A model generated the notes under the pieces. That model searched no databases and had not been told where the DNA came from. It was given only the letters and a program-made list of their open reading frames with translations. Shown in pieces: positions 1 through 64,000 of a stretch of DNA of 64,000 nt. The position numbers were made by a program, and so were the translations under genes. Position 1 is the first letter of the stretch, and each line of letters starts with the position of its first letter. Origin of the DNA: Mesaphorura yosii (taxonomy: Eukaryota > Arthropoda > Collembola > Poduromorpha > Tullbergiidae); NCBI GenBank assembly GCA_009869945.1, contig WIXG01000057.1, forward strand, positions 124,001-188,000, written 5' to 3'.

Positions 1-488
1 ACGGCAGGGCACAAAAGAGTGAAACTTTGTTTAGTTCCCCAAAAACATTACGCAGCCAAAGCGAAATCGAGACGAGAGCGAAAGCAAAGGCAAAAGCGGG
101 CACGACGCACGGGGCCGGGACAAGAAAGACTCTCGTTCTCGTTTGTTTGCAGTTTGTCGTAGTCGTAGCACTTTGCGATGGTGCCAGCAAGTCTGGAGGC
201 CAGAGCGCAAATTCCTTTGGCTTCTTGCGCCGATTCGACTGCTTTTGGCTGCTTCTGGCTGCCTGTTTCTTTGCTGCCTGCCGTCGTTACTTGATACACA
301 TTTACGTTTCGGATGCGGATCTTTGCAAGACGGCACGTCACGGCGCACGATACGGGCACTCTTGCATGCAGTATTTGCTTTCCTTTTCTTTGCCGTCCAC
401 GATCACGTCAACGTCCACGTCCACTCTACTGCGATTCGCTCAATTTAAAGTCTACAGTCTAGTTTTGTATGGACACGTTCAATTAAGC
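1..488. other. Upstream region of the first tetraspan gene
   Basis: No gene is supported here. An open frame in phase with the first tetraspan gene continues upstream of its chosen start, but it has no methionine with a convincing context and reads as low-complexity sequence. This stretch is best taken as 5' untranslated or promoter sequence of the gene starting at 489. Confidence 0.5.
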
Positions 489-1792
489 ATGCACGAGCAC
501 CAACACCACGCTTCCGAACATCACGCGTCGGCGTCGCCGAGGCCAAAGTTTGAGACGATCGTGACACAAGTTGAGAAGGCGCACCACGGTGGCGTCAGCA
601 TCGGCCATGGTCCCGGTTTCAAACATGGTCACGGCCATAGCCACGGAGCACACCACGAGACCTACGAACTGAGCTTACTCCACGGTGGTCCCGGTGCCTA
701 CCCGCACGAACATAAAAAGTCCAGGCCCCCGACGCCTGATCCGATTGTCGACACGCTCACGTACCGGACGAGCACACGGGTCATCGCTGTGATTGATATC
801 GTAAGTGTATCGCGTATCCTGAGAGAAACGGCGTGAACTTTGGAAGGAGCGTGGAACTGACTGGACACTGTATTTTCTAGGTTTATTCCATGGTTATGCT
901 CATTTTCCAGCTGGTCGTGCTGATCGGTGGCAGTTCCTACAGGCAAAACGCGGACGAGGCGCTGGATGAAAGCGAAGCGGAAATGCGGAAGATGAGTAAG
1001 TTCAGTTAATAACCACATCGAAAACAACGGAATCTACTTTAGCTTTTACCTTTGTTCTCATTTTACAGACTTGACAATTGGCGTCCTCATCTGGATGGGG
1101 ATGTTTGCCGTGTGCATCGTCCAGTTGCTGGTTGCAGGCGCATTGTATGGCGGCACTAACGAAGTTGGTTAAATTTTATTAAATGAAAACCTGACTTAAA
1201 GATAAATATGCACAGTTCTGTCTTAATTTATGCTCCACAGAGAGACGGTCGTAAAACACTCCGGAACTGCCGGATCTGGTGTGCTATGTCCATCTTCCTC
1301 GTCCTGCTCCTCACGCTGGAGCTCGTGGGGATCGTCGCCTCCAACGAAATTACTGCGTTCCTGTTCCCACTCCTCGTCTTCACTACGGAGCTTGTGTTCC
1401 GCCTTGTGGGGCTCGTGATAATCTCACGCTTCATCAAAGAACTTAATTTCGAACTGAGTGACTTGGCGGAAGGAACTAAAGACGTGCATTACACTCAGCT
1501 ACCGACTGCGTCGACCCATTCGCCAGTGCATTCGATAACCAGCAGCAAGAATACGGAGTACGAGTACCTGTTCCAGCAAGTTCATGGCCACGACCAAGAC
1601 GACCACCACCAGAGCCACTCTCCAGTGCACAGGGTTCACCAAGGGCACGATCAAGGACATGGAAGGGCTCACGATCACGATTATGGATCCCATGGCCACG
1701 GATACGGACACGGTCACGGAAGTCACGGTCAAGGACATCTTCAGCATCTTTCCAAGAATCACCACGAACAGCATCAAAGGCACGTCGTGTAA
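489..1792 (+). CDS. Histidine-rich LAPTM4-like tetraspan membrane protein (family member 1)
   Basis: Four exons: 489-800, 881-995, 1069-1163, 1241-1792 (intron phases 0, 1, 0; 357 aa). The N-terminal about 95 residues are soluble and histidine-rich, ending in R-V-I-A-V-I-D-I at the first intron. Four hydrophobic segments follow: one in exon 2, one in exon 3 and two in exon 4. The last contains the family motif V-F-R-L-V-G. The C-terminal tail of about 110 residues is again dense in His and Gly, with repeated HGH/GHGH units, which could bind zinc or copper; that is inference. There is no PPxY motif. The start is the ATG followed by H-E-H-Q-H-H. The third donor (GAA|GTTGGT) is weak but is the only one that keeps phase. 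A possible poly(A) signal AATAAA lies at 2362-2367. Family by resemblance to LAPTM4/Mtp four-span lysosomal proteins; exact function unknown. Confidence 0.75.
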
Positions 1793-4520
1793 TTTATAAG
1801 GGCGTCATCATATTGCGAAGGGATTCCGAATGGTGCTCGCTCAACCTCAGCAAGGCCTCCGACGATTTACAAGGTTCAAGTGTAAAACGGGTGAATTATT
1901 GACTTCGACTTGGCTCAAGTACTTATACTTAATTTAATGTAATTAAAAGGCTGAACTATGAACTGCGTGGTACTGTACTGTACTGCTATAACTGTTTACT
2001 ACTACAATTTGTAGTACAATGTACTTGATATTTGTTTGAATAAGTTTAAGCAATCGGATAATAATTGGCTTGCTTCCTGGAACTCGTTTGCTCACCGCCG
2101 CCGTCGCTGAAATCTATTTAATTTAATGTCCTGTGATTACGTGTGATTGTAGAAGCTGTATGAAAGCGTTTGTAGACAAATTACAAATTGTTAATTGAGT
2201 ATGGATACAATTTAATTATAAACAAGATACAATACAATACCAGGAATGAGAATGGCACGGCTGGTCTCATTTTGACCTGAATAAGTGATAAGCCTGAATT
2301 CGAACCTTCTGTTCTAGCTTATAAACATTACTACAAGAGTACGACAGTACAAGATTTGACAAATAAATACTCAAGAGCCAGAGATTTGGCATGGAATTTC
2401 TAAGAGTTCTGTTTGCTGTGCTTAGTGTTTCGATTTAGCATGAAAGTAGGCCAGTCAGCTCGAATATTCATTTCAGTCATCGAGACTGACACCGCCACAA
2501 GCCGTAACTTCGAATTTTGCAGGCTGGAGTGCATTGCTGGAAATGGAAACACATTTTGTCTTCATTTATTCGCAATTCGCACGCCTCAGCCATTTAATTG
2601 GCTCCCGGACGACTTGCCAGGCCTGACCTGGCGTGGGTCGCCAGGCAAGGCGTACGGCACTCCTGTGCTGGAACTGCAAATCAGTGTGAATTTTATGCTT
2701 ATTTTGCTCTGCTTGATAGAAATGCGGGGTAACAACTGGTTGGAAAGTAATTAAAGGTAAACAAATGCAAATGAGTGTTATTTTGGGCCTTTCTTGCGTT
2801 CAAGGCTAGCCAGCCCCATGACTTGGTGGAAGTTGGAACTTCGATATACTTCTTGTCCAAGTTCGGATTCGGCCCGACGAATCTAGGCGCTCTCGCAAAA
2901 ATACGACGTGACTCCATTAATTTTGCAGGTTATTCATAATTCATCGAATTTACTCAATTGACGGCAAGAAAGGCAAGAATTATAGCGCAGCAGTTGTCAC
3001 ATTTGTCCAATCACCTAATAGGATTTTTATTGCAAAAGTTCCGCGCGTGGATGACACATCGTTACTATTGTCCCTGGAGGAAGTTTTACAGAAGGTTAAC
3101 TCGTTATTAGCCAAAGTAGCTTTATTCTATTTACAGAATCCCAGCGTCAGCATTTAATCCACTCGCAAGCGTTTCCGGACTGAACCAACTTATCAGCAAA
3201 TTCCACATCGCCCGCGCTCACCACACAGGCAAGGTCATAACGAGGCTCGCCATTTACTGTACACTGGCGTTGCGTTTTGCGCCTGCTGCTTCTCTGCTCT
3301 GCAATAATAATAACTTGATCGTTTAAACTCTTTAATGACTTTATTTTCACGTACTCCAGTGCACCCGCATTAAAAGTACATTGTGCATTGCACCAAACGA
3401 AAGTAATGCAAAGACGTACACGCACGCGTTCACGCGAGCGTTGAGAGGATTAAATGCTTTACAAATATCAACAGAAACAGCAGAAGTGGGACAAAATTTA
3501 GTCCAGTAACTTCCAGTGCAGTGCTTCACTGGCTCCATGACCGAATCTTGAGTCTCGGTCTTTCCCTGCTAAAGTGCCATGGCAAATAGCCCAATGGAGA
3601 GTTGGTCTTGGTCGTTGTCGCATTCTGCGGCGAGCTTGGAATTGTGGAATGAAGCCATGAGCCACTCAGTTGGCAGTTTCATACTTACATTAAACATTAA
3701 TGTCTCTTATCTCTGGACTTCAACTCGAGTCAGCCTGAATTTTGTTCCGATTTTACAAATGTGACTGAATTTATTCAATTTATTCATTGCGTGCTCCTTT
3801 TGAAAGCAATGCCACGGCGTACCGCGCCGTGCCGTGCCAGAGAAGATCGGATCAGTGTGAATGGTGAATGTGAGTATGAGTCCGGAATTGAAAGATGACA
3901 CGATCCGATAAGAGCACGACATAGAGCACTAAGAGTGCCAAGAATAGGACTGAAAGCCTGGCAGTCGCCGAAAGCCGAGTCATTTTCCATAGCTGAAGGG
4001 GTTCTTGAATGGGAAATCTGTATTTTTCCAAGCTGCAATATTTCTAGAGCCACAAATGAAATGTACGCAGATGAAAATTACGAGCAGCTTCCAGTATTCG
4101 CTTTGCAACATGTTTCTCAGCAACGCGAGCAAGGCTTCAATGCGCTGAGCGTGGTGAAAGTGAGAAGAGACGACGGCGGTGAGTTTGCAAACCAAGCCGG
4201 AGTTCTTGACATTGATTTCACGAGCATTAGTCGTACCAGTCAACGCAGTGCTCTTTTTTTTTAGCCACGAGGTTAACCTCTTCAAAATTAGTAGTAAAAG
4301 GTGGTGTTGATTATCAACTCGCTACTTGTATTACGAGGTCAACAGGTGTGCAGAGCAGAGCATCAGAGACTGGTGTTCGTTTGAGACTGTTGGTGTTGAG
4401 AGTTGAGAGGAGACTTGCAATCAGAATCAGAGAATGCTGAAATCCTCAAAATACTTGAAAGGCAACCCAAACAAAAAGAAGAAAGCAAAGGCGTGACGTG
4501 ACGTAAATTGGCAAACTGGA
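1793..4520. other. Intergenic region, no gene recognised
   Basis: About 2.7 kb between family members 1 and 2. Open frames are short, overlap in several frames and have no splice-consistent partners or recognisable domains. The left end must contain the 3' untranslated region of the first gene. A short GTACT-type repeat is visible around 1971-1987. Nothing else is supported. Confidence 0.6.
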
Positions 4521-5936
4521 ATGGACCGAAGAATTGGGTCAGAGGATCCAGCATACCGGCTCTCGGCCAAGGTCGTGGCGATCTTGGATATTGTAAGTAA
4601 AAGTAAATAATTAGGGGTAAGACAAACGAGGCCGTTCAAAAAGGTATGAAATCCACAAGAAACCTGGAGTGACAACAAGGTTGCATTCTAGCCTAGGATG
4701 TAATAGAATCTCGAGTGACGCGTCTGTGTGATTCTGAGAGGCAGCGTGTCGCAAAGACAGCATTGCTTTGCTTTCATTCGTACACAAGAATACAACGAGA
4801 GCTTAATTGTTGTACTGCTCCTGCCCTGTAACTTTATGAGTTTATCACCCACGTTGTAAACTGAACTTAGCGTTGAACTTCGACTTGACCGACATGAACC
4901 TCCAGGACTTTGTCAGGCTTCCTGAACTCGGCGGCTCTTGGGACTGATGTTGCGAAAAACTTCTGAGGACCACGTCAGTACCAAGCAACAGCAGCGGAAA
5001 AGGTTGGAAAAATTTTCTGCCAGCTCGCTCAAGTTTCCGAAGAAGTCGACCCAACATTCCGCATAAATCAACATGCGAAACGAAACGAAACACACGCGCA
5101 CCTGTCAACAAGAAATATAACTGAGCCAAAGAACTCACTGCTCGCCTTCGTGCAACCTAAAGCAGCATCAAGACTTGCAAATTGATGTTCTTGTCCTGGT
5201 CTTGCTTGCAGGGCGCAGCCATTGCCACGTTGGCATTCCACGTGTTCACCATTTTAACTCAGGAGACATCGGAGGAGACGAAACATTCCAGGAGGGACGT
5301 GCTCGTGCCGCTCACACCTGTTCAACGTAAGCGAGATTGTCGTCCATGCCCGACCAACCACGAAACTCTATTTAGCCTATCGTGCCAAAGTTCCGTTCGC
5401 TTAAACGGAATTGAGCCTTAATCCGATTTTATCACAATTTTAGTGCAATTACATGGCTATTTCCTGGTGCTAGCATGGATTGGAATAATCGCAGTCAACA
5501 TTGTCCAACTTCTGATTGGCAGTACACTTTTTAATTGCACATCTCTTCAGGTAGACCCGGTATTCATCTACAATATTTCAGCATCGCACGCCTTTTCTAC
5601 AAATAATCCTGAATTTTTGCATGTTTCCAGGTCGAAGCGACAAAAGCTCTGAGTGGATCCCGTACCTGGATCAAAGCCTGCATCTTCTTGATAATTCTCC
5701 TCGTATTCAAGCTAGTCATTCTGTATTTCATGTCCGAAATGGGCACTCGTGTCACGTACACGTCACTCATTTCCGTCGTAGAGCTCGCTTTCCGAAGTAT
5801 CGGACTTGTGACTGTCATGAAGTACTTGCACGCTGTGACGACGGCGTTTCCAGACATCTCACAAATATACTACGAAGCTCAACAATTAGTGGAATCACCG
5901 GAAAGGAATCCCGTGACAGACGCAGTCTGGTTTTGA
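4521..5936 (+). CDS. LAPTM4-like tetraspan membrane protein (family member 2)
   Basis: Four exons: 4521-4592, 5212-5326, 5444-5550, 5631-5936 (phases 0, 1, 0; 199 aa). The short first exon encodes about 24 residues ending K-V-V-A-I-L-D-I. Membrane helices lie in exon 2, exon 3 (W-I-G-I-I-A-V-N-I-V-Q-L-L) and two in exon 4, the last with F-R-S-I-G-L-V. The tail is short, ends near P-V-T-D-A-V-W-F and has no PPxY. Exons 2 to 4 have exactly the same lengths as those of the gene at 17911 (115, 107, 306 nt) and nearly the same protein, so the two are close duplicates; only exon 1 differs strongly. AATAAA at 6069-6074 is a likely poly(A) signal. Lysosomal or endosomal location is inferred from the family. 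Confidence 0.8.
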
Positions 5937-8900
5937 GTTGCCAAACATCGGAATGACACATGTATCTGGTCGAGAACAGCTACTTGTCAAAAATATTTAT
6001 GGCATCTTCGTCTTGGACGGCTGAATATTAATTTTTGCTGCTTCGGAAAGGACTGGCAATTAACTTCAAATAAAATTTAACATTTCATTGGTGCTGCTCT
6101 CCAATTTGTCGTACAACTCACTACGCTTTAATCAAATTGTTTAGTATTTGTTTTGATGAGAAAGTGAAAGTAATTAGCTGGGTTCTCGCCTTAAGCTAGG
6201 CGCTGGCCGTACTCCTCAGTAGCTTTCAGGTTTGTGAAGGTCAGTCAACAAAGTCAACGGACTTTGCTTCATTAGTGACGAGATGATGAGCAAAACCTTG
6301 AGCAACCAAGCAGCGAGCAGGATCCTGATTAGAAGAACGCCCGCTTGTTTGTGTTGTGTGTATCTTTGCTTTTGGATCTAATTTACTGACGCACCCCAAC
6401 TCCAGAATCAAGTCCGACTCCCGGGTGTAATCTTTGATTGTGTGTGCGATTCATTCATTTCACTAAGCAGCTTTCAGCTACACAGCATCCTGTGAACGAA
6501 TTCCTAGGTCCAACGGCCTCGATCCGAAACCTGAAAGATGAAAGATGGACAAACACTGCAGGGAGTGTTACGCATTGGCATTACGCTTGGAATTTCTCAA
6601 ACAATTTAGCAAAGGCAACAAATAACTGCGCAGGCGAATTCCTGGAAGAGTTAAGCGCCTTAATGAAGTCTCATCCACTTGCTACATCGCCTGGTGTTGC
6701 ATGAGGTACGAGATGCGGACAGAGCCCGGACAACTTTCATCAGTGAAGTTGGTCTATGCTGCCCGGATCCTTGTCGAAAATTGCAAAAAATTGATGGCAA
6801 GATCAACCCGAAGAAAATTTGTTGCTTCAAATGGCATGTTTAACTTAAGTTACGTCAAGAACGTGAATCTTCTCTTCCAATTTGTAAATATTTTGCTTTT
6901 TTACATTAAAAGTTTTAAACTTTGCTCATAATTCTGGATCAACAGAGCAGATGCACATTACTCCATTCATAATTTATTAGTACAGTATGCACCAAGTTCT
7001 CCAGTCTGACGTGTTTACGACTTGTGTGACATCGACGGTCGTCATCAAGCTACAAGATCGTTACAACTTTATTTAACTCAAACGGAACCTCTTTTCATAC
7101 GGAGCAGATGCAAACGTCAACTACCAAATGAGAGTCTGTTTATAGACAGAACAAAATTTTATTGAACAGCGTTTGCCGAAGCGTCGTCGAGTCGTGTACA
7201 TTTCTACTTGGAGTTTCAAGTTTTATTATTGCCCAACACGAATCGGTACATCTGCGCTAAAAGCTTGGCACATTAAATTTTATGTCATGTTTCACAAATT
7301 CAAATTTTATTACGCGACAGGCGTGTGTTGTATTTCCATTTGACAAGGACACGGCGAGTGTGAGTATTTCCCATAAACTTACTTCGCCTTTCGAGTGTCA
7401 CAGTTTTACAAGATTCTCGTGCTTTCACATTCACTCCGCTTGTATCTTTCGCTGGCTCGAGCGAAGCTCCACGATACAAAACGTGAGTAAGCTCCATGAA
7501 TACATTTTACTCAATAAAATTTAGTTAAGCGACGCATTTCTTAGATGACTACGCGCGTGTGGGTTGGCCAAACCAGGCCTGGGCAGGCCTTGGCTTAATC
7601 CATAAATTATGAGCTTGGTCGCGTATTTACCTGTTAATGAATGGAAATAGAAATTAATGATGGCATTTCATTGAATTTACAGTGAGACACTGAATGAGTG
7701 AGGTCAGAATGGAAGAAGTCATCGGTACCACGAACACAAACCTCCTACGAAGCCAAGCTCTACAACACGGAAATGGGAAGTCTGTCTAGTCTGCCGGGAA
7801 AGCAATCTGTCTAGGCTGGCTGCTTTAATTTCGACGTAGCGAATTCAGGTCGAATGTCAAATCGCCTCCACATCAAAAGTAGAAAACTCCGAATATTTGA
7901 TTAATTACGCTTTGTCTCCGTCATTACAAGCTGAGTGCGAGGCTTGGGATCTATTTTTGTGCCACTGCATTGCTTTGTGGATATTTACTTTCAAGTGAAT
8001 TTATAAACTTGATAGAACTCGTAATTGAGACTTTTGTGACACAAACAGAAAAACATCCTATTTTTGGAGCCACTCGCCATATTTTGTTTTTAATAACGAC
8101 ATTGATACTTCTTTGACACCAGTTTGCCTTAAGTTGATTAGAATGAGGCTTTCGAGTCGCTTCTTCTGACCGTGACAGCTTGAATTGTTGATTGTCCGGG
8201 TGGAAGTGAAAGGCGATGATGAGAAAAGACGAAGAATCCTCTCTGGAATGAAGGAGTGGACGCTTTCATGAATAACATTGCGAAGACTCGAAGACATGTG
8301 CCGGAGTGTCGTTGCGAGAAATGCTTTGCTTTTTATCATATTCGGCCTCCTTCCATGCATGTTCCAAGCGAAGATTGGCATTCTCGTTTCCATTTTTCGT
8401 ATGAATGGGAATCCTGACTTTCAACGCGATAAGATTTAATATAAACAAGGCTTCAGGATCGGATGACTGAAAGTTCACGTTCCCTGCGCAAATTTTCTGT
8501 GAAAATAATAATGAGAAAGATTGAAATGCGTTAGCGTCAGCGTGAGTGCGTGGGATGCGCTGCGAAAAAAAGGATATTGAGTCTGAGACTAACCGTCAAT
8601 GCAAACTTGACTTTCACTTTTCGTCTTAAAATATGCAAAATTGAAATATCAAAATGAAACAAAGTATGCATAAAACTAATAAAGTGCAAAATTGCGAAAT
8701 ACTTTGCATTTTCCATATAAAATAAGCGAAAGCGAAGATCAATAGAGATCAGCTGCGCTGCTTACGCTTTACGCAGGGAAAGGCGTCATTGGAAAACCGG
8801 CTTGGCATTAAATGATAGTAAGTCAAAGGTGTTGCACAAAAGCCCACTAGTGCCCGCTACGTAGCTAAAAGAGTAGAGTTATGTAAAAAAAAAAGGGCCA

Positions 8901-11900
8901 GTTGAATCACGATTTTCACTGCACCACGTCAATGTCAACCGACACGTATGTATCATGTGAACTAGTTACACACTAAGTAGGTGAAAATATTCGCTAAGTA
9001 ATGGGAAAGCGAAATGTGTTGCATGGAAAGTCAATAAGTCAAGGTTTAACTTTTCATCTTTCATACTGTCTATCAGCTGGCTGCCGGATCAGTGAATACG
9101 TTCGCATTTCGTATGATCTTTAAGCTAATCTGGGAATACATGAAAATGTAATTTCCGTCCATGATTTGCCATTCGATCATATTTCACATTTCACTGCGAG
9201 TGTACTTTCTGTTGTTTTAATGCACTGGCACTCAGAAATAAGGTGCATGTTGAAAGTATTGAGTTACCGCCATCGGGCTCACTCGCACGCGGACCTAACG
9301 AACCGTGATCCGTGAAATTTTTGATACACTCGTCCCAGCGGCCAGCCATGCATGCACTGCACGTGAAGTATGCATGAGTGACTTGCGAATTTTCGAGCAT
9401 AAATCATAATATCTAGAATCCAACAAATCAGCGAACTGGAATTTTTAGCGAATTTAGGGAAAATTTGAGCCCACATTTCCAATTTCCATTGAGCACTCTG
9501 CGGGCTCTTCATTCCACGAACTTTGATAAATGAAGAATGCACACAAAATGCCAATATGCCAAATTCTGGAAAGAATTAATCAATATCAGGCAACGGAGCG
9601 GCAAGAATTCATGACACTGTGTATCTGCATGAATTCCATGCCCGTGCCCACGATCGCAGTGTTACTCGTGAAAGGATCACCCGCTGCTTTCACCTGCCAC
9701 TGTGCTGCTTGAAAGTGTAATTAAGGAGCACATGAAACGCTTTTTATATCATTAGAACTCGAATTTACTACGTCACTGAACACAGAATTGAGTTTCTTAG
9801 TAAGTTGGGGTACGGGAACGTGGCACAGCATGGCGCGCTCCCAAATTCTAAGAATTTGAACCGTATGAATTCTAGACTTTCTAGATTTCTTACCTTGTCA
9901 GCTTTTGTTTGAGCCCAGTTGAGCCTGTTTATTGTTCCAGCCTTTTGTTGTGCGTCTGCTTTTGCTTTACTTTCTTAACGAAATACAAAAGCTAATGACG
10001 AATAGTCTTTCAGCAGTCAGCAGGCTGAGTAATTGTAAATTCGAAAGCAAGTCACGTCAGGGCCCAAAAGACAACTTGACTTACTTGACAATAATTTTAC
10101 CAAATTCCAGACTTCAGTCAAGATTGTCACCACATTTCTCCAAGAAAGGCAGACTTAAAATGCCAGTGAAGTGACAAAGGGGAATTAAACACGAAGAGGT
10201 GACACCTAATTAAATTATGCGACCCTTCTCGTCTCGTGTCATGTGGCACTTCTTTCATAATCGAATGAATTTGGTGTTAAATTCCAGGCCAAGGAAATGA
10301 ATGACTTCATCAATCTATTCTGCTGGACATTGATTAAGAAATTTCAAGAAATTGTCTCATTTGATTCCGATCCTATTTTTGGATTCGGGACCTTTGGAAA
10401 GGCGTACGAATGTGAAAATCGAATCATTTCCTTGCAGTTTCATGTATTTCTGCCACCGCCATAAGCAATGATATGACCATGATACGGCTTCGAGTTTGAG
10501 TTCGAGAGTCTGAGTTCAGGTTCAGGGTTCAAGCTTCATTTCCTTTCTACTCTATTTCCACACCGAACTACTTTGACTCCTGCAATTGGCAATCTCTCGT
10601 TGGTAATTGAATTCGGGAAACATCTTCCAATCTGTCCAAACTCCAATGACTCTGAGTGCGGAAAGTGGCTCGCCTCGTACACAATGCAAAGCGCTATGCC
10701 GAAAGGTGTCTTTCACAAGGACAGATCTTTTCACTACCGTTTTACAGACTAGACTCGGCTGTAGAATGGACAATACTTAAATTAGACAAACCACAGATAA
10801 TTGCAGTTAAAGCCCAGCCACAGCCTCGCTAGTCACTGAGGAACTGATGAAATACGAATCAATGACACAATTACTACAACCATTAACAGCCGAACCCTAC
10901 GGCAAGTGGACACGTGAACTGTTGTGTACTGTGCATTTAAATTGAATATTCTACAGAAAATGGAACGGTTTCACGCTCACCTCACCGTGTCTACGAAAGT
11001 TGGAAAGATCTCAATCCTTTTAAAATGGTACTAGATTGCAGACTCCATTTGATAAGGCTTCAAGAAAGTCAGTTAGTTGTTCAGTCTATCGGACCCAGGA
11101 AGCACGCATTCAGTCAATCTGGCTTGATAAATGGAAATTGTGACATTTTATTGTGCGATTGTTGATTTTGATCGCGACTTTCGTGACCGTGATGGAATTT
11201 GATGGCAGTATTGTGCAGAATTTGATTAGATAAATGTGCCTGTCTCTATTTTCCCCATTGTTATGTGCTCGAAGGTACTAGCAGATCACTCCCTGCTGGG
11301 AGTAGACTTTTCATTCCTTTTTACAAAGAAATGACCGATCAACCTACTTTACAGCAGAATCACATCACTTTTATAGTCTGCGTCCTTTACAATTATAAAG
11401 ATTAACCGTTTAACTTTGACGAGAGAACGTTAGCGCACTACTTCTCAATGTCTGCAGCTTGTTGACTATAAAAGTGCCATAAACGTGCAGACCAAGCCAT
11501 TACAAAGATTAAACATCTCGTAGACGAGACTAACCAGACGAGACCTTGACTGCACTAGTGAAAGTAATATAAGATTGGCTCAACTCAAGCCCCAGCGCAG
11601 CCACATCAAAAGTATTCGGATTTTATTTATGCTCTTTTACTCGTGTGCGTCGTGCTTGAGTCGAGAGTTTGAATCGCTGCATAACGCAATTTTGAAGTCT
11701 CTAAGCGAAGATATTTGCACATGCACGTCATTTTTTGCACGTTACATTAAATGTTATGTACTGAGTACTGACGTCGTCTGTCTGCCGTCTGCGTGTCTAA
11801 AGTGTCTATCATCATTCGCAATTCACAACATCTTTTATTAAATTTTTGCCTCATGTTTTACAAATTCGCATTACGTACACAATCGAATGTCGACTCGACG

Positions 11901-14900
11901 GATTCTCCGTCACCTCTTACGCGGACGCAGAACGAAACTGGAAACTGGAACAACTGCTGTATTGCATGCAACAAGAAAAAAGGCCGGGATAGCATCCGAA
12001 TTCTTGTTCAATTCCTAGTTGGTACCCAAAGTAATTACATTTTTATTCTCGACTACGGAAAAATACAACAGAGTGAGAGTTTTTTGCGGTTCTTTTCACT
12101 GAACTCCCTCTTGTAGTACACAATCGACAATGGCTGTGACAGCAGCAGCAGCCGTGAATTGTTCATTCGACCCTTGAGACTCGAGATTTAGAGATCCACA
12201 TCCACGTTCTCGATCCATGCTTCTCCGTGAACGAGGAACAGATCAGCAAACGCAAACGGCAAACATGCTGCTTAAATTGGAGCTGAGTTGAGCGTGTAAG
12301 TAAACCATTTACCATTTTCACTCGCCACGAGAGTTGTTCACTTCTTTCTGTTCTCTTCTAGCTGCTGCGCTGCTTCAAATTGGTTTACCAACTTCAGGCG
12401 TCCTTTTTACTTTTACTGCAGACAACTACCCCATAATGGCATTGCTCACGACCTCGAAGGCGAACTCGCTCGTTAGCGGAGGCTCGACGCGTGAGTGTGA
12501 GCCGTGAGTGGGTGAGCGTGGCTGACAAGATCAAATAATCTCATATTGAAATCATGCTTCATTCAAGTGCAAGATACACATGGAAGGATTTCAGTCTCAT
12601 CCTCATCTTTATGCCAGCTCGTATAAAAATCGATATATAATGCAACGGCTGGCAGCTGAGTGAGTGAGTTCGTTTTGGAGTTGAGGAAAGATAGAATAAT
12701 GAGAGCAGTGGTGAAAGATGAGGGAAAGTGAAAAGTTGCGGCGGATATTCAACAGGTACGCAACACAGATTGAAATATGCTCGCTCCGTGCCTTTAAACT
12801 AACAATGGCAATGGCAAAGTTTACTGAGAGCCTTTTAAAACTGAGGCTGAACCATTAGCGAAGTAAAAGTAATTCAAACTTTCTAGATTACCAGAATCAC
12901 TTATCCAACTTTTAAGTACTCAGCAGCGGCTCGGCGGTCTGAAATCTTACTTAATAATTCCCCGTAATTACAAGAGAAACCTTCTGGAGCTAATACACCT
13001 TCGTTCTTCATAATCGCTGAGATGAGTGTGGTGTTATTAAAAATGGATAATCTACTAAATTTGCTCTTTGCAAAAAGTTTTCACTACCAATTACAGAATT
13101 CGCCAGGTGCGTTTACGTTATACGTTATTATGCATTATTAAATCAGGAGAAACGCTTAATTGACCTGAACACCTATGTAAAGTTGCATCGAACCTTGAGT
13201 AGCATATTCATTTGATTTGGATTTAGAAACTTTGTTCGGCATCTGCTCCCCAGCCCTTTTAATTCGAGGAGTTTGAAATTATCACGCATTGCATCAATAC
13301 TTTTGCTATTGAAGGTCGAGTGCCAATTATTGTTTTAAAATATCTTGCACAATAATTAGACCACTATAAGTACGAGCTTTCTCAGAACTGCAGGTGGTGG
13401 ATAGAATATTTGGTTGAATTTGCGAATGTCGTACTTACCCTTGGGTCTCCTATCTTAGTCATTCGTTGGACCATCATGTCACACCGCCAGCGCATGCATA
13501 AGAAGTTCACGGCGCACTCAAGAAAAGAGATCGGATCTGCGACAAAAGACCTCATTTTGCAATAAGCAACAATCGCAAAATAAAGCAGAAAAGTATAGTA
13601 CAATGCAAAGTACAAACTAATGGCATGGCAGGCAGGCCCAGGAGGGGTATCTGGAAATGAGATTCGCGATTCGCCTCGGGACACTTTCAGCTCAGCTAAG
13701 CTCCCGTCTCCTTCTTTTCAATTTAAATACGATCTGCGTCTGTGTCTGCCTTGTAATCAAAAAACTGTCAAACTTCGTCGGCTCCTTCGTAGTACACAAA
13801 AATAGGCACGGCACGAGGATGACGTAACCCTCATCAACCTTGCTCGAGATACGCTTTTGTAAAAACTCTGCTTATGCGAGCTGCAGCTTGCGCTTTGGAG
13901 CATAAAAATACGAAGATCAATAATTTTAGATACACACGAGACTGCACTGCACGATGTGGGTCATTATTATTCGACAGGGCCTTAATAAAGATTGAAGCAG
14001 CACAGAACAAGGTCGATGGGGAGGCTGAGCTGTCGGTGGCAGAGGAAAATGAGTTGCGAAGTTGAGATTTCATTGTCATCATCAGCATAGAAAACACTGC
14101 CGTTGCCGGGAAATGGAACCTTAGGAAAACGGATTTGCCCATTTTGTATGTGGTTTTCATCAGAATTCTGAATTTTTCAGAGAACAAAGACGGGCCCGAC
14201 CTTCGTGTGGATTTTCAAAAGTTAATTGGCGAATTCTTGGAAGCGTTAACAACAACTAAATAAAATCTTTTATGTCTTAATTATGTCCAGCTTGCTCCTG
14301 AAGGTTTTATACGTGGTGGCAGTGACACTGACAATCACATTGGTGCCTTTGCCCTTGTGACAATTAAATTAATATTACGGCAGTGTGGTTGTCAGTCTTA
14401 ATTCTTTTCATGTTTCACGTGCGAATAATTCCAGTTGAATGAGCGCGACTGTCTTCTGCCTTGTCTTCTCGCATCAGCTCCCGGAAAAGGTGGCAAGATT
14501 TCCAACGAAACAAATAGAAACAGAAAGACAGGGAGAAAGGCGATACCAATAAACACAAGGGCAGGAGGCTCGGATGGTATGAGGACGTATTGACATGAAA
14601 GTCTTGCAAACGTATCATATTTCCATGCTACCTGTTATTTATGTTGCATGTTCCTTCGTTACGTTACGCGTATCCAAGCTACCTGCACGCGCGCTCGCAC
14701 GAGTAACCCAACTCAGTTTCAATTGTCTACGAGTCACTGCTTTCTTCTATTGACAACCATGGGAATTGAATGCTGCTGCGGTTGTCTCATGACACGATTC
14801 AGATGCGAATAACACAATTTTCCTGTAGCACTGTTACAACACAGCAAAGGTAAAGGGAAAAAGGGAACCGTTCCTTGTTGACAGTGAGGCTCAGCTCAGC

Positions 14901-17900
14901 TTAACGCCTATCGCCTAACACCTAATGCCCAGACCTCAGCTCAAACCACGCGTATTTGTTGACTAGAAGTAACCCGCATGGCATGTATTTTGCATATGGA
15001 TTGAACCTCATGTACGAAATATATTGAGCATCTTTATTGGATACAGCTTTCACTTGGCTTTGCATGACGACATGATTAGCATACGAGATTTATTGTACGC
15101 TTCGCTCGCGCGTGGTATTTCTGATGTTCTTTGTGTCCTGAAATGAAAAGAGAATACCGTGAACGGTGAATAACGAACAGCAAACAGCGGATGCATGGAA
15201 ATTGGAATTTCGAATTTGAAAGCTTGGCGTGGCGTGGTTGAATCTGTGCACGGTGAGCGAACAATTGGATGCAGGTAAGGAGAAAGATAACTCAAAGGCT
15301 AAAGCAAAAGCAGGTAAGCACGCCATGCCAAGACCCCATGCTATGTGAAGAGATTCAGGAGATTTGAGAAGAATCTCGGAGAATCAATCTTTTTTAATAA
15401 ATCTCTATTCAACTATTCGCTTGCACCCTTGCCATGCTGCGTATTTTAAATATACATTGAAGATGTAGCGGTTAACTCGAGCCAGGAAAGTAATTTAAAT
15501 GGAAAGTGGGACGGAAGACTCGAGATTTGTTGTACAAATCTTACATTTACCTTTAGCATTAGCATTTGCATTGCCTATCGCTTTTGACTTTCTAGTGCAA
15601 TTCGGTCGACTTTTTTCGAATTGGCACACGTTGTCTTTACTTCTTGTTTCAAGTTTTCATTACGTTAAGTTCAAGTGTGAAGTGTGACTATAGAGCACCA
15701 AACAAACTTTGGCAAGGGCTTTTGTTGGAAAAGTGGATGATTTGTTGACGTCGCGTTGATAAGTATTCCACGAAATCGTTTATAAGTACGGCCTTGAGTT
15801 GGCATTAGACATTATTACAATTTACAATGGAATTTGTAACACTCCGCAGGCTTCTTTCCATGTACTCGCTAGAATTCGTATAAATGCCAATGTCAATGTA
15901 AGTGCGCTCAATTCGCGGAGTCGTTCGCGGCACTGGGATTAAAGCTTTCGTGGAACTTTATTTTTTGAATTGGGTCGAATAATAATCCTTAATAAAAGGA
16001 ACCTGCATTTACATTACGATGATTAAATTATGGCCATGGCGGGGCATAAATTCGGAGGAGCGAAAAAGAAGTTATGATTATATTTTAATACGGGAACGCG
16101 TATAACAGCGAAATGAATGAATGAATAACGAATAACCAACATTTGAAAATTCGATACACGTGCATGCACAACTACGGTACCTCAAGCGTCAAGGCTTTCT
16201 TTCGGTTCGTGTCCGCATCCGCTCAAGATGAGGAAAAATAGCGGTCCAAACACGGCAAACTCATTTTTCCACATTAAACTTTAACTCCCCGCAATTTATG
16301 AGAAGCTTTTATTAAATTTTTGTCGGCTGCTTCAAATTCCCGTCCTGCGCCACTCCGCATTTTCCTTTTTCCTGCTCCTGCTTGCAGATTGTTCCACTCT
16401 TGACGAATCTGTTCTCGTCTCGGGCCTGCTTTTTGGTTGTCTCAAGTCTTAAGAATGATTGCCACTCAGGGTTCAGAATTCCGCGATTCAGATTCTGTAG
16501 CTAACGTCAACGTAATACATTCCATTCTAGCTAGGCTTGAGAATTATTTGGAGAAAGCCCTGGACATTGAAAGGACATAAGCCCAATGCCGTAAGTACGC
16601 GCCCTTTAGCACGCGGACAGGCAGTAAGCAGCATTTTGCATTTATGTGCTGCTTGAAGGGGAAGTTTGTACTTTTCCATTTTCAGTTTCAGTTTTCACCA
16701 TTTTCACGGACATCGCACGCCAAGTCGTGTACCCCTTCAACTGTGGCTTCAGACTCCTGGAATACTGACTGAGTTCTTAAAATAAACTGCCGTGCTGTAC
16801 GACTATGAAGCGAAGCTGTTCTTCTGCCGCTGTTTCTTTCTGCTGGCTTTCAGTCCGCTTGGTGAAATTGAGACGCGTGGTTCATCGTCACTCGCTCGTT
16901 CAATCCAAGATTCGGATTCTGCCCCACATTTTAATTCCACTCAGCTGTGACTTCGAAGTCTGCTGTCTTAATTCGACATTGAAATTTCCGTGAAAGGTGA
17001 AACCTTGCCTCGTGATTTAATGACACCAATTTGGTTTTAGCCATTCGCACGGGTTAGCAAATGCAATTCCCATTTGTACAAAAGTAATTACATTTCGCAA
17101 ACTTGCTAGAATTATATTCAATCGCAGTGAACGTTTCTCCGTTTCTCGCAACTCAACCTTGTGTTTTTCCGGTTTTTCTTTTTCGTCTTACTTCTGGGCT
17201 TGACATTTGGAGTTGTTTATTAGTTGAGTTCTGCATCTGCTCCTGAGCCAGTGAAGCCAATGAAGCGCAGCGCGTGAAAGTTGATGTGAAATAATAGAAA
17301 AGCAGAAGCGGAGACCAAAATTATCGAGAAGCGAAAGTATAAGTCGAATGTTGTGGCGGCTGCATGAAGGCAAAAAGAAAAGAAAATCAAGCGATTGGCA
17401 ATTGATGCTAAATGACTCAAACCGACTGCATGTGCGGCTTTGATTACAGATCAAACAATTAAAAAAGTACGGCTTTCGTGCGCGTGTGAGTCGAATAAGG
17501 TACCACCCACCGCACAGGCAAGAAATCCCACAAAAAGCGAACGATTCCATTCTTGTGAAATTGTGAAGAAGTTTATTCAGTTCGAGTTCGGCTGCTGCGA
17601 CTGAAGGAAGTGGACACGAACGCACAGAGGCCAAGCCAAGACCACTTCAGCGTTCTTTCTGAACTTGGAAAGCATTCAAGTCCAGCCTGTCCAAGATCAC
17701 AGCCACAGCAAGGACGCACGAATTCGAATCCATCCTGAACTTCAAAGGAAGTCACTCATTCAATTACCTTTTTCCAGGATTCCGTTGTCTGCCGTCTGTC
17801 CTGCACGAGCAACAAATAATATTATTTTAAAACTAAAAAGTGGGTTGCTGTTGCTGCTGCTGTGCTGTGTATTATGGTTGTGGTGTGTGACCTGATGACG

Positions 17901-17910
17901 ACAGTCGACA
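5937..17910. other. 12-kb region without a recognisable gene
   Basis: This long stretch separates two very similar paralogues. I found no open frame with a domain, no pair of frames joined by good splice sites, and no remnant of the tetraspan exons on either strand. It contains AT-rich and simple low-complexity patches, for example an AATGAATG-type run near 16110-16125. It may hold regulatory DNA for the neighbouring genes or decayed repeats; the sequence alone does not decide. Confidence 0.5.
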
Positions 17911-20900
17911 ATGGACAGGATGAATAACTACAACCACAATTACAACGAGTATTCGGGCTACGGTGACCTCGGGCAGGGACAGGCACAGGGATACATTAAC
18001 AACTACACTTATTTGTACCAAGCGCCGACGAATCTCAGACCGGTCACTTCGAACGTTTCTATCAATACCAATGCAAGCGCCAACTCCAACAACGCCACTG
18101 CAAATGCAAATGCCAAAGCCAACGCCGCGGCCATGGCGTCAGCGTTTGCCAAGGCAAAAGCGGCGACAGCTGCGGCGGCTTCGATGGATTCGATACGGTC
18201 GAGGCTGATGCCTCCCACAGCGGGCACAGGCTCGGCAATGACATGGATGACCGGTGCCGGCCATTCCCCTGCTTCTGCTTCAGCTTCAGCAGCAACTTCA
18301 GCTGCCATGAACATGGACAGGCGGATCGGAACAGAAAACCCCGAGTACAGGCTGCGCTCGAAGACAGTGGCCTTTCTGGACATTGTAAGTAAAGTAAAAC
18401 CTTCGTCCTTGCCTTGCGTTTCGTGATGTGATGAGAAGCAACAGGTCTCACGAGAAATGTGGACGCAGCGCAGACGAGACTGTCATTATTCAAAATTCAT
18501 GAAGCAGAATCCGTGAAAGCACAACATAAAAAATTTGCGAAGCATATAAAGTGTGCGTATCTATTGAAGAATCTTTACAAGGCGAATGAGTTGAAAAGAG
18601 ATCTTAAACTTTCTTAGACTGTCGTCTCGTCAAAAAGTTTAAAGTAAAGCGAAAAGACAAACAAAGAAATTCAAGTCTACGTCGCATTCGCAAGGAACAA
18701 GACGCAAGTAATTACTAAAGAAAGTCAAGTTTATTTGGTGTGACGTGAGACATGTCTCATACTGGTTCGTAGCTTTTCTTAGCTTGGTGACTGCGAAAAG
18801 AAGATGAAGTAACAAAATTCTTACCGAGCGTAAGATAATTTCCGTTTGCGAAAGATAACTTCAACATTTTACAATTTTAAACTTGGAAAAAGTTTTAATT
18901 TTAGTCATCAATGTCAATTCCACAGTTTTTGGGAGGTTTTGGGTGTTTATAAGCAAGATTCTCGGCCTACGCCAAGCAAAAGCTACTCCATCCAAGGGCA
19001 AAGCAAAATATGGCTGACTTCCTTATGCATCTTTCTCATCTCATCAATCATCGCTCGATTCAAGCCAACATTACAAATATCCGGGACTCTCGTCCCGCAT
19101 GCGGCATTGCTGACAATTTCTTTAAAATTTAATCCCATCTGAGCCCATGCGCTGTTGCTGTTTCTGCTGAGACAATTTCCTAATCTTATTAACAGTCAAG
19201 ACGAGGCGAAATGGAGAGAAAATGGCAGCGAGGCCTTCAGAACTTGAGACGTTCCAATTCCAGCTAGCTATTTGCGAGTTCCACTGGCCCAATTTGTCAA
19301 TGTTTCCTTTTCGCATTTCCATTCCATTTCCTTCTCATCCTCTTCGCGTCCCACCTGCCATTGCATTTTCTTTTGCCATTACGGCGTAGTGTCCTGTCTC
19401 GTCCCGCATTTACTTTCATTTTGTTTATACATGTTAATACAGTTGAAACAAAAGTTACCCGCTCCAATTTGCGGGACGGAAGATTGGGTTTCGGTTTCTT
19501 CGGGAGACTGCCTTGCACTGGCACTCGTCTCAAGAGTCATACAATTCTCTTTGCACTGAACTGACTATCACTATCCTTATTATAAAGGGAGTAAAGCATT
19601 TTTTCTGTAGTGGCGTCAAGCGACGCTTTGTACAGAAACAGAGGTTTTTGTGCAGTGAAGATTTGGAAGCAAGCTTGAGCATGCATTCAAGCTGCCTCCA
19701 TAAAAGGATTATGAGTAATCACTAGATCTCTTACTAGAATCTTTATTCTAAAGGTAGTAATGCCGGGACAAGTACAGTGACTTGCGTGCATGTCTGTGCA
19801 TTCTGTGTTTCTACGTCATTTCATTTTTCTTGGGTAATTCAAATAGTCAGCTATTACTACACTGTAAATGATTGATTTCGCTGTAAATACAATTTCGCAT
19901 TCGTTTGCGTGAAAAATATGAAGAAACATGAAATAGCTTGAAGAGCCATAATGCGACAATCTCTTTTTTTAAAGCGAGGATTGCGATATGCCGGGTCACA
20001 AAGTTATTTCCGTGTCAATGATGGGATATGTTATGTTACCAAATATAACCAAACATTACAGATTCCCATTCCAATTCGGATGTTTAAAAGAAAGCAAACT
20101 TGACACCGACTTGTTTCGATTGTCAACGGGCCTTTGGCCGAGATCAAACTCGGCGGGCTTCAGCCCGCCGCTAGCTGTGCTAGTTTAAATTGATTGAACT
20201 CTGCAACGGCAAAAGCAACGAGTCAAAGTAAAGCGCAGCGGACCGAGCCTCGCTGCGTGCCTGATGCGCTGCTATTTGTTTTCTATTACGATTTCATTTG
20301 AAGATTCCGTTCCCACTTGGGGACTGACGATCCTGACACTTTTTGCTGATGCTGACGCAGTATTTTTCGTATCGTATTGGCCAGCCGAAAGCAGCATTTT
20401 GTTTTGTAGTAAGTGAAATGTGATACTTCTGTCCTCGAGTTGTTGACACAAATCGGGGCTTAACTGCCGAGAGCCTTATTAAATGAAGGATGAGGAAGTG
20501 AATTCATGACCACGAATGCTTTCACGAACGCGAAAGTTTGAGCAGCGGCAGTGAAAAGTGGAAAGTTAATTTGGGTTAAAGTTAGTCGGTAGCCGACAGT
20601 CGAGTCGAGAGCCGAAATACCACAACCGTGCTAGTTTGCTATTTACCACTTTCATGTGGTTTCTGGCTAACTAATGGTTTCATGAGACTTACGCCTTATG
20701 CGACTGACATGATATAAAGGACCAGCAGAGGCCTAGACGTGTGGTGGAATAATCCTGGAAACAGTTTATTCTTAGCAATATTAGCAATTTGTAGCAAATA
20801 TTGGGAGCAACCTATGCAACGGACGCAGAATGGCAGAATTAAGTAGTTTTCAGCCCGGAGACGAAGACGGGATTTCTACTACGGTTTCTGGGTATTTCTC

Positions 20901-22011
20901 GATTAAATGTCACGCGAAACGCACAACACACGTGTAGGCGATTTCAGCGATTTATATTTGAAACCAAGACGAAAGGAAGCAGCAGTTGAGTAAATCTTTC
21001 TGAGAACTCACTCAAGATAATTGAAAGTCGAGTCACTGACAAGATGAGTAGGCCACGTAAGATTTAAGTCCCCGTGAAGTGAAGCGCAAAATAGCAAAGC
21101 CAAGCGAAACTTGTAAAATGCAAATTAATATGCAAAATACGGCTGGGCCAGGCTCATTTGCTGAAACCCAGCAGACAACTTGCGTTGCATGTTTTGTTCC
21201 TCGTGGCGAGATTTCCACGTTTCCAGAAAGAAATCTTTAATGCCAATGCTAATATAACCCGGGATATTTATTTCTACTGCAGGGCTCAGCCATTGTGACG
21301 ATGGGTTTCCACATGTTCACAATCATCAGTCAAGAAGCGGCTGAAGACGGAAAACATTCCAGGAACAATGTTCTCGTGCCCCTTACACCTGTACAACGTA
21401 AGTCAAGATTCCATTTACAATTTACAAAATTCTCTTTTAAACTTCAAACATTGGATTAGTTGGGAGTTCGTTGGCTTTTACTTGGTTTTTAAGAAGCAAC
21501 AAAAATTGACTCTTTCTCATTTCAGTACAATTACACGGTTACCTTCTGGTCCTGGCCTGGATTGGAATAATCGCGGTCAACATCGTCCAGCTCCTGATTG
21601 GCTGTACGTTACTTAATTCGACGTCATCTGAGGTGAGTTCGAGCACCATTTTATCTAGGTCTTTCGAATTTAGGAGCTTTTATGACTTAATTTCCGATTT
21701 TCCAGGTCGAAGCCACGAAAGCGCTGAGTGGATCCCGTACTTGGATCAAGACGTGTATATTTATCCTGATCCTCTTAGTTTTTAAGCTAGTCATTCTGTA
21801 CTTCATGGCTGAAATGGGCACACGCGTCACAATCACCACGCTGGTTTGTATCCTGGAATTTATCATCCGGAGCGCTGCGCTCGTGACCGTCATGAAGTAC
21901 TTGCACGCTGTGACGATGGCGTTTCCTGACATTTCACAAATCTACTACGACGCGGAGCAACTTGTGGAATCTCCTAAGAGAAATCCTGTGACGGATGCTG
22001 TGTGGTTCTAA
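17911..22011 (+). CDS. LAPTM4-like tetraspan with long low-complexity N-terminus (family member 3)
   Basis: Four exons: 17911-18384, 21283-21397, 21526-21632, 21706-22011 (phases 0, 1, 0; 333 aa). Exon 1 encodes about 158 residues: an Asn/Tyr/Gly-rich start, then a long Ala/Asn/Ser-rich stretch, then R-R-I-G-T-E-N-P-E-Y-R-L, which matches the start of the protein at 4521. It ends at T-V-A-F-L-D-I on intron 1. Exons 2-4 are near-duplicates of those at 4521, including W-I-G-I-I-A-V-N-I-V-Q-L-L and the end P-V-T-D-A-V-W-F. The four membrane helices are intact and there is no PPxY. Intron 1 is unusually long (2.9 kb) and carries a Helitron-like terminus. AATAAA at 22491-22496 is a likely poly(A) signal. 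The low-complexity N-terminus is predicted to be soluble and disordered. Confidence 0.78.
19727..20183 (+). mobile_element. Candidate non-autonomous Helitron-like element
   Basis: The right end has the layout known for Helitron 3' termini: a GC-rich perfect hairpin (CGGCGGGCT, loop TC, AGCCCGCCG; 20151-20170), nine bases, then CTAG at 20180-20183 followed by T. Two smaller hairpins (GGCC-TTT-GGCC and CGAG...CTCG) sit directly before it at 20129-20152. The proposed left end is TC at 19727 preceded by A, giving insertion between A and T as Helitrons do, but this end is a guess. A similar AT-rich motif followed by AAAGG and GTAA occurs near 19576-19597 and could be an alternative left end. No Rep/helicase coding is present. 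It lies within intron 1 of the tetraspan gene at 17911. Confidence 0.4.
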
Positions 22012-22972
22012 ATTCGACTGCTGGCATCAGAATCAGACAGGCGATAGTAATTTGTAATCCTTCATATCAGCGACTGCAGCTCACACATCAAACAAATGTC
22101 ATTTCTCAGTTCCGTCAGGGATTTGAAGTCCCGAGAAAGCTCTTCCTCTATATACTTCGCCTGACCCTGAATAATCCCTGGATTATGGCAGATTATCAAT
22201 GTAACTGTACTCTGTGTTGTAACCACTTACCACAGTAACCATAGTCGCGTAGCTCAGAAAACAGGGCTCTTGCCTCTCAAAGCGCGTAATCACACAGTAT
22301 TTGTATCCTTCTAATGATCTAACCTCAATTAAGCATGCTAAATATCAAGTAGAGCGTATTAAGCGTATAGTATGACATATTTTCTTGTGTGAACTTTGAC
22401 CTGATCATGAAATTATTGCTTCACCACTCCACGTGTCTATTTTCCTTGAATGTGTTGTAATCGTAAATGCGTGGTGTTGTGTCGAAAGCAAATAAACTTG
22501 ATTAAATCCGCCTTCACTCAAGCCGTTTGCTAAGGAAGCTTCCAGATTGCAAAGAGAAAGTATCTAGTTAGTAGACTATCATTTCATGCACTATGCGCAG
22601 CTGTTTAAACGGAGGCTTGAAGAGCGTGCAAATACGAAAGCAAAGATGCACGACGCACATTTCGAGCCAAAACGCCAAGAGCCGAGATCGGAACCGAAAA
22701 CAGGTCGGAACTGTCGTCGTCAGTCTCATCAGAGCCGATCTCTTCAACCTGAAATCTTCTTCGTATTCTTTTCAGTGTCACATGCAAATTCTTCTCCACT
22801 GCGTCTTTTCATTTCGTGAATTTAAAATCATTTGTCGTTTAATTTAGTCGCATCGCATTCTTCATTAATCCAATTAATTAGCCTCTGTCTCCAGACTGTC
22901 AAGACTGCTGCACTGCACCAGAAGAATATAAATTACGAACTGAGGCACTGCAAACAGCTAAAGACAAAAGAC
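22012..22972. other. Intergenic region with possible core promoter
   Basis: This stretch contains the 3' untranslated region of the gene ending at 22011, with AATAAA at 22491-22496, and then the upstream region of the gene at 22973. A TATAAA at 22927-22932 lies about 45 bp before that start codon and could be a core promoter, though spacing would leave a very short leader. No other gene is seen. Confidence 0.4.
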
Positions 22973-24215
22973 ATGAGTTACGGGACGAAGTGGGCCATTC
23001 GGGCAGCGGTACGTATTTTCTAGTTTTGTAGCTCTGCATTTCGCTATTCCGCAACTTTTTCACTTAATTTACCTCGAAGAGAGACAAGACTCTGAAGATG
23101 TGAACTGATTCATTGAAAGTACACGTGCTCGATGTTCCAGCTCTTAATCCGATTAAAATTGATCGCCGTACTCGGCCTCCGTCATCAGACTGCTTTCTAT
23201 TTACGTATATTCATCGCATTGGTCACAGTGTTTTACTCTCCTTCCAGGTTTTTGGACTAGTTTTGCATCTTCTACTCACGTCAGCCATAATTTGTATCAT
23301 AATTCTCGTGGCAAAAAATGTTAGTTTGGGTAAGGCCTTGGATTCCACTTTCACGTATTTGTTCAAGTATTTTTAATCTTCTTTGGCTTTGTGTTCGTTC
23401 GTTTTTGGCTTCCAGCGAAAAGTATCGCCACAATCACTCCATTCAGTGTTCACGCCCTTGAATTCCTGGCTGCAGTCTCGCTATTAAGGACAAAGAGAAT
23501 GGTATGGACGTAAATGCGTTGCTCGTGCTCGCAGCGTAGCACGTGTAATACTTCAAAACAGTGAAGACAGACTTATTTATCACTCACGCCTGATTACTTC
23601 ATGCAGAATAATCCCTTCATCGAGAAATGTACAGTTTGGTTAACATCAGCAAAGTATTTATCGCCGTGCATCATTATTGAGGAGGGAATCCTCATTTCCT
23701 GGGAGTTTCATTTGGGGATTGTGGCCGTGGTTGGAGTTTCGTACGCAGTGGCAGTAGGACTGGTTACAAATAGTTTACGGCTGAAGTGCGCGTGCGCAGA
23801 GACGGAACGGAGAACGGAAGCTCGAAACCGACATCGGGATCGAATGCAAAATACGACAGCAAGAGAAGCATTCCAGAGGGTGGACACTGGCGCGTGGACG
23901 ACGAACGCTGTTGGCACAGGCTCGTATGAATTGTCCACTGCACCTGCTCGATTAATATTAGCTGAGGCTCATCCAGCCGTTTCGACGGAGGACGAGTACG
24001 AGACTGACGAAAACGATGATGTGATAGTCATAAATGATGAAGACGACGAGGATTATCCGCTTCCTCCATATGAAGACGACAATGAGTCTCCGCTCCCTTC
24101 ATACGAAGACGCCTTACGTTTACTTTTATCGCAGTTCGAAGCGGAAGACTCTGCCATAAATCAAGATGACCCGCCTCCATGCTACGACGATGTATTGAGA
24201 ACTGATATGGCTTAA
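22973..24215 (+). CDS. PPxY-tailed LAPTM4-like tetraspan membrane protein (family member 4)
   Basis: Four exons: 22973-23008, 23248-23329, 23416-23501, 23607-24215 (phases 0, 1, 0; 270 aa). The first exon is only 12 codons (M-S-Y-G-T-K-W-A-I-R-A-A). Hydrophobic helices lie in exon 2 (V-F-G-L-V-L-H-L-L-L), exon 3 and at the start of exon 4. The arginine motif seen in the fourth helix of most relatives is absent, which groups this gene with the one at 31404. The cytosolic tail of about 140 residues is basic first, then very acidic, and carries three proline-tyrosine motifs: L-P-P-Y-E-D, L-P-S-Y-E-D and P-P-C-Y-D-D. These resemble the NEDD4-binding motifs of LAPTM4/5. The gene converges on ABHD11 with 44 bp between stop codons. 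Confidence 0.78.
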
Positions 24216-24238
24216 AAATTGAGATAAAATGTTGACTA

Positions 24239-24244
24239 TTTATT
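24239..24244 (-). promoter_or_regulatory. Poly(A) signal of the ABHD11 gene
   Basis: On the minus strand this reads AATAAA, 15 bases past the ABHD11 stop codon and within the 44-bp gap to the convergent tetraspan gene. Cleavage 10-30 bases further on would place the ABHD11 mRNA end at or inside the tetraspan coding end. Confidence 0.5.
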
Positions 24245-24259
24245 CTCCTAGGCAAGATA

Positions 24260-25502
24260 TCACGAACCCTCATTTAAGTATTTGATCAAGGAATTCATAA
24301 ACACGGTCGTATTATCAATGTGCGGCCAGTGACCAGAATCCTCGATTGTGGCAACTTGAGCATTGAGAAACATGTCATAAATTTTGGGAAGGTCTGAGTC
24401 TGGAACATAATATGACTTGGCTCCACGCATGAACAACGCGGATAACTCTGATTTGTGAGCCAGCAGATCAGGAGGAAACTTCTTCAGTTCGTCCAAGTTT
24501 TCGATCAGCGCAGCTAAATTCGGCTTCCAATAAATTCCTTCACCTTTCGCCAAATTGGTTAGGAGAAACGCTCGCAGTCCTTGATCCTATTCAAGGAAAC
24601 GCTATCAATTAAAATATTTTCATGTAAACTACGCTCATTCGCAAGAATTACCTTTGTCACCTTCATGAACTCTTGATCTGCTATTTTCCTGGCCTGTGAG
24701 AGCTGCAGATCGGGAGAGGAACCGAAATCCACGGACATTAAGGCATCGAGAAAAACTAGAAAGTCATTCCACGAGAGCAAGTATATTAGTTTCAATTGTG
24801 CATTCTTTGAACCATGATGCAGAAGAAAATCTTACTTCTCATTTGACCAAATTCACCTGACATTGAGAACGGTGACATATCGACTACAATGAGTTTCTCC
24901 ATCCGCTCTGGGTGCTTTAGTGCAAACACCATTACTGTCCGACCTCCCATTGAATGTCCAAGTAGGCAAAACTTGTCTATCTCGAGTTCCGTAGCTAAGT
25001 TGGCAATGTCGTCTGCCATTGAGTCATACGTCAAAATGGGACTGTGTGGACTGTCCCCATGATTTCTGGCGTCGAAACAGATCACCTACAGCATAAACAT
25101 GATGGAACAGTGCAAGTGGCGAAAGCCTACAGTCACAATTAAGATTCGATAAAGTGCTTACTTTCCTGTTCGTAGTTTTTGCAACAGCTTTCCCGATGGT
25201 GTTCCAATTTTGTTTTGATCCCAACAGCCCATGTGTCATCAGCACTGGATTCTTCCGCGGTTTGCCCAGTGGTGGCTCGAACAGGTTGTATGAGAGGGAG
25301 AGCTTCCTAAAGTCAGATGAATCAATCAGTGAAGTTAGAAGTCACGAGCAATGCTAGTATAGGGACCTAACAGCGTGGTAATAATTATCTGCTAAACTTA
25401 CTCACTCTTAACCGGCGAGGTGGAAAAATGCTTGCAGCTCCTCCTCCATTTCCACTGCAGTAGGAAGGAATTAAAACTGTTGAAGGGAACTAATTTCCTC
25501 AT
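24260..25502 (-). CDS. ABHD11: ABHD11-like mitochondrial alpha/beta hydrolase
   Basis: Five exons, in transcript order 25502-25402, 25306-25162, 25085-24836, 24755-24652, 24586-24260 (308 aa, close to human ABHD11). The first exon encodes a basic, amphipathic mitochondrial targeting stretch (M-R-K-L-V-P-F ... W-R-R-S-C-K-H-F). The alpha/beta hydrolase core starts with M-T-H-G-L-L-G-S (oxyanion region), then D-A-R-N-H-G-D-S-P-H-S-P, the nucleophile elbow G-H-S-M-G-G with catalytic serine near residue 127, and a late G-H-W-P-H that supplies the catalytic histidine. In mammals ABHD11 acts in the mitochondrial matrix and helps keep the 2-oxoglutarate dehydrogenase complex lipoylated. It is unrelated to the tetraspan family around it. 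The upstream OB-fold gene lies 414 bp away on the same strand. Confidence 0.9.
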
Positions 25503-25916
25503 GATTAACTTAATTAACTATGACTCGGTTGCCGACGAGGTGACTAGATTCATTAATTGCAGTAAATAGTACACGGCACTTTCAAACACCCAGAAATGGC
25601 ACCAGCAATTTCAACTCACTTCACTTAAAAAAGAAGTATTGCATAAACATCAGTGGCTTTGAGAGTGCGACAGATTCGAAAACTCTTCCCTCTGTAGTTG
25701 CAGCAGTTCTTTGTCAATCCTGTGGAATGTGAAAATGCTGGCTTGGAATTTGCAGTGTCAGTTCAGTACTTCGTAAATCAGTTTATTACTAGTTCAGTTA
25801 CACACACTTTTAGCGTTGGCTTAGTTAGACATAAAAGAAAGTAAGACAGAAAAGGAAAGATGAAGTATTGAAGTCGAATTGAACGAAAAAGAATTATAGA
25901 TAAAGATAATCAGTAA
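25503..25916. other. Short intergenic stretch between two minus-strand genes
   Basis: 414 bp between the stop of the OB-fold gene and the start of ABHD11. It must contain the end of one transcript and the promoter of the next. No TATA box or other clear element is visible. Confidence 0.5.
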
Positions 25917-28634
25917 TTAGCCCTCTCGAGCGCCTTCTTTTTCCTGCCCTTGCAAGACCGTCAAGTCCTGCAAGATCAGCTCGGACACTTTCCTTTCGTC
26001 ATCAATTCCCGTGTAGTGCACGTCGACCAAAAGGCACAACGATCTCATGTTGACCAACTTTTCTAATTTGCTGACCATTCTTTCTAGAGGCATGTGTTGA
26101 TGCTGTTTCCAAATGCAGCTGTACTGCTCATGTGGATTCACTTCACTGTTGACGATCTGAACCCAAATGTGAGGGAAACAATCGACAGCAGGAAGATCTG
26201 AAATGAATTGTAACACGAAATCGTAATAAAACTTCATTTGAAGTGAACCATGCAAACTTTACCTTTGAGCAAACTGCTATCTCCCTGGGCGGGCAACAGA
26301 AATGGCTCGCAATATTTCTTGTACTGTGCACTATATTTTTCGTAGAAATACATCGGATTCGGTAATGATTTCCCAGGCGAGCGAGTTTTCAGACCAATTT
26401 TTGGCAGTTGACGCCTGAAGATGTACCAATTCTTCTGAGGCAGGAATGACATGCTTGAAGCGAGCTTACGTTCGGCTGTGAATATTTCGTTGTATTCCTC
26501 TTTCATTTCAGGATTTCTGTTAAGAATGAAATCCTGTGAGCAAAGGAGCAAAGTTGAATTAATTAAGTCGAGAACATTTTTTCCTTTGTAGCATAAAATT
26601 TTACTTACTTCACGTCCCTTCGAAGTCACAACTTGAAACTTTAAAATATATCCCTTGAATGCAATTCGACTACTTTCCCTCCACAGGAGGGACTCTTCAG
26701 CGTCTGGACGGAACAGTTTGCATAAACTCCTGTTCGGTGGAGGAGGTGCTGGGCGCGTACGCGCATAAGCAGGTTTTGGGTTGAAAAGAAAATTTTGTAC
26801 AAATGTTTCTTCGTCTAAGATTGCCCGTGAATAGGATCCTCCGGCGCTGAATTCCAAGTCTGCTCTTTCCAGAATAAATTTGCTACTGTATCCGAAAAAT
26901 TCGGCGCGGATGCGGTTAAGCTGGGCCGAGTCAGGGAAGAGGCTCATGTATGCTTGAATTTCTTGGTTTATGTACATCTGTAACATTCAAATTAAGAACG
27001 CTAAACGCTGTACAAAAGTCATGTCATAAATAGAGTGACACACTACAAACCTTCGAGAATCTTGTTGAGATCATTGATGGAGAAACGTCAGAGAAATGTC
27101 TTCTGACGTTCGTGATGAGTAACAAAGATCCCGGAATCACGTCACTCTGAATATCCCAATTGTCAGTTCCTACGAAGAACAACACCCTAAAAAGAACGAG
27201 ATTAGCAATTAGCGTCCATTACACACCACGAGCTTAAGCTGGAAGAATCATCAAGATCATTACGGAAGTGGTTCTCCAGAATGTCGGTCAATAAGCTCAA
27301 TCCATCGGAACACACTGAAGAATGGAACGGCTCTCGGCTCATCATCTTTGTCCGTGAGCACTTCACACCGACAATCTCTCCGTCTCTCCATTCGTCCGAC
27401 ATACGAAACTACTCCAATGACATCAAAAGTGTAAATTTCCGATTTCCCATCTAATTCTGCGCAATTTTGTATAGACGGACTGCAAAGCAATAGGACGAAT
27501 TCGTTGTTTACCAATCAGAAAACACGTCTAAGTCGTGCAGGTCTTTTTTGAAATTGAAATTACAACTGAGCCTTTCTACTTACGTGATCAAATCAGTTAC
27601 TGAAAAAATTTTCCTTTCTTCCGTGTAATAACTCGGCAGTTTTCCATCGTCTACTCCTTCAAGCCTGAACGCATTTCTGGAATCGTAAGATCCAATCCTA
27701 ATGTCGAAATTCAAGAACTTTTGGTCGTCCAAGCAGAGATAAGTTGGACGACATTGTGTGAATGGTTCGCCCACTGTTGCAGTACCTATGAGTAATTTAT
27801 CCCCAACTTGGAGCTGCTGGTAAACGGTGTTTACCTGCACGTAATTGGAATTGAATCACTGTGAATTCACGATATATTATTTGATAGTAGCCACTTAGAC
27901 ACTCACAGAATCGTTGGTCGTAATCAGACGACAATACCCTGTCTTATCTCCTGCCAGCATTTCACCAAATATCAGGACACATTTGTCTTTGATTATGAAA
28001 TCGATGGTTTTCTCTGAAATTGGTAAGTGTGTGAGGCAGTTGAGACTATGAAAGTGCTATTAGTCATCGTATAGTCAACAGGTTGTCTACCTACTGGCAA
28101 TTATAGTGACAATGGCAGGGTATGGCATTTTAGACCGAGCTCTTCCGAGTTTGGCGCTGATTTCTTCGAGCTCCACTCTTGTATTCAACAGGGCATGAAA
28201 CCTGCTTGGCATTTGGTCGCGAGGAGTTGTGGGAGAAATTGTCTTCAGTTCTGGAAACATAATAAGAAAACACATTAATCTACCAGTCTGAGGAATGCAA
28301 TATATTATTTGATCAAATCCACATTACAGACTTAACTTACGGAGTTCTTTTTTCAGCTTTTCGAATTTAAGAGGAACCCTGCGGGTCCAACCATCAACTT
28401 CAAGAAATGCGGTTTCATTTCGTCCGTGGAACTGAAAACATAACGTACATAATGCCAATCATCACTCTTTCACAGAAATGATTAGCAAGTACAAACAGAA
28501 TTTTAACTCACAATGAACCGAAAACGAGGTTCTTCGTGTGAAAGAACTGTGGATGCCTTGCTGGCTACGGGGCCACCGGTCGCTTTCACACTGGAAGTCG
28601 GTCCAGCAGGCCCAGGCCCTGACACCGGGAGCAT
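25917..28634 (-). CDS. OB-fold protein resembling RPA1/RADX single-strand DNA-binding proteins
   Basis: Ten exons joined with consistent phase: 28634-28512, 28431-28341, 28250-28095, 28013-27907, 27834-27584, 27479-27264, 27186-27051, 26977-26609, 26533-26263, 26197-25917 (666 aa). A Pro/Gly/Ser-rich start is followed by segments with the alternating hydrophobic pattern of OB folds: around V-L-I-F-G-E-M-L-A-G ... V-G-D-K-L-L-I-G, and again around I-Y-T-F-D-V-I-G-V-V ... R-W-I-E-L-I-D ... P-V-L-F-F-V-G-T ... P-G-S-L-L-L-I-T-N-V-R. The latter layout reminds me of RADX, a replication-fork RPA relative, but I cannot align it here. The C-terminal third has no recognised domain. There is no signal peptide or membrane helix. 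Gene structure is well supported; the family assignment is tentative. Confidence 0.55.
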
Positions 28635-29244
28635 GGTCACTCACTAATTTTCAAAAACTAATTTTAACACATGTACGCATGAAGTACAAAGTACCAAAGC
28701 TTAAAGCAGTTAGCTAGCGCAATTACACAATCAAGAATCGTTCAATTGCGGTTTGTCAAACACGAGAACACGACAGGAGCTGGAATTGACAAACCGCTTC
28801 TTCTCTTGCCGCAGTCTCAGTTTCAAGTTGATTCAAGAATTTTGGTTTGGAAGTAGTAAACGTGCGATGTGCGGAGTCTTTGTTGTAGCTGGAATTGGGC
28901 TTGACTTCAACTGGTGCGGTGCCTGGAATTTTAGCCTCTATTTCCTAAATCCGATACTGTGTACACGTGCATACAACCATTGTGGTCGTGGTGATTTATA
29001 TGGCGGCAGGTCGGGAGATCGACGGAATAAATTAAAGTTAAATGATTGCTGAGTTGTTGGATGAATTTAAAATGTTACTTGTCGAAAGCCCGGTCAGGTT
29101 AATTTATTTTTTCACACAATCCAGCTTTGAAAAAGCAGCTGAAGCAGCCCAACATCACTTTTGTCGCAATTACTTAACCGATCTCCAACCTAATAATCCG
29201 TCTTACCATCTTTGCACGGAAAGTGCGTTGTGGCCTTGAATAAA
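28635..29244. other. Divergent intergenic region with a 12-bp inverted repeat
   Basis: This region lies between the divergently placed OB-fold gene and the RIIa-domain frame and probably contains both promoters. It holds a perfect inverted repeat (separate entry). Short plus-strand frames at 28753-29052 and 29042-29239 have no recognisable domain and no splice-consistent link to the RIIa frame. Confidence 0.45.
28748..28797. repeat. Perfect 12-bp inverted repeat
   Basis: GCGGTTTGTCAA at 28748-28759 is matched by its exact reverse complement TTGACAAACCGC at 28786-28797, with a 26-bp spacer. It lies 114 bp upstream of the OB-fold gene's start codon, so it could be a paired regulatory site in a divergent promoter; no factor is assigned. 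Confidence 0.6.
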
Positions 29245-29592
29245 ATGGCGCACCTGCACCTGGCCGACCAACCCGTCTGACCCGTTCTGTACCTGCACGA
29301 GATTCGAATACGGTTTTATGTTCCGAAAGGGGTAGAAGTACTCATGGACGAATTGAGCCGCCACGTTCTGCGACACCAACTCGAGCCGGAGAAGATGTAC
29401 GAGTTTATCGCGGACTTCCTGGATCGGAAACAAGAAGGACGGCGTGAGGCTGAGGCCCAAGGACGCAAAGAAAACGAAGGCGCTGAAAGCCGCAGACAGT
29501 TGGGAGTGGAGAACGTGGAGCACGGATGGACCATCGATCCTTATCGACGAGGAACTGAAAGAATTCGTGGGGCAATTCAACGTCCCGTTTAA
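29245..29592 (+). pseudogene. RIIa-type docking-domain protein (Sp17/CABYR-like), apparently disrupted
   Basis: From an ATG in good context (AAAATGG) the frame reads 11 codons, meets a TGA at 29278-29280, and continues in the same frame into a clear RIIa dimerisation/docking domain: V-P-K-G-V-E-V-L-M-D-E-L-S-R-H-V-L-R-H ... Y-E-F-I-A-D-F-L-D-R-K. This pattern is typical of Sp17, ROPN1 and CABYR, which dimerise and bind A-kinase anchoring helices in sperm flagella and cilia. A charged stretch follows. After about 29357 a second plus-strand frame is also open to 29618 and ends in an acidic tail (A-E-E-A-E-E), so a frameshift may separate the domain from its natural C-terminus. It may be a pseudogene, an assembly error or a gene with an unseen upstream exon. 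A start at 29344 would remove part of the domain. Confidence 0.4.
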
Positions 29593-29787
29593 AGCCGCCG
29601 AAGAAGCTGAAGAATAGTTTCAAGTCCCGAAGCAGCTGTAGCACAAGGATTAATGACATTCGAATAATGAGAGCATTTAATCTCAAAATGATGGGAAATG
29701 ATGCCTTAACGAATAAAGACCAATCAAATGCACATCAAATGTAAATCAAATCTGGAATTCAATTAAATTCTAGAGCTCTCGTCTTTA

Positions 29788-30150
29788 TTAGATCTTTTTC
29801 GGCTTGTATAGACTCTTCGATTTGGGAGCAGCACGTGCGAATCTGAACTCCGCCTGTCTCTTTAAAATCTTCATCTCCTCGCTTTCCTCAAAAGATCCTG
29901 AATACAATATACAAAGGTAAAAAAAGTGTGAGCATTGAGCTCGAGTGTGAAATCGAGGCAAGAACAGTTGTCTTTTCTTACGTTTCATCTCCTTATTATG
30001 ATCGAAATCCATATCCATGTCCATGTCGTTCTCATTGGAATCTGATTCCGACGACGAGTCAGAATCCCAGGCCGACGCGGGCTCAGGGTAGCTCACGAGG
30101 ATGCCAAAAACTAGGAGAACCGCAGCGAAAACAAGTGTCCACTTGGCCAT
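29788..30150 (-). CDS. Small secreted peptide precursor with acidic prosegment and cationic C-terminus
   Basis: Two exons: 30150-29982 and 29897-29788 (84-bp intron, phase 1; 92 aa). A signal peptide is clear: M-A-K-W then about 14 hydrophobic residues, with likely cleavage after A-S-A near residue 27. An acidic Ser/Asp/Glu-rich segment with an M-D-M-D-M-D run follows, then dibasic sites K-R (around residues 56-57 and 69-70). The last 22 residues begin with Gln and are strongly basic (Q-A-E-F-R-F-A-R ... K-P-K-K-I). Signal, acidic prosegment, dibasic site and cationic end is the usual plan of neuropeptide and antimicrobial peptide precursors; which one, if either, is not decided. A TATA box at 30271-30278 supports a real promoter. 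I do not recognise a named family. Confidence 0.65.
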   Translation of the reverse strand: MAKWTLVFAAVLLVFGILVSYPEPASAWDSDSSSESDSNENDMDMDMDFDHNKEMKRKKRQLFLPRFHTRAQCSHFFYLCILYSGSFEESEEMKILKRQAEFRFARAAPKSKSLYKPKKI

Positions 30151-30270
30151 TTTGGAATCTAGATAATGATGCACTTGCCACGTCTTCCTTGTCTTGCGTG
30201 ACAGTCGTTCGTTTGTGTGCTTCAATGCAATAAATTCTTGTAAATTGCGTCATGGCCTGCGTGCGTTTCA

Positions 30271-30278
30271 TATTTATA
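30271..30278 (-). promoter_or_regulatory. TATA box for the secreted peptide gene
   Basis: On the minus strand this reads TATAAATA, 121 bp upstream of the peptide's start codon. A start of transcription about 30 bp downstream would give a leader of roughly 90 nt. It is the clearest core promoter element in the window. Confidence 0.55.
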
Positions 30279-31403
30279 GCCAATTAAGCCGAGTTGATTG
30301 AGTGTTTGTGTCAATGAGCTCAATTAACTGCAAAGTTAATCGGAATTTATTGGGCTTGGACGGAATTGGTTCTAATGCTAATTAGTCACAATTGACTTAA
30401 TTAATGCTTTTGCTTAAATCAAGCTGAAATTCACGCCTTAGATTATTAAAGTCCAGAGTCTACGTGTAAACATTAATCTTAATCACTGAACTACTTCAAC
30501 TCCCAACTAGAAATCATTGATATTGCATACCACCTTAACTGCGTTTTCTCTTTCGTACGAATGAAAGTTTTATTTCTTTCAAACTGTGGAGGGCAGACTG
30601 TCAGGCAGTCTTTGGAGCAATTGTCTTGGAACATTTCCTGCCACTGGAAATTGCGTTTTCCGTACTATGCACCAGTAGCGATAGTGTCTGCCCTTGGCGT
30701 TTGGCCTTCGGTCATGACTGATAGCATAAATGACACAAATTGTGTGTAAAGCGTAAAACCCTTCACGATCAGTAAACAAAGACACCCTATAAAATGTAAA
30801 CATCGTACTACGTAATCTGACATGGACATATAATGACAGAGTTGCGCGATTGTAAATGTCATCATATCGCTTGCAAGCTTGCAGCTTGCTCTCTTGCTCT
30901 CTTTTTTTTTGCAGATTTCGTACTTTCGGGTCTACCGTCCAGAGTCCATTGACGCCTGCTGCTGGCTTGCTTCCTGTATTCGTACTCACATGCATCAATC
31001 CACGTACCTTTCGATAGTGTTGTATTTACATCGTGGTATGAGATCCTGCCAGCGGATTCAAAGAAGTTGACGCGCATTTTCTTTCTCCACAACTCGAGAG
31101 TCGAGATGCTACTGCACTGTATATTTTATATTTACGAATTAGTACTTAATTACGTCGAACAACGTAATTAGCTTATGCTGTTACTTTGCAGTCGACTTAA
31201 TTACGCCTGGCACGCACAGCACAGCTTAACGGAACCCAAGAAATCAGTGCTTTCAATGTCTACTAATCGAAATTAAGCACCTGACTTAATAACTCATCAA
31301 GATTCAAGACAAACAAGGCTACAACAATCTCTGCATTGGTTTGGCTTAAAGGATCAGTGATCGATAATCAAAGTATGAAGATAATCAGCTGTGGACTTCA
31401 GTC
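30279..31403. other. Intergenic region, no gene recognised
   Basis: About 1.1 kb between the peptide gene's promoter and the next tetraspan gene. Open frames overlap on both strands and carry no domain. No other feature is supported. Confidence 0.55.
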
Positions 31404-32575
31404 ATGGCCATAACACTTGTAATCCATAATTCAAGAGACCTGGAAAATGCAATTACGAAAGCATTCATATTTTGCGTAAGTATTCGAAAGTGAAAATTTG
31501 TCTTTGTCAACAACTTCATCTGATTTCGTATCTGACAGGGTCTGACACTTGTTCTGATGGTGAGTGCACTTGGTTGCGCCATATACTTGGCGCTTAAGAA
31601 ATCAGAAGATTTGGCACAAGGTAAGTAGTTCGATCTGCTAGCCATTAGGCATGAGCCTGCATTATTTACCAAATTCTATTGTTCTAATTCTGACTACAGT
31701 TGGGCCTTTATTACTGGTTACTTCACCATTCGTGCTTCATTCCATTCAGTTACTGACCACGCTGGTGCTCCTACGCATGGCAAGGAAGGTAAGAAACGAA
31801 GTGGAATCGTTGAAGCCAATGTTGCAGCGATAGGGCAATGGAGCGTATGACGGATTTGTGATTTTGTCGGTTTTAGAACCCGGAAAACATTACAATGACA
31901 AAATGCAGGTGGTGGAGCGTAATCTCACGAATATTGACCGCCCCGATCCTGATTGAAATGATGATTCTGATTGGATTCAAATGGTACCTGACAGTCATCG
32001 CAATTCCATTGGTGATCATGTACTTTGTGACGATACTCCAAGTTGAAAAGATTATGCACTACTTCTTCACGAGAAACCTGTCATCCAGAATTCCCAATTG
32101 CGGTGGTGGTAGCAACAGACACCGGGAGTTCTTATTTTTTGAGTATCCGTACGACATCGATGTGAATTCTTCATTTTACCGCCTCTCGGCCACAACTTCT
32201 CCACGGAACAGACCAGTAATGCCACGCAGGAGTGGCAGCGCGTTGTCGCTGGCGCTCAGCCTCTCGCTTCCAGTCAGAAACTCACCACCACCGTCGTATC
32301 GCGACGTGACCGGCCCACACGCACACACGCATCGAGCCCATCAGACTGGCATTGCAAACTGTTTCCACATTCCACTCATGCTGAATGCGGGCACGGGGAC
32401 GCCCGATTCCATGGGATTGGATTCACCGCCGCCGGCTTACGACAGCCTTGGATTGGAGCAGAAGCAGGAGTCAAGTCAATGCCAGAGCAAGGAGTCTGCT
32501 CCAGGAGACACATCGACTTCAAACACGAGCGACATAGGCACAGGCACCGACGAAAAGTTGAACCTCAAAGACTAA
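31404..32575 (+). CDS. PPxY-tailed LAPTM4-like tetraspan membrane protein (family member 5)
   Basis: Four exons: 31404-31475, 31539-31620, 31700-31788, 31877-32575 (phases 0, 1, 0; 313 aa). Exon 2 is 82 nt, the same as in the gene at 22973, and both lack the fourth-helix arginine, so they form a subgroup. Helices are visible in exon 2 (L-V-L-M-V-S-A-L-G-C-A), exon 3 and twice in exon 4 (I-L-I-E-M-M-I-L-I-G-F and V-I-A-I-P-L-V-I-M-Y-F). The cytosolic tail of about 150 residues has two PPxY motifs, P-P-P-S-Y-R-D and P-P-P-A-Y-D-S, plus a His-containing segment between them. The tail predicts binding of NEDD4-type WW domains, by analogy with LAPTM4/5. A possible poly(A) signal is at 32927-32932. 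Confidence 0.78.
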
Positions 32576-33438
32576 AGGATAAAGATCTTCATCTAACGAA
32601 TTGCGTGGGTTCCTCCTTTAAAATTATACCTAGTTAAGTAATTTTAGGTCGTAAGGCTTAGTCGCATTTAGGTTAAGACGCCACTGGCGTATCGCGTATG
32701 CATTGTACTTCGGCCTTACAGACATTTTCTATTGCTGTTTAAATACCTGACTTCCGTCATTGCATTTGATACTTATTAACAAATTAACGCAGCCTTCTTT
32801 CGCTATGCTGTGCTTTCTACTGACTGCAGTCACCAGGCGTGCGCGCTCGCTAAGAGCCTAAGACGATAGATTTCCTTACATTTGCATTTACTTTGTAAAC
32901 ATACGACATTGAACTATAGATTCGTTAATAAATTGGATCTCAATTTCTCGATCAAAGGACAACAATTCGACGGTATGCATCTCTCTGGGGGTTTATTCTT
33001 TCGTGACGTCGATTCATTGAGCTCTTTCGGAGTCCGGTTGCTATCACGTATCGTGCGTGTATGAGAGCCTCGACTTGCTGCTCCGCGTCCTAGATTCTTT
33101 CCAGTTCCAGTGCAGTTCCTTTTTCTCGCATGCTGGATAAAATCGGGGTCTGACTTTCTTTCGTGTGCACGGCACTCGTTCTGACAACATCATGAGTTGA
33201 CGATAACTTTTAAGGTTATATGTTATTATTGAGATTGAGGACAAACTGAACTGGCTTTCAAGCTCTCTCGTGGAGAGATCGATACTTGCATTTCTACGTT
33301 TTCTTTTTCGGTTACTGTTGATTTTCCGAACAACTAACTTCTAGCAGTAGTCCCAAAGTTTACGTTAATCAGTTAATTGTGCAGTATAGTGTTTATTTAC
33401 CAAGAGTACAGCCCTGGCAGGTATGATGGGCAACACGA
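32576..33438. other. Intergenic region, no gene recognised
   Basis: Holds the likely 3' untranslated region of the preceding tetraspan gene, with AATAAA at 32927-32932, and the upstream region of the next. No open frame with support. Confidence 0.55.
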
Positions 33439-34622
33439 ATGGAGATTAGTACGACCAAGAAGTACGAGCGCCATCGGATTGTGGCCATTCTCGATGCGGT
33501 ACGTGTAAAACCAATTAGAGCACGTGGGGCCTCCTTCGATAATTCGTATGATTGACAAATAGCGAGGATTTAACTGATGGTTTGACTTTACAGGCTCTGG
33601 CTCTCTGCCTTTTTGTCGTATGCTCCTTCACACTCCTCTTTGTGTACTCCATCAACGAGGAGCGCGTGTCCGAGGTGCTTGTGGTCATCCTGACTGTCCC
33701 GCTGATCCTGAACGGGATCCAGATGGCCGCAGGAATCGTACTGCTCTTTCTCACGCGTAAATACGCTCACTACCTCCCCGCCTGCTCCCGCTGGTGCTCC
33801 GTGTCCAAGTACTTGACCGCCTTCACCTTCATGGAGTTGTTTGTCCTCCTCCAGTTTCAGTTCAACTCCCTCGCATTTGGACTATTTGGGATCCAGTATT
33901 TCGTCCGTCTTGTAGCCATCCAAAAGGTTAGGCACTTCATGGAGCTGCTGATTCTTCGAAATACTATCACCAGAAGAGCGGCGGCGATTGCTACCAGGCG
34001 GACGCCAGTGATGTTGGGCGACAGACTAATCGCAACAACGATTGTGCCGAACAACGAACTCGTGTATGTGACAAGCAGCCAAGGTCAAAGTGCAGGTGGT
34101 GGACACCCGAGCCTGGACCATACTTGCCCGCGATTCACTACGTTTGGAGCGCTGGCAGGGCAGGCCAACGCGATTCACGTGCATCCTTACTCCGTGGGGC
34201 CTGGAGCAGTTCGTCCCAGCCGTGGCAGAGTGCTGATATTCGATGACTTTACAGGCGAGCTTCATTTACAGTGCCGACGCCACGACGAAGACGCCTCGAG
34301 TAGCCAACCATCAAGCCAAGGCGAAGTAAACGAAGGTCCTTCAGTCGAGGCGCAGGTGCAGCAGGAAGAACTTCCGCCACCTAGTTACGCCGACGCCATG
34401 TCAAGATCGAAATCCACGCGCACTCACACGTCTATACTGCGAGGCGGCGGGCGGTACATCGACGCTCCGCCCAGTTACAACGAAGCCGTGAGGGCCAGGG
34501 CCCGAATGCACTGGAGAATCATCGCGGCCCACCGCAAGAATCAGTCTCAGCGTCAGCTTGGAGTTGAAGTTGGAGGAAAACCGCCTGCGTCGTGTGCTGC
34601 ATTCCCACCGTCTTTCCTGTAA
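33439..34622 (+). CDS. PPxY-tailed LAPTM4-like tetraspan, two exons only (family member 6)
   Basis: Two exons: 33439-33498 and 33594-34622 (phase 0; 362 aa). The first exon encodes 20 residues ending R-I-V-A-I-L-D-A, the family's conserved intron-1 site. All later introns are missing: one exon of 1029 nt covers four helices (A-L-A-L-C-L-F-V-V-C; V-L-V-V-I-L-T-V-P-L; F-T-F-M-E-L-F-V-L-L; F-G-I-Q-Y-F-V-R-L-V). The tail is the longest in the family, about 220 residues, and carries L-P-P-P-S-Y-A-D-A and A-P-P-S-Y-N-E-A near its end. AATAAA overlaps the end of the coding region at 34622-34627 and a second copy is near 34720. A C-terminal lysosomal or endosomal ubiquitin-ligase recruitment role is inferred from the PPxY motifs. 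Confidence 0.8.
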
Positions 34623-35874
34623 ATAAACTAGATCCAAGCCAAAATCCATCGCATCGCATTGTCGTCGCCCACATTGTGATTTTAGCATAGAAGCCTAATT
34701 TTTATATGCAAAACTATCAATAAATTCGAGATTGAAGCCTGTGGCTTGCATTTCATGGTCGTTTTCGCGTTAAAACCGCAAATTCATTGCTTACATGACG
34801 ACGTTACGTACCACGTATTGAAATAGCAGGATTCCATGCTACCGTTGCTGCTGCTTAATAGCTGAATAGCTCATTTCATCTTTTTAATAGGCTCGTCAAG
34901 TCAAACTACACATGTAACTTGGCTCTTCTGGCTCTAGCTCAATCGAGCACCCAATTACTGCCTCAATATTTCATATTATCCCATTAAAGAGCTGTTACTT
35001 CTGCTGCTGCTGGACTCAGAGCCAGTCGTTGTTCTGGAACTGGGAACTGGAGCCCATTCGACCGTCCCGTCTGCGTCCGTACGCCCGTATCCGTATATGT
35101 TTTCTGTTTACCATTCACCTTGAGTGAGTTCAAACCAAAGGTAAAAACATTCATTCACATTACGTTGGAAAAGTACTACATTTACTGCAAATGAGCAGCA
35201 GCGGGCTAACACGATTATGATTATGACTTCACGTCCGTCCGTCTATGACGACGAACATTCAGCTAGAACAAGAATAGTTAACGGTTAGGACCGAATGGGC
35301 ATATAGTTTTAGTACAAAAGAAGAAGTGTAAAGGAATCTTAAACTGACATGGAAGACAAGAAAAGGCAGGCATCAATTTACGTACACACTTGGTTTCCTC
35401 TTGTCTTCGTCTTCCAAGTTCCATCACCACTTTGGCCTTTACCCACTCGTATGTGGCCCGTTGCCGTTGCCGTGCCGTGCTGAGCTATAAATATTCAATT
35501 CTTCGTCCTCGTCCTTCTCAGAATCCCAATTTCAATACAGCAGACGTTTGTTTTCGTAGTCGTAGTTTGAAGATAACTCGTGCCGTGCGTAAGCAAGAAG
35601 CGAATAGCAAGACAGCGAGCGAGCAAGAGCAAAACAACCGTAACGTAACATCAAACAGTTTGTCAGTGTCATTAACGCAACATAGTTGTAGTTAAGAAGG
35701 TTAAGAATGAAATTCAAGCAGAAATCTGATTTTTCTTCGTACGCTCATCGTGCTGGGCTGGTGCTCGGTGCTGGTTCTTATCGCGTAGTGTGACTGTGAC
35801 TGTGACCAACTGTGTAGGCGTAGCGTAGTTGATAAGGTCAAGACAAAATTGTGACCCTGGTGACCTCTGGCCCA
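34623..35874. other. Intergenic region with a possible TATA box
   Basis: About 1.25 kb between family members 6 and 7. TATAAATA occurs at 35486-35493 on the plus strand, 382 bp before the next start codon; if used, it implies a leader of about 350 nt or an upstream intron. No coding signal is supported. Confidence 0.45.
35486..35493 (+). promoter_or_regulatory. Possible TATA box of the tetraspan gene at 35875
   Basis: A full TATAAATA match upstream of family member 7. The distance to the ATG is long, so the assignment is weak. Confidence 0.3.
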
Positions 35875-37003
35875 ATGGTTTCGCCTTCAGGCCACTCAGC
35901 CGCCCATTCCCAGTGCAGCAGCCCCTCGTCGACGCAAGCGCACGCGCCAACGCCGACACTACAGTCCACGTCGGTAACCCTTGACATTCACATTGACGAT
36001 GACAATGACACGGACACCGACGCCGTGAGGAACAATAACAATGGAGAGACTCCGTCCGAAACCGTCGACGTCGAGGCCGAGCTGCGGCCACGAGACTTTG
36101 TCAGATTCCGGAAGGGCATCCGACTCATTGCCGTCATTGACTTTGTAAGTTGAGCTGATGCGAATTAATTGCTATGCCGTGACATGGAATTCTATTTTTC
36201 TGTTCGATAAACTGAAGCTCGATGGGAATTGGAATTTGTATTATTTTTGTTTTCATTTTCAGTGTGTCGCATTTTCAATGCTGTTTCTGCTATCATTTGG
36301 ATTCTTTCGCGTTCGTCTCGACGCGACTGGCGATAAATGTAAGTTTAATTCTTGCAGTTTCCAACGAAGCTGAAGTGCTAACGTGCGAAATAGCAAAATG
36401 ATGAAAATAGGCATTAAATCAAGCAGTATTATTATGTCTGGCAAAAGCAATGATAGCAATGCATAATGAATAATTCACGTGTCCACAGCTGTTCAAGCGT
36501 TCATCCTGGCCATGTACGGCCTGTACTCGATCCAGATCCTCGTCTCGATCATTCTGTACAAAGGGACTCACAAATCTCGTCCCGACGTCGTCGCCCGCAG
36601 CTTTAAGCAGTGGAGCACGACGTCCAATTTCCTGAACGTGATGCTCTGCGCCGAAGTCTACTTCTTCATCCTCATGGTGGAGGGCCGCACAATGATCTCA
36701 ATGTCGCTCTGCTTCCTGAAAGTCATTTTCCGGGGGATCGCAGTGCAAGTCGTGAATTACTCGATACGTGAAATGCAGGCGCTTTCGGCCGCCCACGGCC
36801 ACGGTGCCCACGGACAGGAAGATCTCGCCTCGTCCAGCATGCTCCTCAGTCCTGCCGAGTCTATAACGCTGGATTCAAGCACGATTTCTTCGTCCATACC
36901 AAGCGCAGCTGCCGCGGCCGAGTTCAAAGTGCCGCCACCCGCGTATGAAGCACCGCCAAAGTACGAAGAGGCCATCAAGAGGCAGATGATTGCCGAAAGC
37001 TGA
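35875..37003 (+). CDS. PPxY-tailed LAPTM4-like tetraspan membrane protein (family member 7)
   Basis: Three exons: 35875-36144, 36263-36338, 36489-37003 (phases 0, 1; 286 aa). The N-terminal 90 residues are soluble, Ser/Thr/Pro-rich and then acidic (D-D-D-N-D-T-D-T-D), ending R-L-I-A-V-I-D-F at intron 1. Helices are in exon 2 (V-A-F-S-M-L-F-L-L), then three in exon 3, the last with V-I-F-R-G-I-A-V. Exons 3 and 4 of the family plan are fused, so the third intron has been lost. The tail has a short His/Gly patch and ends in the double motif P-P-P-A-Y-E-A-P-P-K-Y-E-E-A, very like mammalian LAPTM4 tails. The start chosen is the first in-frame ATG; a longer open frame begins with GTG. AATAAA is at 37081-37086. 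Confidence 0.8.
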
Positions 37004-37825
37004 GATTCGTCACACGCACCGGCAAGCCAAGCCAAGCCTACTCTTGCAACTTGAGACTGTTTTCCTGTTAAGATATTATCAATAAAATGTGGACAGACCT
37101 TAGACATGGCACAGCCAAAGGGGACATTGCTACTGTTAGATGTTTTGTTGTCCATGTAAAATAACAAGACAATAAAACATTTCATGTATCATGACCTTGT
37201 ATCGCGTATCCTACTCCTGGTTCTTGTATGGTTTTTGTTTTGGCAGAATGTGTCGGTCTTCACGCCAATTGCCAAGCACCAGCTGGTCTTCCTTCCGTGA
37301 TCTCGCGTGCGGCGTGTGTTGCATACGAACGTGTTGCTGTTACTGGCAAAAACCCGATACCCGAGTCGGACTCGATCACTGCTCGACTCGTGCTCGCTGC
37401 TCATCACCTGAAGCTTCGCCAGGCTGCACTGAACCTTCTGCCTGCCTGCCCTGCTTACGTCACAGTCATCGCGTAGTGTACGGCCGTACCCGTACGTTCT
37501 GGTTTAAATATTAGATTTTGTTGTGTTCTGCCACTCTCTTCTGCCAACCCAAGTTGATTGAGTTCTGGGTAGTTACTTTCTTATTACCTGCACCAGGTTA
37601 CGTGACAGTTGACGTCGACGTCTCAATCAATTGTGAAAATAGATTTTTCGCATTATTCGGCTCCATTGCAAAATTGCAAAGGTCAAGCGTTCAAGGGCAG
37701 CACGCGAGAAATACGCCGTACCTGAATTCTTGCTTGGATCGTGATAATTCTAAAATTCTACATTATGCCAGGGTTTCTTCAAATCGCGATAGTTGAGATC
37801 GACTTGCAAGACGACTCGGACGACG
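37004..37825. other. Intergenic region, no gene recognised
   Basis: Contains the 3' end of family member 7 (AATAAA at 37081-37086) and the upstream sequence of family member 8. Open frames are mutually overlapping and without domains. Confidence 0.55.
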
Positions 37826-38798
37826 ATGAGTGAGTCGACTTCGACTCCAACGACGGCAACACCAGCCGAGAGCAGCAACAGCAGTAGCAATGTAAACACC
37901 AACGCGGTAATCGATGGTCCGTGTCGGTACAAAGAGGCAGTTCGCTGCATTGCGATAACTGACATCGTAAGTTCTTGATCAGGGTCGTAGTTAATTTAAT
38001 TACAAGAAGCTGATTTTGTTTTAATTAATTCCAGTGCATCGCTTTCTTCATGCTGACATTCCTTTCGCTCCGTTTCTTCTCCAGCAGCCTCATCTATCGG
38101 CAGCTGTACCCAAAGGAGCTTTTCACCACATCCAGCGACTGTAAGTTGACCAGGTTCGGTGCCCCAGTGCAATTTTCTTACATTTCCGTCATATTTCAGC
38201 GCCTAATCTCTTCACCTTCGTCACCATCGCTCTGATTTTGATCTACTCGGTGCAGCTTGGCATGGGGCAGCTCCTGCTTTCCACCACATACCAATCAAAT
38301 CTCGACATAATCATGTCTCGTTGCCAGAAATGGTACTGGTTCTCCATCCACCTGAACGTGGTGCTTGGCATCGAGTTGCTGCTGCTGATCTTTGCGGTCC
38401 GTGACGACGAAGGAGGCAAGAGGTTCCCGATTCCGGCGCTCGTGTGCTTGATCAAGATGATATTCCGGAGCACAGCAAACCACCTGGTCAAAGTATTTAT
38501 TTGGGACTTGCGGACTCGGAACCTGATGATCCCTGTCGTGGCCGGGCTGGGAATTGGCGGCGGTGTTGGCGGACCAGGCAGCATCAATTCGGCAGGGAAT
38601 CTGGGCTCACCATTCCCATTCGAGTCGAGCTCCTCGCTGCAGGGCGTTGCGGGTGGCGGTGGTGGAGGAGGTGAGTATGGGAACATGGTGTCGGTATCCA
38701 TTCCAAAGTACGAACATCCGCCGAGTTACGAAGAAGCAATGAAGGAGAAGCCACCATATTTTCAAGAGATCAGAGGTGCTAACGATAACCAGGTCTAG
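37826..38798 (+). CDS. PPxY-tailed LAPTM4-like tetraspan membrane protein (family member 8)
   Basis: Three exons: 37826-37966, 38035-38140, 38200-38798 (phases 0, 1; 281 aa). Exon 1 encodes 47 residues rich in Ser/Thr/Asn and ends R-C-I-A-I-T-D-I. Helices follow in exon 2 (C-I-A-F-F-M-L-T-F-L) and three in exon 3, the last with M-I-F-R-S-T-A-N. The third intron of the family plan is missing. The tail contains a glycine-rich stretch (seven Gly in a row), then H-P-P-S-Y-E-E-A and K-P-P-Y-F. The gene converges on GABA transaminase with 317 bp between stops; AATAAA at 38936-38941 lies in that gap. Function inferred only from family resemblance. Confidence 0.8.
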
Positions 38799-39115
38799 GA
38801 TGAGGCTGAAAGGTGTTGGTGCTCAAATAGTTTTTCACCAGTTAAAACGAGCTGAATCAGTTAATTCATTGTGCTAACTTTAATTTGCTGTACCTTTTGA
38901 TTGTGATAACCCTTCATTACGGCTGAATATGGGATAATAAAAATATTGCTATTGTTGTCTTATCTTGAAAGAAATCATCGTTCGACTTGTCAAACTTTGA
39001 ATCTGTTTCATTGTGATTTCAATTATACAAATACGAAAATCTTTTAATCTAGTTTGTAGATTTATGTTGTATGTTTCAGTGTGAGGAAATCAGATGCAAC
39101 TTTACGATTTAGTAC
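38799..39115. other. Convergent 3' intergenic region
   Basis: 317 bp between the stops of family member 8 (plus) and GABA transaminase (minus). It contains AATAAA at 38936-38941 for the plus-strand gene. Nothing else is seen. Confidence 0.5.
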
Positions 39116-40744
39116 TTAATTGGATTTCCTCATGGCCTGAGCTTCTTTCACTGTAGCCAGCAATTCCAACACCTTCTTCAGGCTATCCAGCACAATATTC
39201 GCGTGTCGCTCCGTGAAAGTAAGTGTAGGCCGAATCCTGACTCCGAGCGGGTCCCCAGAAGCCATGCAGTGCACGCCGTGATTGTGCATCAACCTAAGGG
39301 CCTTGTTGCGGTCTTCATTCGTATTGAAATTCAGGGCGCACATCATCCCACGCCCACGGACCTTGTTGATGATATGGCTGTACTTCTCCTGGAGGATGAG
39401 CAGGCCCTTGAGGAGGTACTCACCCACTTCCGCCGCCTGCGTGACCAAATCCTCCTTCTTAATGACTTCCAGGATTTTCGCGAGCAACACGAGCTTCGAT
39501 GGATCCGACATCCACGTGTTGAACACCCGGTAAGGCTGGTCGACCCGGAACTCGGGTTTGTAGAAGTAACCGCCCGTCTGCATTTTCTTGGCGAAGGTGA
39601 CAATGTCCGGTGGGTTCTCAAACTCAAAGTGCTCATGCGCCCAGAACTTTCCAGTGTGGCCCACGCCCGTCTGAACCTCGTCCATGATGAACGCTATCCC
39701 GTTCTCGGCGCAGAGGTTACGTATCGCACGGAAGAATGCTGGCGACGCATGGCGATCTCCGCCTTGGCCCTGAATCGGCTCGGCGATGAAACCTGCGATC
39801 GGGCGTCCGCTCTTCGTCTCCTTCTCGATCACGTCCCGCGCCTCCTCTAGGCACTTTCTATCTTCCGCTTCGTTCTCGACGCTAAATTCCTCCAGCGGGT
39901 ATTTGTACTCTGGCCAGGGAATCGTTGGCCAGTCGAATGCTGGGACGTCGAGTTTGTGGATCCAGTTCGAATGCGTCACGGAAAGCGCGCCAAACGTCCG
40001 CCCGTGGAATCCGCCCTTGAAGGACATGATGGAGATATTGGGCGAGCCTGGAGCCTTGTTCAACACGGAGCTCTCCGTGAACTCAGGCGTGAGGCCGATC
40101 GGCGTGCGCCCGCCTCGCACTTTGTTCTGGTACCAGAAGCAGACTGCCTTCAACGCGTTCTCGACGGCACACGACCCACAGCCCATCGTCTGCACTTCCG
40201 TGAGCCCAGGCGGCGCGACGGAGAGCAGCACCTTCTTCAGCTGAGAAGCGAGTTCCTTGTTGGGCAGCACACCGAGAGCCGGTCGGTTGACGAAGAGCGA
40301 CTCGTACTGCTTGTCACGAAATGCTTCGAGCATTGCCGGGTGATTGTAACCTGTTTGAACGAAGAAGGAATGAAATTTACGGACAACCTTTAAGTTTTAT
40401 GTCGTATAAGCCACTTTTCGCAGCTTACCAATCGGCACGGAAGACACTTGAGTGTAAATATCAAGAAATGTGTTTCCGTCCACATCGACCAAATAATTCC
40501 CGATGCATTTTTCGAAGTCCACGACCAAATTGACTGCGTCACTCTGCTGTACTGTGTCCAACTCCGCTTTCACTGCCAGCGACTGCGGCCCGGGCACGCT
40601 GGCGGTCACGATTCGGGGTCCGGTGGGTTCCAGCGTCTCGATGAAGGTTTTTGTGTACGATCGAGCGTGACCAGCATTCTGAAGGGCAAACGTACGTAGT
40701 GCAAACTGCGTCCGGCCAGTAATTAATGACCTTACGTTAATCAT
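39116..40744 (-). CDS. ABAT: 4-aminobutyrate aminotransferase, mitochondrial (GABA transaminase)
   Basis: Two exons: 40744-40429 and 40350-39116 (78-bp intron, phase 1; 516 aa against 500 in human). The enzyme transfers the amino group of GABA to 2-oxoglutarate, giving succinate semialdehyde and glutamate in the mitochondrial matrix. An Arg/Ala/Ser-rich N-terminus fits a mitochondrial targeting sequence. Class III aminotransferase landmarks are present: S-S-V-P-I-G-Y-N-H-P-A, M-G-C-G-S-C-A-V-E-N-A (the two cysteines at about 163 and 166 match the pair that holds the iron-sulphur cluster in pig GABA transaminase), F-I-M-D-E-V-Q-T-G (cofactor aspartate about 329), and F-A-K-K-M-Q-T-G-G with the PLP lysine at about 361. 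The start is the ATG before I-N-V-R-S-L; a longer open frame begins with GTG. Only one intron is kept. Confidence 0.93.
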
Positions 40745-41187
40745 TGTATTGTATTGTCTTGTCTTGACTGTCACTTGTCTGTCGGCCTTGTCGTGGGCAA
40801 ACTACAAATGCTAATTCGTGTGATGACGGGCTTAACTAACGAGTTTCTGCCTTCTGCAAATGAACTCGCACATATGTGCGTGTGTGGTGAGTAGTCTTGT
40901 CATGTGTTGAATCGAAATGAATGTGAATGGTTTAATCACTAGAAGTCTGCGGTTACCCAATTACAAATAGCTTCACTACATCACGGCTGATTACAAATAT
41001 TACATAAGAAAGCAACGCAAGACGAAGAAATAAGAAGATTAATTTACTCGTATGATTCTAATGAGTTGGTCGCTGTCTGATGAATCTCACTATTGCGGTT
41101 CTGTGCTGGAAATTCTGGACGCCTGTGTTTAATGATAATGCTTAATGCAATGAAGTCTTCCGTCCAGCATTTTATGCCGTGGCCTGG
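40745..41187. other. Intergenic region, no gene recognised
   Basis: 443 bp between the start of GABA transaminase and the stop of the SEC14-like gene, both on the minus strand. It should hold the promoter of the former and the 3' end of the latter; no clear motif is visible. Confidence 0.5.
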
Positions 41188-42260
41188 TTACATGTTGGAA
41201 TTTTCGTCTTCGGCGTCTTCAAACACGGCCGGCCCCTTTCCACCGTACTCCACCGGTAAAGCCTCTGCCCCAATGTGCTTGAGCAGTTCTGGTTTCCAGG
41301 CGTCCTGATTGTAGTCGAACATCGTCGCCTTGCTTATCGTCTGAGATGAAAGTAGCGGCTTGACGATTCCGAACAAGTACGTGAAAATTTTCGGGTCTGC
41401 AAGCCATTAAAGTAATTACTACAAGTTTAACGTGGGCTAAAATTCAGGTGCTGATTTTACTGTTGACGAAGTACGCAGCATGGAGATACTCCGGAAAGTA
41501 GGCTTCGTATTCCCGGAAAAACCGACGGATCATTTGAACCGCTACATGAAACGAATGTGAAATCAGTCCTTTGGCCAATTCTTACTCTGATGACTGAAAA
41601 CTTACTCTCATAATGAGCCAGTTTCCAAAACGTGAGCTCTGCACTGTCTCCAAGCAGCACCAAATGGTACACGCCAGTCTTTCGTCTGTTCTCCTCGACG
41701 ACTTCCTCCAAGTACTTGAGAATCTTGTACTGATACTGCATCAGTTCCTCCTTGTGTCCTGCTTCCAGCAGCTTGCGCAGTTCCCACCGACCCAGAGGGA
41801 ACCAAATCACAATGCGACCCGCACTGTCCTTTCCAGTGATTTTGAACTGCAGGTTCTTTGAAAAGGAATCCGGTGGAGTCCACGTCGAGAGTGTGGGGTT
41901 GGCAATATTTGCGGCGTACCAAATCAGAAACTGGTCAAAGCATATAAGTTATGAAGCGAGTACAAATATGAAGCGAGTAGGCTACAGTACTTTGGACTTA
42001 CGTTTCTGAGCATAGTTTCGGCAGCCTTCTGGTCAAAGTTACGTGCACGGAGCCAGCGGAGCAGAAAATAGTCTTCTGGGTCCTCCAAAACGTCGATGAC
42101 GCGTGACCGGAGCTGAGAATTCAAACAAGCTCGCAATTAGCTAATTAGTTCATGGAATTTTCAATTCATCAGTTGAACTTACCAGCTGGGCTGCTTCTCT
42201 TTCCATGTCCGCGGAGCGGACGACAGTTCCATGGCTAAATCGGCGGAAGAAGTCCTGCAT
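41188..42260 (-). CDS. SEC14-like CRAL-TRIO lipid-transfer protein
   Basis: Five exons: 42260-42183, 42112-42002, 41930-41606, 41541-41461, 41396-41188 (phases 0, 0, 1, 1; 267 aa). The N-terminal CRAL-TRIO-N region reads [14 protein letters not shown], the signature of SEC14L proteins. The lipid-binding domain follows with [29 protein letters not shown] (the conserved P-x-x-x-x-x-x-x-x-V-N-x-P segment) and [16 protein letters not shown]. Such proteins bind hydrophobic ligands such as phosphatidylinositol, squalene or tocopherol in the cytosol. The protein stops about 23 residues after P-V-E-Y-G-G, so the C-terminal GOLD domain of vertebrate SEC14L2 is absent. The start is the ATG before Q-D-F-F-R-R-F. 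Confidence 0.85.
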
Positions 42261-42747
42261 GGTTAAGGAGGCAGAAGAAGCAGTCCAAAATTAAGAGGGC
42301 ACGGTTACGGCAAGAATTCTCGAACGGGAGCTCAAATCGCACGACTTCAATGCAAAGACTCACCGCCGGAACTGAACTGATCGCCTGCGACGCTGCGCAA
42401 TTGCAGTTTCCTCACTTATGTGCCAATTTTACAGTTTCTCAACACTAAATGCCCCGAGTACATGCACTAAGTTAAGAAAAAGTGAAGAAAACGCTCGGTT
42501 CTCATCGCAGGGATTTTTTCTCCCACTCGACCTGGTTTTATTCTCACCGTCTGCGTGTGCGAGTTTGTGAATTGTGAATTTCTTAACAAAAAATGCTTGC
42601 CTTTAAGCAATGTAGTACGGGCGAATGCCATTAATATTACATTACATCACGTGTTACGTCTTACTTTACTTAATCTTAATTCACAGGGATTACGTACAGT
42701 TGACTAATCAGTGTGCAGATAGTACGAGAAACAAGACAACTGAGGCT
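42261..42747. other. Intergenic region, no gene recognised
   Basis: 487 bp between the SEC14-like start and the stop of the next minus-strand gene. AT-rich, no clear element. Confidence 0.5.
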
Positions 42748-43024
42748 TTAAGCCGTTTCTTCTTCAGCTTCAGCTTCGTCTTCGTCGTCCATCGAAGACG
42801 GGTCCACGATGCCCGAATCTGCGCTGGCGTGCCGCTGCCAGCTGTATTTGTTTCGGATCGCATCTGGATGCAAGTAATTCTCGTCGGGACTTGAGCTTGC
42901 TGTCGAGCCTGTGTCGATGCCGGTGTCGTTGTCCGTTGACGCGGCTCCTGTCTCTTTGTCATCTTCCTTCTGTAGCTGTGGCGGAGGAAGAATCAGTTTG
43001 GGCAATGTCGGCCTCGGTCTCGGT

Positions 43025-43055
<31 letters not shown>

Positions 43056-43500
43056 TCTGCTTCTGACCAATGCTAAGGATCCACCATCGCTTGCGAACCA
43101 GTTCGTCAACCGCCACTCGCACTCCACGGGACTTTAACAGTGCAAGAAGGCAATCAAAATTCGCACTTTGGCCGACGAGGTTCCGCCACACCTGTAGTTT
43201 AGACAGAATCGTCTGCTTCATGGCGGCTGAGTTAATTGAGTTGGGGCGCTGGCGCTTGGATGGCGTAGAAGGCTTGTGGTGGCCACATGAAGTGACTTCA
43301 TCCCAGTTCTGGACCAAATACTGGTCACGGAGAAGAATGTCACGGATGACTTCGAGTTGCTGCTGATTGACTACAAGTGAATAAAATTGCAATTGCGTTT
43401 CAATTGACTGACTAATGGAAAGATCACATTAATTTCACTTACGCGGTGGAGAGGGTGCACTCAGTCCGTTGGTTCCATTATTGCCCATTATTGTCGCCAT
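42748..43500 (-). CDS. Polyglutamine-containing protein with weak death-fold resemblance
   Basis: Two exons: 43500-43443 and 43370-42748 (72-bp intron, phase 1; 226 aa). After a short Gly/Asn/Ser start comes a helical region: Q-Q-Q-L-E-V-I-R-D-I-L-L-R-D, then L-S-K-L-Q-V-W-R-N-L-V ... C-L-L-A-L-L-K-S-R-G-V-R-V-A-V-D-E-L. A tryptophan-containing helix followed by L-L-x-L-L and a final short helix is reminiscent of the later helices of death domains such as Tube or MyD88, but I cannot confirm it. A pure CAG-type run then encodes about nine glutamines, followed by a Pro-rich and an acidic tail ending in E-A-E-A-E-E-E-T-A. No signal peptide or membrane helix. It could be an arthropod Toll-pathway adaptor or an unrelated helical protein; name not assigned. 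Confidence 0.6.
43029..43055. repeat. CTG/CAG trinucleotide repeat
   Basis: About nine uninterrupted CTG units on the plus strand, read as CAG (glutamine) in the minus-strand gene. Flanking CTTCTG units show partial decay. Length polymorphism is likely. Confidence 0.8.
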
Positions 43501-44356
43501 TTTCCTGAATCCTTTTGAGCAGGATCAGCAAGAATTCTAATAATAATTGATCAGCCACTGTCCCAACTGTCCTTCATTTGCCAACAAATGTTGCAATGAG
43601 TAAGTTTCCTATGTGAAGTACCTGTGTTCAGATGCAAGTTGCATTTTAGTTCATGGAATCGTTTTGACTTTGACTTTGACGCATTGCTATTGCTCTTATC
43701 GCAGTTGGCATTTATCGTATTTGTGCACATCGATAGAACTGTGTCTAAATAGAATGCGAGCTTATCAGCTGTCGTTGCCAGTCCCTGCGCACACTCAGAA
43801 TTATTCATACATAAAATAGGCATGCGAAAATGAAAATGTACGGCATACTGTAATACAAAAGTGCTTAGTTGCTTAGTTAAAATTGGTCCGGGATTTCCAG
43901 ATTTCCCAATCTCAAAATTACAGCGAAATTATGATTATGTTCACAGCAACTCAGCGCAATAGAACTGACAACAGACAACAAAGGAGTCAGCAGCGACAAC
44001 ATCTTTGCGAATGCTAATTCCGCAATGTATGAGCCATGAATCATCGAGATCAAGCAACAGCAACCCACGAAGTAGAGCCGAAGCCGTGATTGTGGCCGGA
44101 GCAGAGAGACAATTTCAGAGATTCGGAATCTAAAAATAGCTTGGCCATCGCCATCAGTAGAGCAGTAAGACGTGGACCATGAAATGCTCAAAAATGCGAT
44201 ACACTACTGACACACATAACAAGTGCGAAACACGGAATGTAAATGCGGGTCATGTGTGGCTGTACGGTAGAATCTTCGTCCTTCAGTATTCAATCAGTAT
44301 CTAAAAACTAGCCATTGATCTGTGATAGCGATAAGCAATAGAATATCCTACTCAAA
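43501..44356. other. Divergent intergenic region, no gene recognised
   Basis: 856 bp between the start of the polyglutamine protein gene (minus) and the start of family member 9 (plus). Both promoters should lie here, but no TATA box is clear. No coding signal. Confidence 0.5.
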
Positions 44357-45095
44357 ATGGGGTTTGTGTTCATGGACATGTGGGCTTGCCGGAAGTACAC
44401 AAAATACATTGCGCTGGCTGATTTCGTAAGTTCCAATTATTTAGTGCGTGCTGCCTATCGTTATCGGACGGCGAGACCTGATTTTTGTAAATGGTTGCTT
44501 TAATATAGATTTGGGGCCTCATTCTGACCCTCACGAATCTCATAATCCTGATTGCGTACAGCTGCTTCATCGAAGAGAATTTGCTGGACGGATTCCTCAA
44601 CGATGATGTGACTTTACTGCTTCTGATTATCTTCTCCTCATTCATTCTCCTCGTTCAGCTCATTATCGCCTTACGGTTGTTCAATTCCAGTCGAAACGTA
44701 AGTGATTGGAATAACATCTGATGAAATCGTCTAATTTTGAGACTCTGAATTGATTTTTTGCCTGGCACTTGGCACAGTTTGACTCAAGTCCAGAATTCTG
44801 CTGCTCCGCATCCAGACAATGGATAATCACCTCGTACGTGTTCCTTGGACTTCAGGTCGTCAAAATCCTCGCTATGTTCGTCCTCTTCGCCGCTTCTGAC
44901 AATGTGCACAATCGGAATTCTACGAGGAAGTATGTGTTCATCCTCCTCTCGATGATTGACATCCTCTTCCGCGCCGTGTTCATGAGCACCGTCAAGCTGT
45001 TCTACGACAAGCACGTGTCCGTCGTGCAGACTCTCAAGACGAGGCCAAGTGCAGCGGTGTTCAAGCCCCTTTCGACGCCCATCGAGCATTACTAA
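44357..45095 (+). CDS. Compact LAPTM4-like tetraspan membrane protein (family member 9)
   Basis: Three exons: 44357-44425, 44509-44697, 44778-45095 (both introns phase 0; 191 aa). Exon 1 ends K-Y-I-A-L-A-D-F at the conserved site. Exon 2 contains two helices in one exon (L-I-L-T-L-T-N-L-I-I-L-I-A and L-L-L-L-I-I-F-S-S-F-I-L-L), so the family's second intron has been lost while the third is kept, the opposite of its neighbours. Exon 3 has the last two helices, with I-L-F-R-A-V-F-M. The tail is short (about 35 residues) with no PPxY, ending S-T-P-I-E-H-Y. AATAAA at 45260-45265 is a likely poly(A) signal. Confidence 0.78.
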
Positions 45096-45727
45096 ATACT
45101 AGATAAGCATACATCAATAAGAAGCAGCAAGACACCTTCCACTTCCAAGATTGCATTATGAACTCAAGAAATCTGAACATAATTTACGATTCTTCTGCGA
45201 CAGTGACTGCCGAACAAACATCCAAATTGTTATCACATGTAAATGTAAACAATGATGCCAATAAAATTATGACGGGATGCCAGAAAGCAGTAGAAGTCTA
45301 AAGATTTGTGCCGTCGCGTCGTAAAGCTGGAGATTGGCCAAAAGTGGCCAAGGCAATGAAGAACGAAGCAAGGTGTAAAAATACATTCACAATTGACTCC
45401 ATCGGGTTACAGTACACAGCCTTACATTATAAATTCTAGACAACTGACTTCTTCAGACGCTCAGGCTGCCACTGCATTTATCTCAAGGCGAGTCATTTGT
45501 TTGCTTGTCGTTTGCGGTGTGCTCGTGTTTGTATTTGTATTCGGAGGCGGACGAACGTGGACTGTCTTTTAAGCCAAACCATGTTGATAATAATTCTTGT
45601 GGTTTAATTTTCAATTCAACAAATTCTAACTCACACACAATTAATTCGTGATCCGTGACTGGTGACTTCAATGTGAATCTTACAACCATTGGCGTTGACA
45701 GCTCTCCAACCAATTCGTTAAATTGAT
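45096..45727. other. Intergenic region, no gene recognised
   Basis: Contains the 3' end of family member 9 (AATAAA 45260-45265) and the upstream region of member 10. No coding signal. Confidence 0.55.
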
Positions 45728-46700
45728 ATGGGTTTGGAATCGTTGAACGGGGACGCTCAAAACCCAAGTCTGACGGCCCCGGCCGCGACCGTCGTTGACG
45801 TCGACGTACACGTGCTGCTGGACGCAAACTCTTCACCAGTGCTCGTACCACGACATATTTCCAATGGTTATGGACACACGCATGCGCAGAGAGCCCGCCA
45901 AAGCCTGCCCAGTCTTTCAACTCACACGCACGCTCCACGGTCGTCGTTGTCCATTCCGATTCCGAGTCGTCCGATTGTGATTCCCGACGTTGATGTAGAC
46001 CTGAACGAAAGCACGAGGATGGAGCGGCGGCGGCGGCAAACCCTGCTGGTAGCCATCGTAGATTTGGTAAGGCTTCTCTTGAAATCTCTTCAAACTGTTT
46101 GTAAAGTTTGATCGTCCATGTTTGCCTGCTACAGCTGACCGCTCTTGGTTTATTGACTTACCACATTGACCGTATCATTACATACTACCAACCTGCACGA
46201 TCTCAGCAGCAGCAGACTGAACACAATTCCGAAGCTCGGGCGACTGATTACACTTGTGAGCCGCTAAAAGATTCATTTTATGGCAACCAATACAAACGAG
46301 TATAACGATCATCTTCCGTACTGTATTGTTATTGTTAGCTCCACTTGTGATTGCGTTATGGACCATAACATTCGCCATCATTCTGTTGCACATCGCGACC
46401 GCCTCCAGCCTCCTGTCCTGCAGTTATTCGGTGCACTGCACAGACTTGTCCGAGTCTTCACGAACTGCCAAGCACGTCAACTTATGGGTGTTGTGCTCCC
46501 AGCTCCTCATGACAATTTGGATCGTCAAGCTCACCGTCTACACTGCCACGTTCCAGTTTGGATACGAGATCGGAGTGTTCAATATAATCGTCGAGGACTA
46601 CTCCAGCATTTGGTTCGTGCTCCTGTTTTATATCGGCCTAGTCGTCTTCCGGGCGGTGGGGATATACTTTGTACGAAAGTACGAAAGGGAGTTGGGATAG
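45728..46700 (+). CDS. LAPTM4-like tetraspan with long soluble N-terminus (family member 10)
   Basis: Three exons: 45728-46066, 46135-46255, 46339-46700 (phases 0, 1; 273 aa). The N-terminal 113 residues are soluble, with V-D-V-D-V, an Arg/Ser/Pro-rich stretch and R-R-R-R-Q-T-L-L-V-A-I-V-D-L at intron 1. Exon 2 adds the rest of helix 1 and a Gln-rich loop. Exon 3 has three helices (I-T-F-A-I-I-L-L-H-I; L-W-V-L-C-S-Q-L-L-M; V-L-L-F-Y-I-G-L-V-V-F-R-A-V-G). The C-terminal tail is very short (Y-F-V-R-K-Y-E-R-E-L-G) with no PPxY. The third family intron is missing. AATAAA is at 46809-46814. This is the last member of the array. Confidence 0.78.
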
Positions 46701-47072
46701 AAGTTGGTTAATTTTGGGTACGGGCAATTACCAGAATCGATTGCTGCTTTCGTACTTTCGGATAGTGCACCTCCCGTATTCATCTGTAATATCACATTTG
46801 TGTGTGAAAATAAATCGAAGGATTTAAACGGCAGTGTCCGCCTCATCATTTTCACAGTCAAAGGCACCGTGTAAAAGGCGAAAGCATCGGTGAAGCATTT
46901 TGCATTTGTGATGAGGTTTAAAGGTCGAAGCTAAACCATGGCATAATCAGGGCCAAGGTAATGTCAAAGGTCAACTCTGCAGCATTCGTCACGCGTATAG
47001 CACCATCGCATCGTCCGTTCAGCAAGATGAGGCGCAGAAGTTAGAATTCGAAAATCCAGGATAGGGATTAAA
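46701..47072. other. Intergenic region, no gene recognised
   Basis: 372 bp with AATAAA at 46809-46814 for the preceding gene; the rest is upstream of the PXMP2-like gene. Confidence 0.5.
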
Positions 47073-47984
47073 ATGTCACAAAGCAAACTGGTTTCCTTTG
47101 ACCCGCTCCTCGGGCTCGGGCGCTGTTACAACAACGCACTCCGGAAGAACCCGCTTTTGGTGAAATCTTTGACAAGGTAAGACCGTAAGGTAAGGTAAGA
47201 CAAGACCGTGAATTTTCTGAATGATTGGTCAGAACTCTGAAAACTTTGCTGTATTCAAGTGGCCTTCTGGGCGCTTTGGGCAATTATCTGGCTCAGTGTG
47301 TGTCGAAAGCACCGCCTTCGTCGAGTCACTCGCAGTCACAACCCCGCGATGCCTTCATCAAAAAACGCAGCGTCCTCGCCTTTGCTGTGCTTGGACTGGG
47401 ATTATTTGGACCTGCGGTCCACTTTTGGTTGAATTTCCTGGAACGGCATGGACCTTCACAACCTCTGCTGAAACTCATCCTGGATCGATTAGGATTTGGT
47501 CCACTGCTTCTTCTGATATCACTTTATCTGTTGCCAATCCTGGAAGTAAGTGATACGCCACGCGGATTCAATGTCCATAAACTGGACAATTTTTCTCTCC
47601 AAAGGGCTCCAGTCCGACTGAAGCGGCAGCCCAGGTTCGGAAAACCTTTTGGACCGCGTTGAAGATGAACCTGAAGATCTGGATCATTGCGATGTATGTG
47701 ACTCTCAACTTCGTTCCGCTTCAAGTAAGTGACATGCAACATCAATGAATTAGAAGCGTCAGAATGGTCTATCGTCCATGAAATAATCGTCTACTTTTTT
47801 TCAGTACCGCGTCTTGGTCACTAATTTGGTATCTGTTGGGTGGAATATTTATTTAAGCAAAACAAGAGCTAAGGTACAGTCACAGAAAGCGAGTGACAAG
47901 TCAAATCAAGACAAGAAAACAACTAAAGAAGGCCAGGATCAAGATTTTGACGCAGACGCAATTCAATCAATTCACAATGAGTAA
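47073..47984 (+). CDS. PXMP2/Mpv17-family membrane protein
   Basis: Four exons: 47073-47176, 47233-47545, 47605-47724, 47805-47984 (phases 2, 0, 0; 238 aa). The Mpv17/PMP22 layout is visible: L-L-G-A-L-G-N-Y-L-A-Q in the first helix, G-L-F-G-P-A-V-H-F-W in the second, T-F-W-T-A-L-K-M-N-L-K-I-W before the third, and the family signature F-V-P-L-Q-Y-R-V-L-V-T-N-L-V-S-V-G-W-N-I at the end. Order and the F-V-P-x-Q-x-R-V-L motif fit peroxisomal membrane protein 2, a channel for small metabolites. A Lys/Gln/Asp-rich tail of about 35 residues extends beyond the human protein. It converges on the integrin gene with only 24 bp between stops. Its first usable AATAAA (48082-48087) lies beyond the integrin's last coding exon. 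Confidence 0.85.
47848..47853 (-). promoter_or_regulatory. Candidate poly(A) signal of the first integrin beta gene
   Basis: Reads AATAAA on the minus strand, 155 bp past the integrin stop codon and inside the last coding exon of the PXMP2-like gene. If used, the integrin 3' untranslated region is antisense to that exon. Confidence 0.4.
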
Positions 47985-48008
47985 CGCATGCCAGATTTTC
48001 TTCCGCTT

Positions 48009-51000
48009 TCATTCCCGATACGCCGGATTTTGGAAAGTAGAAATAGGCTCGCTGTACAACGGATTTCCGCTCTGCAAGTAAAATAAAATTGAAATTAATT
48101 TCAAGCAGGATTTCTATGCTTGCTTCCTTACCGCGTCCCACTTGGCACCCTTCCGCTCCTTCTCGAATCGGGTGTACTCTCGTTTGTCGTGGAAGTACGT
48201 GAGGATCTTCCACAAGATGAGCGTCAGGAGTCCTATCAGCACAACTCCACCGCTCGTGCCCAAAACAATGAAAAGCGGATCCTGCTCGGCTGGTGGTGGG
48301 TTGCAAGTTGATGACTGTCGAACGTAAATCTTAAACGCTTCCTTGTACGAAGCGGAGTCCGGCGCAAGTCCAGAAACGGGCGTAGCAATGGCGTACGCGT
48401 ATTCGACGATGATGACGCAGTTGGGTCGGTACTCGCTCTTAATTTTTGTCGCGCACTTCTTCATTCTGGCACTTTCGTCAAGTCCAGCGCCGGGCTCTGA
48501 GAAAAAGAGCAAGCGTGTCAAGAAAATTAAGACAAAAAGTTGTGCTTTGGCTTACGCACGATTGAATTCGTTCTCTCCGACGAAATCGATGGGCTCCAGC
48601 ACCTCAAACTGAAGATTCTTGTGCCCACACTCGGTCTGGTGGTCTTCCCTCAGCACAAGCTTGTACTCGGTCACGTTGTGCTCCGGAGTCGGCTCCAGCT
48701 CCTTGTCCTGCACCACGCACGAAATGTAGTCATTGATGTCCGTTGGGCAGTTGCAAGCGTCGTTGCTTGGCGACACGCACACGTCGCAGTATTTGCCATC
48801 CCACACATTCATCGGCTCGCATGCGCACTTATTACATTTGCAGGTGCCGTGACCACTGCATTGTTCTCCTCCGTCTGTGGCTGCGCCTGCCCGCACGCAA
48901 TTTCGAGTCGACTTCTCACATTCGCAGTGATCACCGCTATACTGCTCGTTGCAGACGCACCTGTCACAGGCGCACGTTCCGCGGTCCGGCCCAGAGCACG
49001 CCAGCGTCGTCCCCAACGCCAACTCGGGCCTGTTGCCAATATTTTGTGGCTGGCAGCGGCTCGATTCGCATTGGCAAAACCTTCCACTGAAGCCTGCATT
49101 GCAGGAGACGCACTGCCCACACTCGCATCTCCCTCGTCCGGAACATACCAGCGCCGAGTCGGACTTCATACGGCATTTCTCGTCAGTCAAGTAAGACTGA
49201 AAGTTGGTTTCATTTGCATTCCCCGAAATTGGACACTGACACCGCTCGCCAATGTACGCACCCTCCTTGCAGTGGCAGATCCCACATCGCACGGTGCCAT
49301 GCGTTGGGGTTGTGCACGCTTTGTCCAAGTCCCGCGCTCCGACGGATGCAGGCACAGAATCCCGTGGATCGTCAGCCTCCTCGCAATCGCAGCCACACTG
49401 CAGTTCGTAGTGGACGCGCAGCTTTTGGTTCAACGTCGAACTCGTTGGTGAGATGTCAAAAAATGATTTCCATTGCCTCGCGTACGGTGGGCAGGACAGC
49501 AACTCCAGCTGCACAATGAACTTCAGGGTGCTCTGCGGCCCAACGCCCTGACATGCGCTCTTGTCCACTTCGTATTCGTCGCTCAAGTTGCATTTCGCAA
49601 AGTATCGGAGTTGGAGAACTGGAGGCTTGTCCGACGAGAGTTGTACGGTCTCTCGAATTAACTGCGCGGCGAGAAGAATTTAATTAATTTGAATTAATTG
49701 CCCTTCACATTCACACACGTGCAAAGCAAAGCGCCAAGTCTCACGAACTTTGTACTGTTTGCTGATAATTTCCTTCGCGTTCGACGACGTGCTGTCAAAC
49801 TTTTCAGTAGTCGCATAATCTGGTACGAGCTGACTCAATTCCTGGTACAGCGGCACCTGATCCTCAGTCACCGCAAATATTGTGTTGGCTTTGTGCTCCC
49901 GTATTTTGCCAACGACTTGGGAAATTGATGGATAATCCAGCTCCTTTGATTTGGAGTAGTAGTGGTTGGACATGTGACATCGCCCATCGTGCGGAATGAC
50001 AAGGCCAGCAAGCTGTGATGGAAAATGTAAACCCAGTAAAAGCCAAGTCAAATGGATCTTTTTCCAGTTCACCCGCTGAATTTTACCTTCCCATCCCCAG
50101 CAATATGGAAGGAACCATCCGTCGACATGACCAAAACGTGATACGAATCGTTGCGCCAGCCAATTTCTTCCTGGCATTCAATTGCCTGCATGAGTGCGTC
50201 CAGGCCGCCTTCTGGAGCGTCGAGGTTCTTTGAAATTTTTGCTTCACGAACGACTTTCTAAAACAGAATTGACAATTCGACTCCGCGTAATTCAGGTTGG
50301 TTGGTGTTTCCTTACGTTGCGCTGGCACGAACTTACCTCGAATTTGGCGACGTCATTCGTCAGCTTCAAGTGATTCTGGAATCCGTACGTCGGCACCGAA
50401 TTGTCGTTTGGCTTGGGAGTGATGTCCGAAAGAGTCGCATACGGCATGATTGGTTTGTCAATGAACGAACCGAAACCAATTTGTAGCCTGAATCAAAACA
50501 AAGCAACCGTGTGCAAACCGTACAAAAATTGGTTCCAGCCGGAATTTCCAAGTGGGGTCCAGACGACTTACTCGGACGTAGTTTCCCTCAGCGCGGATGC
50601 CAGCTCACGCCCGAGTTTTTGTACAGATTTTTTATGCTTTTCCATCGTATGGGAAAGGTCCATGAGGTAGTACAGGTCCAAAGGCTTATTTCCAGGGTCA
50701 GTGTAGTCCAAGCTTATGTTGATGCGTTGGCCAACCCCGAGCTTAATCTTGTACATGGCTGGCTGGATTGTGCTTTGCCTCTGCGTTCTACCTCCGTCTC
50801 CAGTGCCATCAGCATCCGCTGTGGCAGTGGGCCGCGGAAGATAAACCAGATGCGGGTCGGAACACTTACCCAGAGCCTTGTGGCCCTCTCGCGTATTGCA
50901 TCGTGTGTAGCCCGAATCTTCGACGAGAAACCTCTGCAAATCAAATCAGTCGATAATCACAATCACCCAAGACCGAATAACTTAAACGCAAATGCAATGA

Positions 51001-51206
51001 TTCATTGACGCATTGATGCTTCTGCTTTAAGTGATTTGTTGGCTTACTGGATCTTTGCACCAGACACAATTCTGCCCTTGGATGCATTCTCCACATTTGG
51101 ATCGGGCAGTGCACAAATTGGCGGCGGAATCTGAATCTTGCCCCAGGGCTGTCGCCAGAATTAGAAAAAAGCTTAGCACAACGGACAGGCGTCGAATCTG
51201 ACCCAT
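48009..51206 (-). CDS. Integrin beta subunit (copy 1)
   Basis: Eight exons: 51206-51048, 50933-50572, 50487-50337, 50257-50087, 50012-49749, 49661-48560, 48496-48132, 48071-48009 (878 aa). Signal peptide (residues 1-22), PSI domain with C-V-W-C-K-D-P, betaI domain with [10 protein letters not shown] near residue 145 and N-L-D-A-P-E-G-G, four cysteine-rich I-EGF modules ([21 protein letters not shown]), tail domain, one membrane helix and a cytosolic tail [11 protein letters not shown] with N-P-L-Y and N-P-A-Y for talin and kindlin. It would pair with an alpha subunit as a matrix receptor. Oddities: MIDAS is DxSxT, the ADMIDAS aspartate pair is Lys-His, and the specificity loop has no cysteines. 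One 1102-nt exon replaces six exons of copy 2. The donor at 48559 is GTGCGT, the phase-consistent choice. Confidence 0.9.
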
Positions 51207-51556
51207 TTCACAAGAAGACTGATCAGTCCAACTACAGCTTCGTCTTAAACAAGTCGAATGATTTCAGATTCAGAACGGTTTGTAGCTGGCACGAGAAGTT
51301 CAGCATTAGAAAGCTTTACTTTAATTTTGTACCAGCGACAAATGCAATACCGAGTGGCTAAATCACAGTATCAGTACGTAGTTTCTTTAAACAAAAGGAA
51401 ACTGAGTAATTTGTGGTAACTCAGCAATGGTTTATCAGACTAAAATCTTAACCACAGTTTATTCGACTAGAAGACTAGAGTTGGTACAAGAGACAAGTAA
51501 AAACTACATTTCCAGCTCAAATGCATGCGGTGAGGTGTGGTGAATGGCGAAGGTGA
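51207..51556. other. Intergenic region between the two integrin genes
   Basis: 350 bp between copy 1's start codon and copy 2's stop codon, both minus strand. It must include copy 2's 3' end and copy 1's promoter. No clear element. Confidence 0.5.
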
Positions 51557-54500
51557 TTACGTGGACTTCCTCTTGTACGCTGGGTTCCGGTACGTTGACG
51601 TCGCTTGTTTGTAGATTGGATTCTCAGCCTATGTAAAACCAAAGTTAAAGTTGAATTCGCTTGTACAACGTCGTGATTTCGTTACATGTCAGTTCTATCA
51701 ACGTAAAGTCAAACGTACCAGGCTCCAGGCGGCCAGCGCCTTCTCTTTCTCAAACTTCTTGCACTCTCTCGTGTCGTGGACGTAGGTGAGGCATTTCCAG
51801 CACAGGAGCACCGTGAGCCCGAGCACCACGATGGTGCCCACGACGCTGAGCACGATCCATGCGATTGGGATCTCCGTGAAGCACTTTTGGGTGCGCTCAA
51901 CCCGGACATATAGCCGCGCCTTCCCCGTCGTGATGTAGCCGTACACGAATCTGGATTCGCAGCCGGAAAGATCGTCCAAGTACACGCACAGCTTCTCGTC
52001 GTCCGATTCCTCAACTTAAAAATGAGCCAACCGAATTAGTGACTAGTAAGTTTTGCTGGAGCCACAAACCAGCTGGTCATGGGACTTTGGGACTTACACA
52101 CTTCGTCCTCAGCTTCAATGCTGTACAGATTCTCGCATTCGATGCAGGGTCGCCTTCGGTTCTCTTCCAGATTCATGTTGGTCACGAAGCACTGAATGCA
52201 GTCAGTTATCGAAGGATCCGCGCATTTTCCAGGGCAATTCTGAAGCAAGGCAGGGCAAGCAAGCAAGAAAATTAAGGCCAAGCACTCCACGCTTGTCGTA
52301 TGATAATGATCACGACGTCGCACGTACCGGACAGTTATGACAGAATTTCCCCGTGAAGGGATGATCGCAGACGCATTTTCCACACGTACACTTGCCGCGC
52401 CCGTTGCACGGGATGTCCTGTCCCATCTCTTTGCACTCAATCGTTCTCGTGAAGCAAGAGCAAGACTCTCCTTTGTAAAAGGCGTCACATGCGCATCTAC
52501 CACATTTGCATTCGCCGTGCCCGGAGCAAAGGAGCCCATTGTCGCCGTACGGACAATTTGTGTCTTCACATTCACAGAAGGAGCCGGAATAAATCTAATA
52601 CATTAATTCAATATTCAGTTAACTCTGTGTCAATTTGGTTCAGAGCTTTCGACAATTTTGACTTCGACATTGACGAACCTCTCGTCCTTCTTCTCCTTTA
52701 TTGCATTCACACTGACCACAAATGCAAGCTCCTCTTGAAGAAATGTGAAAGAAAGTTAAGTATGTGTACAGACACAATTCAGAAATGTATGTAATTCAGA
52801 AATACCTTCCGGAGCAGATAAGTGGAGAGCCTGACTGTTGACAGGCGCTGTCGTCAATATCTGATGAATCACCCTCATTCGTCGAGCATTGACAATTCCG
52901 ACCACGCTGACCCTTTATACAGTCGCAAATCCCGCATCGTGGCGTGCCCTTCCCTTCGCACAGCACCGGATCATTCTCGACGTATCCCTACATATAGGAA
53001 ATGGGACGCGGTTCTTCCTTTGCTAATCATAATTCTGCCGTTACCTCATCAATCTCCGACTCGCAGGGGCAATCGCACATGAAGCTTAGCGAAAGCGTGA
53101 GTTTTTCTGGGACTCCAATCGGGGAAATAATGAACGTCTGCTCCCAGTCTTTCGGGTTGGTGGGGCATTTCACGAGCTCAACTTGGATCACGAATCTAAG
53201 AAAACAGCTTGAATTCAGCCATAGATACTATAGTAGTTTTAGATTCTGTTGACGTACGTTGCATTTGAGCCGACTTTCAGATTCTGGCACTTGTTTGTCT
53301 GAGTAATTGGCGAATTGTTGGTGCATTTCGCAAAGTACGTGAGCCGCACAAAATTGGAGTTGATTTGCTTCGGGAGTTCGAGAGAGCTGATAATTTTCTG
53401 AGATAGCAAGCAAAATTCAAAATTACAAGGCCTGGAAGCTGGAAGGCAGTGAAAGCAAGAAATTGTACCTTGTATTCTTGCTCTACGAGCTCGACAACGT
53501 TATTCGAGTCTTCCTCGAGCACTTGTGCGGCGGAGCCTTGAATGTGTTCAGCGAGCATTTCGTAAAGTGGGACATTCTCCTTCGTCACCGCAAAAATGAC
53601 AAACACGTTCTCCTCCTGCACTTTGGTGTTGACCTGCGATATGGACGGGTAGTCCATCAACGTCGAGTGCGTGTACAAATTCGTGAGTGGATCCGTGTGG
53701 CATTTCATGTCGTTGGGCTTCAGGATGCCACCAAGCTAAATTAAAAAACAGAGAAATGAAGCGTTACTACGGAAGTTTAAGTCTTACTTGTTACCCTTGC
53801 GTCGCCAGCGATATGGAAAGGCCCATCAGTGGATACTGCGTCAAAATACGGTAAGTTACTGTCTAGAATAACTGATAACTACGTTTTGGCTTTGGCTTAC
53901 AAATTAGCAAATGCCTCGCAGACTCCCGCCACCCAATCAAATCCCCGCACGCAGCCGCCTGTACAATCGCGTCCAAGCCTCCTTCCGGCGCGTCGAGATT
54001 CCCAGAAATCTTTGCCTTCTTGACTTCCTCCTGAAATCGGCCAATGTCTCCAGTTAGGCTCAAGTGGTTTCGAAACCCGTACGGCGCAGTCGAGTTTTCC
54101 GTGTCGGCCTTTGTCTGTTGCGTCACACTCACGAACGGGATGATTGGCTTGTCGATAAATGAACCGAACCCAATCTGTACATTTGAGGTTAGGTCACGGA
54201 TCCGTTGAGCCAGCGTCGTGCCAAGCGACGCGACTTTCGGTTTGTCATCGTTCATGGTCGCTGAGAGGTCCATGATATAGTACAGATCAAGCGGCTTGTT
54301 CTCTGTGTCAAAGTACTGCAGCGTTATGTTGACCTTGTTCCCGACTCGGAGCCGGAGACTCGCACCATGTGGCTTCAGCTGCTGGATCGCGCCCTCAAGC
54401 GGTTCTGTAATCGTTTCTCTTCTGGTAACGCCAAAATACGCCACATTTAAACGTATGACCATTGTTGTCTGATTGCCTGCATTGTATTGCCGCATTGAAT

Positions 54501-54910
54501 CGAACTTACATTTGCAAATGGGATTGTGGATTCACCAGAAAGTGATCCTGGCAGATTCCAAGTGATTTGTGACCTCGCAGCGTGTTGCATCGTGAGTATT
54601 TGTTGTGTGGACTGCTGACTTCGGTGAATTTCTGAAAGAAGTCATAGTCAAGGCCCAAGAAGTGGAAGAATTAGTCGAGGTAGAGTGGGAAATGAAAGGA
54701 CAGGACACTGGGCACGTAACTTACAGGATCTTTGCACCAGACACAACCCGCTGTTCGGATGCACGCATTGCATTTACGGATATTTACGCATTGCGATGAA
54801 GACGACGAGGATGAGGAAGAGGGGCTGCTCTGGCACTCAATAGGGACGATGTGTGACGAGAAAAGAAGCAGGACATCTGTGACCAGGATCAATTCCGAAA
54901 TCAGCTGCAT
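51557..54910 (-). CDS. Integrin beta subunit (copy 2)
   Basis: Thirteen exons: 54910-54725, 54631-54510, 54421-53901, 53835-53795, 53735-53469, 53397-53258, 53195-53045, 52987-52806, 52733-52679, 52594-52328, 52239-52098, 52014-51719, 51628-51557 (813 aa). Signal peptide, a short serine run, PSI domain ending C-V-W-C-K-D-P at the same intron site as copy 1, betaI domain with Y-Y-I-M-D-L-S-A-T-M-N-D-D (residues 150-162) and [12 protein letters not shown] modules (C-S-G-H-G-E-C-K-C-G-R-C), one membrane helix and a tail with H-D-T-R-E-C-K-K-F-E-K-E-K, N-P-I-Y and N-P-A-Y. Here the ADMIDAS aspartates are kept, but MIDAS is again DxSxT and the specificity loop lacks cysteines. The two genes are head-to-tail duplicates but strongly diverged. 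Confidence 0.9.
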
Positions 54911-57900
54911 TATCGTCGTCGTCCGTCCGACGGTGACAGCACACGGCACTTCGAAACAACGAGGATCCAAATCAATGTCAGTACTCAGCACTGATCCGAA
55001 GAGTGATTCATTCCAGACAGCCACACCACAAACAGAAGGCTACAACTTGTAAAGTTCCGATTCTGAAGGATTGGTCAAATTAACATTAACCGCAAGAAGA
55101 GATAAGCGTTTAAATCCCAATTGAGTTCATTGCATTTGTTGTGCTCATTAAGACAAAGTAGACGAGCGCGGCCGCAAGAGAAAATTGTGTTCCGCCGAGG
55201 GAGAGGGCGCTTGAACCTTCAGACAGGGCTTCAAGCTGCGACTACGAGCTCACTCATTAACGTGCTGAGTTTGGTTTCGATCAAGGGGAGAGCTTAATGA
55301 GGGGAAAGAAGAATCAGAATCAGGCCAAGAGCCAAGCCGGCACGTGCCTGGCGTGGCCTGGCCCATTTCGATTTCATTATCATTCCACCGCATGCCACGA
55401 CAGGTCGCAACCAAGCCAAAGAGTACCAGTGCGTATTTTTAGTTCCGGCATGACATAAATCCTGTACGGTCCAAATTGGCAAACCGCTGTAAATACGTGC
55501 AGAATTGGCAAATGACAATCTGGCAGCGACAACGGCAACGAGTGACAGTATGCGTGCACGTCTTCGCCTGTGACAGCGGTGTGGCGTGCTTTGGCTTTTG
55601 GCAGGTCTGCTCTTTCGTGGAAGATTCTTTTCGTGTCATCGTGTCACGTCGACGAGTGATACAAACTAATCATCAACGAGTCTGCGCTCGCGTTCGCGTG
55701 CAATTCGCGTGTTCGTGTTGTTGTTTTCTTCGATTCATCCAATTTCTGATTTCTAGATCAGAGCAGTGAAAGGTCAACGTCAACGACGATGGATGGAAAA
55801 GCGAATGAGGTCAAGAGTCAAAAGTCAAAAGCTGACGACGATGACGACGCCTTAGCGAAAATTTAAACTCTTACTTGACTCACTTCTGCTGTTCGCTTAT
55901 GAGTTGCATCATACATTGTCAATGGGATACGAATGCGAATGCGAATCCTCGGATCACGATCAAATCTTCGTATTTTCAAGCCAATGGGTCTGCATGCGTC
56001 ATGGCACGAGCACGAGTGACGGGTATGAGAGTGTCATGATCATGATTATCATTTATCATTTATGACCTGCACATTTCACAATTCCAATTCCTAAGAATCT
56101 CCACGAATCCAGTACAAAGGTCAAGCGAGTGGAATTTGCCAGTGTCAGGGCACAAGTCAAGGGTTAAGCTTGCGATTTGTTGACGATAAATCTGCTGTCC
56201 GCCTTTTGTTGGTACACAAAAGAAATTATCGAAACCTGAGCAGGCATGGCACGGCGCGGCGCAGACGCGGCCCACATTCCATAACTCCATCGTGCGGTGC
56301 CGTGCTTATGCGTCCGCGTCTGCGTCTGGTGTTTATTTATTTGGTGTAGGGCCCTATTTAATTTCATGCCCGCCTGCTTGCCGACTGCCACCGCATACGG
56401 TGCGTACGCGTGAAGGAATGCGTGGGAATCACATCCAGGAACCTTTTCCCACGTTTCACACCACCACCTGCCACACACTTGCCTCGTTTACTACCCCGCG
56501 TCTGGCGTATGGCAGGGCAGGCAGGGCGAGGACGATGCTGGCTGCTGCTGCTGTAACTGTGACTGCTTTGTAGAGGAATTTCATGGACCCAAATTCCTGA
56601 ATAGCTGCAGTGCAGTGGGACTGAAATCTGAGTAGAGCAGAGACAAGCAAGCAGAAAACGACAAAACGCAGAAAGGCAGACAAGAAAAGGTGCGGACTTG
56701 CTGGCGTGGCGAGGAGGAAGATCAGATGGTCTTAACACATAACTCTGGTTTCTTGTTCGGGTTATTAATTAAAAATTCATTAGACACGCATTTCAGTTAA
56801 AAACACGGCCCCACAAGACTGAAAATACAAGAATTTGCGTTTGGCTTGCCACTGCGCATTGAGCATTGCCCAAGCCAATCAGTCAAAATCCCCTACCTGT
56901 AATTAACTTTTAGTGTGAATTCGTGGTAGTGATTCTTGTAAGATGCTGTGATGCTAAGGAAGAGATAAACTGGTTACTGGTTAATGCAATGCCACATCAT
57001 AACAATTCGTGATTCGTTTAATGGCCCTGCTACTGGAATTCTGGTCGGACAAGTAAAACAGTAGTTTGTAAAGAGTCGTTGGATGAAAGGCTGTAATTAT
57101 CAATGCAAAGGATGACTGACCGACGTGCTTGCCTTCCTTGTGAAAATATTTGTTTCTGTCTTGCTTCGTCAAAATTAATGATATTTGAACACAAAATTAA
57201 TTAACACTGCCCGTTGATGATTAAAAATATGCAGTTCACTGGGCTGAAATTGGCGAATTCTCAAGGCATTTTTGCATCAGTTAATTAAACAAATTGTTCC
57301 CAAGCAATTTTTCCTGGTAAATTGTTCTCAGACAATTGCTTCTAGATAAATTGTTCCTAGACAATTGTTTCTAGGTAAATTGTTCTCAGACAATTGTTCC
57401 AGGCGTGCTCCCCGCCCAGAATTCTTTTCCAAATTAAGAAAATCCTTGACTCGAGTAATAATTTCCGAAACTAATCTCAAGCAACATCCGGGACTCACAG
57501 AATTTCCCTGTCATTCGTGGCGATGATTTAACTTCCGAAACATTGCGAAGGTTGATCTTCCTGCCGCGCCGTCGGGTCCTTGCTAGTCTTTTGCGTACAA
57601 ATCGCCGACAGCATGGCCGGTGGAAATTAATGGCATCTGAAAATCTTAGTCGTTCAGTTCGAATCAAATGAAAACCATAAGCCCTAGTATACTCTAGAAT
57701 ACTTTATGCTAAACTATTTTCAGCCTTAACCCAAATCCAAGCCCAATAAAGAATTGCAATAGTGAAGAAACGTATGAATTGCAAAACAGCCTTGCGAGTA
57801 GCAAGCCATATCAATTCAGAATTAACACAGTGAACCAATTACGTGAAAGGAGGCAGGCGCTTAAATTTCGTTGCACTGCAGAGTCGCATTCATCTACTTC

Positions 57901-60900
57901 GTATGCTCTGTGCTGTACATTGTCACAAACGATCCATGTGCTAATGTCAGTGCCAGCAATGGCTGTTTAGACACAGGAGCCGGGGTGAGCTTCATGGAAC
58001 TAAGCGCAGTGAATGAAAAGCGGGAAGTCGAAGTCTAGTGTCTACAGGAGCACGAACAACATCAAATGGGACAACACTCACAGTGACAGCAATTCCGGTC
58101 AGTATCACTGGAGAAATTCGACAGCATCAACCTCGTACTGTGAGTACTTCCAGTACCAGTGCCAAGCAGCAAACAGCAAAAGCACTGTAGCATAAATTGA
58201 GAGGTTTTTGGTCATCGCGTTTTGCGTTGTGTCAAACCATAATTCTAGCCACTTGCGAATGCCGTACAAAGAAATACAAATCCATGCATAAATCGCACCG
58301 AGCGTACAAGTTTTGGTCTAGGCCGACTGTTTTTATGTGTTTGCAGAAGAGATTTGCACTTTCCGTTTATAATCTTCAACATGTTTCGAATTCGGTAAGA
58401 CGTGCACGCGTGGAGGTGTTCGACAGAAGCTGGAATTTCATCTCAGGCCGTGTCTCCTTATCTTTACAACCCTCTGTCTTCATCTTCATTAATTTCCCGA
58501 ACAAAAACTATCAATATTCATTACTAGAGATCTTGCCTCTCGTGCTCTCGCCCAGCCGCTCTTCTTGCTTCTTCGCTCCGGCTTCTTATCTTTATGATTC
58601 CATTCCTCAACAATCGACAATTCAGTAATTCAGATCTCAAGCATCCTACGTCCAGGCACTTAAGTGTCCTGCCTCAATACTCGATGCCCTGTAGAAAGAC
58701 AAGACAACGAAGACGAGGGATCCTTGCCATTGCCACTTGCGTTGCGCTCTTATCTTGATTTCTTGATTCGTAAAAAGGAGTTACAAAGTTTCTCACTCAA
58801 TTATCCAACAATTCAGATTCAAGATCTCTTCTCCAGCGCGTAAGTGTATTGCATTGCATTTGTCATGTCGTGTACTTAATAATCTCGTCTTCGTTTCTTC
58901 TGGTGCGGTGTTCTGGTTCATTATAAAACTTCACTGTTCACTGCTCAACCGACTACAGACTCAACCCCTTCGGATATCATTATCGTGTTTTGATCTCTGA
59001 AACCATTATTATCAAGACCAGACCAACAGCCACTTACGACTTGCCACACGAGTGAGGATAGGAATGAAGATGAATTTATTACTCGGGCTGTGGCCACGTT
59101 GAAGTTGAAGCCTGGCTGAAGTATCAGCACCAGCAGGAGTCAAATCAAAGGCAGGAGCTACCCTTTAATTAATCGTAAATGAGTCGGCTTCACATCTTCA
59201 TTTTCTCCATCCCAGTCAGCTCCACTCAGGTGAATCGTGAATTGAGTCAGCCGCAGTCGCTGCCGCCGCTCTCGTTTTTACTTTCATTCTGATCTGGAGC
59301 ACAGATAAAAGGCAATTACTGAGCTTCACTTTATCCATCCTTTATCTTATCCGTCCTGTGGTTAAATTATTCCGTCAAAGAAGCGCGCCTGCGTCTGTTT
59401 CAGCTTCGGCTTGAGTCTTTCATCGTGATTATACATTTTAATCCCATTGTTATCCCTCAAATGAACCGAAGCGACTAGTTTGGCATTGACTTTGGCTTCT
59501 GGCTTGGTTTAACTGCAGTCTTTATTTTGACCCCTACAGCCGCAGGATTCTGAAGCACCACGCGTTCAAGTGACGTGACGAACAACTTGATTTGATGGAT
59601 GGTTGCGTAAATACAGATTAGATTCCTTCTGCGTGTAATCGTAATCTCGAAAATTGGATCTGGGTCCGTAAATCATCTTCGAACTTCGAGATTCACAATC
59701 GCATTTTGAATTTTTAGTTTTTTGACGCGACATTCGCTTGTCGGCGTTGGTAAACTAATTCTTTGATATCTTACTAAAATCCTGCATACAAAATCCACAA
59801 GCTGGATAAAGCAGTGAAACTGTCAGATGCCTAGCCTGCCTGGCCATGACTGAAGCACCGCACCCAATTAGGGACGGCTTTGAAAATCTTTCAAACTTTT
59901 TTCAAGACCATGGCGTTTGTTTAATAAAAATTGTATTGCCACAAGGCTTGTTTGGGGCATGAAAACTTCGTCAGAAATTTTGGAACATTTCTGGAACATT
60001 TTACCGGAAACAATTTTTTGGAATATTTTCCTGGAAGCAATTTCTTTTTTGGAAAAATTCTCTTAGAACGTTTCTGCAAGAATATGTTTGCCTTGGAACA
60101 TCATTTAGCTCAATTCAACATCAAATATCGAACTGTGCAGCAATCGCTGATTCCATTTTTTGTGAATCGAGTAGAAATACACACAATGATAACAGATACA
60201 TTCTCTCTGTGTGATGTGTGGTGTATGTTGCTAATAAATTGAAGTAAGGTTTGCCGTAAGGCCTCAAAGAGGTTTGCTGGAGTCTTTCATCTTGTCGTTT
60301 GTAATCTAAGCTATGTGAATACGAACAGAACATCCTATTCATGATGACAAACACATTTTTCGGTGTCAAAATGACATTTGACACTCGGTGTGGTGTGGTA
60401 CACGCGCATTACAAAATACAAATACGAACGCCGCAAGAGAAGAAAGACGAAGGACGACGCGGACATGAGAGTGTTGCCAATTTAATGAGGGCAAGTAGCT
60501 CGTCATTTTTCATCTTGTCTCGATCTCGAATTTGTTCAACGCTACGCTGCACCACGCTTCGGTATGCGACACGCGTTAGCGTCTTTGTGTGAATCAGGAG
60601 TCAAGAATGTTGTGGGTAGGAATTGCCGCATGCCGTTGCCAAAATACGCAAGACGCAATCGCAAAAAATACAGTCACAAGTCGAAAATTTGCATCGCGTC
60701 TCAAGTTTCTCACGCTTCTACTTCTGCTTCAGGTTTTGCTTCAGGTTCAGGTTCGCCGTCGACCACATCTTGTCTGCATTTGTATTTCATCTCTGCCTCT
60801 TCCAATAAACTGCGCAAGACAAGACAGTAAGGTGGAAGATAATTTTTGAGAGGCTCTCGCTGAAATTACGAGTCACGAATTTGCTTGCTGCTGGACTGGG

Positions 60901-63900
60901 TAACGAGAACAAGTCGGGCCCTTGTCAACTTATCACATTTTCGACAGTAAATTACAACAACCTGCCTGACAGATGCAGCGAACACCATAAAATTGTTCAA
61001 TCTGTCTGTTGTATTCTATTTCAATTGCAATATTCCTTTCTACTATTGAGTTCGATCTTACGCTATTCCAGCAGAAGCCAAACTCTTCAGCTCCAAGAGA
61101 TGATTATTACACTAATGACTATTAAATTTCAATCCTGCATTATTACACAATCAACTGAACACGGCACGGAAACTCTAGATCCTGGAACAGCAACAGGTGC
61201 AACCTCCAACCGATTAAGGCGTCAAGATCAAGTTCCGTTAGGTGACGATAAATCAAATCATGTTCGTGCCTTCGTGCATTGCACGCACTGCAGTGCTTCA
61301 GAAGATCCGGATTCTGAGCAAAGATCTTTTACATTTTCCGATCTTCCAAGTAATGACTATATTTAGGAACCAAATTACCTTCATTACCTTACAAATCACA
61401 ATTATCAGTTTCTAATTCGATGCTTAATCATGGGATGAGAACAAAATAATGATGTGCAGTTATGATCTCCACCTTAATCTGAGGATAATGAGTTGATCTT
61501 TTGCCCAGACACCTTAATAATAATTAAGGATGTATCGACGAAGACGTAGCGTATCAAGACACCAGGCGAGATGATCCAGTTGATGATGTAATTGTGAACA
61601 AGTTCTACGTACGCTGACGAGCTGATTAAAATGAAGAAACCCCACAAAGCAATGATACACGCTTCAGTGCGCAGCGGACGCACACACGCGGCAGCGGCTG
61701 GGCGAGTGGCAAGTTAAAGATAAGAGCTAATTACAATATTGTCATTGTCATCCCACCTCACAATCGACGCAGCAGTTCGGCGGCTCGGCCCTGTCAGCAC
61801 ACGAGTCAAGGCTTCACTCAACACGTCTTGTCGCATCGCAGCAGTAATCACTAACAAGGACGAGTGACCTTTCATTCGCTCCTCGCATCACTTTCGAATT
61901 TTGGGAGAAACCAAACCAGTAACCAGATTTGGTTCGCCAATTGTTTAATGCTATAAAATTACCGTTAATTATCAAGATTATTGACCACGTTCGTAACTTG
62001 TTACAGTAATAAATTAGTGCAGTGCTGGGCATCTGTGACAGTGACAGCAATTTCACATTTAGCAGTGATCGTGCCACGGAATGGCTTGGCTCACATGATC
62101 GTTATCGTCGTGCTGTCATCTTAATGGTGTTGAATGTTGATCCGCATCCACATCATCAGCGACCAGCAGCAGATCACATCATCAGTGGGCTCTTGCCTTG
62201 ACGTGCGCCGTCCGTGCCATGCCGTGCCGTACTCATCAATTATTAATTACGTACGTGGTCAAGTCCAGTCTATATCTCAATCTCATGGCTGCTGCCGCGC
62301 TATGGCTGCTGGTTGCTTATCTGATCATCAATCTTATTACAACACCGACTGGCCTGGCCTAGCACATCGTCCCAGGATGCGGTCAGGCAAAGGCAATTGG
62401 CGATGGGCAATTGCGTTAGGCAATGCAGAGTGCAGGCGAGGCGAGAGAAATCTTATAAAAAATGTGATTTATGTGATGTACAGGAAAAATACGAGCAGAA
62501 GCATGAGCAGATCAGGTTCTTGGTATGGTAGTGATACGTATATTTATTTTGAACACGTGCACAACGAGAGCAGAAGGATCAGGATCCCAGTAGTACCGCG
62601 GCGAACGTGAGCAAGTTTCACCTGCCAATGCTGTCCGTGTGCAAACAGATACAAATTCGATCAGCAAGTGTGCCGGGCTCTATTCTTTATGCAAATGTAA
62701 ATGCGAGCGTGCTTCATTCATTCACGGAGAACTGGATCTAGAACTGGAACTGCACGAAGCGCTCAAATTGGACAATGCCGCTGCGCCCGACACGCTGATG
62801 ATTTGGTTATTATGATGAATTGGGTACACAGAACTTCGTGACGGCGGTTAACGAGCGAGATGGTCTGACGCAAGTCGGCTATTGATTCAACTGGGCTGTG
62901 GACTCCAGCCCACATTGGCACTGGCGCACATGTTGACACTACCGGATTCGTGCCGCATTGTATATTTGGACTTTGTTGTCGTGTCTGCTGCTAATTAAAT
63001 CAACACGAGCACGGAACAGCTAGTCTGCAAGGCACAAAGTCTAAGTTCCAGTCGAGTAACAAGTAATGCGAGACTAACGAGAAACGAGTAACATCTGAAG
63101 CAGAAAACTGAGACTGAAAAGATGAATTCGCATTTAAATTGAATGACCAAACGCTCAAATTGTTACTGTCTAATCGTTTGCCGTGGTTCGTGTGCTGCTT
63201 CGCGCTGCTGCACCAGAAACAAGATTAACTGAACAATTACAAGTTTGAGGACCGCCTGCCGTTCCATTTAATTCGTTCTAAAGATCTTCGGGGCACACGT
63301 AAATTGTAAATTGAGTCGGAGAAGAAGAAAATGCTCGAATCGCTCGAAGGGAACAAGTGTTCGCGTCAAAGCTCGAGCTCAAAACCTCAAAAAGGCCAAA
63401 TCATTCTCATTTCACGAACTTGGGCTTAGTACGGACGACGGGCTCGAGAAAACTTACCTTTGTCAGTATTTAATTAGAGTCCAGGCCAGTCGCGGTCGTG
63501 GTCGTGGCAAGGCAATGACAGGTTCAAAAATTGATCCTGCCCGCTGCTGTTGGATGGCTGCTTGGCTTGTGACCAAATGACAAAAAGGATCAATTCAATA
63601 GTTCAATGCGATGAAGCATGTCTCAAGACTTAACATTGGCGTCCGCGTCGCGTCCAGCCCGACGCATGCTAAATGCAACGCTAATGCTAATCCTCTTTTC
63701 GTGGTCGAGTGGATCGATGGCTCGGGTTTCAAGCTGTGAAATTTAAAAAGCGGTTGTCAGAATCCTAAATTTTCATGCACTTGAGCGCACTTGAATGACT
63801 GACGACTAAATTGACGAAAGACTGACGGGCTGACGAGTTGGAGAATGCGAATGGCAATACGAAATACGCGAAGCACGTTTATTCTCTTATTCTTATTCAT

Positions 63901-64000
63901 ATTTGACATTTTGACAGGGCAGCAGCGTGGACGCAGTGGCGGACTGCGTTTGTGGCACCGGCCACTTAAGTCTTCAACTCTCAAGCACGCTGACACTGTG
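54911..64000. other. 9-kb region without a supported gene
   Basis: After the integrin start codon I find no open frame with a domain or a consistent chain of exons on either strand. The longest frames (60881-61366, 62134-62610, 58197-58628) are compositionally like the surrounding DNA and lack splice partners. A minus-strand stretch at 57490-57635 is Arg-rich, with a plausible acceptor and a GTGAGT donor, but no recognised domain. The 29-bp repeat array below is the only structured element. This could be promoter and enhancer DNA of the integrin genes, a long intron of a gene beyond the window, or decayed repeats. Confidence 0.5.
57291..57403. repeat. Tandem repeat, about four copies of a 29-bp unit
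   Basis: Units begin at 57291, 57319, 57348 and 57377, each starting AAATTGTTC and continuing to a second half around CAATTG(T)TTCTAGGT; lengths 28, 29, 29 and about 27. Each unit contains an imperfect palindrome: ATTGT and ACAAT flank six bases in the second and fourth copies. Units differ by a few substitutions, so the array is not brand new. Confidence 0.75.

Follow-up and report, generated by a model that had tools for sequence, protein, structure and literature searches.

The window, by which we mean the whole stretch of 64,000 nucleotides analysed, carries a row of plus-strand genes that an earlier note had described as a ten-gene array of LAPTM4-like proteins with four membrane helices. 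The locus raises the questions of whether these genes share an ancestor, how they are related to LAPTM4, and what their products might do.

An array of eleven genes

Splice modelling gave a single ATG-to-stop frame with GT-AG introns for each of the ten genes (g1 to g10) at window 489-46700. The models are as follows.

g1: exons 489-800, 881-995, 1069-1163 and 1241-1792, plus strand; phases 0/1/0; 357 aa; His-rich N- and C-terminal ends.
g2: exons 4521-4592, 5212-5326, 5444-5550 and 5631-5936, plus strand; phases 0/1/0; 199 aa; sister of g3.
g3: exons 17911-18384, 21283-21397, 21526-21632 and 21706-22011, plus strand; phases 0/1/0; Asn/Ala-rich N-terminus, possible internal start at residue 135.
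g4: exons 22973-23008, 23248-23329, 23416-23501 and 23607-24215, plus strand; phases 0/1/0; acidic tail with three [LP]PxY; most divergent core.
g5: exons 31404-31475, 31539-31620, 31700-31788 and 31877-32575, plus strand; phases 0/1/0; two PPxY.
g6: exons 33439-33498 and 33594-34622, plus strand; phase 0; core 3' of the first intron all in one exon; two PPxY.
g6 exon-2 segment: 33594-33977, plus strand; four predicted helices, mean pLDDT 84.3, pTM 0.67 (AlphaFold2).
g7: exons 35875-36144, 36263-36338 and 36489-37003, plus strand; phases 0/1; two PPxY.
g8: exons 37826-37966, 38035-38140 and 38200-38798, plus strand; phases 0/1; Gly-rich tail, one PPxY.
g9: exons 44357-44425, 44509-44697 and 44778-45095, plus strand; phases 0/0; short tails without a PY motif.
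g10: exons 45728-46066, 46135-46255 and 46339-46700, plus strand; phases 0/1; long N-terminal end, C-tail nearly absent.

The count of ten was right for this place, but the array totals 11 genes, since a further member (g0) lies outside the window at C57:121828-122865, ending 1.1 kb before the window begins. Besides g0, no member exceeded the HMM inclusion threshold in the flanks searched (C57:64001-124000 and 188001-218000). The gene models of all 11 have intact frames and GT-AG introns. Scans of the window against Rfam (gathering thresholds) and for tRNAs gave no matches, and a search for COX1 was likewise empty.

The phases of 0/1/0 expected where all introns are kept were recovered in g1-g5. 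The reduced sets have phases 0/1 (g7, g8 and g10), 0/0 (g9) and 0 (g6); several array members show intron loss. The first intron site, proposed as common to the family, occupied one column in all ten window genes in alignment A1; in a 23-row alignment, nine of the ten shared the column and g4 was four columns away. The motif said to precede it was less general: I/V-A-x-x-D-x was found in 8/10 window genes, but g4 (WAIRAA) and g5 (KAFIFC) are without it.

Evidence for common descent

In a leave-one-out comparison, the cores scored 16.0-96.6 bits against 11.3-27.7 bits for the best of 1000 shuffles per member that preserved local hydropathy, and all 11 members were above their own best shuffle. 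The weakest case was g4 (16.0 bits vs 11.3). Judged by these sequences, the 11 array genes are of common descent, with homology beyond chance. Together with C309, a gene elsewhere in the genome, the array formed one clade in a first tree (bootstrap 96, SH-aLRT 89) and again in a second tree built with another alignment and model (SH-aLRT 94.6, bootstrap 93). In both trees, g4-g8 made up a single clade (97/87 and 89.3/94).

The nearest array relative was the physical neighbour for nine of the 11 members, a number reached in 15 of 20000 permutations, and this adjacency therefore points to tandem duplication. Over all pairs, gene order and tree distance were not significantly correlated (Mantel r 0.086, p 0.28). 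The expansion of the family that the earlier note had suggested is clear inside this genome. The pair g2/g3 had a dN/dS of 0.078 at a dS of 1.83, which is close to saturation; by this sequence measure the pair is under purifying selection.

Predicted membrane core

The four-helix core claimed for the family was borne out by prediction. Four hydrophobic segments exceeded the threshold in 8/11 members; g6 and g8 had three and g4 two. The AlphaFold2 model of the g6 exon-2 segment has four helices. Across 30 models, the frequency of K/R per residue was 0.175 in the N-flank, 0.159 in loop 2-3 and 0.151 in the C-flank, against 0.085 for loop 1-2 and 0.093 for loop 3-4, a count in which the forced helix search misplaced the last helix of g8. 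This charge pattern predicts that both ends are cytosolic. Recurrent charged residues in many members are an acidic one in helix 1 and an Arg in helix 4. The invariant columns of alignment A1 are A, L and W, and no charged residue is invariant.

Membership of the MARVEL, claudin/TARP, MS4A and tetraspanin families was considered and not taken up; fold comparison returned generic bundles only. No tetraspanin title appeared among the 50 fold matches listed, which does not in itself exclude tetraspanins. Searched against PDB sequences, the array profile had three matches, all at chance level, and typed LAPTM4A found no LAPTM entry.

Variable ends and PPxY motifs

The soluble ends differ as the earlier note had claimed: they are His-rich in g1 (18 His among the N-terminal 96 residues and 25 among the C-terminal 112), Asn/Ala-rich in g3, acidic and PY-bearing in g4, and Gly-rich in g8. 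The Asn/Ala-rich end of g3 may be partly untranslated, because an in-frame MDRRIG at residue 135 aligns with the start of g2. PPxY was present in the tails of 5/11 array members (g4-g8) and in C309; the other six array members have no PY motif. It was found in none of the 18 other related gene models of this genome. The 12 tails of the array and C309 contained 11 PPxY motifs, distributed over six tails; shuffling gave a mean of 0.30 and at most 3. The style of these tails, xPPxYxxA, is shared with LAPTM4A.

Related genes elsewhere in the genome

Outside the array, 19 further related genes were modelled: eight dispersed genes (including C309) and 11 LAPTM/DUF4728-like genes. The dispersed genes were located by the first-intron motif IAxxDI and, because this motif was the search criterion, their first intron is no independent evidence. 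The pattern had 13 matches outside the array, of which C50 was left out of modelling, and C10, C41, C141 and C1105 were dropped with no gene in support. The array profile served to select six of the eight dispersed models.

The LAPTM-like set consists of four genes spliced wholly by hand and seven picked by score to a profile that included array members, though five of these seven consist only of exon 1 and one open frame. There were 15 DUF4728 places, of which C994, C69, C904, C6, C9 and C1012 were left out of modelling. One of the three DUF7027 places, C67, had no DUF7027-type gene by eye. C182a-c and C89 were located through DUF7027, with no intron criterion used. Their phases are 0/1/0 (C182b and C182c), 0/1 (C182a) and 0/1/0/0 (C89). 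C89 exceeded the DUF4728 cut-off (30.6 vs 26.7 bits) and C182a was slightly under two cut-offs (DUF4728, 23.7 of 26.7; DUF7027, 23.8 of 27). In Pfam, C182b had a weak DUF4728 match only, and C182c matched neither DUF4728 nor DUF7027. LAPTM4A carries an N-terminal CCxCCxVRTGT motif ahead of helix 1. Exon 1 of C182a-c reads CCC..VRTGT, and the RTG motif was present in C182a-c, C541, C435, C494, C385 and C163.

A remote link to LAPTM4

The check proposed in the earlier note, translated cores against Pfam Mtp and DUF families, brought no array member above a cut-off (Mtp, 25.2 bits; DUF4728, 26.7 bits), and none of the 11 listed Mtp (PF03821), DUF4728 or DUF7027 even at E<=5. As a positive control, typed human LAPTM4A scored 78 bits against Mtp; it also had weak matches to DUF7027 and DUF4728 (E 0.0014 and 0.014). 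Searching the genome with Mtp at E<=0.001 gave no matches but was uninformative, since the control was likewise unmatched.

Profiles were then compared by hhalign in the default alignment mode, with E-values for single comparisons. The array matched the eight dispersed genes at 98.7%, and still at 97.9% (E 2.6e-12) when C309 was left out because it belongs to the array clade. The dispersed genes matched the LAPTM/DUF4728-like genes of this genome at 99.0% (98.9% without C309), and the latter matched human LAPTM4A at 97.5%. The five controls with a reversed group lay at 0.1-1.6%. Direct comparison with human LAPTM4A gave 0.1% for the array profile and 0.1-0.4% for the dispersed genes. The array matched the 11 LAPTM/DUF4728-like genes at 92.8% (E 5.4e-8) and the seven score-picked models at 94.9%; this direct link depends on those seven, because the four hand-spliced genes gave 1.0% with the array (94.9% with the dispersed genes). 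The C182 trio gave 0.1% with the array. The dispersed HMM scored 7/11 array members above all 200 shuffles, and the LAPTM-like HMM 1/11 (g1).

Gene structure was also compared. Array g1-g5 and C182b/c have a common intron plan: the phase-0 introns lie within helix 1 and in the stretch from helix 2 to helix 3, and the phase-1 intron precedes helix 2. The introns of the array and of C182a-c/C89 fall in the same region of the 23-row alignment. No array member has RTG ahead of the first intron, and the Cys-rich/RTG motif is absent from the array. The LAPTM4-like label thus stands as a remote kinship, reached stepwise through intermediate profiles (steps of 97.5-99.0%), but not as Pfam membership (0/11). 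Gene structure and stepwise profiles suggest a single superfamily that takes in LAPTM4, DUF4728, DUF7027 and a divergent branch lacking annotation.

Probable role and alternative explanations

We consider it likely, with a probability of about 0.7, that the array arose by tandem duplication and represents a rapidly diverging branch of the LAPTM4 (Mtp)/DUF4728/DUF7027 superfamily, whose members would act as endolysosomal sorting adaptors and, if they bear PY motifs, employ Nedd4-type ligases. A sorting/adaptor-like role, as the earlier note had put it, is plausible. For mammalian LAPTM4a/b, lysosomal sorting that involves PY motifs and Nedd4 is reported (PMC3214061). The core would sit in endolysosomal (or Golgi/plasma) membranes and bind client membrane proteins. 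In g4-g8, the cytosolic PY tail would recruit a Nedd4-family WW-HECT ligase, and this ligase would target the PY-bearing protein, together with its client, to the lysosome, as in mammalian LAPTM4a/b. Unconstrained tails may have been swapped repeatedly (His-rich, Gly-rich, acidic or nearly none), and such replacement could provide the paralogues with cytosolic partners that differ from one to the next. A bolder proposal, which we offer tentatively, is that the lineage has its own adaptor toolkit: a client-binding core of LAPTM type, duplicated eleven times or more, whose cytosolic ends have been exchanged. The paralogues would then link different clients or metal/pH signals to different downstream machineries, g4-g8 being the Nedd4 recruiters. 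If the PY-bearing members are indeed Nedd4 adaptors, the array would be a natural series on how a LAPTM-type tail sets client and destination.

Several alternatives were weighed. The array could form a four-helix membrane family of independent origin (MARVEL-, claudin/TARP- or MS4A-like, for instance), its PY tails having arisen convergently, as in other Nedd4 adaptors. We regard this as unlikely. The proteins might instead be small lysosomal or Golgi solute transporters, following the original Mtp idea of nucleoside/drug compartmentation, with tails that are sorting signals only. Two papers report Mtp/LAPTM4A as a nucleoside transporter and a multidrug-resistance factor in yeast (PMC9333335, PMC3214061), and the recurrent helix-1 acidic residue and helix-4 Arg would suit transport; against this, no charged residue is invariant, and according to PMC9333335 Mtp's Pfam clan contains no other domain annotated as a transporter, which makes this reading quite improbable. 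That the array is decaying and functionless, a set of duplication relics whose tails drift as low-complexity sequence, is very improbable. The extremely divergent tails, low-complexity ends and lost introns could be read in that way, but the intact frames and introns, the low g2/g3 dN/dS and the PPxY in 5/5 members of the divergent clade g4-g8 argue against it.

The preferred reading as a branch of the superfamily leaves clear differences from the known systems. The array resembles LAPTM4A/LAPTM4B/LAPTM5 (TCDB 2.A.74) in its four-helix plan, in both ends being cytosolic by the charge rule, in the C-tail PPxY of some members and in profile kinship through own-genome intermediates. Unlike them, it has no Mtp match, CCxCC..RTG motif or direct LAPTM4A similarity, and it comprises 11 tandem genes with highly different ends. 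The own-genome genes matching DUF4728 (PF15860)/DUF7027 (PF22954), two domains whose function is not known, have the array's 0/1/0 plan and first-intron site, but neither Pfam model detects the array, whose tails are longer and variable and whose PY motifs are absent from the 11 LAPTM/DUF4728-like models. Other PY-bearing Nedd4 adaptors (Ndfip, Commissureless/PRRG4) are likewise small membrane proteins with cytosolic PPxY, but their helix number differs from that of the array. One paper places DUF4728 among Tardigrada+Arthropoda families (PMC5531438), and the DUF4728 content of this genome points to a panarthropod. The open-licence papers searched yielded no account of LAPTM-type genes arrayed in tandem in an invertebrate. 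This single genome has at least 30 such genes, and the array accounts for 11 of them.

The array genes and their neighbours

The ten plus-strand genes for four-helix membrane proteins that the earlier note placed in the window (g1-g10, 489-46700) were hand-spliced from the sequence, and all ten gave a clean translation. The intron phases were 0/1/0 in g1-g5, as had been described, with subsets kept in g6-g10, and every intron is GT-AG. The first intron lies at a common position in helix 1 in 10/10 genes in the alignment of g1-g10 and in 9/10 in a larger alignment. The motif I/V-A-x-x-D-x, said to precede this intron throughout, was found in eight genes but not in g4 and g5. The count of ten holds inside the window, but an HMM of the ten four-helix cores found an eleventh gene (g0) outside it, in which the first intron follows IATIDI and the remaining core is one exon. 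With this HMM, nothing beyond the ten exceeded the inclusion threshold in the window, and no further member apart from g0 was detected in positions 64001-124000 or 188001-218000 of the contig (C57). The other 138 kb of the 292-kb contig were covered by genome-wide single-protein, Pfam-family and one-pattern searches only. Among the interspersed minus-strand housekeeping genes is an aminotransferase gene, which lies between array members.

Genes flanking or interspersed with the array (window coordinates unless C57 is given)
C57:121828-122865 (L017:7828-8865), just upstream of the window: g0, found by the HMM of ten cores
39119-40396, minus: class-III aminotransferase, 320 bits
47077-47900, plus: Mpv17-like gene (named by eye), after g10; one exon scanned, no Pfam match at E<=0.01
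48555-54531, minus, downstream of the array: Integrin beta-like, apparently two adjoining genes; two Integrin_beta and EGF matches

The protein of g1 (489-1792, plus) contains 43 histidines, with His-rich stretches at both ends that, as sequence, are reminiscent of metal-binding loops.

The array cores resembled each other above chance. Scored against a profile of the remaining members (g2 and g3 both being left out when either was tested), the cores reached 16.0-96.6 bits, and the true score exceeded the best of 1000 hydropathy-preserving shuffles (11.3-27.7 bits) in 11/11. The marginal member was g4 (16.0 vs. 11.3 bits), which is supported by its 0/1/0 introns.

Relatives elsewhere in the genome

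Across the genome, a DNA pattern built on the first-intron motif matched 21 times, against once for its reversed control; eight of the matches are array genes, eight were modelled as dispersed genes sharing this plan, and five yielded no model. DUF7027, searched against the genome, matched weakly at three places (E 0.009, 0.23 and 0.71). Two of these places revealed a trio of tandem genes on contig C182 (C182a-c) and one gene on C89. In the trio, exon 1 carries CCC..VRTGT and the first intron follows immediately; phases are 0/1/0 in C182b and C182c and 0/1 in C182a. C89 is above the Pfam cut-off for DUF4728, C182a just below those for DUF4728 and DUF7027, C182b matches DUF4728 only, weakly, and C182c neither. 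DUF4728 itself gave 15 places, two above cut-off, from which seven new genes were modelled, six with a Cys-rich exon 1 and one (C254) without. In total, 30 genes were modelled (11 array, 8 dispersed and 11 LAPTM/DUF4728-like), a lower bound on such genes in the genome, given the further places that also matched.

By eye, C175 and C268 (MVNPCFCGC..AT..AVxDx) look intermediate between the RTG (CCC..VRTGT-type) and IAxxDI types. The LAPTM4-type C182 trio (L050, L053) lies immediately upstream of an alkaline-phosphatase-like gene (named by eye). At C163 (L060), the modelled gene is followed by a further 'VLTLLQLILSALLLHGD' stretch; therefore, LAPTM-like genes may also occur in small tandem groups.

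Relation to LAPTM4

The Pfam check proposed in the earlier note was negative, as 0/11 array members reached any Pfam-A cut-off. Profile comparisons, in which six dispersed and seven LAPTM-like models had been chosen by score to profiles containing array members, linked the array to the dispersed genes (98.7%, E 1.6e-15), the dispersed to the LAPTM-like genes (99.0%, E 7.1e-17), the array to the LAPTM-like genes (92.8%, E 5.4e-8) and the latter to human LAPTM4A (97.5%, E 3.1e-11). For the dispersed genes, the first intron was the search criterion itself; neither bias applies to the genes on C182 and C89. Reversed controls gave 0.1-1.6% in five group comparisons and 0.1-0.3% with reversed LAPTM4A. 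Leaving out C309 gave 97.9% (E 2.6e-12) for array-dispersed and 98.9% for dispersed-LAPTM-like.

Four hand-spliced LAPTM-like genes matched the dispersed genes (94.9%; C182 trio alone, 91.2%) and LAPTM4A (96.5%), but not the array (1.0%; trio, 0.1%), and the tie between array and LAPTM4 is therefore a two-step one. The LAPTM4-like designation is supported as remote kinship through the dispersed and LAPTM-like genes, but not as direct resemblance: compared directly with LAPTM4A, array and dispersed profiles each gave 0.1%.

Single members were scored against 200 shuffles each. All shuffles were beaten with the array HMM by 8/8 dispersed and 3/11 LAPTM-like genes, with the dispersed HMM by 7/11 array and 10/11 LAPTM-like genes, and with the LAPTM-like HMM by 5/8 dispersed and 1/11 array genes (g1). 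For human LAPTM4A, the score to its family Mtp was 78 bits; DUF7027 and DUF4728 were matched weakly, which ties these three families together as well. DUF4728 is listed among Tardigrada+Arthropoda families in PMC5531438. We found no description of such an array in the literature searched, and regard it as a tandem expansion with tail turnover within a known superfamily.

Origin and proposed working

Trees of the 30 cores were built with two alignment and model choices. The 11 array genes and C309 formed one group (bootstrap 96/SH-aLRT 89; second tree, SH-aLRT 94.6/bootstrap 93), and g4-g8 were a clade in both trees. Long branches are common in them, the inner forks are uncertain, and the tree tool warned that g4 and g5 are possibly joined by long branches. 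The nearest array relative was the physical neighbour for 9/11 genes, which was equalled in 15/20000 permutations; the overall correlation of gene order with tree distance was not significant (p 0.28). Between g2 and g3, dN was 0.143 and dS 1.83 (near saturation), and the ratio of 0.078 indicates that both proteins are under purifying selection.

In mammalian LAPTM4a and LAPTM4b, PY (PPxY) motifs bind Nedd4, and motifs and Nedd4 aid lysosomal sorting, according to PMC3214061. By analogy, we infer client, ligase and compartment for g4-g8: these proteins would probably engage a ligase of the Nedd4 family through their PY motifs, and probably travel to endolysosomes with a membrane client bound by the core. 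Members without the motif would need other signals or reside elsewhere. C309 (L045:1468-2495), the sole modelled non-array relative inside the array clade, has three PPxY in its tail; therefore, the common ancestor of the array and C309 may already have carried PY motifs.
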